From: a virus
Direction: 5' to 3' (one strand)
IMG/VR virus record: IMGVR_UViG_3300021964_009390
Span: 124,001-188,000 of that record
Length of the DNA stretch: 64,000 bases
Of the stretch, positions 1-64,000 are shown piece after piece (within the stretch, counting starts at the first letter, position 1; the number at the start of each line of letters is the position of its first letter). The notes beneath the pieces were generated by a model. That model ran no database searches. It was given only the letters and a program-made list of their open reading frames with translations, and was not told where the DNA came from. The position numbers were made by a program, and so were the translations under genes.

Positions 1-120
1 AAACGAAATACCTTGTTCAAATGAAATTGGTTCATGTATAACCTCAATAGTAGGGTCTAATCGATAGTCCAGCTGCAACGGAGGCATGACCTGTATACCA
101 TCTATTGTGTTTGATTGCAT
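1..120 (-). CDS. 5' end of a late gene, cut by the window edge
   Basis: Forty in-frame codons from an ATG at 120 run off the left edge, beginning MQSNTIDGIQVMPPLQLDY. The ATG sits 6 nt after a GATAAATA late-type box at 127-134, which supports the start and late expression. It follows two minus-strand tail genes, so a virion or tail protein is likely. Too little is visible to assign a family; the N-terminus is proline-containing and not a signal peptide. Confidence 0.6.
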   Translation of the reverse strand, partial: MQSNTIDGIQVMPPLQLDYRLDPTIEVIHEPISFEQGISF

Positions 121-126
121 TACTAT

Positions 127-134
127 TATTTATC
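127..134 (-). promoter_or_regulatory. T4-type late promoter box (GATAAATA)
   Basis: On the minus strand GATAAATA matches the late consensus TATAAATA at 7 of 8 bases and lies 6 nt before the ATG at 120. No Shine-Dalgarno sequence fits between box and start. Confidence 0.6.
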
Positions 135-162
135 GACACATACACTATTCACTACATGTATA

Positions 163-705
163 TCAGTCTATAACTTGTAATGACATGTTTTGTATAGTCG
201 AGTCCGTAAAAGGGTATTGTCTAGATGTAGAGATTGTATATCCAGCCGGGCCTTGTATTATCAAGTCCACTGACCCCACTTTAGTTGGTACTGGTAATTC
301 AAATGTGATTGTGTTATCATTAAACTCATCCCATTGAGGAACAACCACACCAGTGAATTTAGGGTATTCTGTTTTCAACCGATTGGTGTAGTTTTTTTCA
401 AAATAACCGTATTGTTGTTCATTTATGAACATGTCAGGTACACTAGCACTTAAAAATATATTGTTAGTGTCGTACATTCTGTAACCCCTTACATACACTG
501 TTGGTGTTTCTCCAATCCCGACCACCATTTGCTTGGTTGTGTTACTCAAAGAAAACCATGTTATATCTGGTGCGCCCCGAAAGACATCCCCCCGGTTTCC
601 TGAGCGGCTGCCTAAATTATCTTGTTTCACATTGTCAGCGTATTCGTCTAGGGCTTGTTTATCAATAATTTTTGTACGTAGCGTGTTGTTCGGGTCTTTG
701 TTCAT
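163..705 (-). CDS. Unassigned probable virion protein downstream of gp15
   Basis: This 180-residue protein starts one base after the stop of the gp15-like gene, so the two are co-transcribed. It has no membrane segment or signal. Residues about 60-180 look beta-rich, alternating hydrophobic and polar residues with Gly/Pro turns (e.g. VSVPDMF-like and GPAGYT segments), as in Ig-like or baseplate domains. I do not recognise the family. A tail or baseplate role is inferred only from the operon, which includes gp15 upstream and another late gene downstream. Confidence 0.6.
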   Translation of the reverse strand: MNKDPNNTLRTKIIDKQALDEYADNVKQDNLGSRSGNRGDVFRGAPDITWFSLSNTTKQMVVGIGETPTVYVRGYRMYDTNNIFLSASVPDMFINEQQYGYFEKNYTNRLKTEYPKFTGVVVPQWDEFNDNTITFELPVPTKVGSVDLIIQGPAGYTISTSRQYPFTDSTIQNMSLQVID

Positions 706-706
706 G

Positions 707-1471
707 TCATTGCGGATTGTCTGGATTATTATTCAGGTTTTTCCAATCAGTCAAACTACCTCCAGTGATATCATCTAGTGACGAAACATTGACGTAGTTT
801 GTTTGGATGTCAAAAATCGTACCGGTGCCTGTCGATCTAGGTTTAGTAAACAACCAGCCTTTTATCGTGAATCCTGTGTTAGCCGATACTCGGTATGCGG
901 AGCTGGCTTGCAAATCTTTCGGGTAATCCATGTTAATGGTACCATTCCACAGCACTTCCGACCGGATTTCTTGTATTGGTGCATCTGGGTCTAGAAATGG
1001 GTCAACACTTTTACTACCTTGCGGTATTTTCCATGATAATATTATGTACGGGTTCGCATAAGGTGCAAAATTAGTAATTATCTGGTCTAAATCAGACTGA
1101 TATTTTGTCATAATGTCCATCGTAACCTCTATATTCACTGGGTTCACCGGAGGTAATTTATCGAATGCATTACTAGCTTCTCGGTGACTGTATCTTTGGG
1201 GGTATGAGAAACCTTCAATTTTGTTAAAAACTCTACCCGGGTCACGCGCGATACTATTCATGGACACGGCGATCACCGGTAATTGAATATGCTGACTCTT
1301 GTTTATAAGGTCGTGTACAACGCGTTGCTTATGCGCGTAAACATATCTCGGTTCAAAAGATTTTGTAGGTTTTCTATCTTTATTGTATCTCTTTACAATT
1401 GTCTCATCAAAAGCTGATAAAAATTGTGTTATTAAATCTTTTACCTCAAAGTTAAATGTATGATATCTCAC
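707..1471 (-). CDS. 15: gp15-like tail sheath stabilizer / tail completion protein
   Basis: This protein resembles T4 gp15, the hexameric ring that caps the tail tube and sheath and joins the tail to the neck. Family features seen are a central helix-rich stretch resembling ELSIFTRYEDDMFQI in T4 (here MDIMTKYQSDLDQII, followed by an FAPYANPYI segment) and a C-terminal beta segment ending in a GFTIKGWLF-type motif (T4: TFEVNGWMY). A longer frame opens at 1507, but the GTG at 1471 is preferred. It lies 5 nt after a GATAAATA late box and avoids overlap with the helicase gene. The length, about 254 residues, fits the family. Confidence 0.75.
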   Translation of the reverse strand: MRYHTFNFEVKDLITQFLSAFDETIVKRYNKDRKPTKSFEPRYVYAHKQRVVHDLINKSQHIQLPVIAVSMNSIARDPGRVFNKIEGFSYPQRYSHREASNAFDKLPPVNPVNIEVTMDIMTKYQSDLDQIITNFAPYANPYIILSWKIPQGSKSVDPFLDPDAPIQEIRSEVLWNGTINMDYPKDLQASSAYRVSANTGFTIKGWLFTKPRSTGTGTIFDIQTNYVNVSSLDDITGGSLTDWKNLNNNPDNPQ

Positions 1472-1476
1472 ATAAT

Positions 1477-1484
1477 TATTTATC
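1477..1484 (-). promoter_or_regulatory. T4-type late promoter box before gp15
   Basis: GATAAATA on the minus strand with exactly 5 nt to the GTG at 1471. It overlaps the last codon of the helicase gene at 1483. It decides the gp15 start codon. Confidence 0.65.
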
Positions 1485-3087
1485 AAACAAACCGTTGTAA
1501 GAACCAACCCGGTAGTTTCTCTTTACATTTAGGTAGTACCCTGGATATCATACCGTCTAGTATGTATGTAGTTGAATAATCATCCTTAGATCTTGTACAT
1601 CTACCACAAGACTGTACTAATATATTTAACATTTTATTCTCATACCAGTCTGGGTCGGCTTCTAAAATGGTCTTAACCCGTTTGTCGTTAAACGGTAGAT
1701 AGGGTAGTTTCACTACAATTTGAAATCTGGCTAGATCGTCTTTTAAATCTACACCATGAGTTAGTGATGGTGACATCAATATTGTTGGTTCGTCAGACTG
1801 TTTATGTATGTTGATTATATCTTCATTTGTAACCCCGGGCTCTCTGTATACGAGCCGGTCACATTGAAGCGTTTCATATATAAATTGTGTTATATGATGT
1901 GAATGTGTATGTATCACACCCTTCTCGTCGCCATGATGAGATACTATCTCATTGATATTATCTACTATTTTAGGTAAAAATTTATCTATTGTATTTCTAC
2001 TCAAAGGGTATTTGCTAGAAACATATATTGGGGATTTCGCCGGAGGGAACTCAGACGGTATTTCTATATATTTATAATCTGTGATACCTAATGACTTTGC
2101 GAAGTTTTTGTGGTCCACGATAGTGGCACTCATCAGTAAAATTTTCTCACCGTTATCAAACAGCTGATTAGTTAAAGTGTCTATATGTAAAGGTGTCAGT
2201 CGTACCGTGGTATTGTTTTTTTCTACTATATATTCACAATTGTAAAAGTTGTCTGTACATAGTCGTACCTTGGCTAATAGTCTGTTGATATATGTATATT
2301 TGGATTGAGTTTTACTAGTCCATTTTGATTTTTTTCTCAATTGCTGTTGCAAATACATACGATGGTCATGTAATAAATTGTTCACATCATCTAACCACGA
2401 GTATACCGCCAATGGTTCACTTGACTTGAGTATAGGTAAAGACACCCCGCACCTTTTCGACACGTCATAATCTATAACACATGTGTTATGAGATACAATA
2501 TCGTCTTCTAGTTCGCTAGCTTCATCACATATTAAATATTGCCTTTGCTTGACATGTCCCGGTAGTTGCATATACATTTTATAATTCGTAACACCGTACT
2601 GACTAGTCAACAGTTTGTTTCTATCGTTATGATATGGACATTTACCAGACTCTCGATGCTGTGACAATATATGTCTTGGTATCACAGCAGATTCTATCTC
2701 AACATCCATGCTCGGGTCAATAGTACTCGTGTAGTTGCTTTTACCTTTAAGTGTGTCACATTCGAACAGCGCCACATACTGGTCTTGTAAAGCTTTGGTT
2801 ATTGTCAATGAAATAGCACCATGTGCTTGATCATGCTCGGTATGTATATATTGACCTGTCTGGTCAACCATAAAAGCTCGGTAAGAATTGATGTCCTCGT
2901 ACTTATATTCATCAATCTCTCGTGAGCTCTTCGCGAGGGTACTAGCGAAAAAACTCTTTCCGGAACCGGTCGGAGCATTCAGTATCACCGTATCATTATT
3001 TTTAAATGCAGCCTCTATCTTGTTTAATGTCTTAGACTGCAATGGGGTAGGCTGGTACCCTACCGGAAAGAAATTTAATATAGACAC
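1483..3087 (-). CDS. DinG/XPD-like superfamily 2 helicase
   Basis: A 534-residue SF2 helicase. Walker A APTGSGKS is at about residues 38-45, a DEAS box (Walker B) at 188-191, an LMSATI motif III near 320, a GVDLKDDL segment near 440, and a motif VI QSCGRCTR near 495. The layout resembles DinG/XPD helicases, which unwind DNA 5' to 3'. Only two cysteines (C110, C150) lie between Walker A and B, so a normal four-cysteine iron-sulfur cluster is not evident. The start is GTG at 3087, 6 nt after a near-perfect sigma-70 promoter, so it is expressed early although its neighbours are late tail genes. Confidence 0.8.
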   Translation of the reverse strand: MSILNFFPVGYQPTPLQSKTLNKIEAAFKNNDTVILNAPTGSGKSFFASTLAKSSREIDEYKYEDINSYRAFMVDQTGQYIHTEHDQAHGAISLTITKALQDQYVALFECDTLKGKSNYTSTIDPSMDVEIESAVIPRHILSQHRESGKCPYHNDRNKLLTSQYGVTNYKMYMQLPGHVKQRQYLICDEASELEDDIVSHNTCVIDYDVSKRCGVSLPILKSSEPLAVYSWLDDVNNLLHDHRMYLQQQLRKKSKWTSKTQSKYTYINRLLAKVRLCTDNFYNCEYIVEKNNTTVRLTPLHIDTLTNQLFDNGEKILLMSATIVDHKNFAKSLGITDYKYIEIPSEFPPAKSPIYVSSKYPLSRNTIDKFLPKIVDNINEIVSHHGDEKGVIHTHSHHITQFIYETLQCDRLVYREPGVTNEDIINIHKQSDEPTILMSPSLTHGVDLKDDLARFQIVVKLPYLPFNDKRVKTILEADPDWYENKMLNILVQSCGRCTRSKDDYSTTYILDGMISRVLPKCKEKLPGWFLQRFV

Positions 3088-3093
3088 ATTGGT

Positions 3094-3122
3094 ATTATAT
3101 TAATATTATACTATACTGTCAA
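3094..3122 (-). promoter_or_regulatory. Consensus sigma-70 early promoter before the helicase
   Basis: On the minus strand there is an exact TTGACA (3122-3117), a 17-nt spacer and an exact TATAAT (3099-3094), then 6 nt to the GTG at 3087. It is the best sigma-70 match in the window. A second TATAAT at 3110-3105 has no usable -35. Confidence 0.75.
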
Positions 3123-3456
3123 CTTGTAATACAGAATTATATAGTCGATGAGGTTTTTTCACAGGTAAATCATCTATTAATAGCTGTGTATGTATATTTT
3201 CATTACATAATGTTTTTAGTCTATAATCAAATACAATTTGCCGATGATCTGTATCAAAATAGTAATCGTATGGGTATGGAACTTCATATAATTTAGGTAT
3301 GTCATGTTGGTTAGTCACTGTGAATCCTATATAATGGCCTCGCTGCGCAACTAATAACAATTTTCCTTGACGTAGCGTTTTACCATTACATACAAACCTC
3401 ACATCATGTTGTATAAGTTCCATGCATACTTGTTCTATTTTTTCACTCAATAGCAT
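3106..3456 (-). CDS. Hypothetical protein, 116 residues
   Basis: Not recognised. The protein is soluble, starts MLLSEKIEQV with an amphipathic helix, and continues with beta-rich aromatic sequence (LYEVPYPYDYYFD near residue 78). It ends just upstream of the helicase promoter and starts one base after the stop of the WYL_2-like gene, so it belongs to the operon coming down from 5229. No catalytic motif is visible. Confidence 0.55.
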   Translation of the reverse strand: MLLSEKIEQVCMELIQHDVRFVCNGKTLRQGKLLLVAQRGHYIGFTVTNQHDIPKLYEVPYPYDYYFDTDHRQIVFDYRLKTLCNENIHTQLLIDDLPVKKPHRLYNSVLQVDSIV

Positions 3457-3457
3457 G

Positions 3458-3829
3458 TCAAGAGTTCATGAACTGAATTTTTTGAGATGTATCCATAGGT
3501 AATACATTTTCGTTAAAATATGTCCAAAACGTATCATCTCCCGGATACTGATTGAGTATAGTTGTGCTATCAGCTGGAATCATACGAAATGATTGCATCA
3601 TTATATCCCAGGCTAAACATAAATTTTTCGATCTAGGGTCGTACGGTAATTTGCTACCCCCAGGTAAATAATTTAGCACAGTTCGCCCATTCACACTATT
3701 CAGTACACTCTCGTCCAACGTACACAACATACGTCTAGTGATAGGGGCACCGGGTCTAGATCGGCGACGATTGAATCTAATGTCTACAACATTGTTGTTC
3801 AATATTGAATTTAATGTACCTTGGTTCAC
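3458..3829 (-). CDS. WYL_2-like small SH3-fold phage protein
   Basis: This 123-residue protein resembles the WYL_2 family of small proteins common in marine T4-like phages. The family pattern is a strand with VxxRFxR, an RxMxCTL motif (here RRMLCTL near residue 33), a spacer, then a WDixxxSFRxxPadS segment (LAWDIMMQSFRMIPADS near 87-103). Family function is unknown; a small nucleic-acid-binding or regulatory barrel is the usual guess. It shares one base (the A of a stop/start overlap) with the GroES-like gene upstream, implying coupled translation. Confidence 0.6.
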   Translation of the reverse strand: MNQGTLNSILNNNVVDIRFNRRRSRPGAPITRRMLCTLDESVLNSVNGRTVLNYLPGGSKLPYDPRSKNLCLAWDIMMQSFRMIPADSTTILNQYPGDDTFWTYFNENVLPMDTSQKIQFMNS

Positions 3830-4263
3830 TAGCCTTCATCTTCTTTTAATCTATGTAGCTTACCAAATATACGTTGAGCATTGATAAATTGACCTCGACC
3901 AATAGTTTCAAATTTGTTATCGTTTTTTATAACCAGATTACTCACCGGAATTCCCATGTTGTTGGGAAATGTTACATAATCACCTGGTTGAGTGGTTAAT
4001 GCACTTTTACCTTGCATCACCACCCGGCCGACTCTCCAGGCCTTAGGGTTCGCGTTCGCTGGGACTACAATTCCATTCCGGATGATTTCCTCTCCAGTTT
4101 CAAACCTATCTACAAACTCTATCAACACAATATCATCTTCTAAAGATTCTACCGCGTATCCAATTAATGTAGAATCTAGCGAATCTTCATGGGCTTTAGA
4201 TAAATCGATTAAACTCTCAGTAGGTTCAATCGCGTCAATGTTTGCTTTTTGTTGTGTACTCAT
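3829..4263 (-). CDS. GroES-like co-chaperonin (gp31-type role)
   Basis: Residues about 33-140 have the Cpn10 pattern. An opening strand (VLIEFVD) is followed by a mobile-loop-like stretch, then IRNGIVVPANANPKAWRVGRV, then QPGDYVTFPNNMGIPVS, parallel to the GDxVxFPKxxG segment of GroES. In T4, gp31 replaces host GroES so that GroEL can fold the major capsid protein; that role is inferred here. The N-terminal 30 residues are an acidic extension. The gene overlaps gp62 by 29 nt and the WYL_2-like gene by one base. Sequence identity to GroES is weak, so the call is moderate. Confidence 0.55.
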   Translation of the reverse strand: MSTQQKANIDAIEPTESLIDLSKAHEDSLDSTLIGYAVESLEDDIVLIEFVDRFETGEEIIRNGIVVPANANPKAWRVGRVVMQGKSALTTQPGDYVTFPNNMGIPVSNLVIKNDNKFETIGRGQFINAQRIFGKLHRLKEDEG

Positions 4264-4636
4264 ATTTTGATAAATCTATGTTTGCTTGTTTTATATAAAC
4301 ATTTATCTCCCTTGTTGAAATTTCAAGTTTTTTTGCTAACTTGATAATAATGTCCATGTACTCGTCACGTGGTTTATGTTTTTTAATGTAATTAATGCGC
4401 TTGAACCGCTCACGTGGTATAATGTAATGCAATAATTTGTAATGGTCCTGTTTATTTTCAAAAACCTGAAACATTATATTCGCGGTGTTGTTTATTAAAT
4501 TGCATGTCTGTTTGTTCAACATGCTACACCATCTATTTACTAAAAACGGTTGGTAGTCGCTCTGCTGGTCCAGAGTCTTGAGTGATGGTTCTTTTTTAGT
4601 AAATAATATATTTGATAGGTAGTTAAATATGTTCAC
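4235..4636 (-). CDS. 62: gp62-like clamp-loader small subunit
   Basis: A 133-residue protein matching the phage clamp-loader A subunit (gp62). It has a short N-terminal helix, the family signature YQPFLVNRWCS (phages typically YVPFMVNRALS) near residues 28-38, and an IIPRERFKRINYIKK segment near 67-81 corresponding to IRPRKRFAKW. gp62 joins four gp44 ATPases to load the gp45 clamp onto primer-template; gp44 is not in the window. The GTG start overlaps the TGA of the DUF366-like gene (GTGA). Confidence 0.78.
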   Translation of the reverse strand: MNIFNYLSNILFTKKEPSLKTLDQQSDYQPFLVNRWCSMLNKQTCNLINNTANIMFQVFENKQDHYKLLHYIIPRERFKRINYIKKHKPRDEYMDIIIKLAKKLEISTREINVYIKQANIDLSKYEYTTKSKH

Positions 4637-5229
4637 TTAACTATCGTCTTGGTCGTCGCAAGAAACATATCATCATTAATATGGTAAAACATGTCTATTA
4701 TCTCGCGCATGAATTGACCAACCTGCATGTTGTTCAAATTAGTAGAAAATGCATGGTCTGGAGCACGATCACCCGCGGTTATGTTTATTCCGGTATGACC
4801 TAGTGTCACCCCGGATTTTACATATGTTATACTCACACTACATTTACCTTTAGGCTGACTTACACCGTTCTGCTCATGATCTTGATGTACGATCAGATCA
4901 TCACCATCCACCTCAATAGGGGCATTGTTTAAAAAACGTGAGCTCAACACATTAGCAATTTGTGTATTTAACAACCGTTGATACGCTACAGCCCCAAACG
5001 GGTCAGACAAGCACGGTATCTCCCACAAAAAATTTATCGCATCATCACTATATATGAACTCATTTTTCAATATATCTTCTGTATCAATCATACCATCTGC
5101 CTCTACAATCATTGGAGACCGGAAGGCAATAATGTTACCTATAGGTAATGTTTTTTCTCTAAAAAATTTATACGCGAATCTATCATGCAGCAGCGCACCA
5201 TCATAACACTCAATATCATTAATTATCAT
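4633..5229 (-). CDS. DUF366-like protein (biotin/lipoate-ligase-like fold)
   Basis: The 198-residue sequence follows the DUF366 pattern: YDGxxLxxxFAY near the start, IIAFRSPMIVEADGMIDTED near residues 34-53, a YSDDAINFLWEIP segment, then VDGDDLIVH and GKCSVSITY, ending in an AxxxNLNNMQVGQFMREI helix. The family is known mainly from archaea and is thought to share the biotin/lipoate ligase fold; its substrate is unknown. It is the first gene of a minus-strand unit (DUF366, gp62, GroES-like, WYL_2) headed by a sigma-70 promoter at 5237-5265, so it is expected early. Confidence 0.6.
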   Translation of the reverse strand: MIINDIECYDGALLHDRFAYKFFREKTLPIGNIIAFRSPMIVEADGMIDTEDILKNEFIYSDDAINFLWEIPCLSDPFGAVAYQRLLNTQIANVLSSRFLNNAPIEVDGDDLIVHQDHEQNGVSQPKGKCSVSITYVKSGVTLGHTGINITAGDRAPDHAFSTNLNNMQVGQFMREIIDMFYHINDDMFLATTKTIVK

Positions 5230-5236
5230 ACGATAT

Positions 5237-5265
5237 ATTATAGTATATTAAATCGTAGTTTTCAA
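5237..5265 (-). promoter_or_regulatory. Sigma-70-like early promoter before the DUF366/gp62 unit
   Basis: Minus strand TTGAAA (5265-5260), 17-nt spacer, TATAAT (5242-5237), then 7 nt to the ATG at 5229. The extended -10 reads TATACTATAAT, which recurs before uvsY, queC and gp32. Confidence 0.7.
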
Positions 5266-5271
5266 TTTATT

Positions 5272-6117
5272 TTATTGTGTATCAGTTATATACTTTATTA
5301 CCGGTTGTAAAGAAATCCCTACATGTTCATCGTGTACACCTATATCAAATTTATTAGATAATATATCTATCAATCTCTTCATATGGTGGTTACCAGGGAG
5401 GTTTGGGTTCTTTGATAGGAGTTGCTCGAGAGTGTCTATATCATCAACAGGATAACCGAACCCTGCGCAATTATTTTTTGTTTTACACACTATTTGATCA
5501 TAACTTCTCTCATGGTAATGAACGAGGCATATACTAGTCGTATCGTACGCTACTTCTGATTCATGTACACCGTGTACATGGTGGTTCCCATGGTCAGTTG
5601 TTTTAAATTTATTATATTTATAAAACGTTTTTGCAAATTGATTGTAGCTATTGTGATAACCTCTCGTGGCTTGTCTAGCCGCCCGGTCATAACCACCTGG
5701 TGTTGTTATGTATGACCCTATATAATCTGTTTTGTATATACCTGTATCATTTTTAACATTCAATTGATTTAAATACTCAACAGTCCTATCCGGATGTAGC
5801 GTCTGTGTATTGTAATCATAATAAGTTATAAACTCATCAATGTCTACTGGCCACGCGAATTGGTAATCTTTCCTACCCACATCTCTCAGTATATGATGCA
5901 TGTGAGCTCCCTTGGCTCTATAATCATCACGTGATGTTAAATATATACCATGACTATTTTTGTATTGCTCACACATTTCATATGTACCATCGTCGCTACG
6001 ATTATCTACAATATATATGTTGTTATAACCAAACATGTTACCATGATATATTATCCAGTCCTCAACAATATCAATTTCATTTTTGACCATGGTGGCCAAC
6101 TTTACCAAACTACTCAT
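5272..6117 (-). CDS. Glycosyltransferase, Glyco_tranf_2_4 / GT92-like
   Basis: A 281-residue GT-A enzyme. The N-terminus has LATMVKNEIDIVEDW, typical of the 2_4 subfamily, followed by IYIVDNRSDDGTYE (nucleotide-sugar loop) near residues 33-46. A DIDEFITYYD segment near 92-101 is the DxD-type metal site. A His-rich stretch (NHHVHGVHES) lies near 178-187. It probably transfers a sugar onto a phage- or host-surface glycan; donor and acceptor are unknown. It overlaps the similar upstream gene by 8 nt, and the two look like a duplicated pair. Confidence 0.75.
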   Translation of the reverse strand: MSSLVKLATMVKNEIDIVEDWIIYHGNMFGYNNIYIVDNRSDDGTYEMCEQYKNSHGIYLTSRDDYRAKGAHMHHILRDVGRKDYQFAWPVDIDEFITYYDYNTQTLHPDRTVEYLNQLNVKNDTGIYKTDYIGSYITTPGGYDRAARQATRGYHNSYNQFAKTFYKYNKFKTTDHGNHHVHGVHESEVAYDTTSICLVHYHERSYDQIVCKTKNNCAGFGYPVDDIDTLEQLLSKNPNLPGNHHMKRLIDILSNKFDIGVHDEHVGISLQPVIKYITDTQ

Positions 6118-6925
6118 TTAACCATGGGGTGTTAATTTTTACGTCACAACTATCAACCGGTTTATACTCCCATTGATTAATGTTTATTAGTTCGTTGGCA
6201 CGACCTACTCCATCGAATTGCCCACCAGTTATCAAATCATTATTTTGGATCCGCTGTTCAATTAAATTCATGGGTATACCGTGGCCATTAATTATATCCT
6301 CACATCGCGCTCTTTTCCGGTCATACCCGGTGTCGTGATAATGCAGGTACACAATGTCGGTTTGATGCTGTTTATTGTTTGTACTGGTACCGTGATGGTA
6401 TCCTAGATCTACTGTTTTAAAAGTACCGTTCCGGAAAAACTTTTTACACATGCCCGAGTCTGTTAAGTCCCAGTTAAATTTGTTTATTTCATGCACCGGG
6501 TGATCGTAATTTTTTTTCTCCGGTACACTATTCAACCAACCTCTTGTCATGTATATTTCTCCGTCGTCTGGTAGTGTTGCTATATATTTTTTAATTGTAT
6601 CTGAACATGTTACAACTCGGTTGCCCATACCATCCCACATACATATAAATTCATCAGCATCTAACGGTATCGAAATACCTGGTTGTTTGTTGTATTGTGC
6701 TATTTTGTTAGTGATCACATCACCTTTTTCTATAAACACGTCATGGCTGTACACGTTTATACCATAATTTTCTTTATATTCTTGCAATATTTCAAGGGTA
6801 CCGTCTGTAGAATTGTTATCATACACATGTATAGCCCACCATGGTACTATAGACCCGTGATGGTTGAGCCAGTCACGTATTATATGACTTTCATTTTTAA
6901 TATATGCGAATATTCTATTATACAT
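6110..6925 (-). CDS. Glycosyltransferase, Glyco_tranf_2_4 / GT92-like (second copy)
   Basis: A 271-residue paralogue of the gene at 5272-6117. It has IFAYIKNESHIIRDW at the N-terminus, then HVYDNNSTDGTLEIL near residues 33-47 and a PLDADEFICMWDG metal-site segment near 87-99. The order of motifs and the C-terminal HYHDTGYDRKRARCEDI match the neighbour's HYHERSYDQIVCK region. It starts 6 bases after the stop of the uncharacterised gene at 6932-7603, so it is part of the same unit as gmd and fcl. Donor unknown; fucose is possible given those neighbours. Confidence 0.75.
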   Translation of the reverse strand: MYNRIFAYIKNESHIIRDWLNHHGSIVPWWAIHVYDNNSTDGTLEILQEYKENYGINVYSHDVFIEKGDVITNKIAQYNKQPGISIPLDADEFICMWDGMGNRVVTCSDTIKKYIATLPDDGEIYMTRGWLNSVPEKKNYDHPVHEINKFNWDLTDSGMCKKFFRNGTFKTVDLGYHHGTSTNNKQHQTDIVYLHYHDTGYDRKRARCEDIINGHGIPMNLIEQRIQNNDLITGGQFDGVGRANELININQWEYKPVDSCDVKINTPWLNE

Positions 6926-6931
6926 GTTATT

Positions 6932-7603
6932 TTAGTCGATTATTTTTATATGTTCACATGATTTTATATAGAGTTGATCCTTCGGTGGTAGTGAAGATAT
7001 ATCCACCCATGCAAGAGCAATAAACTTACTATCCGGGTATGTAACTTGCTTCAAATACTCAATGTACGCTAATACACCGGATGGGTATGTACCGTACATT
7101 GTATCTACAAGGCTGCTGTAGTATTGTTCATCTATTAAGTTGTATCTTCGAATATCATCTTGTGTCCATATTTTATGAATTATTTTTCTCTTAGTGTATA
7201 GATCATTTGGATATATAACTGTGTTATATGGTCCAATACCGTCGTGCAGCACTCCATCCGGATTTCTCACGTCTACACAATACTGAGCGCATTTGTTGTA
7301 TAGTTTTTGCTTTTTGTCACTCGTGATTACTTGATGTACATTTTCCATACGCTCTAGATGTGGTATGTTTTCAGCTGTTGGATTCACCATTACAATAGGT
7401 GTTTCAAATTGTAACTGACGTATATTAATATTGTTACCGATTTCCCGCTCATTCCACCTAGAAGTCAAAACGCTAGGTACCGGCTTGGTGTTAACTGTAG
7501 CGACTAAATCATCAAAACTAGTGACTGTTTTGGATTTGTTTACAAATTGGTATTCAACTCCATACACACCTGGCAATATCTCTATAGATTTACTCGCAGT
7601 CAT
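6932..7603 (-). CDS. Unassigned glycan-island protein, 223 residues
   Basis: Not recognised. The frame opens at 7624, but the ATG at 7603 ([12 protein letters not shown]) gives the shorter 14-nt overlap with gmd and is chosen. The protein is soluble and rich in aromatic and charged residues, with no visible Rossmann glycine motif or DxD metal motif in a convincing context. Its position between gmd and a glycosyltransferase suggests a role in sugar modification or transfer. Confidence 0.55.
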
Positions 7604-8594
7604 TATTGACCATATCAGTAACAAGCTGATCGAAGGACGTTCTAGGTGACCAGTTTAATTGTTCTCTAGCTTTTGTTGAATCACCTAGTAATTCATCAAC
7701 TTCCGCCGGACGAAAATATTTTTCATCGATGTATATCATCCTTCTACCTGTAATGCTGTCATACCCTACCTCATCAACCCCGGAACCTTCCCACATTATA
7801 TTGAACCCCTTGATGGTAAATGCCTTTTCAATAAATTCTCGTACTGTATGATATTCATTAGTTGATAGGACATAGTCATCTGGTGATGGTTGCTGCAGCA
7901 TCAACCACATGCCTTCGACATAATCCTTAGCATGGCCCCAGTCACGCTTACTGTCAATGTTACCCATTACCAGTCTATCAGTTTCGCCTTTCAATATTTT
8001 ATTCAAACCTAAAGTTATTTTCCGTGTCACGAAAGTCTCACCTCTTCTAGGACTCTCATGATTGAACAGTATACCAGTACATGCGTACATACCGTACGAC
8101 TCTCTATAATTTTTCGTAATCCAGTAACCATATAGTTTAGCGCATCCATATGGGGAACGTGGGTAAAATGGTGTAGTTTCACGTTGTGGTACCTCCTGTA
8201 CTAGACCATACAGCTCACTTGTACTAGCTTGGTATATTTTCGTTTTATCAATCATGTTTAGTAACCGGACTGCTTCTAATATTCTTAACGTGCCCAGACC
8301 ATCAACGTCTCCTGTATATTCAGGTACATCAAAACTAACTTTTACATGACTCATAGCGCCTAAGTTGTATATTTCATCCGGTTGAGTTTGTTGCAAGATA
8401 TTTATAATGTTTGTTGAGTCAGTGAGATCACCGTAATGTAAATTTATTTTATCATATATATGATCTACTCTGTGTGTATTTATCAAAGAAGATCTCCGGA
8501 CTAAACCATGTACTTCATAACCTTTGTCTATCAACAACTCTGCTAAATATGAACCGTCTTGACCGGTGATTCCAGTTATTAACGCTTTTTTCAT
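7590..8594 (-). CDS. gmd: GDP-mannose 4,6-dehydratase
   Basis: Converts GDP-D-mannose to GDP-4-keto-6-deoxy-D-mannose, the first step to GDP-L-fucose and related sugars. This extended SDR of 334 residues has the NADP-binding [12 protein letters not shown] at residues 8-19 and HGLVRRSS near 29-36. The STSELYG segment lies near 124-130, and the catalytic Tyr/Lys pair is in [15 protein letters not shown] near 143-157. [16 protein letters not shown] near 178-193 is diagnostic of Gmd. Length and motifs are those of the bacterial enzyme. The product feeds the Fcl gene directly upstream; 5 bases separate them. Confidence 0.95.
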
Positions 8595-8599
8595 TACAC

Positions 8600-9523
8600 T
8601 TATAATCTTAGTTTTGGGTGATTATTGACAAAATATTCGACTGTTTTTTCTATACCAGTCTGTAGACTTGTAAATTTTGTTTCCGGTAACAAGTCCATTA
8701 ACTTGGTATTATTAGCAGTTTTTTTATACTGACCATCACTATAATTTTTGTTAAACACTAACGCATGTTCGTAATCAAATGAACGTGCTATATATGTTGC
8801 TGCCTGTGCAATAGTATGCTCTTCACATGGACTTATTATGATATTCTCTTGATGAATTACGGGAACCAGTTTCATGATTATATCCGCTAAATCGTCTGCA
8901 TGTATAAACTGCCGGAGAGGCTTTCCGGAGCCTCTCACCTCAAACGGTGAATTTGACTGTTTAGCGACGTAACACTTATGAATTAGTGCTGGTAACACAT
9001 GAGCATCTTCTAGATTATAATTGTCATTATCACCATATATATTCGTAGGTATTACACAGTTATAATTGGTACCATATTGTTCGTTATATGCGCGACATTG
9101 TACATCTAACATGCGTTTCGCATATGCATATGCATCATTAGACATATGAGGTTTACCATCATGTAGCATGTTTTCATCAATAGGGTATGTAGTATCGTCC
9201 GGGAATATACAAGTAGATAGTATACCGATAAATTTACCTACCCGGTGGTCATGACATGCTTTGACTATATTAAAATTTATTAGCATGTTGTCTTCGAACA
9301 TATCTACCTTGTAGTTCATGTTTTTGTACAAACCACCTACGTTTGCTGCTAAGTGTATAACGCAATCTGGTTGGGATGTTTTCACATGCTCAGTCAACTG
9401 GTTGAAATCTCTGAGATCACAATCTGTAGACGACATATACTCTATTTGATAATCATACGATATAGCGGTTTTTTTAATCGCATGACCTACGAGCCCAGTA
9501 CCGCCAGTTACTAATATTTTCAC
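8600..9523 (-). CDS. fcl: GDP-L-fucose synthase
   Basis: A bifunctional epimerase/reductase that turns the Gmd product into GDP-L-fucose. This SDR of 307 residues has [10 protein letters not shown] at 7-16, [11 protein letters not shown] near 60-70 (typical of Fcl), [15 protein letters not shown] near 104-118 and the catalytic [10 protein letters not shown] near 130-139. The start is GTG at 9523, one base after the stop of the gene at 9525. Together with gmd it gives the phage its own GDP-fucose supply, which would serve the fucosyltransferase-like gene at 50655-51311 or other transferases here. Confidence 0.93.
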
Positions 9524-9524
9524 G

Positions 9525-10394
9525 TTAATATATATCTAACAAGCTACAACATTCAACGTGTCCGGGATGCGATGTATTATATGTTTGCGTCCTAGCGTTT
9601 TGCATGTGCATGTGCAACGTTTTAATATCAATACATGGATTAAAAATCGGGTGTTGGTAGTGTTTATAAATTTCGCTCAATTTACTATCACATAACAATT
9701 CACCAACATGTATCAATTGCAGCTCACTCGGTATAAGTACCGGGGTTTCAAACCACCATGTGTCTTGTGAATATTTATTTGGTCGTTCATGTTCATGAAA
9801 TATTGATATATCATCTTCCGACACAAACTCCCATCTTGTCAAAGCTAATAACTTGTTTGACAAGTTTATAGCTTTTAACTTATCAATATCATTTGTTAAC
9901 ACAATATCACCATTACTTACACACCACAAACTTTTATCTTTGCAATTGTTGCAATACTCAAATAACGATTGGAAACTAGGTCGCCCTATACATGGTAGTA
10001 CAGTTAGTTTATCATGGGACTCGATCAAATGTTCCGACGGCCCGGTCTGTACATCCCACATTACATGGATATGTTCAACATTAGGGTTTTGTAAGTTTAA
10101 CTGTAATGCTAGTTGATATTCATACATTCTACTAGAGTTAGTATCATGATACATACAGGTTAAGACGTTAACTTTAGAGCTGGTATTTAGTGAATGGTGA
10201 TTATTTAGTATATAATTATTTATTTTTTTATAATCTACATCTGTTAACATAACATGACGGCCTTCAAATCTACCGGTAGTTTGCCAATGACGTTTAGCTG
10301 CGGCTATATTGCTACCAAACGCATGTTGTAAGTCAGGGTATGAATTCAAATAATCTGTATAGTTTACTCTTGAAGGGTGTGGGTATTTTATCAT
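9525..10394 (-). CDS. Glycosyltransferase-like protein with an N-terminal YPDL/EGR module
   Basis: A 289-residue protein. Residues about 10-47 form a short module (DYLNSYPDL, then a Gly/Ala/His helix, then GRFEGRH) that recurs twice in the 871-residue protein at 12253-14868. The rest (about 70-289) looks like a GT-A type domain: VNVLTCMYHDTNSSRM, a SNGDIVLTNDID segment near 161-172 that could hold the DxD site, and a WWFETPVLIP acceptor-side segment. It overlaps the downstream edge of the next gene by 4 nt (ATGA). Function as a transferase is inferred. Confidence 0.6.
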   Translation of the reverse strand: MIKYPHPSRVNYTDYLNSYPDLQHAFGSNIAAAKRHWQTTGRFEGRHVMLTDVDYKKINNYILNNHHSLNTSSKVNVLTCMYHDTNSSRMYEYQLALQLNLQNPNVEHIHVMWDVQTGPSEHLIESHDKLTVLPCIGRPSFQSLFEYCNNCKDKSLWCVSNGDIVLTNDIDKLKAINLSNKLLALTRWEFVSEDDISIFHEHERPNKYSQDTWWFETPVLIPSELQLIHVGELLCDSKLSEIYKHYQHPIFNPCIDIKTLHMHMQNARTQTYNTSHPGHVECCSLLDIY

Positions 10395-11305
10395 TTAACA
10401 ATTTTTTTTCCATAGTATCGAACTATGTCTCCACGTATATCTTTAGGTATCTTATATACACCTTCCGGAGGTGTTTGTGATTCGGGTGTGACATTAAATA
10501 TACTATATAAACCACTACCTATAGATATCTTATCAACATCTCCAACCACTCTATCGGCTAGTACTGGTGCATTACCACCACAAGCAAATATAACAACATC
10601 ATAATTTTTAACAACACTATTTATTTCCTCCGCTATACGAGATACAGTTTCCATGTGGTTTTTATCTGGTCCAGTGTTACCAAAACATGAGGGGTATTCT
10701 ATATACCCTAGATCCGATATATTATATAGGTTGTTATCTACATAGCTATCGTAACAGGCTTTACCCATGTTGCTTACAATTAATACTCGATTATTACTGA
10801 GAGCGCGTTTACATATTTTCTGTGATTCATCAAACCATGTGTTTATATCGTTTATTATAGGTTCAAAAATCTTAAAGTCTTGTTTTACCATTGGAATAAT
10901 ACCTTTTGACCAATTCCAATTACCTAGATGTGTTGATATATAGCATTTACTATATTCATCGCTGAATTTATCCATATGTTCCTGTAAACCTATACCTTGA
11001 TGTAGTAATAATAAAGAAAAGGTTGAGTTTGCTAGTGCAGTCTTGTAGCTATCCACCCATTGATCTAACACCGGTGAATCAATAATTTTTTCTAGACCAA
11101 TTTCACTCTCTCGGTGGATATCTATTGTACTGTCGTAGAGACCAGCAGTATTGTACAACCACCGGCAAGACCATTTCATATCCTTCCACGGTGAATACAT
11201 ATGCTTTATACTATCAATTTCACCTATAGTCTTTAAATGATGTACATACAATAAGCAGCCTTCGCTACACCCTGCTCTGTAATAACTGTAGTTACTATTG
11301 CGCAT
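10391..11305 (-). CDS. GT-D-like (DUF1792-type) glycosyltransferase candidate
   Basis: A 304-residue protein. The central part has NNRVLIVSNMGKACYDSYVD near residues 172-190. The C-terminal part has NYDVVIFACGGNAPVLADRV near 239-258 and then SIGSGLYSIF. This arrangement, a strand ending in Gly-rich text and then a strand reading DVVIFACG followed by an IGSG segment, resembles GT-D fold glycosyltransferases that finish bacterial O-glycans. The N-terminal 130 residues are not recognised. A late-like box (11312-11319) lies 6 nt before its ATG. Confidence 0.5.
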   Translation of the reverse strand: MRNSNYSYYRAGCSEGCLLYVHHLKTIGEIDSIKHMYSPWKDMKWSCRWLYNTAGLYDSTIDIHRESEIGLEKIIDSPVLDQWVDSYKTALANSTFSLLLLHQGIGLQEHMDKFSDEYSKCYISTHLGNWNWSKGIIPMVKQDFKIFEPIINDINTWFDESQKICKRALSNNRVLIVSNMGKACYDSYVDNNLYNISDLGYIEYPSCFGNTGPDKNHMETVSRIAEEINSVVKNYDVVIFACGGNAPVLADRVVGDVDKISIGSGLYSIFNVTPESQTPPEGVYKIPKDIRGDIVRYYGKKIVK

Positions 11306-11311
11306 TATTTC

Positions 11312-11319
11312 TATTTACT
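11312..11319 (-). promoter_or_regulatory. Possible late promoter box inside the glycan island
   Basis: AGTAAATA on the minus strand matches the late box at 6 of 8 positions and stands 6 nt before the ATG at 11305, the same geometry as the clear late promoters. The 30-nt gap after the WcbI-like gene gives room for it. Confidence 0.35.
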
Positions 11320-11335
11320 CTAATAGTTAATTTAA

Positions 11336-12256
11336 TCAATCATAACCGATATTATTTCTATATGTAAACTTATCTAGGCTATATTTTAGCGGTTCGAACT
11401 CTGTACCGTGTTCATTATAACTAGTATAATACTCATTAATGATTTTATAGTTATCGGTTATACCGTTCATACATGGTTTGTAACAATTAATGTCAAATTT
11501 AAGTTGATCACGTACTGACTTATACATTATACCTCTCTGTTCTCCGGGGATGTGAGTGTATATATTTTCCGGATAAGAAGTTTTTTCCATACCACAATTA
11601 GATATTTTTACCAATTCACGGTCAACAATATTATTCAATATATAATTGTATATATAATTTGTAGGGTGGTTCACCGAGTAAAATAGTAGCTTATCCACCC
11701 AGTTGTCCCGGATATAATTTGATACATCAATAAAATTTGCATCCGGGTATGTTTCTTTTGCAACCTGTTCTTTATTACTAATTAACTGTATTGTAGTGCT
11801 GATATGGTTTGATAATTCAGCGTTGTCTATATAATCACTATTATCAAACACTTCGTCATAAAACATGTTTACCGGTTTTTTGGACAGATAATATTTTATT
11901 AAATTTAAGTAATGGTAATCGCATGGATTCGTCACTAGGCCACCTAGGTTATTTTTTACATACACTAAATCCGGGAAATATACACCACCAAAAATAGATG
12001 GTATCATTAGTAAAACTGAATCTTTTTTCCGATGTTTACATATATAATCTGTACCTAAATAATTTTTACCTCTGTAATCACTTTTTATTGGTTGAGTTAT
12101 TATTATGTCTGCATCTTTAATAGTGTTCAAAAAGCTTTTTTGAGATATATTAGTTGCATAACATAAAATATTTTCAACTTTGCATTGTGTAAACAACCCG
12201 GAGTGTATTAATTTACTAACTTGGCAATTACCGTATAATAAAACTTTCATGCTCAT
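11336..12256 (-). CDS. WcbI-like polysaccharide biosynthesis acetyltransferase
   Basis: A 306-residue protein with the WcbI-type start (KVLLYGNCQVSKL), then IIITQPIKSDYRGKNYLGTDYI near residues 50-71 and a LLMIPSIFGGVYFPDLVYV segment near 82-100. The family is tied to capsule formation and is proposed to be an acetyltransferase using CoA. It begins with MSM; the ATG overlaps the stop of the 871-residue glycosyltransferase by 4 nt. The likely job is decorating a glycan built by the neighbouring transferases. Confidence 0.6.
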   Translation of the reverse strand: MSMKVLLYGNCQVSKLIHSGLFTQCKVENILCYATNISQKSFLNTIKDADIIITQPIKSDYRGKNYLGTDYICKHRKKDSVLLMIPSIFGGVYFPDLVYVKNNLGGLVTNPCDYHYLNLIKYYLSKKPVNMFYDEVFDNSDYIDNAELSNHISTTIQLISNKEQVAKETYPDANFIDVSNYIRDNWVDKLLFYSVNHPTNYIYNYILNNIVDRELVKISNCGMEKTSYPENIYTHIPGEQRGIMYKSVRDQLKFDINCYKPCMNGITDNYKIINEYYTSYNEHGTEFEPLKYSLDKFTYRNNIGYD

Positions 12257-14868
12257 CTGTTAAATTTATATTGCTTTATTAGAGCTTGTTTCTTACCATT
12301 GTCTGTTTTAGTTCTACCATACGAGTTATCAACTATTCTATAGTATGATAACGGACCTTCCCAAGACTTCGCGATGTTTAAATTTGAATCTATACATCTT
12401 AACCACAAAGCCCAGTCTGCAATACTACCATATTTTTTCTCATCGAAGTAACCGACAATTTCATGTATCTCTCGGCGCCACACCGGGGCAGAGTGGCATG
12501 GGTTACACGTATTATTACTATTGCAGTTCCAGAAGTTTTCAATATGCAAAGGTTGACCTACACTATACTCATTAAACCACATATCGTTGTGTTTTTTCAC
12601 GTGTTCATTATATTTTTTTACGTAACTTTTACCAGCTACAACTGGAGCAAAAGCTATATCTGTTGCCGGTGAATTGGACAGGAAATCTATCATATACCGG
12701 GAAAAATCCGGGTCATGACGATCATCTAGATTGGCATTTGTTATATATAATCCGGTAGATTTTTTAATTCCTAATTCCCAACACTTATAAATACCTGGGT
12801 CTTCCTTTTTAGTGATGTTTATTATCCTTATATTATGGTGATTTTTTTCCAGGTCTGCGATCTTTTTTTGTGTTTTTTTACTATGTGAATCTTTTACACT
12901 CACAATTACCCATTCTAGCTCATCTGGATATTTTGAATTTTGGTTTTTAAAATCCTCACACAGATCATCAAAGTATTCATCTGCTTTATACAACGATGTC
13001 ACCCATGACAACATCACTGATTCAGATTTTTTTTCTAGTTTTTTTAAATCATATAATATTTTCTGGTTGAATGTCTGTTGAGATACGTGGGACTTATCTA
13101 AATTATGTAAATATTTATTAGTCCTTTCAACAAGACTAGTGAACTGATCGCTAGTCAGACTTTCAATATCTTTTACATTATCATAAAACATAGGGTAATC
13201 AATACCTATATACTGTTCGAAGCTCGGATGTCTATTCAACAGTACAGGTGTCTCGCATCTAATGCACTCTAACAACAGATTGCTAGCCGTAACATCGAAT
13301 GCATCCATATACAATATATTCTTTTCAAAAATTTTTATATACTCATCATTTGCTAGGTGTTTGATAAGCTCAACATTATACATGGATGATTTGATGATAT
13401 CTGTAAGGTTGCTGAAGTCTTTTTTGACTAGTAATCGTTTATGTATATTACCCGGTATTTTAATATCGTTAAAAGATTTTAAATTTCGCATCCACCAACC
13501 TATATGATATATTTGTTTATTTTTAGACTGTTTATACTGCTTGATGTCGAATCTAGTTTTTATGTCATCAGTTATAGGGTGATTAACTGAGACGATTTTA
13601 TTTTTAAGGAAAGGAAATTTTTTCAATATATCCGGTCGTGTCAAGTACTTTTTATGATTTCTAGAGACAGTATATATGTACTCAGCTTTTTGCATAAGCC
13701 GGAAATCACAATTTTTATAATATGTATCGTTACTGATTAACTCTGGTAGTGCATGCTGGACTAACAAACCATTAAAATTCCCCGGGGTTGTTTTAACCTG
13801 GTTGCTTAGTTCATCTATACTTTTGGGGGTTGAGCGCTTATATATAGTTTCCCATTGCTCGAAAGGTGGGTTGTGTACAAATGTTATTAATTTTATATCA
13901 TTATCTATAATAGAGTCCATCACCCATCTATTAGTTACCATGTCTCTACCCCATGTAGTAAGTTCTTCTAACCAAGGGTTAAAATATAGTGTATTTTTGT
14001 ACGTAAGTTTATCATATCCTCGATCGATTAACTCCTCATGCAAATGATGCATAGTTCCTTTCCAGCCAAAATAATGGGTACCATACCAAGAGCCTCCATG
14101 TGGTGATAGAATGATATTTTCACCAGTTATTTCCCAATTTTTTTGTATACTTTTTCCTGTATTTATACACACTCTACCCTCATGACGACCATATTTTATA
14201 TAATGTGCATACGCTAGCTGTGGTGTATCAAACCCAGCTGCTGTTACATCTGGATTGTTATACATGTAATATTCTGCATCAAAGCTATTTTTTAGTGTAT
14301 ATTTAATTAAATTCTCACCGGATTCATGTGCATGTACAAGTAGTCGATCATCCGATATATGATGAGATATACCGTTTAATAACCGATATGTTTTACTATC
14401 AAACTCCGGGTTAAGGTTGTAAAAATGCTCTCTAGACATTAATCGGTTTTCCTTCTCACCATACTTATAGTAATGTTGTGCAGCTTTACTAGGTGTATTG
14501 AAACCACCAGATACTATGTCTGGATAAGCGCGTATATAAAAATCTCGATCCAAATTGCCACCCACTAAATCTAAAGCGGATTTTTCTTCATGTGATTTAA
14601 TTAGAAATTGGTCACAAATGATACATTTTTTATACTCACAGTTCAGTAGTGTGTTGATTTGTTGTATTATCGTGTCGTCAATATTACCTGTAACTAGATT
14701 GGTACTATTGTATATTTTATAACTCGGAACTCCGGTAGATGATCTATCGTCATCGCTTGTAAATATTATACAGTCATTGTTGTTCTTTACATACTCAGTA
14801 ACATTAGTTGGAAGATTCTCTATAGAACTGACTCTAAATATTGTTACACCGTTACCATTCTTGGACAT
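12253..14868 (-). CDS. Large two-domain glycosyltransferase with YPDI/EGR repeats
   Basis: The biggest protein of the island (871 residues). Residues 1-95 are unassigned. Two copies of a short module lie at about 107-142 (FYIRAYPDI then YKYGEKENR) and 197-232 (YYMYNNPDV then IKYGRHEGR). Residues about 250-630 look like a GT-B domain (SPHGGSWYG, FVHNPPFEQW, ECIRCETPVLLNRHP). Residues about 638-871 form a GT2-like GT-A domain (VMLSWVTSLYKADEYF, EDPGIYKCWELGI, ITNANLDDRHDPDF). Two transferases in one chain suggest alternating addition of two sugars. The ATG follows an AATAAATA late box by 6 nt. Confidence 0.75.
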   Translation of the reverse strand: MSKNGNGVTIFRVSSIENLPTNVTEYVKNNNDCIIFTSDDDRSSTGVPSYKIYNSTNLVTGNIDDTIIQQINTLLNCEYKKCIICDQFLIKSHEEKSALDLVGGNLDRDFYIRAYPDIVSGGFNTPSKAAQHYYKYGEKENRLMSREHFYNLNPEFDSKTYRLLNGISHHISDDRLLVHAHESGENLIKYTLKNSFDAEYYMYNNPDVTAAGFDTPQLAYAHYIKYGRHEGRVCINTGKSIQKNWEITGENIILSPHGGSWYGTHYFGWKGTMHHLHEELIDRGYDKLTYKNTLYFNPWLEELTTWGRDMVTNRWVMDSIIDNDIKLITFVHNPPFEQWETIYKRSTPKSIDELSNQVKTTPGNFNGLLVQHALPELISNDTYYKNCDFRLMQKAEYIYTVSRNHKKYLTRPDILKKFPFLKNKIVSVNHPITDDIKTRFDIKQYKQSKNKQIYHIGWWMRNLKSFNDIKIPGNIHKRLLVKKDFSNLTDIIKSSMYNVELIKHLANDEYIKIFEKNILYMDAFDVTASNLLLECIRCETPVLLNRHPSFEQYIGIDYPMFYDNVKDIESLTSDQFTSLVERTNKYLHNLDKSHVSQQTFNQKILYDLKKLEKKSESVMLSWVTSLYKADEYFDDLCEDFKNQNSKYPDELEWVIVSVKDSHSKKTQKKIADLEKNHHNIRIINITKKEDPGIYKCWELGIKKSTGLYITNANLDDRHDPDFSRYMIDFLSNSPATDIAFAPVVAGKSYVKKYNEHVKKHNDMWFNEYSVGQPLHIENFWNCNSNNTCNPCHSAPVWRREIHEIVGYFDEKKYGSIADWALWLRCIDSNLNIAKSWEGPLSYYRIVDNSYGRTKTDNGKKQALIKQYKFNR

Positions 14869-14874
14869 CTGAAT

Positions 14875-14882
14875 TATTTATT
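14875..14882 (-). promoter_or_regulatory. T4-type late promoter box before the large glycosyltransferase
   Basis: AATAAATA on the minus strand, 6 nt before the ATG at 14868. An overlapping CATAAATA (14886-14879) is also present, so the region reads as a doubled late box. Confidence 0.55.
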
Positions 14883-14896
14883 TATGTAGTTGAATA

Positions 14897-15832
14897 TTAC
14901 AACACCCAAAACACACGTTCCCAAGCATGAGACATAGTACCATCAAGCGCAATAGGTTCTGGTTCAAACAATGTTTCAATATCTATATTTTTTAGAAAAT
15001 TAAACAGTCTGTCGCAATACCTATTTGTACACCAGAACATAGTACCGGCATTATACTTAATTCTCATGTTACTAGGTATAGTTAAACCCATCATTTTTGA
15101 TAAATTGTTCATTGAGATATAATTGACACTCCGAGGATTATATTTCTCTATGATACTAAATTTATCTACGGGAAATATGTCATTTTTAGTGTTATTCAGT
15201 ATGTTAGCGTTAAAGCTGTAACTATCTAACAAACTTTTACAGTATTCCTCACGCCACTTTTCATGTAGATATGTTGTTTTTTTACCATGTATCTTACATA
15301 CATGTTTATATTTTATAAATTTTTTGTCTTTCACAAATTGCAAAAAGCTTCTGATATCACGACCATTATTCGGTACAAATTCATGATGCACACCTGTAGA
15401 TGATTCCATATGTTCTTGAATCTGACTCTCGATATCATCACTAGCGGATTTGTCACAAATGTAAAAATATACATCCGCATTCACTTGTTGTCGGTATCGA
15501 TTGATATACGAGCAAATTTCTCTGAGGTACATTGTGTAGTATATATATACAACAATCGCGACATCTGCCTGCACTACAGGAGCATCGCTACGGATTTCAT
15601 CTGTTTTGATATTGATAGGGTATGCACATTGTTGATGCAACGCCAAGAATCTATCTGGTGTTATAAACTCTGGATTACAAAATTGTGATATAAATTTCTT
15701 TTGTGACGTGGTAAGTTTATTATGTTCGACAATATGTACATTTTGTATATTGTGTTTAGATAAACTGTTATATAAATCTACGCAAAATTGTTCATAACTA
15801 TCAACGTAACGTATATAGTTTAACTGTATCAT
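14897..15832 (-). CDS. RgpF-like rhamnan synthesis protein
   Basis: A 311-residue protein matching the rhamnan synthesis protein F family of surface-polysaccharide transferases. Key segments are VPNNGRDIRSFLQF near residues 177-190 (family: NxGRDIxPFL), YKHVCKIHGKKT near 198-209 (family: KxHtKKs), and the C-terminal EPEPIALDGTMSHAWERVFW (family: GxxxHAxERxF). RgpF-type enzymes add rhamnose or fucose-like deoxysugars. The ATG overlaps the stop of the GT2 gene upstream by 4 nt. Confidence 0.78.
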   Translation of the reverse strand: MIQLNYIRYVDSYEQFCVDLYNSLSKHNIQNVHIVEHNKLTTSQKKFISQFCNPEFITPDRFLALHQQCAYPINIKTDEIRSDAPVVQADVAIVVYIYYTMYLREICSYINRYRQQVNADVYFYICDKSASDDIESQIQEHMESSTGVHHEFVPNNGRDIRSFLQFVKDKKFIKYKHVCKIHGKKTTYLHEKWREEYCKSLLDSYSFNANILNNTKNDIFPVDKFSIIEKYNPRSVNYISMNNLSKMMGLTIPSNMRIKYNAGTMFWCTNRYCDRLFNFLKNIDIETLFEPEPIALDGTMSHAWERVFWVL

Positions 15833-16617
15833 GCGTTGAGTATGAGTTGTTGTGTGATCCCGGGTAGTGAATCAAACCATGGTTTAAGTTTATAGGTATA
15901 ATCGTATCTCAGGCGGTATTTGGCTTGCTTTGTTTTGGTACGTGTTTGACTTTCCAGATGTATGGCAACTGCCGTATCTAGATACCAATTTTTATACCCG
16001 GTGATAACATATCGCATGTTTAATTGAATATCTTCCCAGCATTCAGTATATGATTCATCAAAACCACCACATTTTGTAAATTTATCACGATCTATCAACA
16101 AACATGCAGCGGTACAACCTACCACGATATCGTTAGAGAGTTGGTTTGTGTTCCCATAACCACGGTGTGTGCATTGTAGCAACCCGGTGGTGTCCACATA
16201 CACATGCTGCCCACCATGCTGTATTTTACCGTCCGGGAAAATTAGTCTACAACCAACAGTAGATATATTGTTGTCTGACACAATTTTTTTGTACATTTGA
16301 TCTACACAATTATTCTGTAAAATTATATCATCGTTACACAACAACACATACGGTTCGTCAATACAGTTGTTGATAACGTAGTTGTTATTACCAGCGAAGT
16401 GGTATTGTTCGAATTCTAAAAATTTGCAGTTTTTAGGTGTTAGCATGTGCTTTAGTGTAGCAATTAGTTGCAGTTTGTGGTCTTGATCGCTTCCGGTGTC
16501 ACATATATAAAATTTAATCTGTACGTCATGAGTGTGTTCCAATACACTAGACACACACTGAGAGACCAGGTCAGGATTGTTCTTGGTTAGAATAACTATT
16601 GCAACTTCTGCTGTCAT
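15829..16617 (-). CDS. Family 2 glycosyltransferase
   Basis: A 262-residue GT2 with VAIVILTKNNPDLVSQCV at residues 5-22, FYICDTGSDQDH near 36-47, a LLCNDDIIL metal-site segment near 92-100, VGCRLIFPDGKIQHGG near 121-136 and a GGFDESYTECWED segment near 184-196 carrying the ED catalytic base. It resembles rhamnosyl or galactosyl transferases of the RfbF/GT2 group that pair with RgpF. It is the first gene of the minus-strand island, divergent from phoH with 17 bp between start codons; a weak CATAAGTA late-like box lies before it. Confidence 0.82.
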   Translation of the reverse strand: MTAEVAIVILTKNNPDLVSQCVSSVLEHTHDVQIKFYICDTGSDQDHKLQLIATLKHMLTPKNCKFLEFEQYHFAGNNNYVINNCIDEPYVLLCNDDIILQNNCVDQMYKKIVSDNNISTVGCRLIFPDGKIQHGGQHVYVDTTGLLQCTHRGYGNTNQLSNDIVVGCTAACLLIDRDKFTKCGGFDESYTECWEDIQLNMRYVITGYKNWYLDTAVAIHLESQTRTKTKQAKYRLRYDYTYKLKPWFDSLPGITQQLILNA

Positions 16618-16634
16618 ACATAATTACTTATGTA
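16618..16634. promoter_or_regulatory. Short divergent spacer between GT2 gene and phoH
   Basis: The 17 bp between the two start codons hold an inverted repeat, ACATAA and TTATGT around a TTAC centre (16618-16633). Both genes must be driven from here or from within each other's 5' ends. No good TATAAT is present; a CATAAGTA late-like box can be read toward the GT2 gene. Confidence 0.3.
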
Positions 16635-17354
16635 ATGGCAAATAGAAAATCACGACCTCGACCTAACGATATTGGTTCGCTCACATGGGACCTAGATTTT
16701 AAAATTAATTATAATTTCACACCCAACGTTACACACAAAAGTTTTGTGGGTATGATGTTGAAGTCTGATACAAAAATGCTGCTAGTAGACGGACCAGCGG
16801 GTACAGCCAAAACATATCTGGCTACATATGGTGCGTTGTGTTTGTTAAAAAAACATGCGATTGACGAGATCGTGTATATACGCAGCGTGGTAGAAAGTGC
16901 CAGTCAAAAAATGGGTAGCCTTCCAGGAGAAGTCGATGACAAGTTTTTACCATACAGTATGCCTTTGGTAGAAAAATTAGATGAACTGGCCGGGGTCACG
17001 GTACGTAAAGAGTTGATAGGTAGAAATTTTGCACATTGTGTTCCTGTCAACTACGTTCGAGGTCTCACGTTCAACAACAGCTTTGTGATTGTTGACGAGG
17101 CACAAAATCTGACAACCGGGGAACTCACCACCATCTTGACTAGATTTGGTGAAGGTAGTAGATTTGTGATTGTAGGAGATACTAAACAGAGTGACATCAA
17201 CTCCCGGTCTGGTTTTGCTCCTGTCAAAAATTGTTTCGATAATCAAGAGAGTGAGGACCGAGGTATATACACATTCAATTTCAGTGAAGAGGATATCGTG
17301 CGAAGCGACATTTTGAAATTTATAGTCAAACAATTGGACAACATACAAAAATGA
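16635..17354 (+). CDS. phoH: PhoH-like P-loop ATPase
   Basis: A PhoH-family ATPase of 239 residues. Walker A GPAGTAKTYLAT lies near residues 54-65, Walker B FVIVDEAQN near 153-161, and GDTKQSD near 185-191. The VVESASQKMGSLPGEVDDKF segment near 84-103 is characteristic of PhoH. The frame opens at 16599, but the ATG at 16635 is chosen because the family starts close to the basic RKSRPRP segment and the longer form would overlap the divergent gene. PhoH is common in marine phages; its role (RNA metabolism or phosphate stress) is unsettled. Confidence 0.9.
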   Translation: MANRKSRPRPNDIGSLTWDLDFKINYNFTPNVTHKSFVGMMLKSDTKMLLVDGPAGTAKTYLATYGALCLLKKHAIDEIVYIRSVVESASQKMGSLPGEVDDKFLPYSMPLVEKLDELAGVTVRKELIGRNFAHCVPVNYVRGLTFNNSFVIVDEAQNLTTGELTTILTRFGEGSRFVIVGDTKQSDINSRSGFAPVKNCFDNQESEDRGIYTFNFSEEDIVRSDILKFIVKQLDNIQK

Positions 17355-18265
17355 AAATTGTACATATACTAGCCACTCCGTGCGCCGGAGCTCCTAGTAC
17401 ATTGTCAAAATATTTAAACAAACTTCCTGGAGTGACTAGTGAGGTACTCACAACCGAGACGACTGATTTGAATGAATGTCGGAGAAAATTACATACAGAT
17501 CAGAATATACAATACAGATTGAATCGAGCGGATGTGTTACATTGGCATAACATGTATATTGAAAACGATTTACATGCCAAGCAATTGGTCACATTCCACA
17601 GTCCACCAGAAAACAGGATGGTACATGACAGTATCAACATGTTAACTAACAACAACAAAGTCAAGAAAACTGTAGTCAGTCACTACCATACATTGTTAGA
17701 TGCGTATTCTGGTTACACTGGTGTGAGAAACATTGTTGATGTTGATGATAGTTATGTTACACCATGCAATCCCAAGCAGCATGTCTTGTTCGGTATGACA
17801 CCCACACCTGAACAGCCTGGTACAATATGGCAAACAAAAGGTTTCGATAAAACTTTGCTCATGATGAAGCGATTGAAAATGAGAAACAGTCGAGTACACT
17901 TTCGTACATTGACCGATGCAACACGTAGTGATTGTTTAGAGTTCAAATCTAATTGTGATTTGGTGATAGATGAATGCGTCACACCAGGGTTTCATTTGTC
18001 CGGACTAGAGGGATTGGCATTAGGTAAACCTACTGTGTGCTGGATTGACGATCGAGTTTGTGACATGTTAAAACGTTTGACTGGTGCTGAGGATGTACCC
18101 TTTATCAGTGACAGCGTATATTGGTTAGAAGACACGCTATACAGGTTACTGGAGCGTGGAGATGATCATTTGCGTGAGGTAGGGTCAAAGAGCCGGGAAT
18201 GGTTTTGCAAATACTGGAAGACATCAGACATATTGAATCAATATGTGCAGTTATATAATGAATGA
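17351..18265 (+). CDS. GT4-like glycosyltransferase
   Basis: A 304-residue GT-B-type protein. It has KIVHILATPCAGAPSTLSKYL at the N-terminus, LHWHNMYIEN near residue 63, VTFHSPPENRM near 77-87, and a donor-site segment CVTPGFHLSGLEGLALGKPTV near 210-230, where the ExxAxGxP pattern is typical of GT4. It is shorter than most GT4 enzymes (usually 350-400). It overlaps phoH by 4 nt (ATGA) and runs into the next glycosyltransferase with an 8-nt overlap, so all three are one unit. Confidence 0.72.
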   Translation: MKIVHILATPCAGAPSTLSKYLNKLPGVTSEVLTTETTDLNECRRKLHTDQNIQYRLNRADVLHWHNMYIENDLHAKQLVTFHSPPENRMVHDSINMLTNNNKVKKTVVSHYHTLLDAYSGYTGVRNIVDVDDSYVTPCNPKQHVLFGMTPTPEQPGTIWQTKGFDKTLLMMKRLKMRNSRVHFRTLTDATRSDCLEFKSNCDLVIDECVTPGFHLSGLEGLALGKPTVCWIDDRVCDMLKRLTGAEDVPFISDSVYWLEDTLYRLLERGDDHLREVGSKSREWFCKYWKTSDILNQYVQLYNE

Positions 18266-19982
18266 TACATACAAAATAGCTTGGTTATGTCCGACGCGAT
18301 GTCGAGTACATAGTGTGAAAAAACTTATAAAGTCATTAGAAAGTACATGCTCTGCGACGGAAAATTTTGTTTTATATCTAGGTGTAGATCATGATGATCA
18401 TGAAACATTAGAATATTACAAGCAGTACCATCTGTTGAAAAGTTATGTTCAGCTGATCATCATACCTGATCAAAAATGCTTTCCCGGGCTCCCATGGATA
18501 TGGAATTATATGGTATCCCAAACAACAGAATCGCTCATAGGCATGTGCGGTGATGATTTTGTGTTTGAAACAAACAGATGGGACGAGATGATTGTGAATT
18601 ATTGGAGAACTAATTACGTTGATAATGTAGAATTGGTGCACTTCGATGACTGCCTGCAGCTACGTCATTTATCAGACGAAGATAAAACAAAAAAAGAGAA
18701 TCTTCGGTATGTAGTTGCAACTAATTCAATAGTTCATAGAGACACAGTCAATTTGTTAGATGGTTATTTACCACGATATTTCAAACATCTGTTTTGTGAC
18801 ACATGGTTGACAGATGTGTATAATCTTGCCCAGCGATGCACTTTCATGCACAACTTGAAAATTAAACATGAGCATCATAGTATCACCGGAGATGTGGATG
18901 ACACCACACGGAAATTGAAGCAGCATTGCGAGTGGGGCTCCGCATACTCATTGTTCAATTACAAGCAATCAGAAAGAAATGCGCAGGCTAATATACTAAA
19001 AAAACATATCAAATCGTCTGGTCCTGATATTGTAGATAGTAACAGACATGTGTCTACATCTAAAACTAAAGTGTTTGCTAATGTTATGATACGTGATGAA
19101 GAGGTACTCCTGTCGCATGTAGGTAAGGTATGGAAACATTACCCGATTGACAAGTGGGTATTTTATGATGATCAAAGTAGTGATGATACAGTGAATACAA
19201 TTCATCAAATATTCGGTGATCGGGCCGTGGTGTTGCATGACAAGGACCGGAAGACAGAAGCACATATACGTTACGAGATGATACAGTATAGTCATGACAA
19301 TGGATGCTCTGACGGTGTGGTCGTGTCTATAGATACAGATGAGCTGTTGAGTAAATCCATATTGGATGATTTTGACAATATTATTGACTTATCAACAAAA
19401 TATAATTTACAATTATACCAATACAATTGCGCGGGTGATTTATACTATCAGAGAACAGATACAAACTACAAAACGAATCGGCGAGGTTTCCTGGTGTCAT
19501 TGAAACATGCAAATGTTTATGAGATGTGTAAAAATGCACAGTCAAAAGAGGGTTATCATCTGGCAAGAGTACCTAGCGTGAACTTGAAAAGGTTGCAAGA
19601 TGATAGATACGGTTTCATACATTTACAGTCACTCAACACGACATTTTATTACATCAAGCAGATGTGGTACAAACATTATGATTATGTTGAATCTGAAATG
19701 TCCATTGACCAGGTGAATGAGCGTTATGATCCGGTTGTGAACTGGGGAGAGTTTCTCCCGGAACCAATGCCGGAGAACATAATAGATGAGCATATGATGA
19801 AACATATAACACCAGGTATTTTTGATGATGTGTTGAAGAACAAACCACATTACTTGAAATATATATTATACCACCTAGACTCTCGATTGGTTACATTTGG
19901 TCATGACTTGTTTTTGTCAGATGTGTTGAACCCATCTAATGTAAAACAACTAAAGAGTTCAAAATTACAACACTCTGTATAA
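18258..19982 (+). CDS. Two-domain glycosyltransferase (GT2-like plus GT92-like)
   Basis: A 574-residue fusion. Residues about 1-230 form a GT-A domain with IAWLCPTRCRVHSVKKLI, PGLPWIWNYMV and a metal-site MCGDDFVFE near 96-104. Residues about 270-480 form a second transferase with VMIRDEEVLLSHV, WVFYDDQSSDDTVNTI and SIDTDELLSK, resembling the pair at 5272 and 6110. The start at 18258 (MNDTYKIAW) is preferred to an upstream ATG at 18243 because it shortens the overlap. The C-terminal 90 residues are unassigned. Confidence 0.72.
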   Translation: MNDTYKIAWLCPTRCRVHSVKKLIKSLESTCSATENFVLYLGVDHDDHETLEYYKQYHLLKSYVQLIIIPDQKCFPGLPWIWNYMVSQTTESLIGMCGDDFVFETNRWDEMIVNYWRTNYVDNVELVHFDDCLQLRHLSDEDKTKKENLRYVVATNSIVHRDTVNLLDGYLPRYFKHLFCDTWLTDVYNLAQRCTFMHNLKIKHEHHSITGDVDDTTRKLKQHCEWGSAYSLFNYKQSERNAQANILKKHIKSSGPDIVDSNRHVSTSKTKVFANVMIRDEEVLLSHVGKVWKHYPIDKWVFYDDQSSDDTVNTIHQIFGDRAVVLHDKDRKTEAHIRYEMIQYSHDNGCSDGVVVSIDTDELLSKSILDDFDNIIDLSTKYNLQLYQYNCAGDLYYQRTDTNYKTNRRGFLVSLKHANVYEMCKNAQSKEGYHLARVPSVNLKRLQDDRYGFIHLQSLNTTFYYIKQMWYKHYDYVESEMSIDQVNERYDPVVNWGEFLPEPMPENIIDEHMMKHITPGIFDDVLKNKPHYLKYILYHLDSRLVTFGHDLFLSDVLNPSNVKQLKSSKLQHSV

Positions 19983-19985
19983 ATA
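19978..19985 (+). promoter_or_regulatory. Perfect T4 late promoter TATAAATA
   Basis: An exact TATAAATA, 5 nt before the ATG at 19991. It overlaps the stop codon of the glycosyltransferase gene. With T4 spacing, transcription would start at the A of the ATG. Confidence 0.8.
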
Positions 19986-19990
19986 ATAAC

Positions 19991-21049
19991 ATGGCCGAAT
20001 CACGTAACATTAAAGATTTACCACAGAGCGATTCCATCGCCGGTGGAGATTATTTTCTAATTGAGACTACTGGTGGAACACAATTGTTAGATTTTGACAA
20101 TTTTGTTATTGATCAGGACAACACCACATTCGCGGTTGATCTACAAACTAATGTCACGTCTCTATCCACACAAGTGGAAACTTTAACAGCAGCAGTCGAC
20201 TTGACCAACCCGGACAGTCCGATATATCTCGTGAACACATCTTTGAATGACTCGTTGAACTTGTTACAATCAAACTTGTATGGTGCCACGTTTGAAGCCA
20301 CACTGCAAGAGACACGCGCAAATTTAGTCAACGACCCGGTTTCAGACGAGAGTCGAGTACTAGACAACAATATGGAGACGTTGAGTGCCATGATTTTCGA
20401 CAGTGTGTATAGTCAGATAACCGCGGCGATCATACCTTTACGTGGTACTGCAGACATTACCAACCGCGCCAATCTCGTGTACAATGGTGGTACAACTTCC
20501 GCTCCGGAAGCGAATGATGGGGGTTTGTTAGGCGCGGTGCTGGACACTGCTTTGGCTAGTGTGGATGTATTCACGAGACAGCCTCAAGGCACCATAACTG
20601 TAGGTTCACCTAGCGTCACGTTCGCGCTAGAAATCCCGGCTAAATACACGGTGAATGCTGGTAGTTTACAGTTTGCAGTACAGTACAGTGGTGGTACAGA
20701 TGCCAAGACCAGGACTGACAATACACCTTACACAAACCCAGGCTTTTTTGCGGTTACAGATTTTGCCAAAGGGGAATTGAAAGATAATGGAGTCGAGTAC
20801 ACATGGACGATCGCTAGATTTGGTGGTAAGAGCTTTGATGATATGGTGGAATACACGTTAATAACTGACGCATCCGGTAATGCACCAACAATACCTATCG
20901 ATACAAACGGTGATGGTATAGATGATTCCACCGGACCGAATCCGGCGCATGATCCAAACAATGGTGGCCGGCAAATCTCTGTTGACGATAGAGAGTCCTT
21001 CCCATTCACTATAAATGCGCGAGTGGTCGCCGGGATTAGTTCAACTTAG
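19991..21049 (+). CDS. Late virion protein, possible fiber or adhesin
   Basis: A 352-residue protein under a perfect late promoter. The N-terminus reads MAESRNIKDLPQSDSIAGGD, a style common at the start of phage fiber and structural proteins. Residues about 45-75 look like a short coiled coil (LQTNVTSLSTQVETL). Residues 150-330 are beta-rich with Asn/Thr/Gly turns, and a DTNGDGIDDSTG calcium-loop-like motif lies near 300-311. No enzyme motif is visible. It lies alone on the plus strand beside the glycan island, so it could be the glycosylated or glycan-binding virion part; that is inference. Confidence 0.6.
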   Translation: MAESRNIKDLPQSDSIAGGDYFLIETTGGTQLLDFDNFVIDQDNTTFAVDLQTNVTSLSTQVETLTAAVDLTNPDSPIYLVNTSLNDSLNLLQSNLYGATFEATLQETRANLVNDPVSDESRVLDNNMETLSAMIFDSVYSQITAAIIPLRGTADITNRANLVYNGGTTSAPEANDGGLLGAVLDTALASVDVFTRQPQGTITVGSPSVTFALEIPAKYTVNAGSLQFAVQYSGGTDAKTRTDNTPYTNPGFFAVTDFAKGELKDNGVEYTWTIARFGGKSFDDMVEYTLITDASGNAPTIPIDTNGDGIDDSTGPNPAHDPNNGGRQISVDDRESFPFTINARVVAGISST

Positions 21050-21261
21050 TTGATATGAAACTTTAAAGCTTTGTTGATTTTCTCTAGCAAGCTTTTCGGT
21101 CGTTGGCCAGATTCCATCAATCTTTTATATTCACTTTTGAACGCGTCAACAAATTCTTGGCTCAGCTCGAAATTCCGGGGGTAGAACTGTCTTCTGGTCA
21201 CTTTTATACTGTTGACATTCTCTTGGTACAGGTCTTGTATATTGTCGTCAAATTGTTTCAT
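21046..21261 (-). CDS. Small late hypothetical protein, 71 residues
   Basis: A 71-residue, mostly helical and charged protein (MKQFDDNIQDLYQENV at the start). A consensus late box TATAAATA lies 6 nt before its ATG. Its last codons overlap the 3' end of the convergent structural gene by 4 bp. The N-terminal M-K-x-F form resembles the capsid-targeting-like leaders seen in other late proteins of this window, but the protein is otherwise unassigned. Confidence 0.6.
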   Translation of the reverse strand: MKQFDDNIQDLYQENVNSIKVTRRQFYPRNFELSQEFVDAFKSEYKRLMESGQRPKSLLEKINKALKFHIN

Positions 21262-21267
21262 CTATAG

Positions 21268-21275
21268 TATTTATA
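21268..21275 (-). promoter_or_regulatory. Perfect T4 late promoter TATAAATA
   Basis: Exact TATAAATA on the minus strand, 6 nt before the ATG at 21261, inside the 19-nt gap after the kinase-like gene. Confidence 0.75.
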
Positions 21276-21280
21276 TAAAA

Positions 21281-21967
21281 CTACAACTTTCCTCCAGGGA
21301 ACACATCATCTGGCTTGATATTAAATTTAGCTAGTTCTTCCCAGTCTATATCACTATCCCCTTCATCATATGTATCACCATCGTCTGTTACGTACAAGCT
21401 AGCCTGTCGAATCCTCTCTCTAGGTGACCCTGACAGCTGTATCACTGCCGGGCGGTCGTCTGTATGAAAGAACACACTCGAGGGTTGCAGGGATTGGTAC
21501 TCGATCTGCCTCAAAATTCCGTCAACTTCTTGTATGTATCCCGGGTCGGTGTCTCTGGTTCCGTTGCTCTCGATACTAATCGTGTTATCATACGGTATAT
21601 AAAATACTATATCTATAAATTTCATACTCTCTTTCACCAGCGGTATACAACTCTCTATAAACTCTTCATCGATGTCACTCAACTGCTTGTCATATGAATA
21701 CAATGAATATGCTATGTTGTCTATGGGGCACCGGTCAAATATAACATGATCATCTCGTGTGTATTTCATTTGCTGATCCACCATGAAATCTAGAATGGTT
21801 TGTTGTGTCTCTTTGTTAGTCTCTTTGCTGTGATCTAAACCTTTTTCAGTTAAGATGTCTCTATATGATTCTGAGGGTTTATGATACACGCCTTCCCAAT
21901 TTTTTAAAAAATCATTCACAAATGTGCTTTTACCCACACACGCAGTTCCAGTTACAGCTACTCTCAT
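21281..21967 (-). CDS. P-loop kinase-like protein (NadR/Ttd14-type AAA)
   Basis: A 228-residue protein. The Walker A segment GTACVGKSTFVNDF lies at residues 7-20, VIFDRCPIDNIAYSLY near 83-98 resembles the DR(S/C)pxD motif of NadR-like and nucleoside kinases, and FIDIVFYIPYD near 117-127 is a core strand. A lid-like basic segment (PRERIRQ) lies near 181-187. Such proteins phosphorylate nucleosides, nicotinamide riboside or similar small molecules; the substrate cannot be read. The C-terminal 35 residues are acidic. Confidence 0.65.
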   Translation of the reverse strand: MRVAVTGTACVGKSTFVNDFLKNWEGVYHKPSESYRDILTEKGLDHSKETNKETQQTILDFMVDQQMKYTRDDHVIFDRCPIDNIAYSLYSYDKQLSDIDEEFIESCIPLVKESMKFIDIVFYIPYDNTISIESNGTRDTDPGYIQEVDGILRQIEYQSLQPSSVFFHTDDRPAVIQLSGSPRERIRQASLYVTDDGDTYDEGDSDIDWEELAKFNIKPDDVFPGGKL

Positions 21968-21992
21968 AATATATATAATTAACTACAATTGA

Positions 21993-22136
21993 TTATTTTT
22001 CAACTTTAGACTTCAATGTGTATAGTATTTTAACCCCTTTAGGTATCTGTTTTTGAAACCATTTACGTACAGATTCTGATGGTGGTAGGCTCGACACTTT
22101 GATCAACACACTTTTAGGTTGCTCGTTACTTTTCAT
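21993..22136 (-). CDS. Small basic hypothetical protein, 47 residues
   Basis: A short protein beginning MKSNEQPKSVLIKV and ending with a Lys-rich tail. The frame is open back to 22199, but the ATG at 22136 is chosen because it overlaps the upstream protease-like gene by only 11 nt. Not recognised; it could be translated by coupling to that gene. Confidence 0.4.
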   Translation of the reverse strand: MKSNEQPKSVLIKVSSLPPSESVRKWFQKQIPKGVKILYTLKSKVEK

Positions 22137-22503
22137 ATATGTCTCGATGCGCACGTTGAAATTTGCGCATGATGACCCCGGCCAGTGAGTTGGCTTCATT
22201 TTCTATTGGACTACCATCATCACCACACCCTGGTTTCAGACGACCTTGTTCATGTTGTTTAGCATGTACTAGTTCATGTGCTAAGCTTCTCAATATATCA
22301 ACTAGAGCCCGACCACCGCTCATCACTTTTATTTCCCTAGTCATAGGATTGAAACTCCCGGTCGTCATGTCCTGTTCAGGTCTGTCTACAAAACCTATTT
22401 CGCACGGGGTCTGCAGGTTTAAACTATGTTTACAGTACTTGATGAACCTGTCAAGTGTGTCCTTACCTTCATGTAGAAAAACATAGTTTTTAAAACTGTT
22501 CAT
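22126..22503 (-). CDS. HExxH metalloprotease-like late protein
   Basis: A 125-residue protein with LAHELVHAKQHEQ at about residues 74-86, an HExxH zinc motif, followed about 20 residues on by IENEANSLAG, where a glutamate could be the third ligand. This layout resembles small SprT/ImmA-like metallopeptidases. The N-terminus MNSFKNYVFLHEG has the form of a T4 internal-protein leader with an L-x-E site. The frame opens at 22542, but the ATG at 22503 follows a late box and is chosen. The substrate is unknown; a packaged protease is possible. Confidence 0.65.
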   Translation of the reverse strand: MNSFKNYVFLHEGKDTLDRFIKYCKHSLNLQTPCEIGFVDRPEQDMTTGSFNPMTREIKVMSGGRALVDILRSLAHELVHAKQHEQGRLKPGCGDDGSPIENEANSLAGVIMRKFQRAHRDIYEK

Positions 22504-22510
22504 TGTGTGT

Positions 22511-22816
22511 TTATTTATTCTTGTTAGAGTAGAATACTTCAATAGATTGTGTAGAACCTACAAGACTATCATACAACCAGCTGGTCGCGGAGCATGCTAG
22601 ACCCATGAATACATGGGTAATGTAGTCGTTGTTAACAAAATGGCTCATACCAAAACCGGTCCAAAAGCCTACACACATACTACATGACAACAGCTCATTC
22701 AATAATGTATGGCGCGCCTTCAACCAGTCACGCGGTATTTTTAAAATGCTACCATACACAATGACTGCTGTTGCACCAGTCATCGAGACTAGTTGCAACC
22801 AAAATGGTAAATTCAC
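22511..22816 (-). CDS. Small membrane protein with CxxC motif (DUF1360-like)
   Basis: A 101-residue protein with three hydrophobic segments at about 6-26, 44-62 and 66-85. Between the first and second lies LLNELLSCSMCVGFWTGF, the CxxC-GFWxG pattern of DUF1360-like membrane proteins seen in bacteria and phages. The function is unknown; an inner-membrane location is expected. The start is GTG at 22816, overlapping the TGA of the gene upstream (GTGA), so translation is coupled. Confidence 0.65.
   Translation of the reverse strand: MNLPFWLQLVSMTGATAVIVYGSILKIPRDWLKARHTLLNELLSCSMCVGFWTGFGMSHFVNNDYITHVFMGLACSATSWLYDSLVGSTQSIEVFYSNKNK
22512..22519 (-). promoter_or_regulatory. T4-type late promoter box before the protease-like gene
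   Basis: AATAAATA on the minus strand, 8 nt before the ATG at 22503; it overlaps the last codons of the membrane-protein gene. Confidence 0.5.
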
Positions 22817-23001
22817 TTGTCTTTCTGGAGATGTTTTAATGCATCTCCAAGCAGTTCCGCTTGTTCAATTTCTAGCTGGACAGTGTTACCATGATCATCT
22901 GTAATACTCACATGTATATCATCATCCAATACAACTTCCGGACACTTGTCTTTACCGCAACATAGCAGCACTCCACGTTCTGTAATTTTTAGCATACTCA
23001 T
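22813..23001 (-). CDS. Small late hypothetical protein, 62 residues
   Basis: A 62-residue protein starting MSMLKITERGVLLCCGKDKC. A longer frame opens at 23034, but the ATG at 23001 stands 5 nt after an exact TATAAATA, which fixes the start. The sequence has a CCGKDKC cysteine cluster (possible metal site), then acidic and beta-rich text. It leads a unit with the DUF1360-like membrane protein. Not recognised. Confidence 0.6.
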   Translation of the reverse strand: MSMLKITERGVLLCCGKDKCPEVVLDDDIHVSITDDHGNTVQLEIEQAELLGDALKHLQKDK

Positions 23002-23006
23002 GTAAT

Positions 23007-23014
23007 TATTTATA
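23007..23014 (-). promoter_or_regulatory. Perfect T4 late promoter TATAAATA
   Basis: Exact TATAAATA on the minus strand, 5 nt before the ATG at 23001. It overlaps the queE stop codon region at 23010. Confidence 0.75.
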
Positions 23015-23813
23015 CTCCTGTTGTTTGATCCCACGCACTAACATGCAATCTAGTCAATGCCGTATAACCGTATTTTTTACCCATCTCCATACAAAACTGT
23101 GTACGTTCATGATAATCTTCACGTTTGTCTAACCCGGGCATCATCAGCACTCGCTTGGGTTGTATACCGAAAGGTTTGATAAAATCTCTCTCTATTTCTT
23201 CTAAACATGATTCTTCACTTATTACAAACTTGAACCAGTGATTATAGTGCTCCATGATTCTTTCCAATGCGCGTGGTACTATCCGGCGCTTGCTATCCAT
23301 ACCACTGTTAGCTAGTTTTACAGAACAGTTTATTTGATCTAGATGTTCAAATAAATCATCTTCTATATACATGGTACCGTTGGTTTCTATCTCGTTAAAC
23401 AAATATCTACCCTGTGGGCTGTCCTTGATGTCCTGTTCATCATCACCCCATGTAGAATGTTTGTCATAAAACCATTTCAAGAAACCTACGATGGCGCGTT
23501 GGTTTTTGGGTATAGTTGGTTCACCACCAGTCCATATCAAGTTGACTCGACCTTCTTTGATCCAGTCATACACGTTTTGTTCTTTCCACCTATCTACTAG
23601 ATAACTGAAAGGTTTTTCTAGGCCTTTCTTCCACACATACTCTGTGTCACACCACCATGTTGCTTGGCCTGACTTCATCAGGCTACCGTCGACACCTCCG
23701 CACATCAAGTTACATGCTTTGAGTCGTATGAAGTACGCTGGTACACCACTGGTTTGACCTTCACCTTGAACGCTGTAAAAATCTTCTGAAATGTTTAATG
23801 TATCTATTTCCAT
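23010..23813 (-). CDS. queE: 7-carboxy-7-deazaguanine synthase (QueE)
   Basis: A radical SAM enzyme converting CPH4 to 7-carboxy-7-deazaguanine. From the ATG at 23813 the protein has 267 residues. The N-terminus has SEDFYSVQGEGQTSG and PAYFIRLKACNLMCGG, giving C34 and C38, and after an insertion WWCDTEYVW with C55. The canonical CxxxCxWCDT arrangement is therefore split by about 16 residues, as I recall for some phage QueE. The WTGGEPTIP motif near 90-98 is the SAM-binding GGE. It lies 4 bases after queD and shares its early promoter. Confidence 0.9.
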   Translation of the reverse strand: MEIDTLNISEDFYSVQGEGQTSGVPAYFIRLKACNLMCGGVDGSLMKSGQATWWCDTEYVWKKGLEKPFSYLVDRWKEQNVYDWIKEGRVNLIWTGGEPTIPKNQRAIVGFLKWFYDKHSTWGDDEQDIKDSPQGRYLFNEIETNGTMYIEDDLFEHLDQINCSVKLANSGMDSKRRIVPRALERIMEHYNHWFKFVISEESCLEEIERDFIKPFGIQPKRVLMMPGLDKREDYHERTQFCMEMGKKYGYTALTRLHVSAWDQTTGV

Positions 23814-23817
23814 ATAT

Positions 23818-24525
23818 TTAAAATAACCACGTGTTTTTAGTTTTACCACTATATTTTGGATCCACCCATTTACCCACTGTCTTGTTTTGAGCATCTTTCA
23901 ATTTAGGTGGAGGTGTTTTGAATGGTGGCTTGGTAATTTTTTTAGCATTATCATCCTGTTGTTTGATTTCTTGCGCGACCGATTCTTCAGAAGTCTCAAC
24001 AGACTCGCGAGTCTCTTCATGATGTTCTTGTTCTAGTGTCGATAGGTAACTGTCACTAGAGATATATGTATCTGATGTCTTTTCGCTCCCCGGAAATTCT
24101 TGATATACAGCTGAGTTGTCCTGGTGTTCAAACACCTCTACTTTGACACATCTGCACCTGAGCTTGGTTATCACACCTACATAATTGTCTGCTGCTGAAT
24201 GGCACCATTCAGCGAATTTCTCTATACCCACACCATCCATCACGCGCAAGTCACACACACCGGCTTGGTCTAGTTGCTTGAACACGCTTAATTTAGGATC
24301 ATCACTAGATATACAAGTGGTATGATCAAATTGTTGTTTGAGCAGTGCTTTAAATTCTTTAAAATTACCGAAGTCTACAACCCAGTTGTTTTCGTCTAAA
24401 GTTTCTGCCGCAAACCAGAATTTAGCTTTGAGTTGGTAGCCATGTATGAATCTACAATGGCTAGTGGCTCTTGGTTGTCTAAACGCGCAGCTACCTAGTT
24501 CAATAGTTTTTGTACTGTAATGCAT
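23818..24525 (-). CDS. queD: 6-carboxytetrahydropterin synthase (QueD), with a long tail
   Basis: Converts dihydroneopterin triphosphate to 6-carboxy-tetrahydropterin in the preQ0 pathway. The core (about residues 1-140) has SHCRFIHGYQL at 22-32, VVDFGNFKEF near 49-58 and FDHTT near 66-70. The usual zinc pair HGH reads HGY here, so one ligand is changed. Residues about 145-235 form an acidic, Ser/Glu-rich then Lys/Pro-rich tail that ordinary QueD lacks. It heads the queD-queE unit under a sigma-70 promoter at 24532-24560. Confidence 0.82.
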   Translation of the reverse strand: MHYSTKTIELGSCAFRQPRATSHCRFIHGYQLKAKFWFAAETLDENNWVVDFGNFKEFKALLKQQFDHTTCISSDDPKLSVFKQLDQAGVCDLRVMDGVGIEKFAEWCHSAADNYVGVITKLRCRCVKVEVFEHQDNSAVYQEFPGSEKTSDTYISSDSYLSTLEQEHHEETRESVETSEESVAQEIKQQDDNAKKITKPPFKTPPPKLKDAQNKTVGKWVDPKYSGKTKNTWLF

Positions 24526-24531
24526 CTAATA

Positions 24532-24560
24532 ATTATAGATGCCTTTACATGGATATTCAA
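24532..24560 (-). promoter_or_regulatory. Sigma-70-like early promoter before queD-queE
   Basis: Minus strand TTGAAT (24560-24555), 17-nt spacer, TATAAT (24537-24532), 6 nt to the ATG at 24525. The spacing is identical to the folE and gp43 promoters. Confidence 0.7.
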
Positions 24561-24563
24561 GTG

Positions 24564-25622
24564 TTAATTCCCAGTGAAATGTTTCGGATCAAATTTATAT
24601 CCTCTGTTATTGATGTTCTTACCAACATGACCGACATCATGCGCGATCTTGTCCCACATGTCATCTAGAGAGTCAAAACCATAAAAATCTTTAATTTTGT
24701 TTCGCTCAGCAATAGATTTTTCTACCCCGGTGGTGATTAAACGATTGATAAGCTCTTTAGCTTGATGAACATTTTTGAATGAGTCAAATTCGTACCATCT
24801 CCTATTCAAAGCTTGAGATATGTATGATAACCAGATGTATTTTGGGTCGACCATGGTCATGGTTTCTGCTGGTACCAGCTTGTCTCGCTCCGGTGGTATT
24901 CCGGCTTGACCAGGTTGACGAGTTTTATCATTAGGACCACGTTCTAACATATTTAAAAAATATCTATAATCACCACTACCGCTTGATGCTGACGATTGTG
25001 CAGAACTTACATCAATGTCACCGAAGGGTGTGGGTAGTCTTGTTGTATCAGGGTCTGCCAGAATTTCTAGTATATTTTTTGTTTTCTGTTCCGGACGAGC
25101 AGCAATCTCATTTCTCAATTTAGGAAATATTTTATGCGCGTCAATCATAGACTTTAACGCGGACAAACCTTGCTTTTCCGAATCATCAACATCAGACATG
25201 TAGTCTTTAAATGTACCAGGTTCAGACGATTCAGGCTCCTCAGCTGTTTCCGGTTTCTTAGGTGGTTCTGGTTTCTTGACCGGTTCAGGTTTCTTGACCG
25301 GTTTCTCATCTTTTCCACCTAGTATGTCTCGAATCGGGTGATCGTTAGATACATTCACATTAGTACTACTGATTGGTTTTTTAGGTTTGTAGTTGTCTAC
25401 AGTACCGTCTAGAGGTGCCAATTGTACCGGGAGGTTGGGTATAGTTGAATCCGGTCGTCGGCGAGGTTTTTTAGGTTCATCATCTTGCTCATCCTTGAAA
25501 CCACTTGTAAAATCTTTCCCAGCGGTTTTGATACGATCATAAGCTTTACCTAGCAATTTACCAGCATCTTTAGCAAACCCTTCAGTGTAGTTCTCGTATA
25601 TTGCCTGTTGATCACGGTCCAT
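24564..25622 (-). CDS. Late hypothetical protein, Lys/Pro-rich, probable internal head protein
   Basis: A 352-residue protein with MDRDQQAIYENYTEGF at the N-terminus, a helix-forming leader with possible cleavage sites. Residues about 45-140 are a low-complexity region of Lys-Pro-Glu repeats (KKPEPVKKPEPPKKPE). The C-terminal half is mixed with a helical segment near 260-340 (ALNRRWYEFDSF, DDMWDKIAHDVGHVG). No enzyme motif is clear. It starts 2 bases after the upstream gene stops and sits in the internal-protein cluster. Confidence 0.55.
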   Translation of the reverse strand: MDRDQQAIYENYTEGFAKDAGKLLGKAYDRIKTAGKDFTSGFKDEQDDEPKKPRRRPDSTIPNLPVQLAPLDGTVDNYKPKKPISSTNVNVSNDHPIRDILGGKDEKPVKKPEPVKKPEPPKKPETAEEPESSEPGTFKDYMSDVDDSEKQGLSALKSMIDAHKIFPKLRNEIAARPEQKTKNILEILADPDTTRLPTPFGDIDVSSAQSSASSGSGDYRYFLNMLERGPNDKTRQPGQAGIPPERDKLVPAETMTMVDPKYIWLSYISQALNRRWYEFDSFKNVHQAKELINRLITTGVEKSIAERNKIKDFYGFDSLDDMWDKIAHDVGHVGKNINNRGYKFDPKHFTGN

Positions 25623-25624
25623 GC

Positions 25625-26143
25625 TTACAGGTCCAGTGGACTTTTAATATTTCTAGGTGGTGGTGTATCATCATCATCGTCATCATCTAGATCTAGTATA
25701 CTTTTTTTACGTTTCGGTTTACTCTCGGATGGTTCATATTTAAACCTATCATCTTTAGATGGACCATCACCCTGTACATCGTATCCAGGGAATGCACTTT
25801 TGTATGAATTCAATATACCAGGATTGACTCTATCACAAAAATCAGAATTCCGAGTTATATATACTCCTTTTTTCATTTGTCTGAACATCCAAAGCAACTC
25901 CTGTGTGGCACATGGACAGCCATCAAGAGCTCTGTGGATAACCTCTCTCTTGACCACATCATCTTCTGTAACTAGCAGTGGACTGGCTAGAATCTCAGAA
26001 CCCATACGCTCCAGTCTCTCTTGAGAGATGTTCATGTCTGGGTCTTCCGGATTGTTCGTCTCCCCGGGTTGTGAGAAGCGGACTTCATTGACATGTTCAG
26101 CACCTTTTACTAGCTGTTTTATTTTACTAAGTTTATCATTCAT
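25625..26143 (-). CDS. Late hypothetical protein, probable internal head protein
   Basis: A 172-residue protein. A longer frame opens at 26197, but the ATG at 26143 (MNDKLSKIKQLVKGAEH) is chosen because it leaves a clean 10-nt gap after the upstream gene and matches the leader form of neighbouring proteins. The middle contains HRALDGCPCATQELLWMFRQM with a CPC motif; the C-terminus is an Asp run followed by Pro/Lys. Not recognised. Confidence 0.55.
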   Translation of the reverse strand: MNDKLSKIKQLVKGAEHVNEVRFSQPGETNNPEDPDMNISQERLERMGSEILASPLLVTEDDVVKREVIHRALDGCPCATQELLWMFRQMKKGVYITRNSDFCDRVNPGILNSYKSAFPGYDVQGDGPSKDDRFKYEPSESKPKRKKSILDLDDDDDDDTPPPRNIKSPLDL

Positions 26144-26153
26144 GGTGTGTATA

Positions 26154-27809
26154 TTATTTAGTTGAACTGGCTGTAGAACCACTGGTACTACCTGCACCTA
26201 AACTAGGAGCTTGCTTTGCCGGTGATACACTACCTGCACCTAAACTCGGTGCTTGCGGCGACGGGGTGGGAACACCTGGTCCTAGATTTGGAGCTTGTTT
26301 GGCCGGTTTGCCCGGTTTTTTCGAACCACCACCTCCTCCACCTCCAGTCACGGGTGAGGGTTGAGTTGTTACAGGGGGTTTCGGAAGCGGTACTCTGCTA
26401 CCTCCATCACTTCCAACTCTGCTACCACCGGGTTTGCGTCCTGGTATTTCAACTGGTGTTTTTGGAAATTGTTCAGTGTCCGGTTCACCTTCAGGGGTAT
26501 TGGTCGGTGGTGGTGCCGGGTCTGCATCTGGTTCGGATTCTACTTCCGGGTCTGCTTCAGCATATTTTATGACAGCCATGGCCACTTCTTTGACTGATCG
26601 TGTATCCATCAAACCACTCTCTCTAGCTGCCAATCCAATGGCACCTAGACCTAGCATGGATACAGCTGATTTGTCTGGTTCAAGATTTAAAATTTTAGCC
26701 ATTACATTGTCGAATTCATCAGGAAACTCTGGTTCAAAAATTATAGGAGGAAAATAGTCTTTTTGAATTTTTCTGTAGATCTTCCAGCGACTAGTGTTGT
26801 CTCCTGGATCCTTTTTGTTCATTATACCATAAACACCTCCTATTTTGACACGACGTTCAATTTGATCTAACAATCTGTATCGTTCTAATAACGCCTTGAT
26901 CGCTGGATGGTTCATCAGTTTGCCTATAGTCAGTCTAAATCCAGGGTCACGCTTCTCATCATCTGTTTGAGCGCCAAACCCGTGTTCACCTTCATGTGAT
27001 TCTGGACTACCTTCTTCTGGTGGTTGCTCTCGCTTCATGCTACCGGGCTTGTATTTCGCTCGTTTTTCACGTTTTTTGTCACGTGACTGTCTCATTTTAC
27101 TCTTCCGGTTTTTTCTGGCTTCCTCTAGATTCTCTTCCGGTTTCAATTTGAAATCGTCTGGGTTGTTAGGGTCTTTATCACCTATGTTGGGTATGATAGT
27201 TTTGACTCGTAATGTTATTGGTCTGGAGTATGCATTGGAGCTGTTGGCTGAGTTTGCAGTACCATACAATACCAACAGTTGATTGTTGGGTATGTCTAGA
27301 TGGTCAAATTCAAAGTAATACGGATCCGCGTTGGCCATGCCAGTGTTAATTTTACCAAACTCACGTATTTTACCTGTCTCGTCCTCGTACTGACCTTGCC
27401 TGACGGGTAACACAGGTGCACCTTGTTTGTATATTTTCTTGAGTGATTTAAAGGTGTTCATACCACGTTGAACGCTTTTCCAGAAACCTTTTTGTTTTGC
27501 AGCGCCATGCACTCCAGTTCCTAGTTGGTCATGATGAGCATCCGGGTCTTTCAATCGGTCAGCAGTACCTGGGTTTTGTCTGTCCATCACCTCATCACTG
27601 GTGGTAGTCAATATGTTACCTTCCGCATCCTGAGGTGCGCGGATTTTTTGATCTCCAGTCTCACCACTAGGTTCTAATTGACCCTTCAGTTTGCTATCTT
27701 CTCTGTCGCTAGATATTTTTTGTTTTGCGTCATTAACTTCATCCTCGTCATAGCCGTATTTGTCTATACCCTCGACAAGATTTTTAATTTTCTTGAAATG
27801 TTTGTTCAT
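26154..27809 (-). CDS. Large late protein with Gly/Pro repeat tail, probable internal head protein
   Basis: A 551-residue protein. The N-terminus MNKHFKKIKNLVEGIDKYG fits a capsid-targeting leader with an L-V-E/G site. Residues 60-130 are polar; 215-260 are very basic (RKNRKSKMRQSRDKKREKR), suitable for DNA contact. Residues 275-410 look folded, with an LLERYRLLDQIERRVKIGGVY segment. From about 420 on it is Pro/Gly-rich with a Gly run and three copies of a QAPxLGxG unit near 505-540. It overlaps the upstream gene by 4 nt. No family recognised. Confidence 0.6.
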   Translation of the reverse strand: MNKHFKKIKNLVEGIDKYGYDEDEVNDAKQKISSDREDSKLKGQLEPSGETGDQKIRAPQDAEGNILTTTSDEVMDRQNPGTADRLKDPDAHHDQLGTGVHGAAKQKGFWKSVQRGMNTFKSLKKIYKQGAPVLPVRQGQYEDETGKIREFGKINTGMANADPYYFEFDHLDIPNNQLLVLYGTANSANSSNAYSRPITLRVKTIIPNIGDKDPNNPDDFKLKPEENLEEARKNRKSKMRQSRDKKREKRAKYKPGSMKREQPPEEGSPESHEGEHGFGAQTDDEKRDPGFRLTIGKLMNHPAIKALLERYRLLDQIERRVKIGGVYGIMNKKDPGDNTSRWKIYRKIQKDYFPPIIFEPEFPDEFDNVMAKILNLEPDKSAVSMLGLGAIGLAARESGLMDTRSVKEVAMAVIKYAEADPEVESEPDADPAPPPTNTPEGEPDTEQFPKTPVEIPGRKPGGSRVGSDGGSRVPLPKPPVTTQPSPVTGGGGGGGSKKPGKPAKQAPNLGPGVPTPSPQAPSLGAGSVSPAKQAPSLGAGSTSGSTASSTK

Positions 27810-28219
27810 GACATTAAAAACAGTTTACTGATTTTCTCAAATTCTTCTCGCTCCACACCCCGTTCCTTGAGAAACGCTTCCAAGTGTTGAATGTCTCCAG
27901 CGTTGATTATGTTGTAGTGTGACGCTTCATCACAATCGTCTCTTTTTACATCACTCAAATAGTTCATCACGAATTGCTTGAACATCTCGAATGTACCTCC
28001 GTGAGGTTCCACTTGATCCGGAGACAGTTCGATAGTGTTTTGGTCCATGTCTGGTGCCATCACCATCACACGTAACATTCCTTCGTTCTCTTCTATAATA
28101 TAACCTTCATACGGTAGAGAGTCAGACGGAGATTGATGATCACGTGGATCAGTTTTCATACGAACACGCTTGAGTTGTGTGTTGTTCAACGCGTTCTCTA
28201 CAACATGGTGAAATTTCAT
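27806..28219 (-). CDS. Late hypothetical protein, 137 residues
   Basis: An acidic 137-residue protein beginning MKFHHVVENALNN, again an M-K-x-x leader form. The middle reads EGYIIEENEGMLRVMVMAPD and then DQNTIELSPDQVEPHG, which looks like a small beta domain; the C-terminus is helical. The ATG stands 6 nt after a CATAAATA late box. It is the first gene of the late unit that runs to 24564 and overlaps the next gene by 4 nt. Confidence 0.6.
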   Translation of the reverse strand: MKFHHVVENALNNTQLKRVRMKTDPRDHQSPSDSLPYEGYIIEENEGMLRVMVMAPDMDQNTIELSPDQVEPHGGTFEMFKQFVMNYLSDVKRDDCDEASHYNIINAGDIQHLEAFLKERGVEREEFEKISKLFLMS

Positions 28220-28225
28220 TACAAT

Positions 28226-28233
28226 TATTTATG
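28226..28233 (-). promoter_or_regulatory. T4-type late promoter box (CATAAATA)
   Basis: CATAAATA on the minus strand, 6 nt before the ATG at 28219. It faces away from the folE early promoter in the same 57-bp spacer. Confidence 0.65.
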
Positions 28234-28241
28234 TTTAATAC

Positions 28242-28270
28242 TTGAATATAACTAGGCTTGTGTATATAAT
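28242..28270 (+). promoter_or_regulatory. Sigma-70-like early promoter before folE
   Basis: TTGAAT (28242-28247), 17-nt spacer, TATAAT (28265-28270), then 6 nt to the ATG at 28277. No ribosome binding site fits between. Confidence 0.72.
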
Positions 28271-28276
28271 CATTGT

Positions 28277-28921
28277 ATGGATTACGTAAAATTACAATAC
28301 GCTAACGGTAATCATCCTAGAACACCAGAAGAGCGAGAGAAAATTATAGATAATGCAGCAAAAGCATATGAAGCATACATGGATGCATTATGTTTTGATT
28401 GGAGATCAGACCCTAACAGCGCTGACACACCCAGACGTGTGGCAAAAGCTTTTGTAAATGATCTTGCGGCTGGTTGTTATACTGAACCCCCTAACATCAC
28501 TACATTTGATAATGTAGATCAATACGATGGTTTAGTATTTCAGGGTAATATAAAGACTAACTCGTTTTGTTCACATCATCATTTACCTTTTATAGGACAG
28601 ACGCATGTAGCTTACATACCAGGTAAAGATGGTAAGGTGATCGGGTTGAGTAAATTGAACAGAATAGTCGAGTGGTTCTCTCGTAGACCACAAGTTCAAG
28701 AAAATTTAACCATGCAGGTACATAAGTATATCAATCAAGTATGCGAAGGTAATAACGGTGTTGCGGTGTTAGTTGAAGCTAACCATACATGTGCTGGACT
28801 GAGAGGTATCAAGCATGATAGTACTATGAAAACAGCTCGTATGAGTGGGGCATTTTTAGATAAAAAGGATATTAATACACGACAAGAATTTTACGACTTT
28901 GTAAGAGATTTAAAACGATGA
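28277..28921 (+). CDS. folE: GTP cyclohydrolase I (FolE)
   Basis: Converts GTP to 7,8-dihydroneopterin triphosphate, the entry step to preQ0 and to folate. This 214-residue protein has NSFCSHHHLPFIGQTHVAYIP near 95-115 (zinc ligands C98 and H101), a KVIGLSKLNRIVEWFSRRPQ segment near 120-139 and ANHTCAGLRGIKH near 168-180 with the third ligand C172. Length and motifs fit bacterial FolE. With queD, queE and queC in the window it most likely feeds 7-deazaguanine synthesis. It has its own early promoter within the late minus-strand cluster. Confidence 0.94.
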   Translation: MDYVKLQYANGNHPRTPEEREKIIDNAAKAYEAYMDALCFDWRSDPNSADTPRRVAKAFVNDLAAGCYTEPPNITTFDNVDQYDGLVFQGNIKTNSFCSHHHLPFIGQTHVAYIPGKDGKVIGLSKLNRIVEWFSRRPQVQENLTMQVHKYINQVCEGNNGVAVLVEANHTCAGLRGIKHDSTMKTARMSGAFLDKKDINTRQEFYDFVRDLKR

Positions 28922-29073
28922 AAACTATATTTGATAAAGTTGATACAAAATATTTAGATTGTACATCAGGTACATGTGAGCATGTAGCTCATAATTTTAA
29001 CGGTATACTGTTAGTCACTATTGCATTAGCAATCGTGACTGTAAAAGTATATCAATATTTAAACACCAGATAA
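28918..29073 (+). CDS. Tiny single-span membrane protein, 51 residues
   Basis: A frame too short for usual cut-offs. The ATG overlaps the folE stop (ATGA), and 51 codons run to TAA at 29071-29073. It begins MKTIFDKVDTKYLDCTSGT, has two cysteines near residues 15 and 20, and one hydrophobic span at about 29-48 (GILLVTIALAIVTV), then a short basic end. Coupled translation with folE and the coherent membrane segment support it. Its end overlaps the convergent nucleotidyltransferase gene by 15 bp. Confidence 0.55.
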   Translation: MKTIFDKVDTKYLDCTSGTCEHVAHNFNGILLVTIALAIVTVKVYQYLNTR

Positions 29074-29640
29074 TATACGTTTCACTTGTTCCGGATCTAC
29101 ATGTTCTGGTATATCTGAGACAAACACACTTGGATCGTCAATATTGTTACGTATATTAGATGCGCTGTAAGGTGTTCCGTCAGGCTTGTTTAATATATCA
29201 ACAGCTGTAAGTTGTGGGTCTAATACCTCCACGTTCAATTGTTTAGAATCTGCCCATTTCTTAGCACCAGACCATCTCTTCCAGTCATTGTCTTTCTTAC
29301 TCGCACCAAGTATCACACGTTTACCGTTCAAAGTTTCGAGTGCTAGATACGCAGCTCCTACCGGACTAGGTTGAGGGCTGATCTCTACAGTCACGTTGGG
29401 TAAGTTTGAAACATATAATTCAAATATTTTTTTAGACATTTCTGGAGTTATCACCTGGCCAGTCTTGGTCTTTCTCACACTCTTCTCACTAGGAGCAGAT
29501 ATCAACACCACAACATCATCAGCCATGCCAGAGTAGATGCTCACCATTTGATAATGACCTTTATGCGGTGGTTTGAAGCTTCCAGGTACTAAAGCAATGT
29601 CAGCGCCGGTAGTAACATAATCTTTAAAGCTAGGTATCAT
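29059..29640 (-). CDS. HxGH nucleotidyltransferase (cytidylyltransferase-like), probably packaged
   Basis: A 193-residue protein of the nucleotidylyltransferase superfamily. ALVPGSFKPPHKGHYQMV near residues 16-33 holds the HxGH motif (H26, H29), and TPYSASNIRNN near 156-166 corresponds to the ISSTxxR motif. Family members adenylylate or cytidylylate phosphates (NMN, pantetheine phosphate, glycerol phosphate). The substrate is not readable. The first residues, MIPSFKDYVTTG, precede the core strand and look like the internal-protein leader. The ATG overlaps the HAD gene stop by one base. Confidence 0.8.
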   Translation of the reverse strand: MIPSFKDYVTTGADIALVPGSFKPPHKGHYQMVSIYSGMADDVVVLISAPSEKSVRKTKTGQVITPEMSKKIFELYVSNLPNVTVEISPQPSPVGAAYLALETLNGKRVILGASKKDNDWKRWSGAKKWADSKQLNVEVLDPQLTAVDILNKPDGTPYSASNIRNNIDDPSVFVSDIPEHVDPEQVKRILSGV

Positions 29641-30011
29641 TACATGTCTTTATGTAGTGACCAATCAACTGATCCTAGACCTTCGTTACGTATCAAATCA
29701 ATACCGGTCGCACGTACTCCTGGTTTACCTGGGTCCATATCATTTATCAAGAATCTAGGACCTCTCTCGATCTCCATGATCAGTCTATCATACACAATAT
29801 TATTCTCCGCTAGCTCTTTGACTGTATGATCTCTTAAATATTCCGGTCTGGCTGTAGTTAATATTATCATATGACCTAGATCTTTCCAATAATTCATTTT
29901 ATCGACAACTCCAGACAGGACTTTTGGTTTAGATGTCATGTACGTTTCAAACTTACGATACTCAAATAGAGTACCATCAATATCACAAAATATAGTGTTT
30001 TTCTTTTCCAT
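29640..30011 (-). CDS. HAD-family phosphatase-like protein
   Basis: A 123-residue HAD-fold protein. Motif I is FCDIDGTLFEY at about residues 8-18, motif II IILTTARPEYLRD near 49-61 and motif IV FLINDMDPGKPG near 87-98. It lacks a large cap domain, like polynucleotide 3'-phosphatase or small-molecule HADs. It lies between a KxDG nucleotidyltransferase-like gene and an HxGH nucleotidyltransferase, so it may act in nucleotide or nucleic-acid end repair. It has no capsid-leader-like N-terminus. Confidence 0.75.
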   Translation of the reverse strand: MEKKNTIFCDIDGTLFEYRKFETYMTSKPKVLSGVVDKMNYWKDLGHMIILTTARPEYLRDHTVKELAENNIVYDRLIMEIERGPRFLINDMDPGKPGVRATGIDLIRNEGLGSVDWSLHKDM

Positions 30012-30014
30012 AAA

Positions 30015-31283
30015 TTACCCAAATTTTTTATTAGGATCAAAATTGGCTTTACTAAACTCTAGTCTATCGACTAATTTCACTGCGTTACCTATATGATCAA
30101 CTGCGACAAAACCTTCCGGTTTAGTGACTTTGAAACTACCGTCTTCTTGCTCTATGAAGCTGTCCATTGCTCTTAAATTTGACAATTTGTTTACAAAGAT
30201 ATTTTTAATCTGCATCAATTTTAAATATAAATCGTACATCATCTGTATATTGGATGTGTTTTGCTCTAGAAAATGAACACCACGTTCCATAGCCTCACGC
30301 TTGCGTGTTTGTCCAGCTTCTGTTTTGAGTTTGTCTATTGCTGCAGTGGTTTTGTTGATATATCGCTCCATGAAACTGTTTGCAAATTTAACAGAATCTG
30401 CTTCGAATTCACCTTGAGTTTTTATCGCGCTGTTTATATGAGCTTTGAGTTCAACTTTTAAATCTGATATATGTTCTGTGTCATTTAAAAATTCAAACAC
30501 ATGTTTTATTTGCCAGAAATGATTCCTACATTCACGTATCTTTTCTGTTATGCTGGCTGACTCTTCTGGTGTCAAGTGTATCTGCCCACTCACATCTTTG
30601 AATGTTGCATCATCAAACCAAACGCTGCTATGCTCTGTGAGTCTGTTGGCTTTGAAACCAAATGTAGCTCCCATGTCATGTATTGTAGGACCACCGGTGT
30701 ACATGGTGTGAAACACAATACCCATGTCTGATTTCAATATTCGTTGGGCGAGCTCCGTGTCAGTTGGTACCGCATAAGAGATTGTGTTAGGTTTGAACAC
30801 TAGATGTTCCTTACCATCGATGGTGGCGCGCCTGATAGAATCTTTTGTATACAGCATGTCTCCTTGTAACACATAACCATCTATGTCGAGATGTTTCAAA
30901 CATTTAAACGCTGTTTTGAGTTTTTTTCTCAACATGCTTTTGTCTTGTTTCGAGTCACCACGCTTCACATCACCATGATTACGATTTATATCCGTGACAC
31001 GTTTGTTCATTTTGGGTATTTTTCCGAATACCGCTTTTGTACCTACGAAAAATCGTCCATCTGCTGGGTCAGTACCACAAAAAATTGCTGGTGCTCCATC
31101 CCATTTTGTTGTTATATCCACCGGATTGGTAGCATGACCTTTGAGTGTATCTAGTAGACCGGTGAACATAGAGAACGCTTGTTCTACACCGTTTTCACCT
31201 AGATTTATCAGTTCATCCTCGATGTGCTCTAGATGAGTGTTTTTACTCTCTACATGTAATACATACTCTTTGAATGTGAACAT
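30015..31283 (-). CDS. DUF6267-like protein with ligase-type KWDG motif, probably packaged
   Basis: A 422-residue protein resembling the DUF6267 family of T4-like marine phages. VDITTKWDGAPAIF at about 55-68 gives K60-W-D-G, the adenylated lysine motif of ATP-dependent ligases and capping enzymes. Downstream are GYVLQGDMLY near 136-145 and EHLVFKPNTISY near 159-170, compatible with motifs IIIa and IV. The C-terminal 180 residues are helical. The leader is MFTFKEYVLHVESK. A late promoter lies 5 nt before the ATG. Covalent nucleotidyl transfer is inferred; the substrate is unknown. Confidence 0.72.
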   Translation of the reverse strand: MFTFKEYVLHVESKNTHLEHIEDELINLGENGVEQAFSMFTGLLDTLKGHATNPVDITTKWDGAPAIFCGTDPADGRFFVGTKAVFGKIPKMNKRVTDINRNHGDVKRGDSKQDKSMLRKKLKTAFKCLKHLDIDGYVLQGDMLYTKDSIRRATIDGKEHLVFKPNTISYAVPTDTELAQRILKSDMGIVFHTMYTGGPTIHDMGATFGFKANRLTEHSSVWFDDATFKDVSGQIHLTPEESASITEKIRECRNHFWQIKHVFEFLNDTEHISDLKVELKAHINSAIKTQGEFEADSVKFANSFMERYINKTTAAIDKLKTEAGQTRKREAMERGVHFLEQNTSNIQMMYDLYLKLMQIKNIFVNKLSNLRAMDSFIEQEDGSFKVTKPEGFVAVDHIGNAVKLVDRLEFSKANFDPNKKFG

Positions 31284-31288
31284 AACAT

Positions 31289-31296
31289 TATTTATG
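31289..31296 (-). promoter_or_regulatory. T4-type late promoter box (CATAAATA)
   Basis: CATAAATA on the minus strand, 5 nt before the ATG at 31283, overlapping the 3' end of the gene upstream. Confidence 0.65.
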
Positions 31297-32809
31297 CTCT
31301 CACACCAATACCAATACCTTTGTTACGTGAATCAACACCGGCATTCTGCACCACAATGTCTGGATTGTTCACAAGTTGCCTGTATACAGACAGCAATTGT
31401 TGACCGGCATCGTTGCTAGGGTCAAATTTGATGTTACTCGCGTTCATTGTAGTTGGGTTCAATACTAGTATTCTATCAAATTTATCAACTGATTGATAGG
31501 AAGTCGCTTGCAAAGCAGCTTGCAAGGTTTGTAATGTGTGTTGACCTAGTGATTTCCCGCGACTCACTTGCTTGCTTATGTTGGTGAGTTGATCTTTAAA
31601 CTCGACTTTGCGAAATATTTTCTCGAGCGCGGAAATTAATGAAGCTACAGAACCCGGGTCCATTTCCTCTGTTCTCATCTCTACAAATATCTCGGCTAGC
31701 TCCCGAGGTGTCATGCCCCAGTCATGATTGAACATGTACTGCGCGCTGTCTTGCCAGTTGTAATCCATACTGTCTGTGCTCAATCCGCTCAGCCTGTCTA
31801 GTCGATTGAATATATAGCTCATGTTTTTTACAAACGTCATTTTAGGTTGTAATGGGACCCCTTCTCCAAGTTTGTCATACCCTATCTGTAAATTGTTTTT
31901 TATTATGTCAATATTGATAGTACGTTTTGCATCTTGTAAGGATTCTAGATTTTTCAACAGCTGCTCGATTGGTCCGTTGAGTTCTAGAGTGTCTTCAGTC
32001 GGATTTTTTAGAAATTTGTTCTTGAACGTGTTTACATTTTTCAATGTCTCTTTCGCTTTAATTGACAGTTCTTTACGTATGATTGGTGTTTCTGCTTGTG
32101 AGAAGTGCTGACCGGTACCTCGGTTCACCAGCGTGTTGATATACTTGCTACCACCATCTCTACCGATGCCTTTGGTGTAATCGCTCTTACCTAGGCGACC
32201 ACCGGCTCCTTTTATCTCCAGTTCCATATCACCAATTCTTAGATCACCTACAGCACCTTTGACTGCGTTAGTGAACATGGTTAGACTAACTTCACCCGGA
32301 CCTACACTCACGGTGTTTATTTTGGGTTGTACTTTGAAGGTGAGTTCCTTGAACAATTGTTTGAAATTTTTAGTCAACTTGTGTGCCAGCGGGTCCACAG
32401 CATCATACAGGCTCCACACACCGGGTTTGTTCACATGTGACTCTAGTTTACCTAAAGAGCTTCCAGGGTTCTTTTTCTTCTCCACAAGCTTGTTCAACAC
32501 TTGTACATCAATGTCATATCCTAGAAATATCTCCAGTACCAACGTGTCGATCTCTGGTATCTCTTCCCATTGACCAAGTCGGAGCAACTGTTTCACTAGA
32601 TTTTCAACCCCACCATCAGCTTTGCTCAACACCAAACGTTTCAATTGCTGATAATAATCATCAGGTATGGCTCCTAGTTGCTCTTGAGTACCACCTTGAG
32701 GTACTCCGATTATTTCCACACTCTCGTTGACAGGTGTACGTGATTCTGCATACACATCTTTCAACGACTTGTATTTAAAAGGTTTCTTCGATGGTGGTAG
32801 ATAGTTCAT
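31292..32809 (-). CDS. Late protein with a PD-(D/E)xK-like nuclease signature
   Basis: A 505-residue protein. SVGPGEVSLTMF (E173), AVGDLRIG (D189) and DMELEIKGAGGRLG (E198, K200) fit the alpha-helix Glu, Asp and ExK order of PD-(D/E)xK nucleases. The flanking GPGE and KGxGGRLG segments are ones I associate with a conserved marine phage protein. The remaining chain is mostly helical. The N-terminal 30 residues are Lys/Pro-rich and then reach an NES site. No late box is certain; the gene overlaps its upstream neighbour by 4 nt. Nuclease activity is inferred. Confidence 0.65.
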   Translation of the reverse strand: MNYLPPSKKPFKYKSLKDVYAESRTPVNESVEIIGVPQGGTQEQLGAIPDDYYQQLKRLVLSKADGGVENLVKQLLRLGQWEEIPEIDTLVLEIFLGYDIDVQVLNKLVEKKKNPGSSLGKLESHVNKPGVWSLYDAVDPLAHKLTKNFKQLFKELTFKVQPKINTVSVGPGEVSLTMFTNAVKGAVGDLRIGDMELEIKGAGGRLGKSDYTKGIGRDGGSKYINTLVNRGTGQHFSQAETPIIRKELSIKAKETLKNVNTFKNKFLKNPTEDTLELNGPIEQLLKNLESLQDAKRTINIDIIKNNLQIGYDKLGEGVPLQPKMTFVKNMSYIFNRLDRLSGLSTDSMDYNWQDSAQYMFNHDWGMTPRELAEIFVEMRTEEMDPGSVASLISALEKIFRKVEFKDQLTNISKQVSRGKSLGQHTLQTLQAALQATSYQSVDKFDRILVLNPTTMNASNIKFDPSNDAGQQLLSVYRQLVNNPDIVVQNAGVDSRNKGIGIGVRA

Positions 32810-33282
32810 GTGTTTATATTAACATCACTATATTTTTTCATCAACTGTATAAATTTATTCAACATGCCTTTGCGGTTGTTCTCGTTGATTGAATTCATGG
32901 CATCATGCACACTCTCGATACGATCCTCGTTATCACCACGGGTCTGTTGATTGTTGATGATGCTCAAGATGTCCTGTTTGACTTGCTCTGCATTTTCTTG
33001 ATTTATCTCCGGTTGGTCTATCTTGCTCAAGGTGCTCAAGTCAGAATCTTCGATATTTATGACCAGAGCTTTGAGCAACAAGCGTACCAGTGTAACTTCT
33101 GCTGCTGGTGACAGATTGGCTGGTGGGCTAGCGTCTGGTTGTTCCCCAGCGCCTGGCGCTGGACTAGGAGGTGGTGCTCCCGGGGCTGGTGCTGGTGCAG
33201 CAGCTTCCGGTGGTGGTGCGCCTGCTTCTGGTTGCTCACTAATTCCAACTAGTTCGTTGATCAACGAGTTGAAATTTTTCAT
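32806..33282 (-). CDS. Pro/Ala-rich late protein, probable prohead core or internal protein
   Basis: A 158-residue protein starting MKNFNSLINELVGISEQ, a leader with I-N-E and I-S-E sites. Residues 18-60 are Pro/Ala/Gly repeats; the rest is helical and acidic. This shape, leader, low-complexity and helix, is like small prohead core or internal proteins of T4-like phages. The ATG at 33282 overlaps the TGA of the upstream gene. Confidence 0.6.
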   Translation of the reverse strand: MKNFNSLINELVGISEQPEAGAPPPEAAAPAPAPGAPPPSPAPGAGEQPDASPPANLSPAAEVTLVRLLLKALVINIEDSDLSTLSKIDQPEINQENAEQVKQDILSIINNQQTRGDNEDRIESVHDAMNSINENNRKGMLNKFIQLMKKYSDVNINT

Positions 33283-33551
33283 CAAGCTCCCATTTGTTTG
33301 GCTTTGTCTCTGCTGCTTTGAGCAGTAGATTGTGCTTTTTGAGTACGAGCACCGGCAAGTTCTTGACGTGCAGACTGAGCGTCAGTTTCCGCGTCATGAG
33401 CGGTGTCCTCAGCTTTGTCAGTTTGTTGTTTAGCTGCTTGGATCTCTTTCTCTTGATCAGCATTATCTTTCTCAGTCTCGTCTTCTTCCGCCTCGAGGGC
33501 GATGCCAAGTCGGTTGTATTGATCTTCTATGATTTGTTCGAAACGTTTCAT
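33282..33551 (-). CDS. Short coiled-coil late protein, probable prohead core or internal protein
   Basis: An 89-residue, very acidic and Gln/Ala-rich protein predicted to be one long helix. MKRFEQIIEDQYNRLG is the leader, with an I-I-E site, and residues 20-85 have few hydrophobics but regular Ala/Gln/Glu spacing. This resembles T4 gp67/gp68-type core proteins in size and charge, though no direct similarity is claimed. A late box lies 5 nt before the ATG. An overlapping frame on the same strand is a composition artefact. Confidence 0.6.
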   Translation of the reverse strand: MKRFEQIIEDQYNRLGIALEAEEDETEKDNADQEKEIQAAKQQTDKAEDTAHDAETDAQSARQELAGARTQKAQSTAQSSRDKAKQMGA

Positions 33552-33556
33552 GATAT

Positions 33557-33564
33557 TATTTATG
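33557..33564 (-). promoter_or_regulatory. T4-type late promoter box (CATAAATA)
   Basis: CATAAATA on the minus strand, 5 nt before the ATG at 33551, heading the coiled-coil and Pro/Ala-rich genes. Confidence 0.65.
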
Positions 33565-33582
33565 TTATGATGTTGTATTTAT

Positions 33583-34137
33583 CTAGATTAACACTTGTTT
33601 GAGTCGTTGATTGTCGAAGAAATCTCTTGACAACCCGGTCAACCCATGTTTTTCAACATGCTTCTTCATTTTATATAAATTGTATGTTTGATCGTTATGT
33701 ATCTCGCTCAACAACTCGATTGTTTCACCGTCTCTACTGTTCACAAGATTTTTAAACTGGTCAAAATCTACACACGACACGTGATATTTGATACCGATTG
33801 CTGATTTCATGAACTTGAACAGACTGATCATAAATTCACTCAACGGTTGTTTAGTGTAATATTGACTCAATTCAATTTGATTTAATTTAGATCTATCGAT
33901 GTACATGACTGGTCGTTCATGAGATGCTTTAAAAGATAGAATAAAATCACACACACTACTGAATATATGATGCGATGTAGCTACATGAACATCGTTTTGA
34001 AATTTATCCGCGTCGATCGGACTAATACCGTGATCGTACAGCTCATCGACGATGTCAATCGAACGATCCGTACAGAAGTAACTAGTATAATCGATTATAT
34101 TTATATTAAACCGGTCAACGACGGTATTTCTCAGCAT
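33583..34137 (-). CDS. Hypothetical protein, 184 residues
   Basis: Not recognised. A long frame opens at 34305, but the ATG at 34137 (MLRNTVVDRFNINI) avoids a 158-nt overlap with the upstream nuclease-like gene and is chosen. The protein is soluble with alternating helical and strand segments (ERPVMYIDRSKL near 90-101, GIKYHVSCVDFDQF near 128-141) and a basic helical end. No catalytic signature is clear. Confidence 0.55.
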   Translation of the reverse strand: MLRNTVVDRFNINIIDYTSYFCTDRSIDIVDELYDHGISPIDADKFQNDVHVATSHHIFSSVCDFILSFKASHERPVMYIDRSKLNQIELSQYYTKQPLSEFMISLFKFMKSAIGIKYHVSCVDFDQFKNLVNSRDGETIELLSEIHNDQTYNLYKMKKHVEKHGLTGLSRDFFDNQRLKQVLI

Positions 34138-34147
34138 GGCTTTTATA

Positions 34148-34648
34148 TTATAACGGATCTTTGCACAGTTGCAATAGTTTTTTTGTATTATTTTTAAAAA
34201 AACTGTGGAACTCACATATAATGTACTTCTCTTTGTATATAAAAAACGAGTCTGGTATGGTGTATTCCTCGAAAAACTCTTGTGAAAACACGACACACGT
34301 ACCACAGTAACTGATTTTGAAAGTCAAAAACCATATTTTGTTTGTGTCTTGTGCTTGTTCAATCCACGAATTGAGTTGCTTGTTGTCCGTGAACAGTTGA
34401 AACCATGAGAATTTCTTGTATGATTTACATTCTATCTTCATACCGAACAGCTCCTCTGGAACTATCAAATCACCCTCGGTGAGTAACTGTTGGGTTTTAG
34501 ATAAACGGTTTAGACGTGACGAATTCTTACCCCCAACAAAAGCACCACTATTAGGTACTCTTTCAAAATTTAATTTAAAATAATCGGAAAGATACTTAGC
34601 AACTTCACGTTCACCTCGATTACCTTTTCCTTTACTTTTACTGGGCAT
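34148..34648 (-). CDS. Holliday-junction-resolvase-like / PD-(D/E)xK endonuclease
   Basis: A 166-residue protein with a start like archaeal-type resolvases. KGNRGEREVAKYLSDYF at about 8-24 supplies the first Glu. RVPNSGAFVGG follows near 31-41. LLTEGDLIVPEELFGMKIECKSYKKF near 55-80 holds GD and ExK (ECK). This is a clear PD-(D/E)xK core. Such enzymes cut branched or mismatched DNA and may replace T4 gp49. A late-like TGTAAATA box stands 5 nt before the ATG. Confidence 0.75.
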   Translation of the reverse strand: MPSKSKGKGNRGEREVAKYLSDYFKLNFERVPNSGAFVGGKNSSRLNRLSKTQQLLTEGDLIVPEELFGMKIECKSYKKFSWFQLFTDNKQLNSWIEQAQDTNKIWFLTFKISYCGTCVVFSQEFFEEYTIPDSFFIYKEKYIICEFHSFFKNNTKKLLQLCKDPL

Positions 34649-34653
34649 TCATT

Positions 34654-34661
34654 TATTTACA
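34654..34661 (-). promoter_or_regulatory. Possible late promoter box (TGTAAATA)
   Basis: TGTAAATA on the minus strand matches 7 of 8 late positions if the second base is free, and lies 5 nt before the ATG at 34648. It overlaps the stop region of the small gene upstream. Confidence 0.45.
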
Positions 34662-34881
34662 GTACATTTTTAAGATTTCTACGCAATATGGTCAATTGCT
34701 CCCTTTTAACCTTACGTTTACTACGTTTTTTACGCTTAGTTACAGGTTTAAAACCAATAAAAGTAGGTATTCTCGCATCACCATCAGCATAACCACCACC
34801 AACATCACCAAATACACCCCCTGCACCGGCTACATTATCTTCATTGATAGTTTTAACGAAATAACTTTTAAATAGATTCAT
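34657..34881 (-). CDS. Small basic protein with capsid-targeting-like leader
   Basis: A 74-residue protein. MNLFKSYFVKTINED then NVAGAGG suggests a leader with cleavage after I-N-E; the mature part would start DNVAGAG. A Gly-rich middle leads to a strongly basic end (KRKKRSKRKVKREQ near 49-62), suited to bind packaged DNA. A CATAAATA is found about 30 nt upstream of the ATG, farther than usual. This is the clearest candidate for a DNA-binding internal head protein. Confidence 0.6.
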   Translation of the reverse strand: MNLFKSYFVKTINEDNVAGAGGVFGDVGGGYADGDARIPTFIGFKPVTKRKKRSKRKVKREQLTILRRNLKNVL

Positions 34882-34903
34882 GGATTATGTGTGTAAAGTA
34901 TAC

Positions 34904-34909
34904 TATAAT
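34904..34909 (+). promoter_or_regulatory. TATAAT -10 box before uvsY
   Basis: TATAAT within TATACTATAATAAG, 8 nt before the ATG at 34918. The extended -10 is shared with the queC and gp32 promoters, but no good -35 is seen 16-18 nt upstream, so an activator-dependent middle promoter is possible. Confidence 0.5.
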
Positions 34910-34917
34910 AAGTATTT

Positions 34918-35313
34918 ATGGATGTAATAGAGCAATATATACTAGAACTTGAAAAAGATGTTAAGTTGGACCAGTTCAACATACGGGATTGCCAAATGAA
35001 ACTACCGGCATACAAGCATAAATGGGTAGGTCGTCTGATGAGACACAAGCACGAAGTAGTAAAACTAAACCAAAAGAAACAATCTCTTAAAAAAACAGTC
35101 GTGAACAAGATACAAAGCGCTAGTACATACAAGGTATCAAAACCAGCTGCAGAAAAAGCGGCTAGTACACATGATAGTATAGTGGATATAACCAATAAGA
35201 TAGATGAACTCAACGTAATCATTGAATTTTTAGAAAAATCCGAGCGGATACTGAGCAGCATGACGTTTGATATAAAAAACCTTGTAGAAATCATGAAACT
35301 AGAAACAACATGA
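34918..35313 (+). CDS. uvsY: UvsY recombination mediator
   Basis: UvsY loads the UvsX recombinase onto gp32-coated single-stranded DNA. This 131-residue protein has the family layout: an acidic start, LKLPAYKHKW-like segment near 28-37 (family: LKIPTLHAKY), a basic helix (QKKQSLKKTVVNKI) near 53-66, a variable region, then IIEFLEKSERILSSMTFDIKNLVEI near 101-125 (family: KFLEEILRQINNRTFQIKNAIE). It leads a unit of recombination genes with a 4-nt overlap to uvsW. Confidence 0.83.
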   Translation: MDVIEQYILELEKDVKLDQFNIRDCQMKLPAYKHKWVGRLMRHKHEVVKLNQKKQSLKKTVVNKIQSASTYKVSKPAAEKAASTHDSIVDITNKIDELNVIIEFLEKSERILSSMTFDIKNLVEIMKLETT

Positions 35314-36770
35314 ACAAGTTGGTACAGCTGAGTTGGGATAATACTAAAAATGTTGCTATTATCAAGTGTGATCCAGATCTATTTGGTCACATCAGAGAAC
35401 AATTCAGTATACCGAACAAGCAATACAGATTTCAGCGTCGTTTCTCCCGATACACCCCTAAGAGGTTGTATGCTATCACACCAACTGGTCGCTTTTTACC
35501 TGGAATATTTTATGAAATAAAGAAATTTATAAATGATACATACAACAACATATCATTTGGTTATAGTAATGTGTTTTTAAACAACATAAAACCCCGATAT
35601 TTTATAGATGATCTAGCCAGTTTACGATTAGATTTAAGAGACTATCAACAAAATATAGTAAAAAAATGCCTGCAAATAGGTAGAGGTGTAGTAGTACTAG
35701 CCACTGCCGGTGGTAAAACCCTCACAACAGCATGCTTGGTAGAGTCTATATATAAAAAATGTGAAAAAACTAACGATTTTAAATGTTTAGTGATAGTACC
35801 CACTCTAAATCTAGTACATCAAACACATTCAGATTTTGAAGACTACAATGTATCATTCACAACATGTAAATGGACCGGTGATGAACCGTTAGACCCGACA
35901 TCCAATGTGATTGTAGCCAATGTAGGTATCTTACAAAGCTCAAAAACAGATATTGACTGGATAAAATACATAGATCTATTAGTCGTTGATGAAGTACACA
36001 TGCTAAGAAAAGGTAATAAAATAAACAAACTTGTGTCAAGTATCATAACCCCTAACAAATACGGTCTGACTGGTACTTTACCAGAATGTAAGTTAGATCA
36101 ATGGAATATATACGGCTTGATAGGACCTAAATTATACGAGAAATCGAGCAAAGATTTGAGAGATCAAGAATTTATAGGTAATGTACAGGCACAAGTACTC
36201 AAATTATCTTACAACCAATCACCGGAGCATTGCACCAACCCTAATGATAGATACAGAAAAGAAGTAGAATTTTTAACAAAAAATACATACAGAAATAAAC
36301 TAATTGCACGACTATGTAAGAATTTTAAAAACAATTGTTTAATAATGGTAGATTATATAGAACATGGTCAGTTAATCCATGACAACATAATAGAACAAAA
36401 CCCAGACAAACAAGTATATTATATAAAAGGAGATGTAGAGATTGAAGAGCGAGAGAAGATAAGACAGTTGATGGAACAACATGATGATATAGCTATTGTA
36501 GCAATATCAAAAATATTCTCCACTGGAATCAATATTAAAAATTTACACTATATTGTTTTTGCTGGTGGTGGTAAAGCTAAAATAAAAATAATACAAAGTA
36601 TAGGAAGAGGTTTAAGATTGCATAATGGTAAGAAAGATCTTATAATAGTAGATATTATGGACCAACTAACATATGGGATCAAACATGGGCAAAAAAGACT
36701 CACTTTATATGACGATGAAAAAATCAAATACAACATCAAAACCGTTGAAGAAACGAAAACGAGCGAGTAG
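35310..36770 (+). CDS. uvsW: UvsW-like SF2 helicase
   Basis: UvsW remodels branched DNA and R-loops, shifting replication from origin- to recombination-driven mode. This 486-residue SF2 helicase has LRDYQQNIVKKCL near 109-121, Walker A ATAGGKTLTTA near 131-141, DEVH box LVVDEVHML near 222-230, motif III YGLTGTLPE near 250-258 and motif VI IQSIGRGLRLHNGK near 430-443. An N-terminal region of about 100 residues precedes the ATPase, as in T4 UvsW. Its end overlaps gp55 by about 100 nt. Confidence 0.9.
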   Translation: MNKLVQLSWDNTKNVAIIKCDPDLFGHIREQFSIPNKQYRFQRRFSRYTPKRLYAITPTGRFLPGIFYEIKKFINDTYNNISFGYSNVFLNNIKPRYFIDDLASLRLDLRDYQQNIVKKCLQIGRGVVVLATAGGKTLTTACLVESIYKKCEKTNDFKCLVIVPTLNLVHQTHSDFEDYNVSFTTCKWTGDEPLDPTSNVIVANVGILQSSKTDIDWIKYIDLLVVDEVHMLRKGNKINKLVSSIITPNKYGLTGTLPECKLDQWNIYGLIGPKLYEKSSKDLRDQEFIGNVQAQVLKLSYNQSPEHCTNPNDRYRKEVEFLTKNTYRNKLIARLCKNFKNNCLIMVDYIEHGQLIHDNIIEQNPDKQVYYIKGDVEIEEREKIRQLMEQHDDIAIVAISKIFSTGINIKNLHYIVFAGGGKAKIKIIQSIGRGLRLHNGKKDLIIVDIMDQLTYGIKHGQKRLTLYDDEKIKYNIKTVEETKTSE

Positions 36771-37188
36771 AAAAGACACAAACACTTACGTAAACCAGAA
36801 AGAGTTTATGGAAGCCCTCCGTGTGTATTACGATACTGATGAAATTAGCACCGAACTCGCTACATACGTTAAGAAAATTGCTGAAGGGCTATCATATGCA
36901 CCAAATTTTATAAATTATACTTATAAAGACGAGATGGTTGGTGACGCTATACTCAAAATGATGCAGGCACTAGAGTATAAAAAATTTGACTTAGAGAACA
37001 GAGACAATCCTTTTGGTTATTTTACAACAATCGCGTTTCATGCTTTTATTAATCGAATTAAAAAAGAAAAAAAGCAACGCGAAACAATTAATGATTACCA
37101 GGAACAAGTGTATCAAGAGTTGATGAATGACGGTTCATCAGCGACAGGTGCGCATGTATACATAGCTGATAGTACAGACGACGAATAA
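36673..37188 (+). CDS. 55: gp55-like late sigma factor
   Basis: gp55 replaces host sigma and directs RNA polymerase to TATAAATA late promoters with gp45. The match to T4 gp55 is in the core: AEGLSYAPNFINYTYKDEMVGDAI near residues 72-95 (T4 has [21 protein letters not shown]), then NPFGYFTTIAFHAFINRIKKEKKQ near 115-138 (T4 [23 protein letters not shown]). The protein is 171 residues in this frame. The frame overlaps uvsW; later ATGs at 36685 and 36709 are alternative starts. It explains the many late boxes seen here. Confidence 0.85.
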   Translation: MGSNMGKKDSLYMTMKKSNTTSKPLKKRKRASRKDTNTYVNQKEFMEALRVYYDTDEISTELATYVKKIAEGLSYAPNFINYTYKDEMVGDAILKMMQALEYKKFDLENRDNPFGYFTTIAFHAFINRIKKEKKQRETINDYQEQVYQELMNDGSSATGAHVYIADSTDDE

Positions 37189-37204
37189 TCTTGATTGTAT
37201 ATTG

Positions 37205-38266
37205 ATGAATTTAAACAACTTTCAGTTTAAACATCATGAAGTATGTTGTATATCTGATATCCATATTGGAGTGCATCAGAATAGTCAGATGTGGTTGGAT
37301 ATATGTGATGAATGGGGAGATTGGTTACTAGATGAACTGAAATCTAAAAATATAAAAGATATAATCATATGTGGTGATTTATTTCACTATAGAGATGAGA
37401 TTGCTGTAAACACCATACACCACGTGACGGACTTTTTACATAAGTTTAATGAATTTAATATAATAATGTTGGTGGGTAACCATGATGCATACTACAAGGA
37501 TCGTTCAGATGTTAACAGTATGAGTATATTGTCCGGGTGGAACAATATATGTGTGGTTGATAAGGATATATATGTACATGAGCATGGTTCTAACCGTCTG
37601 GCTTTTGCCCCATGGGGCGTTACCGCGGATCAAATTCCGAACTGTGATATATTGTTCGGTCATTTTGAAATTGAGAACTTTAACTTGTCTCAACACTTTG
37701 TATGTAAGCATGGTATAAAATCGAAAAGTCTTCTGGATAAAACAGATCTAGTGATAACCGGACATTTTCATACCAGAGAACAACGAGAGTATAGGAATGG
37801 GCAAATTGTATATCTAGGTAATCCGTATCAAATGGATTTTGGTGATTCTGGACAGACTAAAGGTTACTATATACTAGATATTAATAATAAAAAGTACAAT
37901 TTCTGTGAAAATAAAATATCCCCTACACATGAAAAAATAACATTAAGCGGTCTAGTAGAGCATGGAGATATTGACAATCATATTATAAATAAAATATCAA
38001 ACAACATAGTACGTTTTGTTGTAGATAAGAACATATCACCTGATGAGATAGAACAGCTGTTAAGAATTTTAAGTTCATACAAGCCATTGATTCTCACTAC
38101 AGATTACAACATAAATTTTGATAGATTTGGTTTATCTGACGAAGATACCGATTTAAGCGGAGTTAGCATAGAATCTGCAATAGATGAATTTGTAAATTTA
38201 TTAGATATAAACAATAAAGAAAAAATAATACAATATACAACAAATTTATACAATCGTTGTAAATGA
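37205..38266 (+). CDS. 47: gp47 recombination nuclease subunit (Mre11-like)
   Basis: The nuclease half of the gp46/gp47 complex, which resects DNA ends. This calcineurin-like phosphoesterase of 353 residues has CISDIHIGVH near 16-25, IICGDLFHYRDE near 57-68, MLVGNHDAYY near 89-98, the FGHFE segment near 155-159 and ITGHFHTRE near 183-191, giving the full set of metal ligands. The ATG at 37205 is used; a TTG directly before it also opens the frame. gp46 follows 17 bases on. Confidence 0.93.
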   Translation: MNLNNFQFKHHEVCCISDIHIGVHQNSQMWLDICDEWGDWLLDELKSKNIKDIIICGDLFHYRDEIAVNTIHHVTDFLHKFNEFNIIMLVGNHDAYYKDRSDVNSMSILSGWNNICVVDKDIYVHEHGSNRLAFAPWGVTADQIPNCDILFGHFEIENFNLSQHFVCKHGIKSKSLLDKTDLVITGHFHTREQREYRNGQIVYLGNPYQMDFGDSGQTKGYYILDINNKKYNFCENKISPTHEKITLSGLVEHGDIDNHIINKISNNIVRFVVDKNISPDEIEQLLRILSSYKPLILTTDYNINFDRFGLSDEDTDLSGVSIESAIDEFVNLLDINNKEKIIQYTTNLYNRCK

Positions 38267-38283
38267 ACTAGATAATATTTGAT

Positions 38284-40122
38284 ATGAAACATATACAGTT
38301 TAGAAAATTATCAATCAAAAATTTTTTATCGGTCGGAGATACACCAGTAGAAATAGACTTCCGGCCAGGTCTGCATATCATAACAGGTATAAATAAAGAC
38401 AAGGTTGACCGCCGCAATGGTGTGGGTAAAAGTACTATCGCCGATGCTTTATATTTTGCACTGTATGGTAGTACATTGAGGGAGTTAAAAAAAGAGTTTA
38501 TATGTAATAATATATCCCCTGGTAGATGTGAAGTATCGTTGTCAATAGAGATACAAGACAAGCAAAAAAGTACAGAATATAGAATAACTAGACTATTAAA
38601 TCCAACCAAGTGTTATATCTACAAGGATGGCGAAGACTGTACTCGAGACACAATATTACATACAACAGACTTTATCAACAACCTCATAAACACTTCTGAG
38701 GATGTGTTTCAAAACTGTATATTAATGACAGTAAACAACACAATACCTTTCATGGCAAAGAAACGCATAGATAAGCGAAAATTTATAGAAGGTATATTAA
38801 ATTTAGAAGTTTTTAGCGGTATGATAACCATGTTGAGAAATGAATATAACGAAAAGCGCCGTGAATTAGAAACTGAATGTACCGTGTTTGATGAAGTTCA
38901 AAACTCTCTTAAAAATTATAATGAACAAAAAAACTTACATGACAATAGCAAGTATGAAAAACTTAAAAAGTATAAGACAAGACAACAGGACAACATAGCA
39001 GAGTTACGAGATATAGAAAGTAAAATTAAAAATACAAAACTGCTAGACTCGACAGAATATATAACTAAATCAGACATTCTAGAAAAAAGGCTAGCGGCAT
39101 GCAAGAGTAAGACATCTAAAATAAACACTGAAATTATAGAGAAAAAAACAAACATCAATATATCATTAAAACAGCTAGAAACTCTGTCTGGTGTGAAATC
39201 AGAACCAATATGTCCTACATGCTTGAGAAAAATAGATCATGACGACATAACACATATTGAACAAGAAAAAATAAATATAAAACAAAACATAAAAACATAT
39301 AAACAAGCGGTAGATGATAGTACATGTGAGTATAATGATTTAATAAACGTAAAAACTGAACTTGAAGACCGGATAGACAAAAATAACGATTCCATATCAC
39401 AAGCTAAACTAGTCGAACAACAACTAGAGAGTTACAACACTCGTAAAGAACAACTGAACAACTGGCAGACTGAGTTGAAACAAGACATACAAGAATTGAA
39501 CAACCAATCCAATCAATTCGATACTTTAATAAAAGATACCGAGTCTAGAATAACTTCAATTAAAGATAACATTAATAATATAAAAGAAAATATAAAAGAT
39601 TTAGATGTTGTGAAGTTTGTTGTATCGGAGGAAGGGGTAAAATCATACATTGTAAAAAAGATATTGCAGTTGTTGAACAATAAACTATCATATTACTTGA
39701 AAAAAATGGATAGTAATTGTGTTTTATTTTTCAATGAGTATTTTGAAGAACAAATCGTAGATGACAAAGGCAAAATATGTAGCTACTTCAATTTTAGTGG
39801 AGCTGAACGAAAAAATATAGATCTCGCATGCTTATTCACATTTATGGATATACGGAGACTGCAAGGAGATGTAGCATTCAACGTGAGTGTATATGACGAA
39901 CTGTTTGATAGTAGCTTGGACGAGAAGGGTGTTGACCTTGTCATACAAATATTAAAAGAGAGACTAGAAAAATATAATGAATGTATGTATGTAATATCTC
40001 ATCGAAAGGAAAGTGTTAATTTCACCACACAAGCCGAAATAAGAGATGGTGATATAATTTTCCTCAAAAAAGAGAACGGTATAACCACGAGGGTACCATT
40101 CACAAGAGACAAGTCTAACTAA
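38284..40122 (+). CDS. 46: gp46 recombination ATPase subunit (Rad50-like)
   Basis: A 612-residue SMC/Rad50-type ATPase. The Walker A region NGVGKSTIADALYFALYGS lies at about residues 45-63, and long coiled-coil arms at 190-310 and 330-440. Between them is a zinc hook, EPICPTCLRKI, near 307-317. Signature FNFSGAERKNIDLA lies near 504-517 and Walker B VYDELFDSS near 538-546. With gp47 it forms the end-processing complex for recombination-dependent replication. The T4 gp46 is about 560 residues; the extra length is in the coiled coil. Confidence 0.93.
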   Translation: MKHIQFRKLSIKNFLSVGDTPVEIDFRPGLHIITGINKDKVDRRNGVGKSTIADALYFALYGSTLRELKKEFICNNISPGRCEVSLSIEIQDKQKSTEYRITRLLNPTKCYIYKDGEDCTRDTILHTTDFINNLINTSEDVFQNCILMTVNNTIPFMAKKRIDKRKFIEGILNLEVFSGMITMLRNEYNEKRRELETECTVFDEVQNSLKNYNEQKNLHDNSKYEKLKKYKTRQQDNIAELRDIESKIKNTKLLDSTEYITKSDILEKRLAACKSKTSKINTEIIEKKTNINISLKQLETLSGVKSEPICPTCLRKIDHDDITHIEQEKINIKQNIKTYKQAVDDSTCEYNDLINVKTELEDRIDKNNDSISQAKLVEQQLESYNTRKEQLNNWQTELKQDIQELNNQSNQFDTLIKDTESRITSIKDNINNIKENIKDLDVVKFVVSEEGVKSYIVKKILQLLNNKLSYYLKKMDSNCVLFFNEYFEEQIVDDKGKICSYFNFSGAERKNIDLACLFTFMDIRRLQGDVAFNVSVYDELFDSSLDEKGVDLVIQILKERLEKYNECMYVISHRKESVNFTTQAEIRDGDIIFLKKENGITTRVPFTRDKSN

Positions 40123-40123
40123 A

Positions 40124-41269
40124 ATGTTTGTAAATCCATTAAACCCTACCGGAAACACTTCATTTCAGTTCAACAAACCGGCACCTACCACACCACCAAC
40201 TTCAAAATTACCGGAAAATACACTGCCTAGATTTTTAAATTTCGTTGCTGATTACACCGGATGTGGCCATTGGAGAATGTTGTGGCCGGAACAAATACTG
40301 AACAGTTACAGAATGTGTGTGATGCAAAGCTCTACCATGATGGTGACAGATCCCAAGCATTTTTCTGGTGTGAGAACTGTTAGAGTACAGAGACAAGCGA
40401 GCCCTACACAGGAAAAATACTTAAATTATTTGAAAAATAATCTCGGTATCCGATTGGTATATGATATTGATGATGTATGTTTTGGAGAGGATATTCCACA
40501 TTATAATCCGTTCCGGACTGCTTTTACAGACCCGGTCATAATTGACGGTATCAAACGTATGATGGAACTTTGCGATGAGATGACAGTTACAACTCCAGCT
40601 CTTAAAAAATATTATCAAGACAATACAAATCAAAAAAACATAACAGTTATACCAAATTACCCACCAAGATTCTGGATAGGTAACATGTATAATACCAAGC
40701 AAAGAAGTAAAATTTATGACAAGCATGCGAAAAAACCTAGGATACTTTACGCCGGGAGTAGTTCACATTTTGATATAAAAAATAATAATCAACACATCGA
40801 TGATTTGTCACATGTGAATAGTTATATAATAAAAACACTCAACAAATATCAATGGGTGTTTGTAGGAGGGATCCCATACCAATTGAAATCATACGTGAAC
40901 AGTGGTAAGATTGAGTATCATAAATGGAACCATTTGTATGATTACCCATATGAAATATCTAAATTAGAAATAACTGCATCGATTGTACCTCTACAAGACA
41001 ACCAATTCAATCGCGGTAAAAGTGATATAAAATTTTTAGAATGTGCAGCTTTGGGTATCCCGACTGTGTGTCAAGACATAGGAGTTTACAATAAATGTAA
41101 ACATTTATTCAAGACAGTAGACTGTTTAGATGAACAGCTCAACACATTACTATCTACAAAGAAACATTACATGTCAACATGTGATAGAAATCACGCGCAT
41201 GTGTGTAGTATGTGGTTAGAAAACGAAAACAATAGAAACAAATATTTAAAAATATATCAGGTTGATTAA
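40124..41269 (+). CDS. Glycosyltransferase between gp46 and gp43
   Basis: A 381-residue GT-B-type protein. Residues about 1-40 are Pro/Thr-rich. The core has GIRLVYDIDDVCFGEDIP near 105-122, EMTVTTPALKKYY near 150-162 and ITVIPNYPPRFW near 174-185. RILYAGSSSHFD lies near 206-217 and VPLQDNQFNRGKSDIKFLEC near 287-306, the last like the donor-binding end of GT4 enzymes. Such DIDD-bearing transferases are frequent in T4-like marine phages. It starts one base after gp46, so it is co-transcribed with recombination genes. Confidence 0.75.
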   Translation: MFVNPLNPTGNTSFQFNKPAPTTPPTSKLPENTLPRFLNFVADYTGCGHWRMLWPEQILNSYRMCVMQSSTMMVTDPKHFSGVRTVRVQRQASPTQEKYLNYLKNNLGIRLVYDIDDVCFGEDIPHYNPFRTAFTDPVIIDGIKRMMELCDEMTVTTPALKKYYQDNTNQKNITVIPNYPPRFWIGNMYNTKQRSKIYDKHAKKPRILYAGSSSHFDIKNNNQHIDDLSHVNSYIIKTLNKYQWVFVGGIPYQLKSYVNSGKIEYHKWNHLYDYPYEISKLEITASIVPLQDNQFNRGKSDIKFLECAALGIPTVCQDIGVYNKCKHLFKTVDCLDEQLNTLLSTKKHYMSTCDRNHAHVCSMWLENENNRNKYLKIYQVD

Positions 41270-41281
41270 CAGATGTGGTAA

Positions 41282-41289
41282 TATAAATA
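41282..41289 (+). promoter_or_regulatory. Perfect T4 late promoter TATAAATA inside the replication region
   Basis: Exact TATAAATA, 5 nt before the ATG at 41295. It places a short late gene directly before the early gp43 promoter. Confidence 0.75.
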
Positions 41290-41294
41290 GTAAC

Positions 41295-41513
41295 ATGCCA
41301 ACAACTAAAAAAGCAAAAACTACAAAAACTTCAGCCCCAGACTACAAAATCGTACTTGAAGAAGTGTTAGATCTGAGCTCAGCTCTAGTTAGAGAGATTG
41401 ACAACATTATGGAGTCACAATTACCACCGGCTCAAGTTGGTAAAGTTTTAGGTGATGTGGTTTCCGGATTTCAACAGAGACTAGAAGAATATAAAGTATC
41501 CGCGAAACTATAA
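41295..41513 (+). CDS. Small late protein before gp43, 72 residues
   Basis: A 72-residue protein with a Lys/Thr-rich start (MPTTKKAKTTKTSAP) and a helical remainder (EEVLDLSSALVREIDNIME). A longer frame opens at 41262, but the exact late box fixes the start at 41295. Not recognised. The basic N-terminus and late timing suggest a virion or DNA-associated protein. Confidence 0.6.
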   Translation: MPTTKKAKTTKTSAPDYKIVLEEVLDLSSALVREIDNIMESQLPPAQVGKVLGDVVSGFQQRLEEYKVSAKL

Positions 41514-41520
41514 ATTTATA

Positions 41521-41549
41521 TTGATATATTCACATATATACTCTATAAT
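41521..41549 (+). promoter_or_regulatory. Sigma-70-like early promoter before gp43
   Basis: TTGATA (41521-41526), 17-nt spacer, TATAAT (41544-41549), then 6 nt to the GTG at 41556. Confidence 0.72.
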
Positions 41550-41555
41550 TAGAGT

Positions 41556-44162
41556 GTGTATAGGAATATAATTTACGACGCTAAAAACGAAACGTGTAAA
41601 CTCTTCACGTGGGACAACTCTGGAAACCGGGTGTGTTATGACACGAGTTTCAACCCGTATGTGTACTATGAAACTAATGGTAAATCTAACGGTAAGAGCA
41701 TATTCAATACCGCGGTAAAAAAACGATCATTCCGGACACAATACGATCGATACAAATTTGTAAAAGACTGCGGTGTAAAAAGGGTATTTGAAAATATACC
41801 TAGTGAACAACAATTTTTAATAGATCAGTACTGGGAAAAAAACGAATCTCCGGAATTCACAGAAAATCCTTTGAAGGTATTATTTATAGACATTGAAACA
41901 TACAGCCCAGATTCATTTCCAGATGTAGATAACCCCTCTCACCCAATCAATGTAGTAACCATATACGATACATTACAAAATAAATTTTATTCTTGGGGTA
42001 CCAAACAATACGATACTACAGATATTGAAACACCCGGTGGTAGCATTGTTAAAAAAGACATATTATACTATCATTGCAAAACAGAAGTTGAGATGCTACG
42101 TCGCTTCTTGGATTATATAAAAAATGATTACCCGGATATCATAACTGGTTGGAATAGTGAATTATTTGACATACCATACATAATTTCACGAATGGGTCGT
42201 ATCTTGGATGAGAATGAATATAAACAACTGAGCCCTGTAGGTGAAGTGTTCTGCCGTGAGATCGCCGGTCAGTTTGGCAAGAGCCGTTTCCGGTGGTATA
42301 TAAAAGGTGTTTCTAGTTTAGATTACCTAGATATATACAAGAAATTCAGCATGGGTCTCCGGGAGAATTACAAACTCGACACCATTGCACAGTTCGAACT
42401 AGGTGATAAAAAAATAGACTATGGCGGTATGAATCTAGCTCAATTAGCAGATGAAAATTGGAAAACATTCGTAGACTACAACATACAAGACGTAAACCTA
42501 CTTGTCCGGATGGAAGAGAAGTTGCAGTACCTTAAACTGCTGAGAATGTTGGCGTATGTGGGACTATCACCACTAGAAAGCGCCATGGGGACATTAACTG
42601 TAATCACAGGTGCATCCGTCATACAAGCACGTAAAGACGGCTATGTAATACCAACATTTATAAAAGAAAACACAAAAGATGGTAAATACGAAGGAGCGTA
42701 TGTAGGAGAACCAGAGCGTGGTTTTCAACAAGACATTGTAAGTTTTGATGCTAACAGTCTATATCCTAGTACCATGATAACACTGAATTTGTCACCGGAA
42801 ACTAAAATAGGTTCTGTTGTAGAGAAAACCCCGGATCATATAACAGTGAAGCATGTGAACGGTAAGTTATTCAATTTATCACACGATAAATTCTTAAAAT
42901 TCATCAAAAAAGAAAAAATAGCTATAACAAAAGCTAAAGCACTGTTTAGCCAAAAAACAAAAGGCATCATACCTAAAATTGTAGACAAGCTGTATGCGCA
43001 ACGTGTTGAGTTCAAAAAGGAATTGGATAGAACACGCCGTGAGTTATCAAAACTTGATCCCGAAACATCAGAATATCAAAACAAAAAAAATGAATCTGAA
43101 ACTTGGTGGGTAAAACAATATACAGTAAAAATATTGATCAACAGTATATACGGTTACTTCGGTAACAAATATGCACCTATGGGAGACAGTGACATCGCGC
43201 GAAGCATAACATTAACTGGCCAAGCTGTTATCAAGCAATCAAATAAAATACTGTATGATTATATAAAACAAATGACAGGTAATGACAACTTACGTGTTGA
43301 AGATGTAGTCAAATATAATGATACGGACTCAAGCTACATTAGTATAAAATGTATAAATGACAGCAAATCTCTTGAGCTGTGTGAATCCGGTAAAGTTGCT
43401 GATCATACATATAAAATAGTACAAGACATTGAGGATCATTTGAACGTGGAGATTACTAAATGGGCTCAACGTAATTTAAATAGTCACGATCCCCGGTTCG
43501 TTTTCAAACGAGAGTGTATAGCAGATGTAGGTATGTTTCTAGAAAAAAAGAGATATGTTCTACATGTGTTAGATGATGAAGGTATACCTGTTGATAAGTT
43601 CAAGTACACCGGTGTAGAGGTAGTGAGAACCACCATACCCGAACCTGTGAAGCCGTATATTAAGAAAATAATCGAAACAATGCTCACCACTCGAAACCTA
43701 GGTGAAACCAACAAGCTGTTGCATGAAACATACGATATATTCAAGAGTTTGGAAGTAGAAGACATCGCTTTCGCGATGGGTTGTAAGGAATATGATAAAT
43801 ATGCCAGTAGATGTGATGAGTTTAACACGTGCAAAGGTATGCCGATCCATGTGAAAGCTAGTTATATACACAACAAAATCTTAGAAAAATTAAATATTGA
43901 GAACAAATATGAATCTATCGGTAATGGTGACAAGGTGAGATACTTGTATGTACAACAACCGAACAGATACGGGGTGAATGCCATAGGTTACAAGTACTAT
44001 TATCCGGATGAATTCAAAGAAATATTCAAAGTGGATCGAGAATTAATGTTTGACAAGATTGTATATAGTATCATCGAAAGATTTTACGATTGTGTGAAAT
44101 GGAAAGCAAAAAAACCTGGCATGGCAGTACAGACTGATTTATTTGAACTGTTCTCTACATGA
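41556..44162 (+). CDS. 43: gp43 family B DNA polymerase
   Basis: Replicative DNA polymerase with proofreading exonuclease, 868 residues. Exonuclease I is LFIDIETYS near 108-116, Exo II IITGWNSELFDIPYI near 195-209 and Exo III YNIQDVNLLVRME near 308-320. Polymerase motif A is SFDANSLYPSTMI near 396-408, motif B ILINSIYGYFGNKYAP near 526-541 and motif C YNDTDSSYIS near 587-596. The start is GTG, 6 nt after an early promoter. It works with gp45, gp44/62, gp41/61 and gp32, all but gp44 encoded in this window. Confidence 0.96.
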   Translation: MYRNIIYDAKNETCKLFTWDNSGNRVCYDTSFNPYVYYETNGKSNGKSIFNTAVKKRSFRTQYDRYKFVKDCGVKRVFENIPSEQQFLIDQYWEKNESPEFTENPLKVLFIDIETYSPDSFPDVDNPSHPINVVTIYDTLQNKFYSWGTKQYDTTDIETPGGSIVKKDILYYHCKTEVEMLRRFLDYIKNDYPDIITGWNSELFDIPYIISRMGRILDENEYKQLSPVGEVFCREIAGQFGKSRFRWYIKGVSSLDYLDIYKKFSMGLRENYKLDTIAQFELGDKKIDYGGMNLAQLADENWKTFVDYNIQDVNLLVRMEEKLQYLKLLRMLAYVGLSPLESAMGTLTVITGASVIQARKDGYVIPTFIKENTKDGKYEGAYVGEPERGFQQDIVSFDANSLYPSTMITLNLSPETKIGSVVEKTPDHITVKHVNGKLFNLSHDKFLKFIKKEKIAITKAKALFSQKTKGIIPKIVDKLYAQRVEFKKELDRTRRELSKLDPETSEYQNKKNESETWWVKQYTVKILINSIYGYFGNKYAPMGDSDIARSITLTGQAVIKQSNKILYDYIKQMTGNDNLRVEDVVKYNDTDSSYISIKCINDSKSLELCESGKVADHTYKIVQDIEDHLNVEITKWAQRNLNSHDPRFVFKRECIADVGMFLEKKRYVLHVLDDEGIPVDKFKYTGVEVVRTTIPEPVKPYIKKIIETMLTTRNLGETNKLLHETYDIFKSLEVEDIAFAMGCKEYDKYASRCDEFNTCKGMPIHVKASYIHNKILEKLNIENKYESIGNGDKVRYLYVQQPNRYGVNAIGYKYYYPDEFKEIFKVDRELMFDKIVYSIIERFYDCVKWKAKKPGMAVQTDLFELFST

Positions 44163-44178
44163 ACAAATTGTAAAAATA

Positions 44179-44208
44179 TTGAATATATGTGGATTTTTGT
44201 CATATAAT
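44179..44208 (+). promoter_or_regulatory. Sigma-70-like promoter before the uvsX unit
   Basis: TTGAAT (44179-44184), 18-nt spacer, TATAAT (44203-44208), 16 nt to the ATG at 44225. Here a short leader is expected, unlike most promoters in the window. Confidence 0.5.
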
Positions 44209-44224
44209 ATTATATCATATATAC

Positions 44225-44656
44225 ATGAGCTTAAATTTAAGAGTAATCGTTGACGCCGCCGGCAGAACCATCATTGGAGAACATGATAATGAAACAGATC
44301 AGTCTATTTCATTGAAAAATCCCGCGACTTTGTTTATACAACCTAATCAACAAACTGGACAACTAGCAGTACAGTTGATACCTTTCTTTTTTAGAGAGTT
44401 TGTTGAAGAAGAGAAACGACCAGAAGGAGTCAGCTGGACATTCGACAAATCCTCGCTCGCAACTTCAGAGCAGTTCGGTTTAGACAACAGATTGTTGGAC
44501 CAATACGAAAAAATGATGACCAAAGAAGCCAATACAAACCCACCACCTATTGAAGATACTGAAGCTTTCGGCCCAGCTGCCGGAAAAGCAAAAGAAGTGA
44601 AATTGTTTGATGAAACTGCCGAAAAAGCAGAAACAGTTGAGCCAGTAGATGGGTAA
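44225..44656 (+). CDS. Conserved small phage protein upstream of uvsX
   Basis: A 143-residue protein starting MSLNLRVIVDAAGRTIIGEH. The first 75 residues look like a small beta barrel (RVIVDAAG, SLKNPATLFIQP, AVQLIPFFF), the pattern of a conserved gene that often precedes uvsX in marine T4-like phages and is sometimes described as Sm/Hfq-like. The last 50 residues are acidic and Lys/Glu-rich. The frame opens at 44189, but the ATG at 44225 is the natural start. It overlaps uvsX by 8 nt. Function unknown. Confidence 0.6.
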   Translation: MSLNLRVIVDAAGRTIIGEHDNETDQSISLKNPATLFIQPNQQTGQLAVQLIPFFFREFVEEEKRPEGVSWTFDKSSLATSEQFGLDNRLLDQYEKMMTKEANTNPPPIEDTEAFGPAAGKAKEVKLFDETAEKAETVEPVDG

Positions 44657-45713
44657 AAAATCAGACATTAGCGCTGATGCTCTCAAAGCATTAGATAGTA
44701 TAGATAAAATGAACCCGTTAGCCGGGTTTTTAACTGAGAGTACGTTGAGTAATGTCAATGACTGGCACGATACCGGCTGTCTTGTGCTAAACAGCATAAT
44801 TAGTGGTAGTTTGTACAAAGGTGTACCAAAAGGTAGAGTTACTGGTTTCGCCGGTCCGAGTATGGCAGGTAAGACATACATAATCAATAAGATATTAGCT
44901 GGAGCTCAACGCGAAGGTATGATTCCAGTGATTTTTGACACAGAAGCTGCAGTAGATGAAAATAGTGTACGTGGAGTTGGTTTAGACCCGGAAAAAGTTA
45001 AATATGTCCCAGTGCAAACTGTAGAAGAGACCCGTAACCAAATTGTAAAATTTTTAGATCATATCATTGAAAATAAACAACAAGGTAAATTTATCATAAG
45101 TATTGATAGTTTAGGTAACCTCGCTAGTCAAAAAGAGATGGAAGACATCACCAAGGACAAAACCGCGGTAGATATGGGCACACGAGCCAAAGGGCTCAAG
45201 AGCATGATGAGGACTCTCACATTCAAAGCAGCAGAAGCTGACACTACCATATTGTTCAGTAATCATACTTATGATGATCCGGCTGCTATGTTTCCATCTC
45301 TAGTAAAAAACCAAGCCGGTGGTAAAGGACCAGTGTATCTCGCCAGTGTGTTGGTGCAATTGGCCAAGAAAGATGAGCGTCATGACAAAAATAACGAGTC
45401 TGATCAAATGATCGCAGAGGCTAAAACATATAGTGGTACCACGTTACGTGCTCTGACTGTCAAAAACCGGTTTGTACCACCGTTTCTTGAGGCGGAAATG
45501 TATTTAAACTTTAAAACTGGGTTAGATAAATACTCCGGACTGTTAAACATTGCAGTAAATCATGGTGCAATTGTACAAACCGGTAGTACATACCAATTAC
45601 CTGATGGTACCAAGCTAGGTTATTACAAGCAGTGGAGAGATAATGACGAAATATGGGACAAGGTTCTTCCCGTCATTGAAGAAAAACTAAAAGAAGATTA
45701 TCAGTACAATTAG
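44649..45713 (+). CDS. uvsX: UvsX RecA-like recombinase
   Basis: The strand-exchange recombinase of T4-like phages, 354 residues. It has a CLVLNSIISGSLYKGVPKGRV segment near 40-60, Walker A GPSMAGKTYIINK near 66-78, IPVIFDTEAAVD near 92-103 and Walker B FIISIDSLGNL near 150-160. The DMGTRAKGLKSMMRTL segment lies near 176-191. A LPDGTKLGYYKQW segment near 320-332 closes the family pattern. It works with UvsY and gp32. A hairpin with a T-run lies inside the gene at 44712-44731. Confidence 0.93.
   Translation: MGKKSDISADALKALDSIDKMNPLAGFLTESTLSNVNDWHDTGCLVLNSIISGSLYKGVPKGRVTGFAGPSMAGKTYIINKILAGAQREGMIPVIFDTEAAVDENSVRGVGLDPEKVKYVPVQTVEETRNQIVKFLDHIIENKQQGKFIISIDSLGNLASQKEMEDITKDKTAVDMGTRAKGLKSMMRTLTFKAAEADTTILFSNHTYDDPAAMFPSLVKNQAGGKGPVYLASVLVQLAKKDERHDKNNESDQMIAEAKTYSGTTLRALTVKNRFVPPFLEAEMYLNFKTGLDKYSGLLNIAVNHGAIVQTGSTYQLPDGTKLGYYKQWRDNDEIWDKVLPVIEEKLKEDYQYN
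44712..44731 (+). other. Terminator-like hairpin inside the uvsX coding region
   Basis: AACCCG (44712-44717) and CGGGTT (44723-44728) pair around a TTAGC loop, and five T follow from 44727. It sits at codons about 22-28 of uvsX. The form is that of a weak intrinsic terminator, but coding constraint on the Asn-Pro-Leu-Ala-Gly-Phe residues could produce it by chance. Confidence 0.3.
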
Positions 45714-47101
45714 TTGATAGGTCTGTTAGCCCATCCGGGTCTCCATAGTATATCTTCTTTGATAGTAGGAGCACCGGCCATTTTCCATGACGGTGTAGCG
45801 TCTGGTATCCCATCCCCATTAACATCCCAGTTCATTTGAGGCTGTGCTGGTTGAGCAGGTGCTGTAGCACCGGGTTGAGCAGGTTGTGTAGCAGCATCTC
45901 CGCCACCACCAGCTCCACTCATCATTGAAGATACTTTGCTGATACCATCACCTAGAGCACCTAAACCAACACCTACAGCCCCACCGGTATGTCCTCGAGA
46001 TAAAACATCCTTGTCTGTAGCCGTTTGTTTCAAAGCTTCCATTGGCTCTAGACCTTGAGCTCTAAGCTCTTTATATTTTTGAAAACCAGCTAAACCACCA
46101 GCAGCAGCAAAACCTGCCCCGTACCGGGCAATAATCATAGGTAAAGCAGCTCCCATCGCCAAGCTAGCTGCCCCTAATATACCGACAGCAGCTGTTTTAG
46201 TTAAGTTGGGATTTTCCTTAACCCATCCCATAATTTTCTTCATCATGCCTTGCTTTTCACCACCGGCCGCGGCTGGTTGCTCTTCTTTGTTACCAAAAAT
46301 TCTATCATGCCCCATCCGGTATTTTTCACTACTATCACCAGCTTGCTGCGAACCGTCTATTTTTTGGTTCTCATTATCATCATACTGTTGAAGCTCTGCA
46401 TCAGTAGGATTATTCGGGTCTAATTGCCCCGCAGGCATCGGTTTGTTTGCCACATCCGGTGCTTGCGTCTGTTGTGCTTGTGCCTGTTGATCATTATAAC
46501 CTTGTTTGAAACCACCTGCAGCATCTTTCGCGCCAGTGGCAATAGCTTGTCCAGCTTTTTTAGCTCCTTTACCAATTGCTGTACCAACTTTTCCGAGACC
46601 TTTGGCAATGTTACCGAGTAACCCTTCATTATGTAAATATAAAATATGCTCGCGAATCATCTCCTTGTATTCATCTACTCCCTCGTTGACTGTTTGCGGT
46701 TCCGGTGAATTAGCTATTTGATTCTCTACCTGACCAGCCCCCTCTTCATCTAGCGCTTGATCTAACGCTTGGGGCCCTTCTTGAGCTGCTGTTGTGACTT
46801 TGACCAAAGTATCTGGATCATTTGCCTTCAACCATTCTATAGCCTTCTGTATAACTGGTTGTAACATCTTATCGTTAACTGTTTGAGCGATGTTTTGCAC
46901 TCCGGTTTTAGCTGCTCCTACAGCTTTACCGGCCAGATTACCCAAGGTTCCCATGAGACCCTCTTCTATTAAAATTTGTTCCACCAGTTGTGCTGTCAAT
47001 TCAGTATCATACTGGTAACCCTCAGCAAAAATGCGTCTGACACGCTGTGTCCTGGCACGTCTCTCAAAACTTTCGAAAATTAAATGATTGTCTCTGTTCA
47101 T
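45710..47101 (-). CDS. Large late protein with amphipathic repeats and hydrophobic segment
   Basis: A 463-residue protein. MNRDNHLIFESFERRARTQ at the start carries an I-F-E site, and another leader-like stretch follows (RRIFAEGYQ). Two similar amphipathic segments follow an EGLxG start: EGLMGTLGNLAGKAVGAAK near 47-65 and EGLLGNIAKGLGKVGTAIG near 158-176. Residues about 305-345 are hydrophobic (AAVGILGAASLAMGAALP). The middle is Gln/Ala-rich and the end Pro/Ala-rich with a DVNGDGIPD motif. It is probably packaged, perhaps acting on membranes during DNA entry; that is inference. It lies alone on the minus strand between early genes. Confidence 0.6.
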   Translation of the reverse strand: MNRDNHLIFESFERRARTQRVRRIFAEGYQYDTELTAQLVEQILIEEGLMGTLGNLAGKAVGAAKTGVQNIAQTVNDKMLQPVIQKAIEWLKANDPDTLVKVTTAAQEGPQALDQALDEEGAGQVENQIANSPEPQTVNEGVDEYKEMIREHILYLHNEGLLGNIAKGLGKVGTAIGKGAKKAGQAIATGAKDAAGGFKQGYNDQQAQAQQTQAPDVANKPMPAGQLDPNNPTDAELQQYDDNENQKIDGSQQAGDSSEKYRMGHDRIFGNKEEQPAAAGGEKQGMMKKIMGWVKENPNLTKTAAVGILGAASLAMGAALPMIIARYGAGFAAAGGLAGFQKYKELRAQGLEPMEALKQTATDKDVLSRGHTGGAVGVGLGALGDGISKVSSMMSGAGGGGDAATQPAQPGATAPAQPAQPQMNWDVNGDGIPDATPSWKMAGAPTIKEDILWRPGWANRPIN

Positions 47102-47104
47102 AGC

Positions 47105-47133
47105 TTGAATTATTTATGTTAGTATACTATAAT
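47105..47133 (+). promoter_or_regulatory. Sigma-70-like early promoter before queC
   Basis: TTGAAT (47105-47110), 17-nt spacer, TATAAT (47128-47133), then 5 nt to the ATG at 47139. It overlaps the oppositely directed late box at 47111-47118. Confidence 0.72.
47111..47118 (-). promoter_or_regulatory. T4-type late promoter box (CATAAATA)
   Basis: CATAAATA on the minus strand, 9 nt before the ATG at 47101. It lies between the -35 and -10 of the queC promoter, so early and late use may exclude each other. Confidence 0.6.
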
Positions 47134-47138
47134 TATGT

Positions 47139-47849
47139 ATGAAAAAATGCATAATCCCGGTCAGCGGTGGTATAGACTCATCAACCATACTGTATTATAC
47201 ACACAAATCACGCAAGGATTTTGATGAAATACATACAGTCACTTTTGATTATGGTCAGAGGCATAGCAAAGAGATTGAACATGCCGAATTGATAACCAAA
47301 AATGTCAGCACCAGTCACAAAGTTTTAGATGTAACATTTTTAAAAAACATTATAACGTCTAGCTCATTGACCAATGATAGTATAGATGTAGCAAAAACTG
47401 CAGATGTACTAGGTGACCCACAAACCGTCAATTATGTACCTAACAGAAACATGATCTTACTATCCATTTGTACTGGTTATGCGGAGAGTATCGGAGCCAG
47501 CGTTGTGTACCATGGCGCCGCACAAGTTGATAGTGAGGCTGGTTATTGGGATGGTACTCAAGAGTTTATTAGTTGCATGAACCTAGTGAACAGTTTGAAC
47601 AGACGAGATCGGGTGACTATTGAAGCACCTCTGTTACAAATGTCAAAACAACAAATAATTAAACTAGGTGTAGATAGTGATTTGGATTTCAGTAAAACGT
47701 GGACCTGTTATGAAGGTGGTACTAAAGCATGTGGTAGATGCACCGCATGCAGTAGCAGAATCAAAGGATTCGTAGATAATAAATTAATTGACCCAGTGGA
47801 GTATGAAATAGATATACCATGGGACAAATACAACTGCGAGAGACTGTAA
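47139..47849 (+). CDS. queC: 7-cyano-7-deazaguanine synthase (QueC)
   Basis: An ATP-dependent enzyme converting 7-carboxy-7-deazaguanine to preQ0. This PP-loop protein of 236 residues has VSGGIDSSTI at 8-17, TFDYGQRHSKEIEHA near 35-49, VNYVPNRNMILLSI near 97-110 and GAAQVDSEAGYWDG near 126-139. Zinc cysteines are C190, C198, C201 and C204 (CGRCTAC). These are all standard for QueC. The gene is followed after one base by a glutamine amidotransferase, an arrangement that in some phages is a single Gat-QueC fusion. Confidence 0.94.
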   Translation: MKKCIIPVSGGIDSSTILYYTHKSRKDFDEIHTVTFDYGQRHSKEIEHAELITKNVSTSHKVLDVTFLKNIITSSSLTNDSIDVAKTADVLGDPQTVNYVPNRNMILLSICTGYAESIGASVVYHGAAQVDSEAGYWDGTQEFISCMNLVNSLNRRDRVTIEAPLLQMSKQQIIKLGVDSDLDFSKTWTCYEGGTKACGRCTACSSRIKGFVDNKLIDPVEYEIDIPWDKYNCERL

Positions 47850-47850
47850 T

Positions 47851-48522
47851 ATGTGTGGTGTATACGGTTCTACTTGTTACAATAGATTTAAAGATCTATA
47901 CAAATTAAACACAACAAGGGGCAATTTCGCAAACGGTCATGTTTTTGTGAGTGATTCTCAAGATGGTCGATCTCTACATATATCAAAATCTCCCGGGACT
48001 AAAAAATATACTGATGTAATAGATGAGAATATTAAAATACACTTAGGTCATACACAATCCCCGACCGGTAGTGTAAGAGACTATCATCCATCTACAACAC
48101 ACCCATTCGAGAGCAGAAATTGGATCGTTGGTCATAATGGTGTCATTAATAATTTTGAAAAACTAAAACAACAGTATGCACCACATAGCAAATGCAATGT
48201 TGACACGAGTATAATACCCTATTTACTAGAGATGTATATAGCTACCCGACATACTGAGCAAGAAATAACAAATATCGTGAAAAGAGTGTTAGACATGATA
48301 AATGGTACGTACGGGTTGTTTATTTTTAATAAAAAATACAACCTCTTGTATGTAGCTAGATCTGGAAGCACTCTGTTTTATGACCCTAAGGATGGTAGTT
48401 TCAGCTCTACACAGCATGGTAACATGGTGGATCTACCAGAACATACACTGTTTAAAGTCAACGGTAACATATATGAACGAGTAGCTAGTCTATCTAATAA
48501 CTCATCATTTTTAATATTATAA
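47851..48522 (+). CDS. Class II glutamine amidotransferase paired with QueC
   Basis: A 223-residue Ntn-type amidotransferase domain. MCGVYGS gives the N-terminal Cys2 nucleophile after Met removal, IHLGHTQSPTGS near 63-74 is the glutamine-binding region, and WIVGHNGVINNFEKL near 91-105 is the conserved oxyanion segment. It has no synthase or sugar-isomerase domain, so it must pass ammonia to a partner. Adjacent to queC, it could convert a nitrile or carboxyl of the deazaguanine to an amidine or amide, as Gat-QueC does. Partner assignment is inference. Confidence 0.82.
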   Translation: MCGVYGSTCYNRFKDLYKLNTTRGNFANGHVFVSDSQDGRSLHISKSPGTKKYTDVIDENIKIHLGHTQSPTGSVRDYHPSTTHPFESRNWIVGHNGVINNFEKLKQQYAPHSKCNVDTSIIPYLLEMYIATRHTEQEITNIVKRVLDMINGTYGLFIFNKKYNLLYVARSGSTLFYDPKDGSFSSTQHGNMVDLPEHTLFKVNGNIYERVASLSNNSSFLIL

Positions 48523-49226
48523 TGAAAAATAAAAAAATTGAACTTAAACCTATACTCATTGTGAGCTGTACTCAAAATGAATCATGGAAAGATACAAGAT
48601 TAGGATCATGTAAAGCCAGCTTGGAAAACCAAGCTAAATTCAAGTTTGTAACAAACAATAAACAAGGACTACCTAAATGTTATAATAAATTTTTAACAAA
48701 AAAAATAGCAGAAAAACATGATATAATTGTATTTTGTCATGATGATTTATATATAGATGATTTAAAATTGCGAGGAAAATTATACAAATCGCTATACGCC
48801 GACAAATATGATATTGTCGGCCTCGCCGGTGCTAGTACATGCAAAATAGAACATGGTAAACCTACCCTGTGGCATTTGATGAGCGAGCGAGATACATGGA
48901 GCGGTACTGTTTTCCACCCGCGTGGTGTTGATACAAATCAAGTGATGTCTACAACGTTCGGACCAACTCCATCTAGATGTCTCGTGTTAGATGGTGTGTT
49001 TCTTGCAGTGAACATACACCGTGCCCGGGAGAAAAAATGGAAATTTAATGATACATTTGACTTTCATCATTATGACATAGCTAGCTGTATTGATGCAAAT
49101 ACCAAGCAATTGAAACTCGGTACATGTATGATACACGCTATTCACGACTCTCCCGGCTTACACTCTATAGAAGACCCAGACTGGCTGTCTAGCCAGGACA
49201 AATTTTTAAAGTTGTATGGTGAGTAA
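48522..49226 (+). CDS. Glycosyltransferase (StrF/Glyco_tranf_2_5-like)
   Basis: A 234-residue GT-A-type protein. PILIVSCTQNESWKDTRLGS is near 10-29, NKQGLPKCYNKFL near 46-58 and a DIIVFCHDDLYID metal-site segment near 68-80. DIVGLAGAST lies near 98-107 and GVFLAVNIHRAR near 159-170. The VFCHDD motif is typical of the 2_5 subgroup. It shares one base with the amidotransferase stop and lies in an early operon with queC, so its role could be DNA-base or glycan glycosylation; neither can be decided here. Confidence 0.72.
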   Translation: MKNKKIELKPILIVSCTQNESWKDTRLGSCKASLENQAKFKFVTNNKQGLPKCYNKFLTKKIAEKHDIIVFCHDDLYIDDLKLRGKLYKSLYADKYDIVGLAGASTCKIEHGKPTLWHLMSERDTWSGTVFHPRGVDTNQVMSTTFGPTPSRCLVLDGVFLAVNIHRAREKKWKFNDTFDFHHYDIASCIDANTKQLKLGTCMIHAIHDSPGLHSIEDPDWLSSQDKFLKLYGE

Positions 49227-49240
49227 CAATACCTTATAAT
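49212..49240 (+). promoter_or_regulatory. Sigma-70-like early promoter before gp41
   Basis: TTGTAT (49212-49217), 17-nt spacer, TATAAT (49235-49240), then 6 nt to the ATG at 49247. The -35 lies inside the end of the glycosyltransferase gene. Confidence 0.65.
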
Positions 49241-49246
49241 ACTCAC

Positions 49247-50569
49247 ATGATAGGTATAGACGAGCAGTTATTTGAGCACGTGCTCATATACAACTGTATG
49301 ACAGATGAAAGGTATCTAGCTAGTGTGATAGATTATCTCAAACCGGAGCATATCAAAGACTCTAACATTAAGCAGACATACAATTTGTTAGTAGACTTTT
49401 ACAATGATCACAGTGAGTTACCAAGCTCTACAGAAATTAAAACACGTTGTGATAATGACGATTTAAAAGCCGCAGTCCGGATCACTGTGAGTTACATCAA
49501 GAATATCGATAAAAACTATAATAAAGATGAATTGTATAAAAACACAGAACAGTTCATTAAGGAACGTGCAGTGTATAGTACCTTGATGGAGGTTGTAGAT
49601 CAAGGCTCTTCCGGGAGTTTAGAGCCGGCAGATCTATTAACTAAATTTGAATCTGCATGTAACATTAATTTGAATGTTGATGTAGGTGTAAATTATTTTG
49701 AAGATATCGACCGGCATGTAGACGATATAAATAGAGAAGAGAAGTACGTGAGTACCGGTTGGCAATGGCTTGATAAAAAACTCAATGGGGGTTTTGTAGA
49801 AACTGGCCGGGCATTGTATGTTTTCGCTGGAGAGACTAATGTAGGTAAAAGTATATTGCTAGGTAATATAGCTACTAACTTATGTAAGCAGGGTAAAAAT
49901 GTGTTGTTAGTTTCATTAGAAATGTCAGAGATGCTATACTCTAAGAGGTTGAGCTCAAACATAGCACAGGTACCTATAAATGAGACTCATTTAAGTGTAG
50001 AATATTTGAAAGAATCTATTAAAAATTTTAAGAACACTCACAAAGATTGTTCTTTGATCGTCAAAGAGTTTCCTCCTAGTACCGTGACACCTCAACAACT
50101 AACAGCATATATTAATAAGTTATGCCAAACAGTGATGCGCCCAGACGCAATAGTACTAGATTATATCAACCTGTTGAAAGGTCCACCTGGTACAAACAGT
50201 TATGAACAAATTAAAAAGGTAACTGAGAATGTAAGAGCCATGTCATATAAATTTGAATGCCCGGTCATCACCGCAACTCAGTTAAACCGTTCTGGTTACA
50301 ACGAGACTGACCCGGGATTGGATACAGTCGGAGAAAGTTATGGTATGGGAGCAACAGCAGATTGTGTGGTGAGTATATGGCAGCGAGATGAAGATGCTGA
50401 ATTGAATGTAATCAATTTAGGTATGATGAAAAACCGGTTCGGTCCTAACTTCGGTACATGTGCGATGGATATAGACTATGGTACTTTGACAGTCACAGAA
50501 CAAGAAAACGTGAACGAAACAGAACAGATGAATGAAACTATCGGTACCCTATCTATATTGAGCAATTAA
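49247..50569 (+). CDS. 41: gp41 replicative helicase (DnaB-like)
   Basis: A hexameric 5'-3' helicase of the replisome, 440 residues. It has an N-terminal helical domain to about 160, then STGWQWLDKKLNGGF near 167-181, Walker A FAGETNVGKSILLGN near 193-207 and VSLEMSEMLYSKRL near 222-235. Walker B AIVLDYINLLKGP lies near 301-313 and ITATQLNRSGYNE near 341-353. Layout and motifs match T4 gp41 and other DnaB-family helicases. The partner primase gp61 is at 57842-58891. Confidence 0.92.
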   Translation: MIGIDEQLFEHVLIYNCMTDERYLASVIDYLKPEHIKDSNIKQTYNLLVDFYNDHSELPSSTEIKTRCDNDDLKAAVRITVSYIKNIDKNYNKDELYKNTEQFIKERAVYSTLMEVVDQGSSGSLEPADLLTKFESACNINLNVDVGVNYFEDIDRHVDDINREEKYVSTGWQWLDKKLNGGFVETGRALYVFAGETNVGKSILLGNIATNLCKQGKNVLLVSLEMSEMLYSKRLSSNIAQVPINETHLSVEYLKESIKNFKNTHKDCSLIVKEFPPSTVTPQQLTAYINKLCQTVMRPDAIVLDYINLLKGPPGTNSYEQIKKVTENVRAMSYKFECPVITATQLNRSGYNETDPGLDTVGESYGMGATADCVVSIWQRDEDAELNVINLGMMKNRFGPNFGTCAMDIDYGTLTVTEQENVNETEQMNETIGTLSILSN

Positions 50570-50654
50570 TTTAAAACTAACAACCATTAAACAGACATCT
50601 GAAACAAAAGCAAAAGATTTAATAAATACACTAAAGAATGATTACAAATAACAA
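50570..50654. other. Spacer between gp41 and the fucosyltransferase-like gene
   Basis: This 85-base stretch is the longest intergenic gap. It is A-rich and holds no TATAAT or TATAAATA box and no hairpin with a T-run. A reading frame of about 24 codons without an ATG or GTG ends at 50651; it is not called as a gene. Confidence 0.4.
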
Positions 50655-51311
50655 ATGAACCTGTATAGATTAGCAGATTTTATTAGATATAACATGCAAG
50701 AGGGTCTAGGTTTTAAAGGTAGTATTGCAGAAGAATACTTAAAACGTAATACAAAATACAAAAATGAAGGTGATGTAAACTTTGAACTGTTGAGAAGTAT
50801 TGTGAATAGTAGAAAAAAACCTCCGGAACAAGACACTGTATCAATACATGCTAGATTAGGCGATATACTAAGTCCTCGGAATGCCAATTATATCTCAATG
50901 AACAATCTACCATCGTTCCCAGACATTATATTAAAACATAATTTACATAAAAAATATAAAAACTGTTCTATATATTATGGTAATCATAAAATAGGAACAC
51001 CAGGTGTAGCAAACGTTGATAAATCAAAGACCATTTTAAATAACATTGTGACTAATCTAAGCAATATGGGTCTAGATACAAAAATTATATCAAATTCTGC
51101 TGATGAAGATTTTATATCTTTATCAACATGTCTCTGCTACATTTCCGGTATCAGAGGTTTCGGATGGTTGTCTGCTTCAATAAACCCAAACACAGTTTAT
51201 TGGGATAATCACAACATACCAAATTTTTCGTGGGAAAGATACCCTGAACAACAAATAAAAAAATCTCTAATGAAGGGATATAATTACCACCTATCAATTA
51301 AAACAACATAG
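50655..51311 (+). CDS. GT11-like (fucosyltransferase-type) transferase candidate
   Basis: A 218-residue protein. VSIHARLGDIL near residues 62-72 corresponds to the HxRRGD-type GDP-fucose site of family 11. DEDFISLSTCLCYISGIRGFGWLSA near 155-179 parallels the D-L-S-C-x-I-x-xSTFSWWxA segment, and NTVYWDNHN near 185-193 closes the pattern. It is shorter than typical GT11 (about 290), and the second Arg of HxRRGD is Leu. GDP-fucose could be supplied by Gmd/Fcl. The call is an inference from motif order. Confidence 0.5.
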   Translation: MNLYRLADFIRYNMQEGLGFKGSIAEEYLKRNTKYKNEGDVNFELLRSIVNSRKKPPEQDTVSIHARLGDILSPRNANYISMNNLPSFPDIILKHNLHKKYKNCSIYYGNHKIGTPGVANVDKSKTILNNIVTNLSNMGLDTKIISNSADEDFISLSTCLCYISGIRGFGWLSASINPNTVYWDNHNIPNFSWERYPEQQIKKSLMKGYNYHLSIKTT

Positions 51312-52201
51312 TGAAGAACATTGTATTTACAGATGCAGATTTAGACGGTAGCATGAGCTACATGTTACTAAACTGGTGCGCGAACAATAAGCTACCGTAC
51401 AAAGTAACCACTGTTACTAAATTTCATGATGATTATACTGCATGGTCTAGAAAAAATGACCCAACTACATATAACAAGATTATAATTCTGGACCTAGACG
51501 TGAGTCAGCACTCTTTGGTTTTAGTAGATCAACCAAACGTGACCATTGTAGATCATCACCTGACCCATGTTGCAAACAAAGACAAATATAAACAGGCCCG
51601 AACATACATCCAAGAGTACCCTAGCTGCGCTAAATTGATATACAAATTGTACAAGCACACTCTAGATGATAAAATGAGCAATCATATGAAAAAATTGTTG
51701 TTACTTGTTGACGACTATGACAGCTGGACACATCAATACCCGCATAGTAAAAAATTAAATTATGTATTCTGGAATTACCAAGGAGATCGGTTAGAGAAAT
51801 TCATGAAAGATTTTGGAACCGGGTTCAAGGGATTTACTCCCGCACATGGAAAGACCATAGAGTTTTACGAAAAAAAATTGCAAAAAGTGACCAGTAACCT
51901 GGTATATCACCATGCGGATGTGAGTATACAAAAACAAAAATGTAAATGTATATGCACCTTCGCTAACAGTCTTATAAGTGATATTGGTAATCATTTAATT
52001 GATGATAAAGGCGCTGACATAGGATTTGTTGTAAATCCTGATTCAAACAGAGTAAGTATACGTAAGAATAAAAATTGCAGTGTCGATGTAGGTAAATTGG
52101 CTAAACTATTAATAGATGGAGGTGGTCATGACGCAGCAGCAGGGGGTGTATGTACAGAGACTTTTTTACAATTCAGCAAAAAGTTTCAACCAGTAGAATA
52201 A
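51311..52201 (+). CDS. DHH/DHHA1-type phosphoesterase
   Basis: A 296-residue DHH-family hydrolase, the group that includes RecJ and nano-RNase NrnA. Motifs are FTDADLDGSMSYML near 6-19, IIILDLDVS near 57-65, TIVDHHLTHV near 79-88 and LLLVDDYDSW near 118-127. The C-terminal substrate-binding GGGHDAAAGG lies near 272-281. The substrate may be single-stranded DNA, short RNA or pAp. The start is GTG at 51311, overlapping the stop of the upstream gene (TAGTG), and it ends in a TAATG overlap. Confidence 0.85.
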   Translation: MKNIVFTDADLDGSMSYMLLNWCANNKLPYKVTTVTKFHDDYTAWSRKNDPTTYNKIIILDLDVSQHSLVLVDQPNVTIVDHHLTHVANKDKYKQARTYIQEYPSCAKLIYKLYKHTLDDKMSNHMKKLLLLVDDYDSWTHQYPHSKKLNYVFWNYQGDRLEKFMKDFGTGFKGFTPAHGKTIEFYEKKLQKVTSNLVYHHADVSIQKQKCKCICTFANSLISDIGNHLIDDKGADIGFVVNPDSNRVSIRKNKNCSVDVGKLAKLLIDGGGHDAAAGGVCTETFLQFSKKFQPVE

Positions 52202-52497
52202 TGAACATGTATAGAGACAGTACAGTCGATCCGGTGCAGTCTCTGTATGATAAGGATTTAGAACATACATTTTATAGTTTTTGCAGTTTTGTATGTATGT
52301 CAACAAACAAAAAACAAAACATAGCTAATATATTTTTATATGTATTGGAGAATCAAGAAATTTTAAACCTATACATGGAACTAGGAGACCACTCAACAAA
52401 GTATGACGCCATCCGGAGTTTTTTAACTATTGAACCATCTTTACAAAAAAGCAAATATATAAAAAGATATATAAACAAAAACGTTGAAACAAATTAA
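52201..52497 (+). CDS. Hypothetical protein before gp32, 98 residues
   Basis: A 98-residue helical protein (MNMYRDSTVDPVQSLYD at the start) with a basic end. A frame opens at 52150, but the ATG at 52201 overlaps the DHH gene stop by one base and is chosen. In T4, the region upstream of gene 32 holds 33 and 59; this protein does not visibly match either, but its place suggests a replication or transcription helper. Confidence 0.5.
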   Translation: MNMYRDSTVDPVQSLYDKDLEHTFYSFCSFVCMSTNKKQNIANIFLYVLENQEILNLYMELGDHSTKYDAIRSFLTIEPSLQKSKYIKRYINKNVETN

Positions 52498-52512
52498 ACA
52501 ATATACTATAAT
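52484..52512 (+). promoter_or_regulatory. Sigma-70-like promoter before gp32
   Basis: TTGAAA (52484-52489), 17-nt spacer, TATAAT (52507-52512), then 14 nt to the ATG at 52527. The A-rich 14-nt leader is one of the few in the window long enough for control of gp32 translation. Confidence 0.65.
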
Positions 52513-52526
52513 AAGAAAATAAAATT

Positions 52527-53414
52527 ATGAGCACATTCACAACAAGCATGTTCGATTCTATCAAAGAATCACTTTCGAAAGCACCATCATCCGGATTCAA
52601 GGATGTTTTAAGATTCAAACCAGGTACCTCGTGTGAGTTGAGGCTGTTACCTAATGTAAAAAAACCTCAAAATACATTTTACCATTACTACACATATGGC
52701 TGGGAAAGCTTCGCAACTGGTCAATATATAAATGTGGTGTCACCGCAAACTGTAGGAGAACGATGCCCAGTATCAGAGGCACGTTATCAACTCCGGCAAC
52801 GAGGCGGTGCTGAAGAGCAAGAAAAATCCAGCAAGGTTTTGAGGAGAGAGCAATGGCTAGTCAACACATATGTTATAAGTCACAATGAAGAACCAGAAAA
52901 CAATGACAGTGTAAAAATCTTAAGATACGGTAAACAATTACACAAGATTATAACTGATGCAATTGAAGGAGAAGATGCAGACCAATTTGGTGCTAAAGTA
53001 TTTGATCTGTCTGATGAAGGGTGTACTTTTCGAGTAAAATGCGACAAACAAGGTGATTTTCCAACATATGTCGCTAGTAAATTTTTGATTCCTGGATCAA
53101 TCGCCGGACTGGCCCCAGCAGATCATGAAAAAATATATGAACAGGTACATGAACTTGACGATGTGTTTCCTATAAAATCGTATGATGAAATACAAGAAAT
53201 TGTAGATGAACATTTGTACTGCCGGAGTACAACTTCAGTCACTGTAGCGACAGAGTCAGTGTCAAAAACAACAAGTGATACAGACACTGACCTTGATGAA
53301 GATGTCCCTATGGACTTTCCGGAAAAAGAGACACCGAAACAGTCTAAAAAGAAAGAACCGGAAGTTGATATAGACATACCAGATGATTTGTTAGAAGGTT
53401 TGGATGATCTGTAA
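52527..53414 (+). CDS. 32: gp32 single-stranded DNA-binding protein
   Basis: A 295-residue SSB of the T4 type. The core has FKPGTSCELRLLPNVKKPQN near 31-50, FYHYYTYGWES near 52-62, PQTVGERCPVSEARYQL near 73-89 and WLVNTYVISHNEEPEN near 110-125. The tail from about 240 is acidic (DTDLDEDVPMDFPEKE) and ends DDLLEGLDDL, the tail that binds partner proteins. It coats single-stranded DNA and coordinates polymerase, helicase and UvsX/UvsY. The stop overlaps the next ATG (TAATG). Confidence 0.9.
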   Translation: MSTFTTSMFDSIKESLSKAPSSGFKDVLRFKPGTSCELRLLPNVKKPQNTFYHYYTYGWESFATGQYINVVSPQTVGERCPVSEARYQLRQRGGAEEQEKSSKVLRREQWLVNTYVISHNEEPENNDSVKILRYGKQLHKIITDAIEGEDADQFGAKVFDLSDEGCTFRVKCDKQGDFPTYVASKFLIPGSIAGLAPADHEKIYEQVHELDDVFPIKSYDEIQEIVDEHLYCRSTTSVTVATESVSKTTSDTDTDLDEDVPMDFPEKETPKQSKKKEPEVDIDIPDDLLEGLDDL

Positions 53415-54073
53415 TGGCTGAAAAAACTGATAAAAAACCACCGGTAGAATCTACACCACCGGAACCTAAGCTCCATCCAGAACCACCACCAGTAGGAGCT
53501 GCAGAGCAAAACGGGTACCGGAAAGCGAGGGAAAATATATCTACTCCAGAAGATGTACAGTTAATTGAAAATTTTATCGGTACAATTTATGGAGATGCAA
53601 AACGTATTGACAAAGCTAACATAGGTAGTAATCAGTTTACACAAGGTTTAAAGTTTGATGCTAAAAAACAAATTTTAGATGTACGTAACACAGTAAGTAC
53701 TTCACCAAATCAAGCAAACCCACCCACCATGCCAAGCAATTCTACACCACCACCTGTACAACCACAGCAAGCAATGCCCTTACCACTAGTCCCGGGTCAA
53801 CAAATAGATTTCCCACCACAGCAATCTGTAGCATCTCCTGGTGACTCTTTGATACTCAAACACGAAATCGATCAGATCAAAGAACAAGTGAAAGAGATAA
53901 AAAAATTGTACGACGAATTTTTCAAATTGAAAGTGGTCAAAGGTAAATGGGTTATAAAAACTAAAGAAAAAGAACAAACCGCGCCCAGTGTAGCCAAAGC
54001 GTGGAACATTATAAATAAACTGTTGCGTAACAAAACAACCGATATTAATATAGTTTATACAGAAAATGAATAA
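53414..54073 (+). CDS. Pro-rich hypothetical protein between gp32 and gp45
   Basis: A 219-residue protein. Residues 1-35 and 95-145 are Pro-rich and probably disordered. Residues 45-75 read like a small helical unit (DVQLIENFIGTIYGDAKRI), and residues 150-185 form a coiled coil (LKHEIDQIKEQVKEIKKLYDE). The end is basic. Not recognised. Being coupled to gp32 and overlapping gp45 by 8 nt, it may link replisome parts; that is inference. Confidence 0.5.
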   Translation: MAEKTDKKPPVESTPPEPKLHPEPPPVGAAEQNGYRKARENISTPEDVQLIENFIGTIYGDAKRIDKANIGSNQFTQGLKFDAKKQILDVRNTVSTSPNQANPPTMPSNSTPPPVQPQQAMPLPLVPGQQIDFPPQQSVASPGDSLILKHEIDQIKEQVKEIKKLYDEFFKLKVVKGKWVIKTKEKEQTAPSVAKAWNIINKLLRNKTTDINIVYTENE

Positions 54074-54797
54074 ACTATTAATTGACGATACATCGTGTTT
54101 TGTAAACACGTTTTTGTCATCTATAACTAAAGTAACTGAAGATTGTATTTTAGATATAACAGATGACAAATTCACATGCTTGAGCGCCACATCTGACGGT
54201 ACGCTAGTACAACTAGTTGAGATGCATAATGACAATAAATTCATACAGACATGCAACATTCCAGATATAAAGAGATTACATAAAATATTGGGGTGTGTAC
54301 CACAGGAATTACCAACTGAACTCAAAGTCACACAAAACAGTATATCGTACAGTTCATCCGCCACTAGATTTAAATTTTATCTACTAGAGGATGGAATATT
54401 ATCCACCCCTGCTGTAAGTGTAGAAAAAATAAAAAAACTAGAATATGATATAGAATTTACTGTACCATATGACAAATTGACAGAGCTAGTCAAAGGTAGT
54501 ACATTTTCAAACGAAACTGAAAAGATGTACATATACACTGACGAGAACAATTCTGTGTATGGGGAGTTGACCGATCGAGAAAAGCCTAATGTAGACAGCT
54601 TTGCAGTACAATTACATCAAGGAATAGACAACTCCATATCCCCATTACCATTTAATTTTGAAAACATTCGAATATTGAGCAGCTCTAGATGTAATGAATA
54701 TAAATTTTCAATAAACTCTCAATTAGGTGTAGTGAAAGTGGATATATCACGTAACAAGTGCTATATATCTTATATAATTTCAACACTATTAAAGTAA
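54066..54797 (+). CDS. 45: gp45 sliding clamp
   Basis: A processivity clamp, 243 residues. The fold pattern is that of phage clamps: an LxxxLSSITKVTEDCILDITDD start, FTCLSATSDGTLVQLVEM near 38-55, CNIPDIKRLHKIL near 66-78 and a second domain from about 120 with DIEFTVPYDKLTELVKG. T4 gp45 is 228 residues and trimeric. It also activates late transcription with gp55. gp62, its loader subunit, is at 4235-4636. Confidence 0.85.
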   Translation: MNKLLIDDTSCFVNTFLSSITKVTEDCILDITDDKFTCLSATSDGTLVQLVEMHNDNKFIQTCNIPDIKRLHKILGCVPQELPTELKVTQNSISYSSSATRFKFYLLEDGILSTPAVSVEKIKKLEYDIEFTVPYDKLTELVKGSTFSNETEKMYIYTDENNSVYGELTDREKPNVDSFAVQLHQGIDNSISPLPFNFENIRILSSSRCNEYKFSINSQLGVVKVDISRNKCYISYIISTLLK

Positions 54798-54800
54798 GCG

Positions 54801-55160
54801 ATGAAAGTAAGAAACAATTTGTACACCCCTAGTTATTTCATGAAACGTATGAAAGACAATGGTTATGGTATATGGAAAGTGTTTGACAAATACGGTCCAC
54901 ACGACAGCAGATACTGGACCATGTTGATCGACCCTGGAGGGTTCTCGGTATGGGTCACATGTTATTTTAATAAAGAGGAGTTGAATGATGTGTATTTTGA
55001 ACTGGACGATGGTGGTAACCGAATACCTAAAAAATTGCTGATAAAAACCGCTAGTATTGAAACAATAATATCCAATTTAATGAAATTTGGTATAGATAAT
55101 GAGACAAAGTTTGATTCTTCTATTATGGATATAAATAATCTCAATGACGCGAGAAAATAA
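54801..55160 (+). CDS. Conserved phage hypothetical protein downstream of gp45
   Basis: A 119-residue protein with YTPSYFMKRMKDNGYGIWKV near 8-27, RYWTMLIDPGGFSVWVTCY near 37-55, then FELDDGGNRIPKKLLIKT near 66-83. The pattern (YF.KRL.D.GY.xWKIFD, W...DPGG.SV.ITCY) is one I associate with a gene conserved beside gp45 in marine T4-like phages. The function is unknown. It overlaps the next gene by 17 nt. Confidence 0.6.
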   Translation: MKVRNNLYTPSYFMKRMKDNGYGIWKVFDKYGPHDSRYWTMLIDPGGFSVWVTCYFNKEELNDVYFELDDGGNRIPKKLLIKTASIETIISNLMKFGIDNETKFDSSIMDINNLNDARK

Positions 55161-55482
55161 CAGAGGAGATGACAAAAAAAAGAGTACCCAACCGGACAAA
55201 TCTGAAGAGTTATCTAAACAGTTTGACGACGCGTTGACCAATTTTTTAAAAAACCAAGCTAAAACCAAAAACAAATCTCTAAAAAATTACAAATCATTAG
55301 AAAATTTATTAAACCAATATTTAAACAGTTTCATATTGATAGGGTACACACAAGACACTAGACAGTTTATAAGTTTAGTGAACGCTAAAAATGAGCAACA
55401 TGCTGATTCGTTAAGTACCGCATTGAATAAATTTATTGTAAAAAACGCGCAAATTAAAAATATACCACCCGATATATACTGA
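55144..55482 (+). CDS. Hypothetical protein, 112 residues
   Basis: A helical, Lys-rich protein of 112 residues. Residues 1-25 are polar and disordered-looking, and the rest has repeated Asn/Leu/Lys helices (NYKSLENLLNQYLNSFILIG). No family recognised. Both ends overlap neighbours, so it is translated as part of the gp45 unit. Confidence 0.5.
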   Translation: MTRENNRGDDKKKSTQPDKSEELSKQFDDALTNFLKNQAKTKNKSLKNYKSLENLLNQYLNSFILIGYTQDTRQFISLVNAKNEQHADSLSTALNKFIVKNAQIKNIPPDIY

Positions 55483-56456
55483 TGAAAAAAATTGCAATCT
55501 TCGGTCAAGGCTATGTAGGTACACAGCTAGAAGAATCCGCTCCACAACATGGTGCTCGAGCTTCTCATAATGATCTTGAAAATGTGTATGAAATAAAAAC
55601 ATATACTAAAAAAGAACACAAATACCACAAAGCTGAAAAATTTATAAAAATTTTAAACCAATTCAAACCGGATTATGTAATCAATGCATGTGGATACACG
55701 GGTCGACCTAATGTAGATGCATGCGAAACCGACAAGCAAAATTGCTGGAACCTTAATGTGAATTTACCGGTAACTATGTCTACTATATGCAGAACATATG
55801 ATATACCCTTCATACACATAAGTAGCGGTTGTGTATATACAGGATACGATAAACATTATACAGAAGAAGATCCCCCTAATTTTGGCATGGGCTCTACAGT
55901 AAGTAGTTGGTATAGTAAAACAAAGCATGCTGCAGAAATGCAGTTACAAGACGCTTATGTGTTTCGTATCCGCATGCCATTCTGTAACAATAACCATGAG
56001 AGGAATTTCCTCAACAAAGTATTGAAATATGACCGGTTGATTGAATATAAGAATTCCATGACCTCTATTCCAGACTTCATGCGTTTTGTATGGAGATTTA
56101 TTCACAGAATGGAGCTACAAAACACAGTAGACCTGCAACAATTACCCGGTGAAATGACTCCAGGTATTTACAACGTCTGCAACCCGGGAGCTATATCCAT
56201 AAGCGATGTAGTTGAACTATTTAAACAGAACGGGATATCTAACTGCAACTGGTCATTTGTTGATATGGAATCTCTATCGTTAAAAGCGAATCGTTCCAAC
56301 TGCTTATTAGATTGTTCTAAAATAGACAGACTGGGACTAGGATTACCTCCCGCGATTGATAGCTTAACGACATGTGTACAAGAGCTTTGCAAAAAATTAT
56401 TATGGAAAACCGGATTGCAAGGACCTAAAACTGGTTTGGAGTGGCAAATAAGGTAA
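55482..56456 (+). CDS. RmlD-like NAD(P)-dependent sugar reductase/epimerase
   Basis: A 324-residue extended SDR. IAIFGQGYVGTQLEE at 4-18 is the cofactor loop, PDYVINACGYTGRPNVDACE near 64-83 is typical of RmlD/UER enzymes, and IPFIHISSGCVYTGYD near 107-122 follows. SSWYSKTKHAAEMQL near 142-156 carries the catalytic YxxxK. Relatives reduce 4-keto-deoxysugars to dTDP- or UDP-rhamnose. It is placed far from gmd/fcl, inside the replication region. It shares one base with the gene upstream. Confidence 0.78.
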   Translation: MKKIAIFGQGYVGTQLEESAPQHGARASHNDLENVYEIKTYTKKEHKYHKAEKFIKILNQFKPDYVINACGYTGRPNVDACETDKQNCWNLNVNLPVTMSTICRTYDIPFIHISSGCVYTGYDKHYTEEDPPNFGMGSTVSSWYSKTKHAAEMQLQDAYVFRIRMPFCNNNHERNFLNKVLKYDRLIEYKNSMTSIPDFMRFVWRFIHRMELQNTVDLQQLPGEMTPGIYNVCNPGAISISDVVELFKQNGISNCNWSFVDMESLSLKANRSNCLLDCSKIDRLGLGLPPAIDSLTTCVQELCKKLLWKTGLQGPKTGLEWQIR

Positions 56457-56701
56457 AAATTCACCCCGGTCAGCTGTATGCCGTAACCGCAGGTGACTAT
56501 TTTGGTTGTAATATAGTGTGTATCAACGTACACAATAATAGTGTCATGTTTTTGGAGTTAAACGAGATGAAAAACATGGATATAGACAAGTCAGATGTAA
56601 CATCTGGAGTGGCTCACGGTGTTTTAGAGTTGCTAGATACACTACCAGACGATATAATGGATACATGTATAAAGCAATATGAAAAAAACACTAATAATTG
56701 A
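56441..56701 (+). CDS. Small hypothetical protein with GTG start, 86 residues
   Basis: An 86-residue protein beginning at GTG 56441, overlapping the sugar reductase by 16 nt and the RNase H gene by 23 nt. KIHPGQLYAVTAGDYFGCNIVCI near 6-28 looks like a small beta domain; the end is helical and acidic. Not recognised. The two overlaps and coherent composition support it being real. Confidence 0.5.
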   Translation: MANKVKIHPGQLYAVTAGDYFGCNIVCINVHNNSVMFLELNEMKNMDIDKSDVTSGVAHGVLELLDTLPDDIMDTCIKQYEKNTNN

Positions 56702-57590
56702 CAGTAATAATTTACTTTACAGAATATTTTACATGAACCGGGCCCGAGGTACCGATGTAAACACCTTGCTTGTGTTTCTACGATGCTTGAAATCATATGT
56801 TGATTTAATTGATGGTGCAGACAATATCATCGCAGTGTGGGACAGCCGGTTATGTCGAGGTGAACCAAACTTTCGCCGCGTTTCCAAGCAAGCTGATTAC
56901 AAAGGGAACCGAAACCATGACGGTCTAGAAGAAGCTCATGCATATGATGAGCAGATACAGCAATGTGTAGAGGCGTTGGGTGGAATCAACATGTTTCCTA
57001 GACGTATGGAAGCCGACGATGTTATAGCGTGGATAGCTCATAACAATCCGGACGAAAAAATTACTATTGTGTCCGTAGACCAGGACATGTACCAACTCAT
57101 AACAGACAATGTGTCAGTGTATACACCAATTAAAAAAGTTATTGTGAACAATAACAATTTTGAACAAATCACCGGTGTTACGAAAGATAATTTTATAAAA
57201 TATAAGGCACTCATAGGAGACAAATCTGACAACATCCCTGGTGTCCCTAGAGTGGGTAAAAAAACCGCGCAAAAATTGATAACAGAAGGTATTGAAAACA
57301 AGCTATCTGAAGAGAATTTAAAGATATATCATAAAAATATAGAGTTGATGGATCTCGCGCATGGTTACACAGTACATGATCACGAAATTGAAAGCTATCA
57401 AGAACAATTTTCACATATAAATGACAACCACCCGGATAAAACTAAATTCAAACAATTATGCATACATAACGCGGTGTATGCGATATCTAACGACATTGAC
57501 AATTGGTTTTCAACATTCTCTACACCACAAAACAATGTACCAAACGTCGTGAGCATGATCAATAGCTTGAATCTACATAAAAATACATAA
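56679..57590 (+). CDS. rnh: RNase H / 5'-3' exonuclease (FEN-like)
   Basis: A FEN/5'-nuclease of 303 residues, like T4 RNase H, which removes RNA primers. TLIIDSNNLLYRIFY near 4-18 is the N-terminal metal site. RRVSKQADYKGNRNH near 65-79 is the arch, RRMEADDVIAWIA near 108-120 and TIVSVDQDMYQLITD near 128-142 hold acidic metal ligands. The H3TH segment is IGDKSDNIPGVPRVGKKTAQ near 181-200. It lies just before gp61 in the replication unit, close to the T4 order of functions. Confidence 0.9.
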   Translation: MKKTLIIDSNNLLYRIFYMNRARGTDVNTLLVFLRCLKSYVDLIDGADNIIAVWDSRLCRGEPNFRRVSKQADYKGNRNHDGLEEAHAYDEQIQQCVEALGGINMFPRRMEADDVIAWIAHNNPDEKITIVSVDQDMYQLITDNVSVYTPIKKVIVNNNNFEQITGVTKDNFIKYKALIGDKSDNIPGVPRVGKKTAQKLITEGIENKLSEENLKIYHKNIELMDLAHGYTVHDHEIESYQEQFSHINDNHPDKTKFKQLCIHNAVYAISNDIDNWFSTFSTPQNNVPNVVSMINSLNLHKNT

Positions 57591-57593
57591 ATA
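57586..57593 (+). promoter_or_regulatory. T4-type late promoter box (CATAAATA)
   Basis: CATAAATA on the plus strand, 7 nt before the ATG at 57601. It overlaps the RNase H stop codon. Confidence 0.6.
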
Positions 57594-57600
57594 ACTTTAC

Positions 57601-57798
57601 ATGAGCGACGAAATAAAATATACTGACAGGGTAGAACCTCGAATGATCGCGTCACCGTATGATGGTAACACTGTGAAACCAAAATTGATCACTAAAGTGA
57701 TGAATGGTTATCAAATTACAGAAGCCCATTGGCATTGCCCGACTACTGGTAGATTCATTCAAAAAGGCACTGTTGAGATTAAAAAAATAAAAAAATAA
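57601..57798 (+). CDS. Small late protein, 65 residues
   Basis: A 65-residue protein (MSDEIKYTDRVEPRMIASP) with a Trp/His/Cys segment (EAHWHCPTTGRFIQKG near 43-58) and a Lys-rich end. It has its own late promoter between the early RNase H and gp61 genes. Not recognised; late timing suggests a small virion protein. Confidence 0.55.
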   Translation: MSDEIKYTDRVEPRMIASPYDGNTVKPKLITKVMNGYQITEAHWHCPTTGRFIQKGTVEIKKIKK

Positions 57799-57806
57799 TT
57801 GTAGTG

Positions 57807-57835
57807 TTGCCAGGTAATATGTTGTAAGCTATAAT
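57807..57835 (+). promoter_or_regulatory. Sigma-70-like early promoter before gp61
   Basis: TTGCCA (57807-57812), 17-nt spacer, TATAAT (57830-57835), then 6 nt to the ATG at 57842. Confidence 0.7.
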
Positions 57836-57841
57836 TCAACT

Positions 57842-58891
57842 ATGTTGAGTTTGTCTGATCAGTATGTTGTAGAGAAGTTTTGCCAATATGGTGGCTATCC
57901 ATCATTCAACAAACGATCAAACGCATGGATGGCTGGGTGCCCTATGTGTAGGGAAGGGAAGAGCTGGGGTAAGAAGCGGAGGTTGTACTACAAAATTGAC
58001 AAAAACTATTTATTTTGTTTCAATTGCGGGTGGAAAGGAGGGACAATCGAGTTTATAAAACATGTGACTGGTATGTCATTCAATGAGATAATGAATGAAA
58101 ACAACAACTATGATACGTCTGATGTTGTAGAAGTAGATTCAAAGAAACCATCTATCACCACCCCTAGCGAGACACTACCAGCTGATTCAATAAATTTATT
58201 CGACGATTCACAAACCAGCTGGTGGCTATCACAGCGGTCTGAAGATAGTAAAGTCATCCACGATTGTATAGATTATATAAAGACGCGAAAACTAAATGTG
58301 GCCATAAACAAACCAATGTCAATATGGGTCAGCTTGAGCGATTATACACATAAAAACAGACTGACATTGCCGTTCTATTCAACAGATGGAAAAATTATAT
58401 TCTATCAAACCAGAGCCATGTATAAAGATGAATCCAAGCCCAAGTATTTGAGTAAATCCGGAAGCGAAAAGAGTATTTTTAATATAAACAATATCGTGTC
58501 AGATGTTGACAACATATATTTATTTGAAGGACCAATAGATAGCTGTTTTGTCAAAAATGGTGTAGCAGTTGCCGGTGTTACAAATGGCCCGAGCCAAGAT
58601 TTGAACAGCTTGCAGCAGCAACAATTGAACGATTATAGATTGTATGGTAAAACTTGGGTGCTAGATTCACAATGGTTGGATGACACCAGTTTGCATAAGA
58701 CAAAAATGTTAGCAGATCAAGGTGAGCATGTGTTCATATGGCCTGAATCTATTGGTAGATCGTATAAGGATTTAAATGATTTGTGTACGAACAAAAATTT
58801 ACCAGGTATAGGTCACAAATTTGTAGACAGACACACCTACACGGGTATGAAAGCCAAGCTGATGCTCAAGACGATCAGCTCTAGTCGTTAG
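57842..58891 (+). CDS. 61: gp61 DNA primase
   Basis: A primase of 349 residues making RNA primers with gp41. The N-terminal zinc finger has GCPMCREG near 36-43 and FCFNCGWKGG near 57-66. The TOPRIM core has IYLFEGPIDSCFVKNGVAVAGVTNG near 223-247 and TWVLDSQWLDD near 275-285. LPFYSTDGKIIFYQTR near 175-190 is a conserved strand pair. The layout is that of T4 gp61. The stop overlaps the convergent late gene by 11 bp. Confidence 0.88.
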   Translation: MLSLSDQYVVEKFCQYGGYPSFNKRSNAWMAGCPMCREGKSWGKKRRLYYKIDKNYLFCFNCGWKGGTIEFIKHVTGMSFNEIMNENNNYDTSDVVEVDSKKPSITTPSETLPADSINLFDDSQTSWWLSQRSEDSKVIHDCIDYIKTRKLNVAINKPMSIWVSLSDYTHKNRLTLPFYSTDGKIIFYQTRAMYKDESKPKYLSKSGSEKSIFNINNIVSDVDNIYLFEGPIDSCFVKNGVAVAGVTNGPSQDLNSLQQQQLNDYRLYGKTWVLDSQWLDDTSLHKTKMLADQGEHVFIWPESIGRSYKDLNDLCTNKNLPGIGHKFVDRHTYTGMKAKLMLKTISSSR

Positions 58892-59303
58892 AAATTAAAT
58901 AGCTTTTGAGACTCTCTGATAAGCTTCTCAAATCTTGAGCGATTCTACCAATTTTCTTAGTTTCACTCCGGGCAATATCGTCAAATATGGTGTCACATGG
59001 AGCATTGTTTATTTGAGAGTTGAGAGAACTCTCACCTAATCCGTTCAAATAATCTATAAATTCTTCAATCTTAACAACCCATCCTTCGATTTGACCAGCG
59101 TATTCAGCGTTTTGTTGTTTTTGCAACTCCTCCGCAGGGTTACCTCCAGGACTTGCCATCGGCGCGCCTTCAGGTGCCGGCTCTACATCTAACATCGATG
59201 GGTCCGTACCAGGGTCCATTTGATTTTGTGCTGCATCTGCATCAGTCAATTCTTCCTGTTCTGTAACTAATGTTGTAAAAAATCGGTCAGTAAATGTTTT
59301 CAT
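58881..59303 (-). CDS. Late protein with capsid-targeting-like leader
   Basis: A 140-residue acidic protein. MKTFTDRFFTTLVTEQEEL resembles T4 internal-protein leaders (MKTYQEF...). Residues 20-75 are Asp/Pro/Gly-rich, and 80-140 form two helices (EGWVVKIEEFIDYLNGLG, IGRIAQDLRSLSESLKS). It looks like a prohead core or internal protein. An exact TATAAATA lies 9 nt before the ATG. Not matched to a named family. Confidence 0.6.
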   Translation of the reverse strand: MKTFTDRFFTTLVTEQEELTDADAAQNQMDPGTDPSMLDVEPAPEGAPMASPGGNPAEELQKQQNAEYAGQIEGWVVKIEEFIDYLNGLGESSLNSQINNAPCDTIFDDIARSETKKIGRIAQDLRSLSESLKSYLISND

Positions 59304-59312
59304 ATTGATAAT

Positions 59313-59320
59313 TATTTATA
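59313..59320 (-). promoter_or_regulatory. Perfect T4 late promoter TATAAATA (leftward)
   Basis: Exact TATAAATA on the minus strand, 9 nt before the ATG at 59303. It lies 6 bp from the rightward late box at 59327-59334. Confidence 0.7.
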
Positions 59321-59326
59321 CTCCGA

Positions 59327-59334
59327 TATAAATA
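59327..59334 (+). promoter_or_regulatory. Perfect T4 late promoter TATAAATA (rightward)
   Basis: Exact TATAAATA on the plus strand, 7 nt before the ATG at 59342. Together with 59313-59320 it forms a divergent late promoter pair. Confidence 0.7.
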
Positions 59335-59341
59335 TAAACAG

Positions 59342-59737
59342 ATGAAACATTCAAAAAATAACGATCAACAAGAAAAACAAACACTTTTCGAAGATTTAGT
59401 ACAACAAGCAAACCAATATCAGGCCGGTGCTCATCCGATGGGGCGAGTACCAGGTAGTAAAAAATTGACCGTTCTTGATTTGTTGAGAGTGAACGACGAA
59501 GATGATGACAAAGCACCGCAAATATTACCATTCCAAATGAACACATTTGTAGAGGCTCTTGGTGATGTGTATGTACAACTAGTGGAAGTACAGAAAATGG
59601 TGGCTAGTGCATATAAATCGAGTGTTGTTAAGGACACAAACAAAATAAAAAATACACTCGTCACAATTAATAAAAACATACAGAAACAAAAACAAATGGT
59701 CAAAGAATGTGGTAAATTAATAGATAAAATAAATTAA
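59342..59737 (+). CDS. Late hypothetical protein, 131 residues
   Basis: A 131-residue helical protein. The start is polar (MKHSKNNDQQEKQTLFEDL), the middle has GRVPGSKKLTVLDLLRVNDED near 39-59, and residues 75-130 are two helices with basic residues. It has its own late promoter and opens a set of five small plus-strand genes. Not recognised. Confidence 0.55.
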   Translation: MKHSKNNDQQEKQTLFEDLVQQANQYQAGAHPMGRVPGSKKLTVLDLLRVNDEDDDKAPQILPFQMNTFVEALGDVYVQLVEVQKMVASAYKSSVVKDTNKIKNTLVTINKNIQKQKQMVKECGKLIDKIN

Positions 59738-59772
59738 GTTGCCACATTCGAGTATATATTTAAATATATTAT

Positions 59773-60222
59773 ATGCTTGATATATTAAAATCTTTGATGA
59801 TAGTGTGTATTGTGTCATCTGCAATTGCATCTGTGTGCAATATGGTGTACGGTATATCACCGTACGGTGTGTTTGTCATAGCTACAATAATACAATTTGC
59901 TTCTAGCTGGTTCATGTCTACATACTTTACATACAAGGATAAACTGGCGAACACTCAGAGACAAACCGCATTGATTTCTCAAATTGAGTCTGAAGCTACA
60001 GAAGCTCCTTGCGCTTACTGTGGTACAGTCAACTTAATACCCATCGCGCCAGACGGGGACAATGATTTCAAATGCATCGGATGCGGGGAGACTAACGGTG
60101 TTTATGTAAATGTAACCGTGGCTCAAAAGTCAGTACCTCTGGATTCCCCCAGTTATTCTGTATCCAATTTCGACTCACATTTGGAAACCGCCAAAAGATC
60201 GATACAAAACAGTGACTCATGA
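59773..60222 (+). CDS. Membrane protein with zinc-ribbon-like domain
   Basis: A 149-residue protein. Two hydrophobic helices lie at about 5-25 and 31-52, then a charged linker. A zinc-ribbon-like part holds APCAYCGTVN near 78-87 and FKCIGCGETN near 98-107, two CxxC pairs. The end is Ser-rich. The cytoplasmic zinc domain anchored in the membrane suggests a host-envelope or virion-assembly role, but no family is recognised. It overlaps the next gene by 4 nt (ATGA). Confidence 0.6.
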   Translation: MLDILKSLMIVCIVSSAIASVCNMVYGISPYGVFVIATIIQFASSWFMSTYFTYKDKLANTQRQTALISQIESEATEAPCAYCGTVNLIPIAPDGDNDFKCIGCGETNGVYVNVTVAQKSVPLDSPSYSVSNFDSHLETAKRSIQNSDS

Positions 60223-60611
60223 AAAATATTGAAGCTGATGGAAAATCTAGTAGCAAGTTTCCACCCGTCGGTGAGAAACATAAAGTAACTACCACCCGAG
60301 ATATACAAAATATAAACAATAATTTCTGGAATGAACAAAGTGTAGATTTACATTTGTGTTACAAAAAAGGTACAGCATATGCCAACAACAGTAACAAAAA
60401 ATCATCCATCAATTTAATTACAGAGTTGCTAGAATTGTTGAAACATCAATATAAGGAATCTACAACACAACCGGATATAATAGACATTATTTTTAATAAC
60501 ATAAAAAACGACATGACTATATTGGAAAAAATCACCGACGATGTTGACAAAAATTGTATATTGGCTACAATACAAGGATACACTTTGGGGTGTTTAAAAA
60601 AATATGAATAA
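60219..60611 (+). CDS. Hypothetical protein, 130 residues
   Basis: A 130-residue protein rich in Asn, Lys and Ile. The first 45 residues are polar; INLITELLELLKHQYKES near 64-81 and DIIDIIFNNIKNDMTIL near 86-102 are helices, and CILATIQGYTLGCLKK near 114-129 is a hydrophobic end. Not recognised. Overlaps of 4 and 8 nt with its neighbours show it is part of a coupled set. Confidence 0.5.
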   Translation: MKNIEADGKSSSKFPPVGEKHKVTTTRDIQNINNNFWNEQSVDLHLCYKKGTAYANNSNKKSSINLITELLELLKHQYKESTTQPDIIDIIFNNIKNDMTILEKITDDVDKNCILATIQGYTLGCLKKYE

Positions 60612-60867
60612 AGAAAATTACGGAGACACGTTTGAATTAAAAAATGGTGAAGAAGTTGAAATGAACCAAGATGAAGTGGCGAGATGGTGTTGTTTGATAG
60701 AGGCTATAGATGTGGTGAGCAAGAAAGGAACGCAAGTAGGGATGGACATGACTAAATCCTCATGGATAAAGCCAATAGCTTTTCAGAAATACATAGACGA
60801 GAGAATGGATACTATGGTAGAAGAGATACAACGAGATAAAGATAATCACCAAATAAATATTTACTGA
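60604..60867 (+). CDS. Small acidic hypothetical protein, 87 residues
   Basis: An 87-residue acidic protein. FELKNGEEVEMNQDEVARWCCLIEA near 10-34 suggests a short strand pair followed by a helix, and ERMDTMVEEIQRDKDN near 66-81 is helical. Not recognised. It shares one base with the gene downstream. Confidence 0.5.
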   Translation: MNKENYGDTFELKNGEEVEMNQDEVARWCCLIEAIDVVSKKGTQVGMDMTKSSWIKPIAFQKYIDERMDTMVEEIQRDKDNHQINIY

Positions 60868-61226
60868 TGTTATACATAGTAGGTACACAAGTAGACACTA
60901 GAAATACACAACAACCAACTGGTCAGCTAGTGAACCGGAATGCGCGTCGAAAGGTGACGTGGCTTCCACCAGACGATATCTGGGAACTAGCCTCAATCCG
61001 CCGGTCTAGAGAAACAAACGATGTAGAGTATAGCTTCATGTCATGGAAAACAAAAGAATTCAAAACAGTACCATTCCCGGACTGTGGAGCTGCTGATCAG
61101 GCAATTGCATCCGCACGTAACGAGCAAATTGTTGATGACGATGATAGGTCCAAGGTGGATATGGAAGAGAAGACTAGTCACTTAAATGATATTCTCAACC
61201 CAAAACCAAAACAAAGAGGTCAATAG
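60867..61226 (+). CDS. Hypothetical protein, 119 residues
   Basis: A 119-residue protein. The first half has VTWLPPDDIWELASIRRSRE near 31-50 and YSFMSWKTKEFKTVPFPDCG near 54-73, a Trp-rich pattern, and the rest is polar and acidic. Not recognised. Its end overlaps the convergent gp14 gene by 7 bp. Confidence 0.5.
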   Translation: MLYIVGTQVDTRNTQQPTGQLVNRNARRKVTWLPPDDIWELASIRRSRETNDVEYSFMSWKTKEFKTVPFPDCGAADQAIASARNEQIVDDDDRSKVDMEEKTSHLNDILNPKPKQRGQ

Positions 61227-62008
61227 TAATCACCATATACTGCATCCCCTCCCCCGTAATCACCGTAGTCAAATATATCATTAGATGTAATTGTAGACCA
61301 AGTGTCTGTGTTTTGTAGATACGGATCATATATACTATCTTCAGTCACTTGTGTACTACCACCCTCCGGAGTGATATTATTCTCGAAACTAAAATCGAAA
61401 CGTTTGGCTTTCAATAACCATATGTAATGCCCCATCAACGGGTTAATCTTTTGAATGTCTTGATCTAACCGTTCTGTTATTTCATATACACTACCATCTC
61501 GAGGAAACACTCGATCATTACCATATTCCGACAATCGAAAAATATCTCCGGATTTAGGCTCAATAACACCTTGCTTCGCGTCACCAGTACCACCCATATT
61601 AGAATAAAACGTGTCTATGTGTATATATGCAGTTACTTCATCATCACTATTGATACCAAACTGACTCAACGTTAGAGCATTTTCATTCAACTCTATATAC
61701 ATAATCATTTTAATCGGGTCACCAAATGTTTGGTCTGAATCCTCACCGTACAATGGATCGTAATTGCCTAGATCATCACTAGCGGATTGATATAAAATTT
61801 CAGTACCATACATGCAAATCTGCTCTTTAAACCATTTGCTATAATTACCACGTTCATTGGCTGTGTTATTTTTATCTAGAAACCTGGCGCAACCGTTGTT
61901 AAATTTAAACACATTGTCTAAGGGAACCACTCCGGAACCTATGTCTATACAGTCCGGTTTTTTGGTTACAAACGGTTTGGGACAAAATTCATCTGGGTAG
62001 TTGCTCAT
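61220..62008 (-). CDS. 14: gp14-like neck protein
   Basis: A 262-residue protein resembling T4 gp14, which with gp13 completes filled heads and joins the tail. Shared order is a segment like ECYYVPREYVSPDLIFGED (here CMYGTEILYQSASD then YDPLYGED near 66-92), then a strand region IKMIMYIELNENALTLSQFG near 100-119 and DEVTAYIHIDTFY near 124-136. After that come EPKSGDIFRLSEYGNDRVF near 150-168 (T4: EPKEGDLIYFPMDNSLFEI) and HYIWLLKAKRFDFS near 194-207. The ATG overlaps the upstream gene by 4 nt. The end is Asp/Tyr/Gly-rich. Confidence 0.72.
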   Translation of the reverse strand: MSNYPDEFCPKPFVTKKPDCIDIGSGVVPLDNVFKFNNGCARFLDKNNTANERGNYSKWFKEQICMYGTEILYQSASDDLGNYDPLYGEDSDQTFGDPIKMIMYIELNENALTLSQFGINSDDEVTAYIHIDTFYSNMGGTGDAKQGVIEPKSGDIFRLSEYGNDRVFPRDGSVYEITERLDQDIQKINPLMGHYIWLLKAKRFDFSFENNITPEGGSTQVTEDSIYDPYLQNTDTWSTITSNDIFDYGDYGGGDAVYGDYY

Positions 62009-62358
62009 GCTCGCTGCAATACAAAATTATTAATGGTATCGTCCCAGTACATACGTATACCAGTTTTACCTAACATGCGTGGAGATTTTGTAGTGATGTT
62101 TCTGATATTATACTTGTTCTGGATGTATTTTAGGTCTTGTTCACCTACCGGTATTTTTTCAAAAGAATCTGAGTTTCTGAGCCGCTCGATTTTAGGGTTC
62201 AATGTAGGATCCACGCGATCTCTATCCGGCACTAGATTTTGACTACCTTGCCGCCATGGAGTGGCACCCATCCGCGCCGACTGTTGTCGGGTGGTGGTTT
62301 TACCAACAACCTGCTTCGCAGTGTTGAAATACGTTTCGAATAATGTGTCAAACTTCAC
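62005..62358 (-). CDS. Late hypothetical protein between gp17 and gp14
   Basis: A 117-residue protein with a GTG start. MKFDTLFETYFNTAKQ has the aromatic leader form seen in other late proteins. The middle is basic (TTTRQQSARMGATPWRQG), and the end reads RMLGKTGIRMYWDDTINNFVL, a small beta unit. A late-like ATTAAATA box lies 7 nt before the GTG, overlapping the gp17 stop. Not recognised; a head or neck role is inferred from position. Confidence 0.55.
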   Translation of the reverse strand: MKFDTLFETYFNTAKQVVGKTTTRQQSARMGATPWRQGSQNLVPDRDRVDPTLNPKIERLRNSDSFEKIPVGEQDLKYIQNKYNIRNITTKSPRMLGKTGIRMYWDDTINNFVLQRA

Positions 62359-62365
62359 TTACTAT

Positions 62366-62373
62366 TATTTAAT
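62366..62373 (-). promoter_or_regulatory. Possible late promoter box (ATTAAATA)
   Basis: ATTAAATA on the minus strand matches TATAAATA at 6 of 8 positions and is 7 nt before the GTG at 62358, within the end of gp17. Confidence 0.4.
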
Positions 62374-64000
62374 TACAATTGTTTCCATCCCTGAGATTCT
62401 AAATCAAATAGTTCAGAATCCATGCCAGTGGCTTGTCCAAACACCATAGGACTAGCGTCTACATGCTCACCAGTACGTTGATTGGAGTATAGTCCGATCG
62501 GATTTACAAACTCCTTCACCCCATAGTCTAACTCTCGCAAAACTAAGGGACGTTCATTATCATCATATTGTTCAATTTCAAAATATTTCTCAACAACTGT
62601 GTTCTCCAGAACAATCAATGCCCATAAAAAACTCATCACTCGGTCATCATAATAATTACCTTCTCGCGCTTTCCATGTACCGTTAGGATATCTCACAAAA
62701 TTTTTCAATTCATGGACCAAAGCTTTGTCATACACACTGATACATTTCAACTGGGTGAGCCAGTATCTCATGTTCACAACACCCTTGTACTTGGTGTTGG
62801 TATGCGCGACAACACCTAGTCTCTCAACAGTACGTCCTTTGATTGTTGGTGCAAAACTAACTATGTTCCTGTACCCCATCTCATTTGTTAGGTTGTCTAC
62901 CACTTGAGCCCCGCAATTGTTTCTCTCTATAGCAACCAACGGGCTGCCCCAGTGTTGCAATATTTCATACAATTTTTTAGTGAAAAGGTAAGGACTGATT
63001 TCATTACTATGATATGTAGCCACTTGTTTGATGTTGCTCAAATGTGTGATGTCTAATATTTGTACACAGCTCGCATCTAGATTGACCCCTTCACTAACAT
63101 CCACACCGACAGCATATATTTTGTCTTGTGATGGTTCTTCCCATAGAAGATACTTACCATCATCAAAAATATACTCTGGATCATGACACGTGTTTTTCAT
63201 CAACTCATGCAACTCGTCATCGATAGTGCTCTCCCCGGTCTGTAGAAATTGACATCCGAATTCTTGGTCAAATGCCTCTTGACTACCCATGTTCCGGATT
63301 TGTTCTAGTTTCCATGCATCGTCTCTCCCCGGTACTTCCCACCAATCCACCCGTCCATGCGCCCATCCGTTAGTATTGTTGATCGCACCAGTGTAGAGTT
63401 TATGAAACAAATTTTCAGTACCGTTAGGTGTACTACTTATAAAAATTTTACTCTTCTTGAAACTACTAATGATCGGATACACACTCTTCCAAAACTCATC
63501 AACTAGATGGTTATCAATAAAAGCTAGCTCGTCCAATATCAACACATTACAGCTCTGACCTCTTGCAGCGGTACCTGTGGTGGTACTGATACCAATAGTG
63601 GTACCATTACCCAGCGCCATGCTGGTTTTCCCATATTCTGTCACCCCTGGTTTCAACCAGTTGGGTAACTCTTCATAAGCCATCCGAACCCGCTTGAATA
63701 TTTCAATAGCGGTACCTTCTTTGTTCGCAACTATGAGTATGCGTTGATCATCATTAAAACATGCGTTCCAAAGTGCATACACTGTCATGAGTGTAGTTTT
63801 ACCAACTTGTCGACTAGCTAACAATATAAAAAACCTATCGTCTCTCATTTTCCGGAGTATACCTCGCTGATATTTGTGCAAAGTTATTGGATGCCGGCCT
63901 TTCTCGCTTATTATGTAGAAAAAATTCTCTGCAAAGTGCAATATATTCTTCTTACATTTCTTCATATGATACATCATCTCTGATGTCCATTCAAACTCCG
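62373..64000 (-). CDS. 17: gp17 terminase large subunit, 5' end beyond the window
   Basis: The DNA-packaging motor and nuclease. At least 542 codons are visible. The frame stays open past the first ATG at 63977 to the window edge (EFEWTSEMMYHMKKCKKN...), so the true start is outside. Walker A LLASRQVGKTTLMTVY lies about 49-64 residues after the 63977 Met, Walker B CNVLILDELAFID about 80 further on, and ISSTPNGTENLFHKL is the coupling motif. VGVDVSEGVNLDAS begins the nuclease domain (Asp), followed by VAIERNNCGAQV (Glu) and NYYDDRVMSFLWA. T4 gp17 is 610 residues, so little is missing. Confidence 0.93.
   Translation of the reverse strand, partial: EFEWTSEMMYHMKKCKKNILHFAENFFYIISEKGRHPITLHKYQRGILRKMRDDRFFILLASRQVGKTTLMTVYALWNACFNDDQRILIVANKEGTAIEIFKRVRMAYEELPNWLKPGVTEYGKTSMALGNGTTIGISTTTGTAARGQSCNVLILDELAFIDNHLVDEFWKSVYPIISSFKKSKIFISSTPNGTENLFHKLYTGAINNTNGWAHGRVDWWEVPGRDDAWKLEQIRNMGSQEAFDQEFGCQFLQTGESTIDDELHELMKNTCHDPEYIFDDGKYLLWEEPSQDKIYAVGVDVSEGVNLDASCVQILDITHLSNIKQVATYHSNEISPYLFTKKLYEILQHWGSPLVAIERNNCGAQVVDNLTNEMGYRNIVSFAPTIKGRTVERLGVVAHTNTKYKGVVNMRYWLTQLKCISVYDKALVHELKNFVRYPNGTWKAREGNYYDDRVMSFLWALIVLENTVVEKYFEIEQYDDNERPLVLRELDYGVKEFVNPIGLYSNQRTGEHVDASPMVFGQATGMDSELFDLESQGWKQL

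Follow-up and report, generated by a model that had tools for sequence, protein, structure and literature searches.

The stretch of DNA considered here, the window, is 64,000 nucleotides of an environmental virus record that is 222 kb long as a whole and carries 271 genes, with starts taken from our own automatic gene caller. Homologs of T4 gp43, gp41, gp32, UvsX, UvsY, gp23, gp18, gp19 and gp55 are present, as in T4-like phages (Straboviridae and kin), the closest cultured ones being at about 34% for gp23 and 31% for gp43, and megablast against known phages gave no match. Relatives are plentiful in environmental data, with about 600 for gp23 in one scan; a gp23 search of a genome-contig database found no relative. 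The late sigma factor gene, gp55, is encoded here and in 8 of 8 relatives (the automatic start at 36808 is too short, with homology beginning near 36769). In T4 late transcription the sliding clamp gp45 is an activator and gp33 a coactivator, and a gp45-like clamp is recognisable here by its PHROG match; a four-sequence gp45 profile found no match in this phage. Features of the window are listed in Table 1.

Table 1. Promoter boxes and transcription-factor genes of the window; distances run from the box to the start codon.
Feature	Coordinates	Strand	Core or -10	Distance and remarks
gp15-like tail sheath stabiliser, late box	1471..1482	-	1477-1482	5 nt to GTG
Helicase, TTGACA-N17-TATAAT	3087..3122	-	3094-3099	6 nt to GTG; gene 1483-3087
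DUF366 gene (PF04017), TTGAAA-N17-TATAAT	5229..5265	-	5237-5242	7 nt to ATG
871-aa glycosyltransferase-domain protein, late box	14868..14880	-	14875-14880	6 nt to ATG
Late box TATAAATA	19980..19993	+	19980-19985	5 nt to ATG 19991
queD, TTGAAT-N17-TATAAT	24525..24560	-	24532-24537	6 nt to ATG
Gene 28219, late box ATAAATA	28219..28231	-	28226-28231	6 nt to ATG; divergent from folE
folE, TTGAAT-N17-TATAAT	28242..28279	+	28265-28270	6 nt to ATG; start 28277
422-aa protein (phrog_455), late box	31283..31294	-	31289-31294	5 nt to ATG
Late box	33551..33562	-	33557-33562	5 nt to ATG
PDDEXK nuclease, late box	34648..34659	-	34654-34659	5 nt to ATG
uvsY, TATAAT	34904..34920	+		8 nt to ATG
gp55 late sigma factor gene	36673..37188	+		Homology, E=2e-27
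gp43, TTGATA-N17-TATAAT	41521..41558	+	41544-41549	6 nt to GTG; gene 41556-44162
Gene before uvsX, promoter region	44179..44227	+		TATCAT 6 nt to ATG 44225; TATAAT at 16
Gene 47101, late box	47101..47116	-	47111-47116	9 nt to ATG; divergent from queC
queC, TTGAAT-N17-TATAAT	47105..47141	+	47128-47133	5 nt to ATG; start 47139
gp41, TATAAT, weak -35 TTGTAT	49235..49249	+		6 nt to ATG; start 49247
gp32, TTGAAA-N17-TATAAT	52484..52529	+		14 nt to ATG
gp45-like sliding clamp	54066..54797	+		PHROG match E=2.9e-7
Primase gp61, TATAAT, -35 TTGCCA	57830..57844	+		6 nt to ATG; start 57842

Eight genes, those for the helicase, the DUF366 protein, QueD, FolE, gp43, QueC, gp41 and gp61, had been singled out in an earlier sequence-only reading as having their start codons 5-7 nt after TATAAT, and this was borne out in all eight, the gap being exactly 6 nt in six of them. 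The TTGA-N-TATAAT arrangement is itself enriched in the window (12 against 3.4 expected, a number reached by 0 of 100 shuffles). Among the 24 TATAAT boxes of this phage that adjoin a start, 16 have a TTG at 16-18 bp (3, 12 and 1 at 16, 17 and 18), i.e., the 17 ± 1 bp from the -10 element that typifies sigma70 promoters, and the spacing of exactly 17 bp recurs in 25 of 77 early boxes in relatives. As this sharp peak is restricted to the early class, the boxes mark promoters rather than translation signals. Helicase homologs have TATAAT or a one-mismatch form of it, mostly at a gap of 6, and retain the GTG start; the gp43 layout is retained in most of 21 relatives.

That reading took the pattern to be a property of early promoters. 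The early part stands, but the restriction does not, as promoters of the T4 late type do likewise and in larger numbers. This second class has TAAATA, the core of the T4 late promoter, at a gap that peaks at exactly 5 nt; the core is preceded by A and before that by A or C (TATAAATA-type), and the combination of such a box, no -35 element and a gp55 gene is that of T4 late promoters. TTG upstream of the late boxes is mostly unpositioned in relatives, with a subset of this phage's own boxes having it at 15-16. Homologs of the gp15-like protein keep the late box at a gap of 5-7, and in 8 homologs of the PDDEXK nuclease the core (≤1 mismatch) lies 4-5 nt from the start.

Is the spacing fixed beyond the genes first noticed? 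It is, both elsewhere in the genome and in relatives. The pattern had been understated, the late class having been omitted. Over 271 genes TATAAT stands at 6 nt in 12, against a mean of 0.64 per position (p 3e-4 even on a column-dinucleotide null), and TAAATA at 5 nt in 31, against 1.1 expected (p 5e-11 on that null). Both peaks were recovered de novo in this genome and in two pools of relatives, and words of the same composition gave no peak. With the same gene caller T4, the cyanophage Syn33, phiM12 and Cr30 had no TAAATA at gap 5 and no TATAAT at gap 6, T4 being comparably AT-rich (upstream GC 0.32 vs 0.34). In the reverse direction, starting from promoters, there are 17 intergenic TTGN3-N17-TATAAT sites, and in 12 of them a gene start follows 4-9 nt after the site; this holds for 0 of 9 in coding regions. 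A matrix trained on relatives only placed 49-58 of this phage's 140 first genes next to a box, whereas windows shifted as a control gave 1-4; for T4 the result was none adjacent among 60, with 5-7 lying about 22-32 nt away. Of the 140, 55 are explained by exact boxes and 73 lack both an exact box and a Shine-Dalgarno (SD) word, so there must often be another promoter, a misplaced start or readthrough; box-adjacent genes may in some cases additionally be read from upstream promoters.

Starts in the IMG/VR relatives were fixed by protein homology, independently of any gene caller. Their upstream DNA is only 33-38% identical to that here, and box type and distance are retained: homologs of early genes have TATAAT at 6 nt in 18 of 55 cases and homologs of late genes TAAATA at 5 nt in 26 of 44, with no cross-class case. 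SD words are at background level here (10% vs 9%), in contrast to T4 (50% vs 4%). Later genes, as had also been proposed, are joined by overlaps, with 95 same-strand genes overlapping or beginning <5 nt from the previous gene, and an adjacent box in just 7 of these. Divergent start codons are ≤40 nt apart in 11 of 21 pairs here and in 0 of 20 in T4, Syn33, phiM12 and Cr30, and in such tight pairs there is no space for leaders; queC and its divergent neighbour are separated by 37 nt, folE and its own by 57 nt.

What would follow for the mRNAs? The -10 element of sigma70 promoters occupies -12 to -7. The T4 late box occupies -13 to -6 (PMC2988020). TATAAT at 6 nt in the first register and TAAATA at 5 nt in the second thus both make the A of ATG the +1 position, and the 1-nt offset between the two peaks agrees with the difference between the registers. 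Host RNA polymerase with its main sigma factor would initiate at the TTGA-N17-TATAAT promoters and later, with phage gp55 and perhaps the gp45 clamp, at (T/C)ATAAATA boxes, in each case at the start-codon A or no more than 1-3 nt from it; gaps of 7-9 nt would give leaders of a few nt. Ribosomes would then initiate on a 5′-terminal AUG or GUG, and many downstream genes would be translated by coupling via stop/start overlaps. The fixed spacing, genome-wide and in relatives, supports the leaderless mRNAs predicted earlier, and it is very probable that leaderless or nearly leaderless mRNAs are the default for many first genes, early and late, with the 5′ ends placed from promoter register.

Leaders appear to be retained in a few genes: those of gp23, tail sheath and tail tube include SD, and that of gp32 is A-rich. 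Three exceptions had been named previously. gp32 is a true one (its leaders are A-rich and G-poor in relatives too) and uvsY, whose TATAAT gap varies from 8 to 19 among relatives, is probably short-leadered, but uvsX does not belong with them, as TATCAT stands 6 nt before the gene at 44225 that precedes it. The TATAAT at 16 there is probably a decoy, relatives conserving TATCAT or TATAAT at 6 together with the TTG -35. An Rfam search of the gp23 leader region gave no match. The exceptions gp23, tail sheath, tail tube and gp32 look functional. We would give an even chance to the broader proposition of a widespread T4-like lineage without default SD-led initiation, leaderless in both programmes, in which only genes that need very high output (gp23, sheath, tube) still have an SD leader, so that the presence of a leader sets expression level.

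Could the boxes instead be AT-rich translation-initiation signals, unstructured A/U-rich sites of ribosome entry, with the true promoters lying upstream? SD-poor genomes, e.g., those of Bacteroidetes, are described in PMC3155529 as using low-GC start regions without SD, and composition near starts alone lifts the expectation for TAAATA at 5 nt to 3-7. However, words of the same composition do not peak, the early boxes come with a TTG at exactly 17 bp, the late ones match the T4 late core in a phage that has gp55, and coupled genes, which need translation no less, rarely have a box; this makes the proposal very unlikely. Somewhat less so, though still unlikely, is that the adjacent promoters, though real, play a secondary part, with leadered readthrough transcripts supplying most of the protein. 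Same-strand clusters do permit readthrough and the many first genes with neither box nor SD are in keeping with it, but with SD at background a leadered transcript would lack a recognised ribosome site, and in tight divergent pairs readthrough on the coding strand has no way of reaching the genes. As for chance or a gene-calling artefact, start choice was automatic and AT-rich words are common in such DNA, but the same caller gives zero at these gaps in equally AT-rich T4, the spacing is conserved in homologs whose starts rest on protein homology, and the reverse test did not begin from starts at all, so that this explanation is already contradicted and has next to no probability. Leaderless initiation at start-codon promoters remains the preferred reading.

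T4 is the standard example of translational control through leaders, with its SD sequences and its gp32 and gp43 operators. Leaderless design for first genes should set this lineage apart from T4 itself, and two different sigma-factor promoters placed on the start codon in a large environmental T4-like lineage suggest that leader-based control is dispensable. The operators of T4 gp43 and gp32 are in leader RNA (PMC3014915); if gp43 mRNA is leaderless here, a T4-type leader RNA operator is impossible for gp43. T4 shares with this phage the late-promoter core, gp55 and sigma70 early promoters, but most of its boxes lie 16-35 nt upstream, leaving an SD leader, and none is at 5 or 6 nt. The suggestion that so many leaderless transcripts are unusual for a T4-like phage holds against T4, the cyanophage, phiM12 and Cr30, but not entirely, as two isolates show weaker forms. 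Of the 177 genes of the Pelagibacter phage HTVC008M, 11 have TAAATA at exactly 5 nt, where 0.6 would be expected, and many of these are virion genes; the phage otherwise uses SD (46%) and has no early-class peak. The Far-T4 Rhodothermus phage RM378 has a repeated TATTTA-containing box that lies no more than ~12 nt from ATG in 15 of its 93 genes, TATTTA peaking at 7, but the box sequence is another and 22% of genes have SD. In the open-licence literature no account was found of T4-like phages with leaderless genes, HTVC008M included.

Further afield, middle and late transcripts of the lytic Thermus phage phiYS40 were found by experiment to be mostly leaderless (Sevostyanova 2007, as summarised in PMC3594737). 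It is a precedent for leaderless phage transcription. phiYS40 is not T4-like, and its leaderless use is reported for middle and late genes, whereas here the early class too would be leaderless. Its leaderless genes have a single -10-like element next to them, and it is not known to have a gp55-type late promoter. When its first 50 kb were scanned with exact hexamers, neither TATAAT nor TAAATA gave a peak and SD was common; its leaderless promoters were thus not reproduced, so that scan does not serve as a positive control. In the 'TA-led' leaderless genes of Actinobacteria and Deinococcus-Thermus the -10 hexamer is directly before the ORF, from which leaderless mRNA is concluded in the same way, a conclusion tested by reporter mutants in Deinococcus (PMC3160421; PMC12340547). 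The TAnnnT ~10-12 bp before the start that replaces SD in them (PMC3160421) has its counterpart here, the first T of TATAAT at 6 nt being 12 nt from the start and SD at background. However, TA-led genes are cellular, about 20-40% of genes, and depend on the host sigma factor only, with no second phage-encoded sigma class.

The analysis supplies exact, testable +1 predictions and better start annotation for uncultured phages, and hints that hosts of the lineage translate leaderless mRNA well. Which hosts? Guesses for Far-T4 phages conflict (PMC4360716, PMC7198788). WhiB is absent from 18 records, with no sign of an actinobacterial host, and an IF3 search found none. bS21, which this phage's record lacks, is encoded in 4 of 13 records.

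Placement of TATAAT 5–7 nt ahead of the start codon, as the sequence-only reading had it for eight genes, is borne out for all 8, and when all upstream regions in the 222,461-base record of this uncultured virus, whose bases 124001–188000 make up the window, were listed, a second class was seen, with the T4 late core TAAATA directly preceding many starts. In a word-position scan with no preset motif, on genes called by coding potential blind to promoters and with automatically assigned starts, TAAATA stands at a gap of 5 nt in 31 of 271 genes (average per position 1.1) and TATAAT at 6 in 12 of them (average 0.64). These two, with the shifted neighbours of TAAATA, are the strongest pairs, AAGTTG at 32, which is the −35 element, is also among the top ones, both peaks hold against a column-dinucleotide null, and no equal-composition word tested in the record is as high. 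Shine-Dalgarno (SD) words are at background level, and exact boxes are limited to 55 of the 140 first genes of transcription units. The predicted leaderless class is not early alone, the late class being the larger.

What would such gaps mean for initiation? The sigma70 −10 element spans −12 to −7, with six bases left to +1. The T4 late box, 8 bp numbered from −13 (PMC2988020), ends at −6 and leaves five. As the gaps match these registers, the A of ATG is at the predicted +1 for both classes.

The fixed spacing looked for across the genome and relatives was found, with peaks at 6 for early and 5 for late. IMG/VR holds at least about 600 gp23 matches, 80 of those listed being kept, and 22 gp43 relatives were added. 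Ahead of gp43 the letters drift, yet TTG-N17-TATAAT-N6/7-RTG is kept in most gp43 relatives. Pooled homologs with at most one mismatch, near-identical contigs being present in some pools, give 48 early at 6 and 52 late at 5. With near-duplicate upstream sequences dropped and starts set by protein alignment, TATAAT at 6 occurs in 18/55 early versus 0/44 late, and TAAATA at 5 in 26/44 late versus 0/55 early, counts resting on few families (5 late and 9 early genes of this record with homologs on fetched loci); upstream identity is 0.33–0.38. A matrix trained on relatives alone and applied to this record marks 49–58 of 140 first genes, 15–17 of 36 short-gap genes and 3–4 of 95 coupled genes (shifted windows, 0–4); on T4 it marks none adjacent and 5–7 at about 22–32 nt.

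Only the early boxes come with a TTG sharply placed at spacing 17. Of 57 late boxes genome-wide, about 15, e.g., the one at record position 31646(−), have TTG 15–16 nt upstream and may therefore act as dual promoters or as middle ones. Early-type adjacent boxes precede polymerase, helicases, primase, folE, queC, queD and thymidylate kinase; late-type ones precede head protease, tail-tube paralogs, baseplate proteins and a gp15-like gene. The match is imperfect, as the RNR small subunit carries a late-type box and TATAAT stands at 6 before a baseplate wedge gene (209262).

Control phages were taken as 50–150 kb stretches, not in every case the whole genome: adjacent boxes looked for in cyanophage Syn33, phiM12 and Cr30 were not found, the same scan of T4 yields SD words alone, and four controls lacking the signature have 0 of 20 divergent pairs comparable in tightness to those of this record, where start codons are 13–40 nt apart in 11 of 21. 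In the tightest, one gene's promoter must extend into its partner's coding sequence.

Tightest divergent gene pairs
Feature	Start codons	Coordinates of
Divergent pair, starts 13–17 nt apart, AT-rich	52874(−)/52888(+)	own record
Divergent pair, starts 13–17 nt apart, AT-rich	54383(−)/54397(+)	own record
Divergent pair, starts 13–17 nt apart, AT-rich	16617(−)/16635(+)	window

Leaderless or −10-adjacent genes are already known as a kind, because there are precedents: phiYS40 middle and late mRNAs, leaderless by experiment (PMC3594737); −10-adjacent genes, frequent in Deinococcus-Thermus and Actinobacteria (PMC3160421, PMC12340547); RM378, with a TTATTTAA-type box at a similar distance; and the cultured T4-like Pelagibacter phage HTVC008M (loci L128, L130, L131), which shares TAAATA exactly 5 nt from 11 of 177 starts and, being cultured, is a practical system for testing. 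What appears new is the use of both sigma classes with near-absence of SD in one T4-like lineage. The virus is T4-like, with recognisable gp43, gp41, gp32, primase, UvsX, UvsY, gp55, gp23, sheath, tube and RNR; cultured phages are remote (identity 31% for gp43, about 34% for gp23).

Some genes depart from the rule. In T4 the gp23, sheath and tube proteins are among the most abundant in the virion. Here gp23 has an SD leader, AAGGAG, with SD also in most relatives shown, and sheath and tube have the late core 18–20 nt upstream followed by an AGGAAGG/AGGAG SD leader. Of uvsX and gp32, both named earlier as exceptions, gp32 remains one, its A-rich leader being shared by relatives, and uvsX does not; TATAAT at 16 before the gene preceding uvsX was rejected, comparison with relatives fitting TATCAT at 6. 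Gaps at uvsY are variable. T4 gp32 represses its own translation via leader RNA (PMC3014915), and by analogy it is plausible that the leader here is kept for such self-repression. Between gp22 and gp23, ahead of the SD, is a conserved 'GGTCGACA'-type element (4087–4149 of this record, locus L009; gp23 relatives L033–L103), a possible hairpin that gave no match in an Rfam search; it may provide the major head gene with a structured leader.

bS21, encoded in the records of relatives L034, L048, L061 and L075, was not found in this one. Short tandem repeats at both record ends (1–60; 222402–222461) are likely an assembly artefact. The queD, folE, queC and DUF366 genes (window 24525, 28277, 47139 and 5229) suggest 7-deazaguanine synthesis, possibly for DNA modification.

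Follow-up and report, generated by a model that had tools for sequence, protein, structure and literature searches.

The question raised by this stretch of viral DNA is why proteins that are otherwise unrelated begin with similar short leaders, and whether these leaders load them into the head of the virus. The window (the whole stretch analysed, 64,000 nucleotides) corresponds to positions 124001-188000 of a 222,461-bp virus record, in which a simple codon-usage gene caller delimited 314 genes; because such a caller was used, the start codons are predictions. A gp21 prohead protease, which the earlier note had placed outside the window, is present at record positions 2317-2988 (PF03420, E = 1.9e-32), and beside it are encoded a gp22-type scaffold and gp23 (PF07068, E = 5e-88). 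The virus is therefore T4-like, and the closest gp23 proteins in cultured phages are those of Synechococcus phages, at 33-34% identity. Defence and counter-defence functions were looked for with PADLOC, which found none.

The N-termini (residues 2-17) of all proteins of the 222-kb record were compared with each other, excluding pairs with homologous mature parts. Across the whole record, 29 pairs scored 32 or higher, versus 1-5 for shuffled or internal segments. Part of this excess consists of homologous sulfotransferase and nucleotide-binding starts that passed the homology filter; the remaining pairs split into two leader classes, A and B, and about 20 otherwise unrelated proteins of the virus start with one or the other. 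The earlier note had described a single leader shared by late proteins: leaders above chance are real, but its list mixed two classes, and treatment of the listed N-termini as one family was ruled out by the pair comparison. Group A of that comparison reads MxxFKxY[VILF], and the type-A leader, MxxFKxY[VIL]..E, agrees with the capsid-targeting sequence (CTS) of T4 at key positions. When the leader motifs were sought as fixed patterns throughout the genome, a search that had been proposed beforehand, the type-A core was found in nine genes (0.5-0.9 expected) and type B in six, or seven with a corrected start (0.006 expected). The seven type-B genes (71, 80, 90, 92, 186, 239 at window 24564-25622, and 263 at window 45710-47101) encode unrelated proteins with starts of the form M..D...[LI][FWY]E[SN][YF]; they were found without the pattern, and Asp at or near position 4 recurs in them. 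The strict T4 pattern is fitted by only two genes of this phage. MNKDSHLIFEAY is a type-B leader sequence.

The N-termini listed previously lie where they had been placed, except that two starts need correction, and the list contains true type-A members and one of type B (MNRDNHLIFE, 47101), but also three that are indistinguishable from chance. As leader members, MNKHFKKIKNLVEG, MKTFTDRFF and MKFDTLFETYF are weak, and none fits the core A pattern. In the window, the leader genes and the weaker candidates lie on the (-) strand; predicted cuts are marked below by an arrow. The 125-aa protein of 22126-22503 has the type-A leader MNSFKNYVFLHE, cut before G; its start is the internal ATG at 22503 and not the TTG at 22542 of the orf list, TAAATA lies upstream, and a metallopeptidase-like HELVHAKQ (HExxH) motif is present in a protein for which no Pfam or PDB match was found. 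The gene at 24564-25622, inside the interval of the list and overlooked there (MDRDQQAIYENY, 25622), encodes a 352-aa protein with the type-B leader MDRDQQAIYE↓NYTEG... Weak candidates follow: the N-terminus of 25625-26143 (MNDKLSKIKQLVKG...) pairs with that of its neighbour and has no E at the site, 26154-27809 (551 aa) has an A-like leader outside the core A pattern (MNKHFKKIKNLVE, cut before G), and 27806-28219 begins MKFHHVVE↓NAL..., with a relative that carries MVKFNNILEQAL. At 29059-29640, the type-A leader MIPSFKDYV is joined to a cytidylyltransferase/NMNAT-like enzyme; this leader has no [LI]xE site, nor has its counterpart in a close relative (L143, 81% identical). The best comparative case is 30015-31283, a DUF6267 protein (E = 1e-101) with the type-A leader MFTFKEYVLHVE, cut before S. 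The longer leader of 31292-32809 (...FKYKSLKDVYAE, cut before S) was assigned by eye, and the close relative keeps it (KYKSLVDIYTES). Type-A leaders are also found at 32806-33282 (MKNFNSLINE↓L...; 158 aa, Pro/Ala-rich), at 33282-33551 (MKRFEQIIE↓D...; 89 aa) and at 34657-34881 (74 aa). Farther along, 45710-47101 encodes a 463-aa protein with the type-B leader MNRDNHLIFE↓SF...RRIFAE↓G; a protein search of viral contigs found no relatives, and a DNA pattern scan found one with the same leader (L073). The 140-aa protein of 58881-59303 (MKTFTDRFFTTLVTE, cut before Q) falls outside the core A pattern, and 62005-62358 ((M)KFDTLFETYF...) is a doubtful member that needs a GTG start where the gene caller chose a downstream ATG.

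A site of the form [LIV]xE occurs within residues 5-30 of 15 of the 20 leader genes versus 98 of 286 others, but since the site is built into the type-B pattern, this count is to some extent circular; the fair figure is therefore that of type A alone, 8/13 versus 98/286 (P = 0.046). The site is missing from the cytidylyltransferase-like protein of 29059-29640 and clear in the relatives of the DUF6267 protein. Multiple sites along the cargo were also sought, and beyond the leader the tagged proteins have no excess of gp21 sites. When proteins of at least 100 aa are ranked by their density of [LI]xE[ASGN], gp22 comes first with 10 sites, roughly 14 times the average density, and therefore the specificity of gp21 appears to be T4-like; second and third are type-B gene 186 and window 58881-59303, respectively. 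The phage's gp23 reads LNE↓ANVAGG at the place of the T4-type capsid cut, the position of the cut being assigned by analogy.

The relatives of the DUF6267 protein, of which there are at least 591 in IMG/VR, indicate that the leader is separable from the domain that follows it. N-termini were resolved for 68 relatives, 63 of them distinct, and 38 of these 63 fit the strict T4 pattern; the leader consensus F-x-[QE]-[YF]-L-T-E↓[AS] abuts the start of the domain (KN.HLEH), and three of the resolved N-termini are leaderless. The orthologue of Melnitz-3 starts MINFSKYITED, while the homologue of S-SZBM1 starts directly at the domain, MAKNTHLEH. Leaders of this type are found on otherwise unrelated proteins, and some DUF6267 homologues do without one. 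In the AlphaFold model of the window protein (pLDDT 81) the leader is disordered, and in the close relative the neighbouring genes also keep recognisable leaders, including the site-less leader of the cytidylyltransferase. Separately, KxDG and EGFVA motifs raised the idea that DUF6267 is a polynucleotide ligase; the AlphaFold model gave no convincing PDB match, leaving this as a lead only.

Published virion proteomes of related phages bear on the destination of tagged proteins. For S-CREM2, 52 virion proteins are listed (Table 3 of PMC10665884). Four of the 218 CDS of that phage fit the strict T4 pattern, and every one of them is among these 52 (P = 0.003): the SAM hydrolase gp6, the kinase gp14, gp136, and the cytidylyltransferase gp154. 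A looser A pattern fails to tell the virion proteins of S-CREM2 from the others (6/17, P = 0.19) and so fails as a predictor. The virion cytidylyltransferase/NMNAT of S-SZBM1 starts MRFRQFIIEA and the virion NMNAT of S-SCSM1 starts MKSFLQFLKEA, the latter genome having three strict matches of which one is a virion protein. S-SZBM1 gp191 and gp192, both small and with textbook leaders, were undetected in the virion proteome, and the leaderless DUF6267 homologues S-CREM2 gp87 and S-SZBM1 gp141 are absent from the virion lists. By analogy with these relatives, the tagged proteins of the present phage would also be packaged.

The 74-aa protein of 34657-34881 combines a leader with a sequence of the capsid protein. 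After MNLFKSYFVKTINE and a predicted cut before D, it continues with DNVAGAGGVFGDVGGGYADGDARIP and a basic tail, the former being a copy of the arm of the phage's own gp23 (NVAGAGGVFG...YADGDARIP). Among all proteins of the phage, its best local alignment is to gp23 just past the predicted cut, with a score of 62 versus 42 for the next, and 0 of 2000 shuffles reached the score of the arm alignment. A relative of this protein (L246) reads MRTFKQFVYNE↓DNVAGAGGVFG...YAPGDTRIP. S-CREM2 gp160 and S-SCSM1 gp97 are both virion proteins, and the GFTG..A.EGP.AGYDP present in each copies the arm of S-CREM2 gp23, GFTGAAAPGGPNAGFDP. The published proteomics does not state where within the particle the tagged proteins reside, and this would allow the leaders to direct proteins to the tail, the baseplate, an initiation complex or a membrane instead of the head interior. 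Such a destination is improbable, given the position-by-position fit to the T4 CTS, the head-protease sites, the presence of gp21 in the same genomes and the copies of the gp23 arm.

Type B was followed across IMG/VR by scanning DNA for TAAATA, a spacer and a type-B start. The pattern matches at least 120 stretches, and a reversed control gave no matches. Among the matches listed, the consensus is M..D..LIFEAY. Conservation of D4, I8 and E10 is not independent evidence, because these residues were fixed in the search pattern; the pattern allowed others at residues 9 and 11, and among the matches listed these are F in 65 of 70 leaders and A in 56 of 70, while a strong preference for Y at residue 12 is independent of the pattern. 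Sorting of the mature parts, again among the matches listed and together with the seven genes of this phage, gave 32 families without homology to one another. By the DNA pattern, a single genome has as many as four type-B genes, and among the matches listed gp21 is present on 8 of 10 long type-B contigs, the other two possibly being fragments. Type-A leaders share contigs with type B, and one of them is on a cytidylyltransferase-like protein (MKTFKQFLLEATGTSIGFFPGAFKPPHKGH, L084). By pattern, Melnitz-3, S-CREM2 and S-SCSM1 have no type-B genes, and for the three families searched no relatives were found in cultured phages.

Type B aligns without gaps to the processing site of the T4 CTS, I8-x-E10↓A11, but its position 4 is Asp (a residue set in the search pattern) and not aromatic. 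It might be that only type A is a true CTS and that type B marks something different, for example the start of a scaffold-like class that is cut by gp21, discarded and never delivered. Type-B proteins are mostly of low complexity and without enzyme match, gene 186 has the second-highest site density of the proteome, as noted above, and second sites are frequent at residues 17-26; in the families among the matches listed, a second [LIV]xE at residues 14-32 is found in 18 of 26 versus 7.5 expected, and a control stretch (residues 41-59) has no excess, a result that also counts in favour of targeting propeptides. Against this stand the length and processing register, which are those of the T4 CTS, the attachment of the leader to 32 unrelated proteins of 60-460 aa among the matches listed, and its frequent sharing of contigs with type A. 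A separate, undelivered class is thus rather unlikely, though it deserves more weight than a destination elsewhere in the particle, and the best reading of type B is as a new variant of capsid-targeting propeptide.

That the leader proteins are late, as had been proposed, is supported by their upstream sequences: a TAAATA is found in the 30 nt that precede 12 of the 20 leader genes versus 59 of 294 others (P = 2e-4). Its position peaks sharply at 5 nt ahead of the start codon (32 genes), a placement that fits a T4-type late promoter with a predicted transcript start at or adjoining the start codon. One might suppose from this spacing, from its enrichment upstream of leader genes and from the recurrence of the type-B pattern at the same spacing across many contigs that the shared N-termini are a by-product of late expression, reflecting start-codon or translation-initiation context on nearly leaderless mRNAs without any signal in the protein. 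Type-B residues, however, are kept through synonymous codon variation, conservation extends to residues 10-12, and many structural genes have the same promoter motif without a leader, all of which makes a by-product very improbable, the least plausible of the explanations weighed.

Leaders of both types are therefore best regarded as probable capsid-targeting propeptides of the T4 kind, for which we infer core binding, cleavage in this phage and delivery. Comparison lends good support to the earlier proposal of a T4-type propeptide and its removal by gp21: the genome has genes for gp21, gp22 and gp23, the T4-like positions are preserved in orthologues, and tagged proteins occur in the virion proteomes of relatives. 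Late in infection, a tagged protein would bind the gp22 scaffold core in the assembling prohead through its first ten or so residues; gp21 would then cut after hydrophobic-x-Glu and free the cargo inside the head, from which it would be delivered into the next host. Two tags would serve this route, A being equivalent to the T4 leader and B having the form M..D..[LI][FWY]E↓[SAN][YF]. A more tentative idea, which falls somewhat short of an even chance, is that the two signals, the classical one and D..LIFEAY acting on a different site of the core, operate side by side and together with the copies of the gp23 arm load a large and exchangeable set of proteins for the next host, with cargo that can be read from sequence.

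Proteomics of virions of marine T4-like phages repeatedly finds unexplained enzymes (NMNAT/cytidylyltransferase, SAM hydrolase, kinase) that could be contaminants, and the authors of two proteome papers (among PMC10665884, PMC9146016 and PMC9602691) allow for carry-over of such enzymes from lysis. A shared loading tag would settle the question of contamination and predict packaged proteins from sequence, and it offers a direct way to test what might enter the cell along with the DNA of such phages; since related tags are found on the unexplained virion enzymes of other marine viruses, the tag may reveal proteins carried into the next host. Type B, if true, would be a second loading signal, so far undescribed. 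The available passages of the three virion-enzyme papers (PMC10665884, PMC9146016, PMC9602691) contain no mention of the leaders, and in open papers, as distinct from subscription journals, neither type B nor leaders of this kind in cyanophages were found described. To the extent that this could be checked, three things are new: type B as a class, the association of leaders with unexplained virion enzymes, and the copies of the gp23 arm.

The nearest known system is that of the T4 internal proteins, whose leaders read MKTYQEFI(A/N)E↓A. The CTSs of IPI, IPII and IPIII, studied by Black and co-workers, resemble the present leaders in being N-terminal, about ten residues long and, for type A, aromatic at positions 4 and 7, and further in the hydrophobic-x-Glu site, which 8 of 13 type-A genes have as [LIV]xE, the unrelated mature proteins and the presence of gp21 and gp22 (PMC9026906). 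IPIII of T4 is directed into the core by its first ten residues, and experimental mapping has tied positions 4 and 7 to targeting and positions 8 and 10 to cutting (PMC9026906); type A aligns to positions 4 and 7, with all mapped positions fitting in the best cases, whereas type B agrees in length and at positions 8 and 10 but departs at position 4, having Asp4 and LIFEAY in place of the aromatic pair. That CTSs may let T4-like phages pack various proteins was already suggested in review (PMC9026906). Judged from sequence, many more genes are tagged here than in T4, including those of enzyme-like proteins. The cyanophage virion enzymes (cytidylyltransferase/NMNAT, SAM hydrolase and APH-like kinase) were detected in virions by mass spectrometry (PMC10665884, PMC9146016, PMC9602691), and type-A leaders are found on those of S-CREM2 (SAM hydrolase, kinase, cytidylyltransferase) and on the cytidylyltransferase/NMNATs of S-SZBM1 and S-SCSM1, which are no more than remote relatives of the window cytidylyltransferase. 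In the 74-aa tagged protein, the N-terminal arm of gp23 (PF07068) is copied after an NE↓ cut, but there is no capsid fold, just the arm copy and a basic tail. In the giant phages phiKZ and SPN3US, many head ejection proteins are likewise packaged, and an S77-like protease cleaves them behind Glu (PMC10052503, PMC7411985), but their head-protease system is distant, whereas the virus described here has gp21, gp22 and gp23 of the T4 type.

Across the whole record, 32 genes have the sequence TAAATA exactly 5 nt on the 5′ side of the start codon, among them the genes for the DUF6267 protein with a type-A leader (window 30015-31283) and for the 89-residue type-A leader protein (window 33282-33551); judged from the sequence, this distance suggests that the late mRNAs are leaderless or nearly so. 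The product of gene 186, which has a type-B leader (G000:C1:101373-102239, in whole-record coordinates), ranks second in the proteome in density of gp21-like sites and is perhaps a second scaffold-like core protein.

The 69-residue virion protein gp93 of S-SCSM1 (positions 91626-91835 of its record) carries a CTS-like stretch, KRTFKEFLEYIE, at its C-terminal end rather than its N-terminus, possibly a C-terminal version of the CTS tag. In S-CREM2 gp12, a virion protein annotated as Cas9, residues 17-26 read LRFASFMAE|A, which suggests either a start annotated too far upstream or an internal tag.

Amid the leader genes of the window, and itself devoid of a leader, is a gene for a putative phage PDDEXK endonuclease (window 34148-34648, matching PF24608). 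The whole record contains many sulfotransferase-like genes whose products begin almost alike (M.[NS]HKHKFIFIHIP.TGG) and which are probably duplicates. Genes for a PTPS/QueD-like protein (window 23818-24525), GTP cyclohydrolase I (window 28277-28921) and QueC (window 47139-47849) likely constitute a 7-deazaguanine pathway, the role of which is perhaps DNA modification; a gene with no Pfam match (window 23010-23894) may encode a QueE-like protein.

Comparison of the predicted model of the DUF6267 protein with the PDB yielded no convincing match. The motifs KWDGAP and EGFVA are invariant in DUF6267, and they resemble motifs of nucleotidyltransferases and ligases.

Follow-up and report, generated by a model that had tools for sequence, protein, structure and literature searches.

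A queC gene followed by a separate gene for a class II glutamine amidotransferase (Gat) raises the question of whether the two genes are a split form of the fused Gat-QueC enzyme, and which modified base they would help to make. Such a pair was found in the window, a stretch of 64,000 nucleotides that corresponds to positions 124001-188000 of a 222,461-base IMG/VR virus record (G000). The virus is T4-like, with its own DNA polymerase approximately 31% identical to cyanophage polymerases. On balance, we consider it probable that queC and the stand-alone gat work together as a unit in a viral pathway of DNA modification that ends in a preQ1-type base for guanine. The likeliest role of Gat is that of a predicted nitrogen-supplying partner of QueC, a putative glutaminase. 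The features under discussion are listed in Table 1.

Table 1. Genes of the window and of the rest of the virus record that are considered in the text (w, window numbering; r, record numbering)
Feature	Position	Strand	Basis
DUF366 protein	w 4633-5229	-	PF04017, 75 bits
queE, 7-carboxy-7-deazaguanine synthase (radical SAM)	w 23010-23894	-	phrog_2076, 145 bits
queD, 6-carboxytetrahydropterin synthase with C-terminal extension	w 23818-24525	-	PF01242, 59.5 bits; phrog_2389
folE, GTP cyclohydrolase I	w 28277-28921	+	PF01227, 157.6 bits; phrog_2197
463-aa gene just 5' of queC	w 45710-47101	-	
queC, 7-cyano-7-deazaguanine synthase	w 47139-47849	+	236 aa; TIGR00364, PF06508, motif alignment
gat, stand-alone class II (Ntn) glutamine-amidotransferase-like protein	w 47851-48522	+	223 aa; PF13522/PF13537, phrog_12378, phrog_13807, model, alignment
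Glycosyltransferase-like gene, conserved, directly 3' of gat	w 48522-49226	+	PF13712 in 15/17 homologues, window copy itself without match
DHH phosphoesterase-like gene	w 51311-52201	+	phrog_4771
g011, DpdA-type gene (immuto/Firehammervirus type)	r 8810-9730		44.4% identity to immuto gp206
Formyltransferase	r 9727-10272		PF00551, above cut-off
Small gene without family	r 10253-10537		
dATP/dGTP-diphosphohydrolase-like gene	r 10597-11064		
P-loop kinase	r 11080-11637		AAA_28
QueF, full two-domain	r 11621-12535		PF14819, 110 bits; PF14489, 80 bits; both above cut-off
Genes with PSCyt2+PSD1 (DUF1549/DUF1553) and DUF1501 domains	r 49004-51052 and 58513-59781		
Second QueF-like gene, one domain	r 50991-51497 (L004:10991-11497)		

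The original prediction described queC and, one base further on, a separate amidotransferase gene with Cys2 and a GHNG motif and with no synthase domain. The observation was confirmed: a single base lies between the TAA of queC and the ATG of gat, and the gat product starts with M-C-G, contains H-N-G and has no synthase domain. The QueC protein exceeded the cut-offs of TIGR00364 (NCBI equivalog; 185.5 against 150.3 bits) and PF06508 (200.8 against 22 bits), and alignment located in it SGGIDS, YGQRHSKE, VPNRN and C-x7-C-x2-C-x2-C. The published QueC motifs are SGGxDS, YxQxHxxE, VPxRN and a four-Cys zinc motif, with a spacing of x8 where x7 is found here (PMC13329287, used, like the other papers cited below, in the part available to us). 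Judging by these curated cut-offs and motifs, the window QueC is a member of the preQ0-synthase family. Its pocket motif reads YWDG compared with the usual YPDC; Tyr and Asp are kept, while Pro is replaced by Trp and Cys by Gly. The Tyr of this motif is essential in E. coli QueC (PMC13329287). All 38 Gat-paired QueCs that were aligned contain Y/F-W-D, with Trp in place of Pro at the pocket mouth. Y-P-D or F-P-D was found in the QueC of E. coli, Dp-1, BSTP12, CP220 and immuto and in three of four fused QueCs, the fourth (Xhv15) having F-G-D. The E. coli enzyme works without Gat. The QueC reaction needs nitrogen twice, from 7-carboxy-7-deazaguanine (CDG) to the amide and from the amide to the nitrile (PMC13329287), which makes QueC the obvious client of Gat.

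The assignment of Gat to the amidotransferases is based on GATase_6 and GATase_7, whose cut-offs were both passed narrowly (34.6 against 27 bits and 27.4 against 25 bits), and on its fold. An AlphaFold model built from 28 relatives had a pLDDT of 91 and was nearest to PurF (VIA Z 23.5) and GlmS (23.2), followed by EgtC (18.9). The protein keeps Cys2, H95-N96-G97 and Asp118 and has Gln69 at the position of the Arg for the glutamine carboxylate. The nucleophile Cys2, the N-G of the oxyanion hole and the Asp are kept in 38 of the 38 stand-alone Gats aligned. The Arg position is Gln in the same 38/38 by alignment and in 75/75 of a wider set by motif search; it is Arg in the four fused Gats and in the three E. 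coli enzymes used for comparison. In GlmS, PurF and AsnB this Arg, at the position that is Gln in the stand-alone Gats, presumably holds the glutamine carboxylate, and we take the pocket Asp, the residue kept in all 38 copies, to hold the amino group. Since Arg is replaced by Gln in every copy, glutaminase activity of the stand-alone Gat is doubtful; this change is the main argument against an ordinary enzyme of that kind. For want of this Arg we call the protein Ntn amidotransferase-like and do not count it among the established glutaminases.

These residues also bear on the possibility that Gat has the Ntn fold and is not a glutaminase, so that it would use another amide or acyl donor or would act on a 7-amido-7-deazaguanine-type intermediate or on QueC itself. 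We regard this as doubtful but worth keeping in view. The loss of Arg in every stand-alone copy next to an intact nucleophile, oxyanion N-G and Asp is in its favour, as is the Trp at the pocket mouth of every aligned Gat-paired QueC. However, the invariant pocket Asp speaks against it, Gln could in principle bind a carboxylate, and the searches indicate no alternative substrate. A bolder version, which we put forward as speculation and think rather unlikely, is that Gat founds a virus-only Ntn family without the usual use of free glutamine. Together with the Trp-pocket QueC, it would draw on an unusual amide donor to supply or edit the 7-substituent, and the pathway would lead to preQ1 or formyl-preQ1 in the DNA of a widespread marine T4-like clade. 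A scan of genome contigs with the Gat alignment confirmed none of 63 pattern stretches; thus, no cellular relative of Gat was found at that sensitivity. Separately, Gat matches in Listeria, Enterococcus and Staphylococcus came from unannotated assembled records; in our opinion, these may be bacterial GlmS.

The conservation of the pair was evaluated in viral contigs. A first scan with Gat alone gave no relatives, and QueC was the better handle: the scan with QueC gave 41 loci, of which 40 were close ones (L011-L050, some of them near-duplicates). A Gat homologue was located downstream of queC on the same strand in 40/40. The gap between the genes was -1 to 54 bases in 34 loci, 405-876 bases in five and 894 bases in the contig of L042. 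A wider scan with the QueC alignment confirmed 422 relatives, and 80 were kept, many of them on the same contigs. Gat follows queC in 75 of these 80; four of the other contigs end 145-926 bases past queC, and the fifth contains gat about 3.9 kb further on. The relatives share descent, and the 40/40 and 75/80 are not independent events. Because all 40 close relatives keep Gat downstream on the same strand, the adjacency is not due to chance. In a control of canonical queC loci in viral contigs, a Gat within 3 kb was found in 0/80 (74 with at least 1 kb past queC and six with less than 1 kb). The control loci were chosen by patterns including Y/F-P-D-C, so this motif is fixed by construction, and the finding from them is limited to the absence of Gat.

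The same kind of gene is found in cultured phages. ORF392 of the phage nt-1 (YP_008125324, annotated as hypothetical) overlaps the end of queC, and its product finds the window Gat as a distant match (E 1.8e-5). Gat of the nt-1 type was detected in 51 phage records (49 Vibrio and 2 Pseudomonas); gat lies directly after queC in nt-1, F86, pf16 and Vibrio phage 2.275, and a stand-alone Gat is also present in KVP40. Since the linkage, the nucleophile and the changed pocket mouth of QueC are all conserved, a working QueC-Gat pair is favoured, and the two proteins may be physically coupled. It counts against the pathway that QueC of E. coli works without Gat and that no Gat was seen next to queC in Dp-1, immuto and CP220. 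It is very unlikely that Gat serves an unrelated synthase, for example of viral sugar pathways, and adjoins queC by an accident of operon layout. This would agree with the glycosyltransferase-like nature of the next conserved gene and with the sugar-pathway genes in the genome; against it, the linkage with queC persists in several phage lineages whose surroundings differ, and no such Gat was found near canonical queC in the control.

The precursor genes were analyzed in the same window. FolE and QueD were identified by both Pfam and PHROGs and QueE by PHROGs, with no Pfam match for queE at 1e-3. With QueC, these genes make up the complete route to preQ0, as had been supposed. The original prediction had found no DNA transglycosylase, and had named the lack of any DpdA-like gene in the genome as a reason to abandon the reading. 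The first statement holds within the window, but a DpdA-type gene is present elsewhere in the record, and the reason to abandon the reading falls away. A 7-deazaguanine modification of the DNA is likely, as had been proposed. Absence of DpdA from the genome was ruled out by way of QueF: the proteins of other phages matched at record position 11621, and a gene upstream in the cluster proved to be an immuto-type DpdA. DpdA, the formyltransferase and the kinase lie upstream of QueF, and QueF is 160 kb from queC. The QueF sequence contains SNCRVTSQPDW, in which we take the Cys and the Asp to be the catalytic residues.

The product of g011 is 44.4% identical, over 94% of the query, to gp206 of the Flavobacterium phage immuto, which is annotated as a DNA guanine transglycosylase, and 44-45% identical to proteins in most of the Campylobacter records matched, including CP220. 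We assume that the subfamily name DpdA3 applies to this type, and DpdN to the formyltransferase. The model of a DpdA relative (L067) best matched the solved DNA preQ0 insertase DpdA 7ui4 (VIA Z 15.2, rmsd 4.2, 224 aligned residues), with TGTs behind it (Z about 14); the mean pLDDT of this model was 69. Sequence profiles gave no match between this DpdA and the DpdA of 9g and a weak one with DpdA2 (hhalign probability 22%), and PDB sequences showed no link with this DpdA type. Neither the record nor 41 related records contained a match to Pfam TGT, and the DpdA-type families phrog_10773 and phrog_887 had no match in the record.

DpdA and queC occur on the same record in 7 of the 20 records searched (G000 included; one of the seven is an edge fragment), and G063 contains DpdA, queC and gat. 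Around DpdA in five of these records, the formyltransferase was found in 5/5, the kinase in 5/5 and QueF in 4/5. A Pfam scan of 11 DpdA loci, which took in 47 of 98 nearby ORFs, gave 11 AAA_28, 11 QueF (two in L057) and 8 formyltransferase matches. The order of DpdA, formyltransferase, kinase and QueF is the same in immuto (44% identity for DpdA and 49% for QueF), where one small hypothetical gene follows DpdA; the immuto QueC, in contrast, is of the YPDC type. In the Campylobacter Firehammervirus CP220, gp056 is 44% identical to g011 and here, too, a P-loop kinase gene comes after it, whereas no formyltransferase or QueF is annotated beside it in the stretch read. CP220 DNA reportedly contains dADG at 100% of dG.

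Some related phages have had their DNA bases analyzed. Of the 51 phage records with nt-1-type Gat, 48 had a QueF among the matches listed, in which it was not found for nt-1 (two records) and CZ01. The phages with fused Gat-QueC, namely 9g, NP1, PSTCR4 and Xhv15, were absent from the QueF matches listed (best 60 of 64). In Vibrio phage 6E35.1a, queF, queC and gat stand in a row, and we read the phage 6E351A of PMC12028318 as this phage; in 6E351A DNA, 15% of dG was modified, and the mass of 295 fits dPreQ1 (PMC12028318). In the DNA of nt-1, dPreQ0 predominates, and dADG and dG+ occur in traces (PMC6884629). The co-occurrence of QueF with Gat in 48/51 records, dPreQ1 in 6E35.1a and dPreQ0 in the QueF-less nt-1 link the split pair with the preQ1 branch. 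Because DpdA clusters with the formyltransferase, the kinase and QueF, the marine virus probably makes not deoxyarchaeosine but dPreQ1, or its formylated form (formyl-dPreQ1) in genomes with the formyltransferase.

The same data make it extremely improbable that the pathway serves tRNA by providing the host with a queuosine precursor. Bacterial TGT normally takes preQ1 as its substrate (PMC6884629), and this would suit such a role; on the other hand, the DpdA-type gene is clustered with QueF and the formyltransferase, and dPreQ1 was reported in the DNA of a phage that has queF-queC-gat (PMC12028318).

The pair can now be compared with the fused Gat-QueC, the archaeosine synthase of 9g (Queuovirinae) and of archaea. 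Both consist of QueC and class II Gat domains, and in 9g, too, the enzyme belongs to a DNA modification with FolE, QueD, QueE and DpdA. However, Gat is the N-terminal half of the fused protein of 9g and its relatives, whereas here queC comes first and the genes are two; the window pair also differs in Gln for Arg in Gat, YWD for YPD in QueC and a QueF in the genome. In the QueC tree (47 rows), the 38 paired QueCs (99/96) were separate from the four fused ones (100/99), and the stand-alone Gats were likewise separate from the four fused Gats in the Gat tree (45 rows), both trees having several long branches and unsure deep joins. The alignment omitted 7 of the 40 close loci (repeated Gat sequences; L041, L048 and L050 were removed by hand). 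Judging from gene order, clades and residues, the pair is not a broken Gat-QueC.

The term split Gat-QueC thus stands in the sense of a QueC with a separate amidotransferase-like protein, but not in the sense of a deoxyarchaeosine enzyme. That the pair amidates preQ0 to archaeosine (G+), as the fused 9g enzyme does, appears unlikely to us. The two domains are the same as in the fused enzyme, fused Gat-QueC with DpdA gives dG+, and nt-1, which has a split pair, contains traces of it (PMC6884629). Nevertheless, the reversed order, the separate clades, the Arg to Gln change, the QueF and formyltransferase beside DpdA and the dPreQ1 of 6E35.1a all argue against this reading. In addition, nt-1 DNA has mostly dPreQ0, and its dG+ (44 per 10^6 nucleotides) is connected by the authors with an ArcS homologue (PMC6884629). 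As a minor product, dG+ or another amidated base is possible.

Under the favoured reading, FolE, QueD and QueE would convert GTP to CDG. Gat would take nitrogen from glutamine or another amide and hand NH3 to QueC, and QueC with Gat would convert CDG to preQ0. QueF would then reduce the pathway's intermediate preQ0 to preQ1, which the DpdA-type transglycosylase would insert into viral DNA in place of guanine. The formyltransferase would formylate the aminomethyl group, probably giving formyl-dPreQ1. The preQ1-type base may shield viral DNA from bacterial defences such as host restriction. The Arg to Gln change in Gat, the weak profile links of DpdA and the pLDDT of its model count against this pathway, as does the uncultured state of the virus.

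The closest counterparts of the pair are those of the KVP40-type Vibrio phages, F86, pf16 and Vibrio phage 2.275. They share Gat directly after a YWD-type QueC and Gln at the Arg position, and their clusters mostly include QueF; it is in this group that dPreQ1 was measured (6E35.1a; PMC12028318). They differ in that nt-1, F86 and pf16 have a DpdA2-type transglycosylase, compared with the immuto type in the marine virus, and that QueF lies near queC in the KVP40-type clusters. A more remote parallel is the archaeal GMP synthase with a separate GATase, which is a class I enzyme of PF00117. The two systems have in common a PP-loop synthase with an amidotransferase gene downstream (PMC13329287); the window Gat differs by its class II Ntn fold and altered substrate pocket.

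The available parts of PMC6884629, PMC12028318 and PMC8056088 contain no mention of a stand-alone Gat; the 2023 work on four new 7-deazaguanines lies outside this comparison. A literature search on Gat-QueC, DpdA, QueC and amidotransferase gave no paper on it among titles and the beginnings of abstracts. The stand-alone Gat would therefore be an added component of the phage 7-deazaguanine pathway. Since gat occurs in KVP40, its role can be tested in a cultured phage now, and the two paired changes, Gln for Arg in Gat and Trp for Pro in QueC, single out the exact residues. The pathway also leads to a specific prediction of the base in an uncultured clade of marine viruses that comprises hundreds of contigs.

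Several other observations were made. An AAA_28 P-loop kinase lies near this DpdA type in marine loci (L057-L069, L173-L177) and in immuto (gp203) and CP220 (gp057). This kinase might point to a step at the level of nucleotides and would fit base exchange on them before polymerisation. Some DpdA loci also hold a dNTP-diphosphohydrolase-like gene or a gene with an IMPDH/GMP-reductase domain. The second QueF-like gene reads FLGVKEQPDFA in the stretch where, we assume, QueF has its catalytic Cys, and a copy with 84% identity adjoins the DpdA cluster in L057. In the window, the PHROG search gave no match for the DUF366 protein, and no Rfam match was found in the window, L001 and L002. The 463-aa gene on the opposite strand is almost without family matches, and its homologues were detected in few relatives. 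The glycosyltransferase-like gene 3' of gat was detected in 74 of the 80 wider-set loci, and a PDB sequence search gave no match. The DHH phosphoesterase-like gene, located downstream of a gene at 49247-50569, was detected in 39/40 loci. Finally, the DUF1549/DUF1553 and DUF1501 domains encoded elsewhere in the record are, as we understand it, typical of planctomycetes and their relatives and give a hint to the host of this virus.
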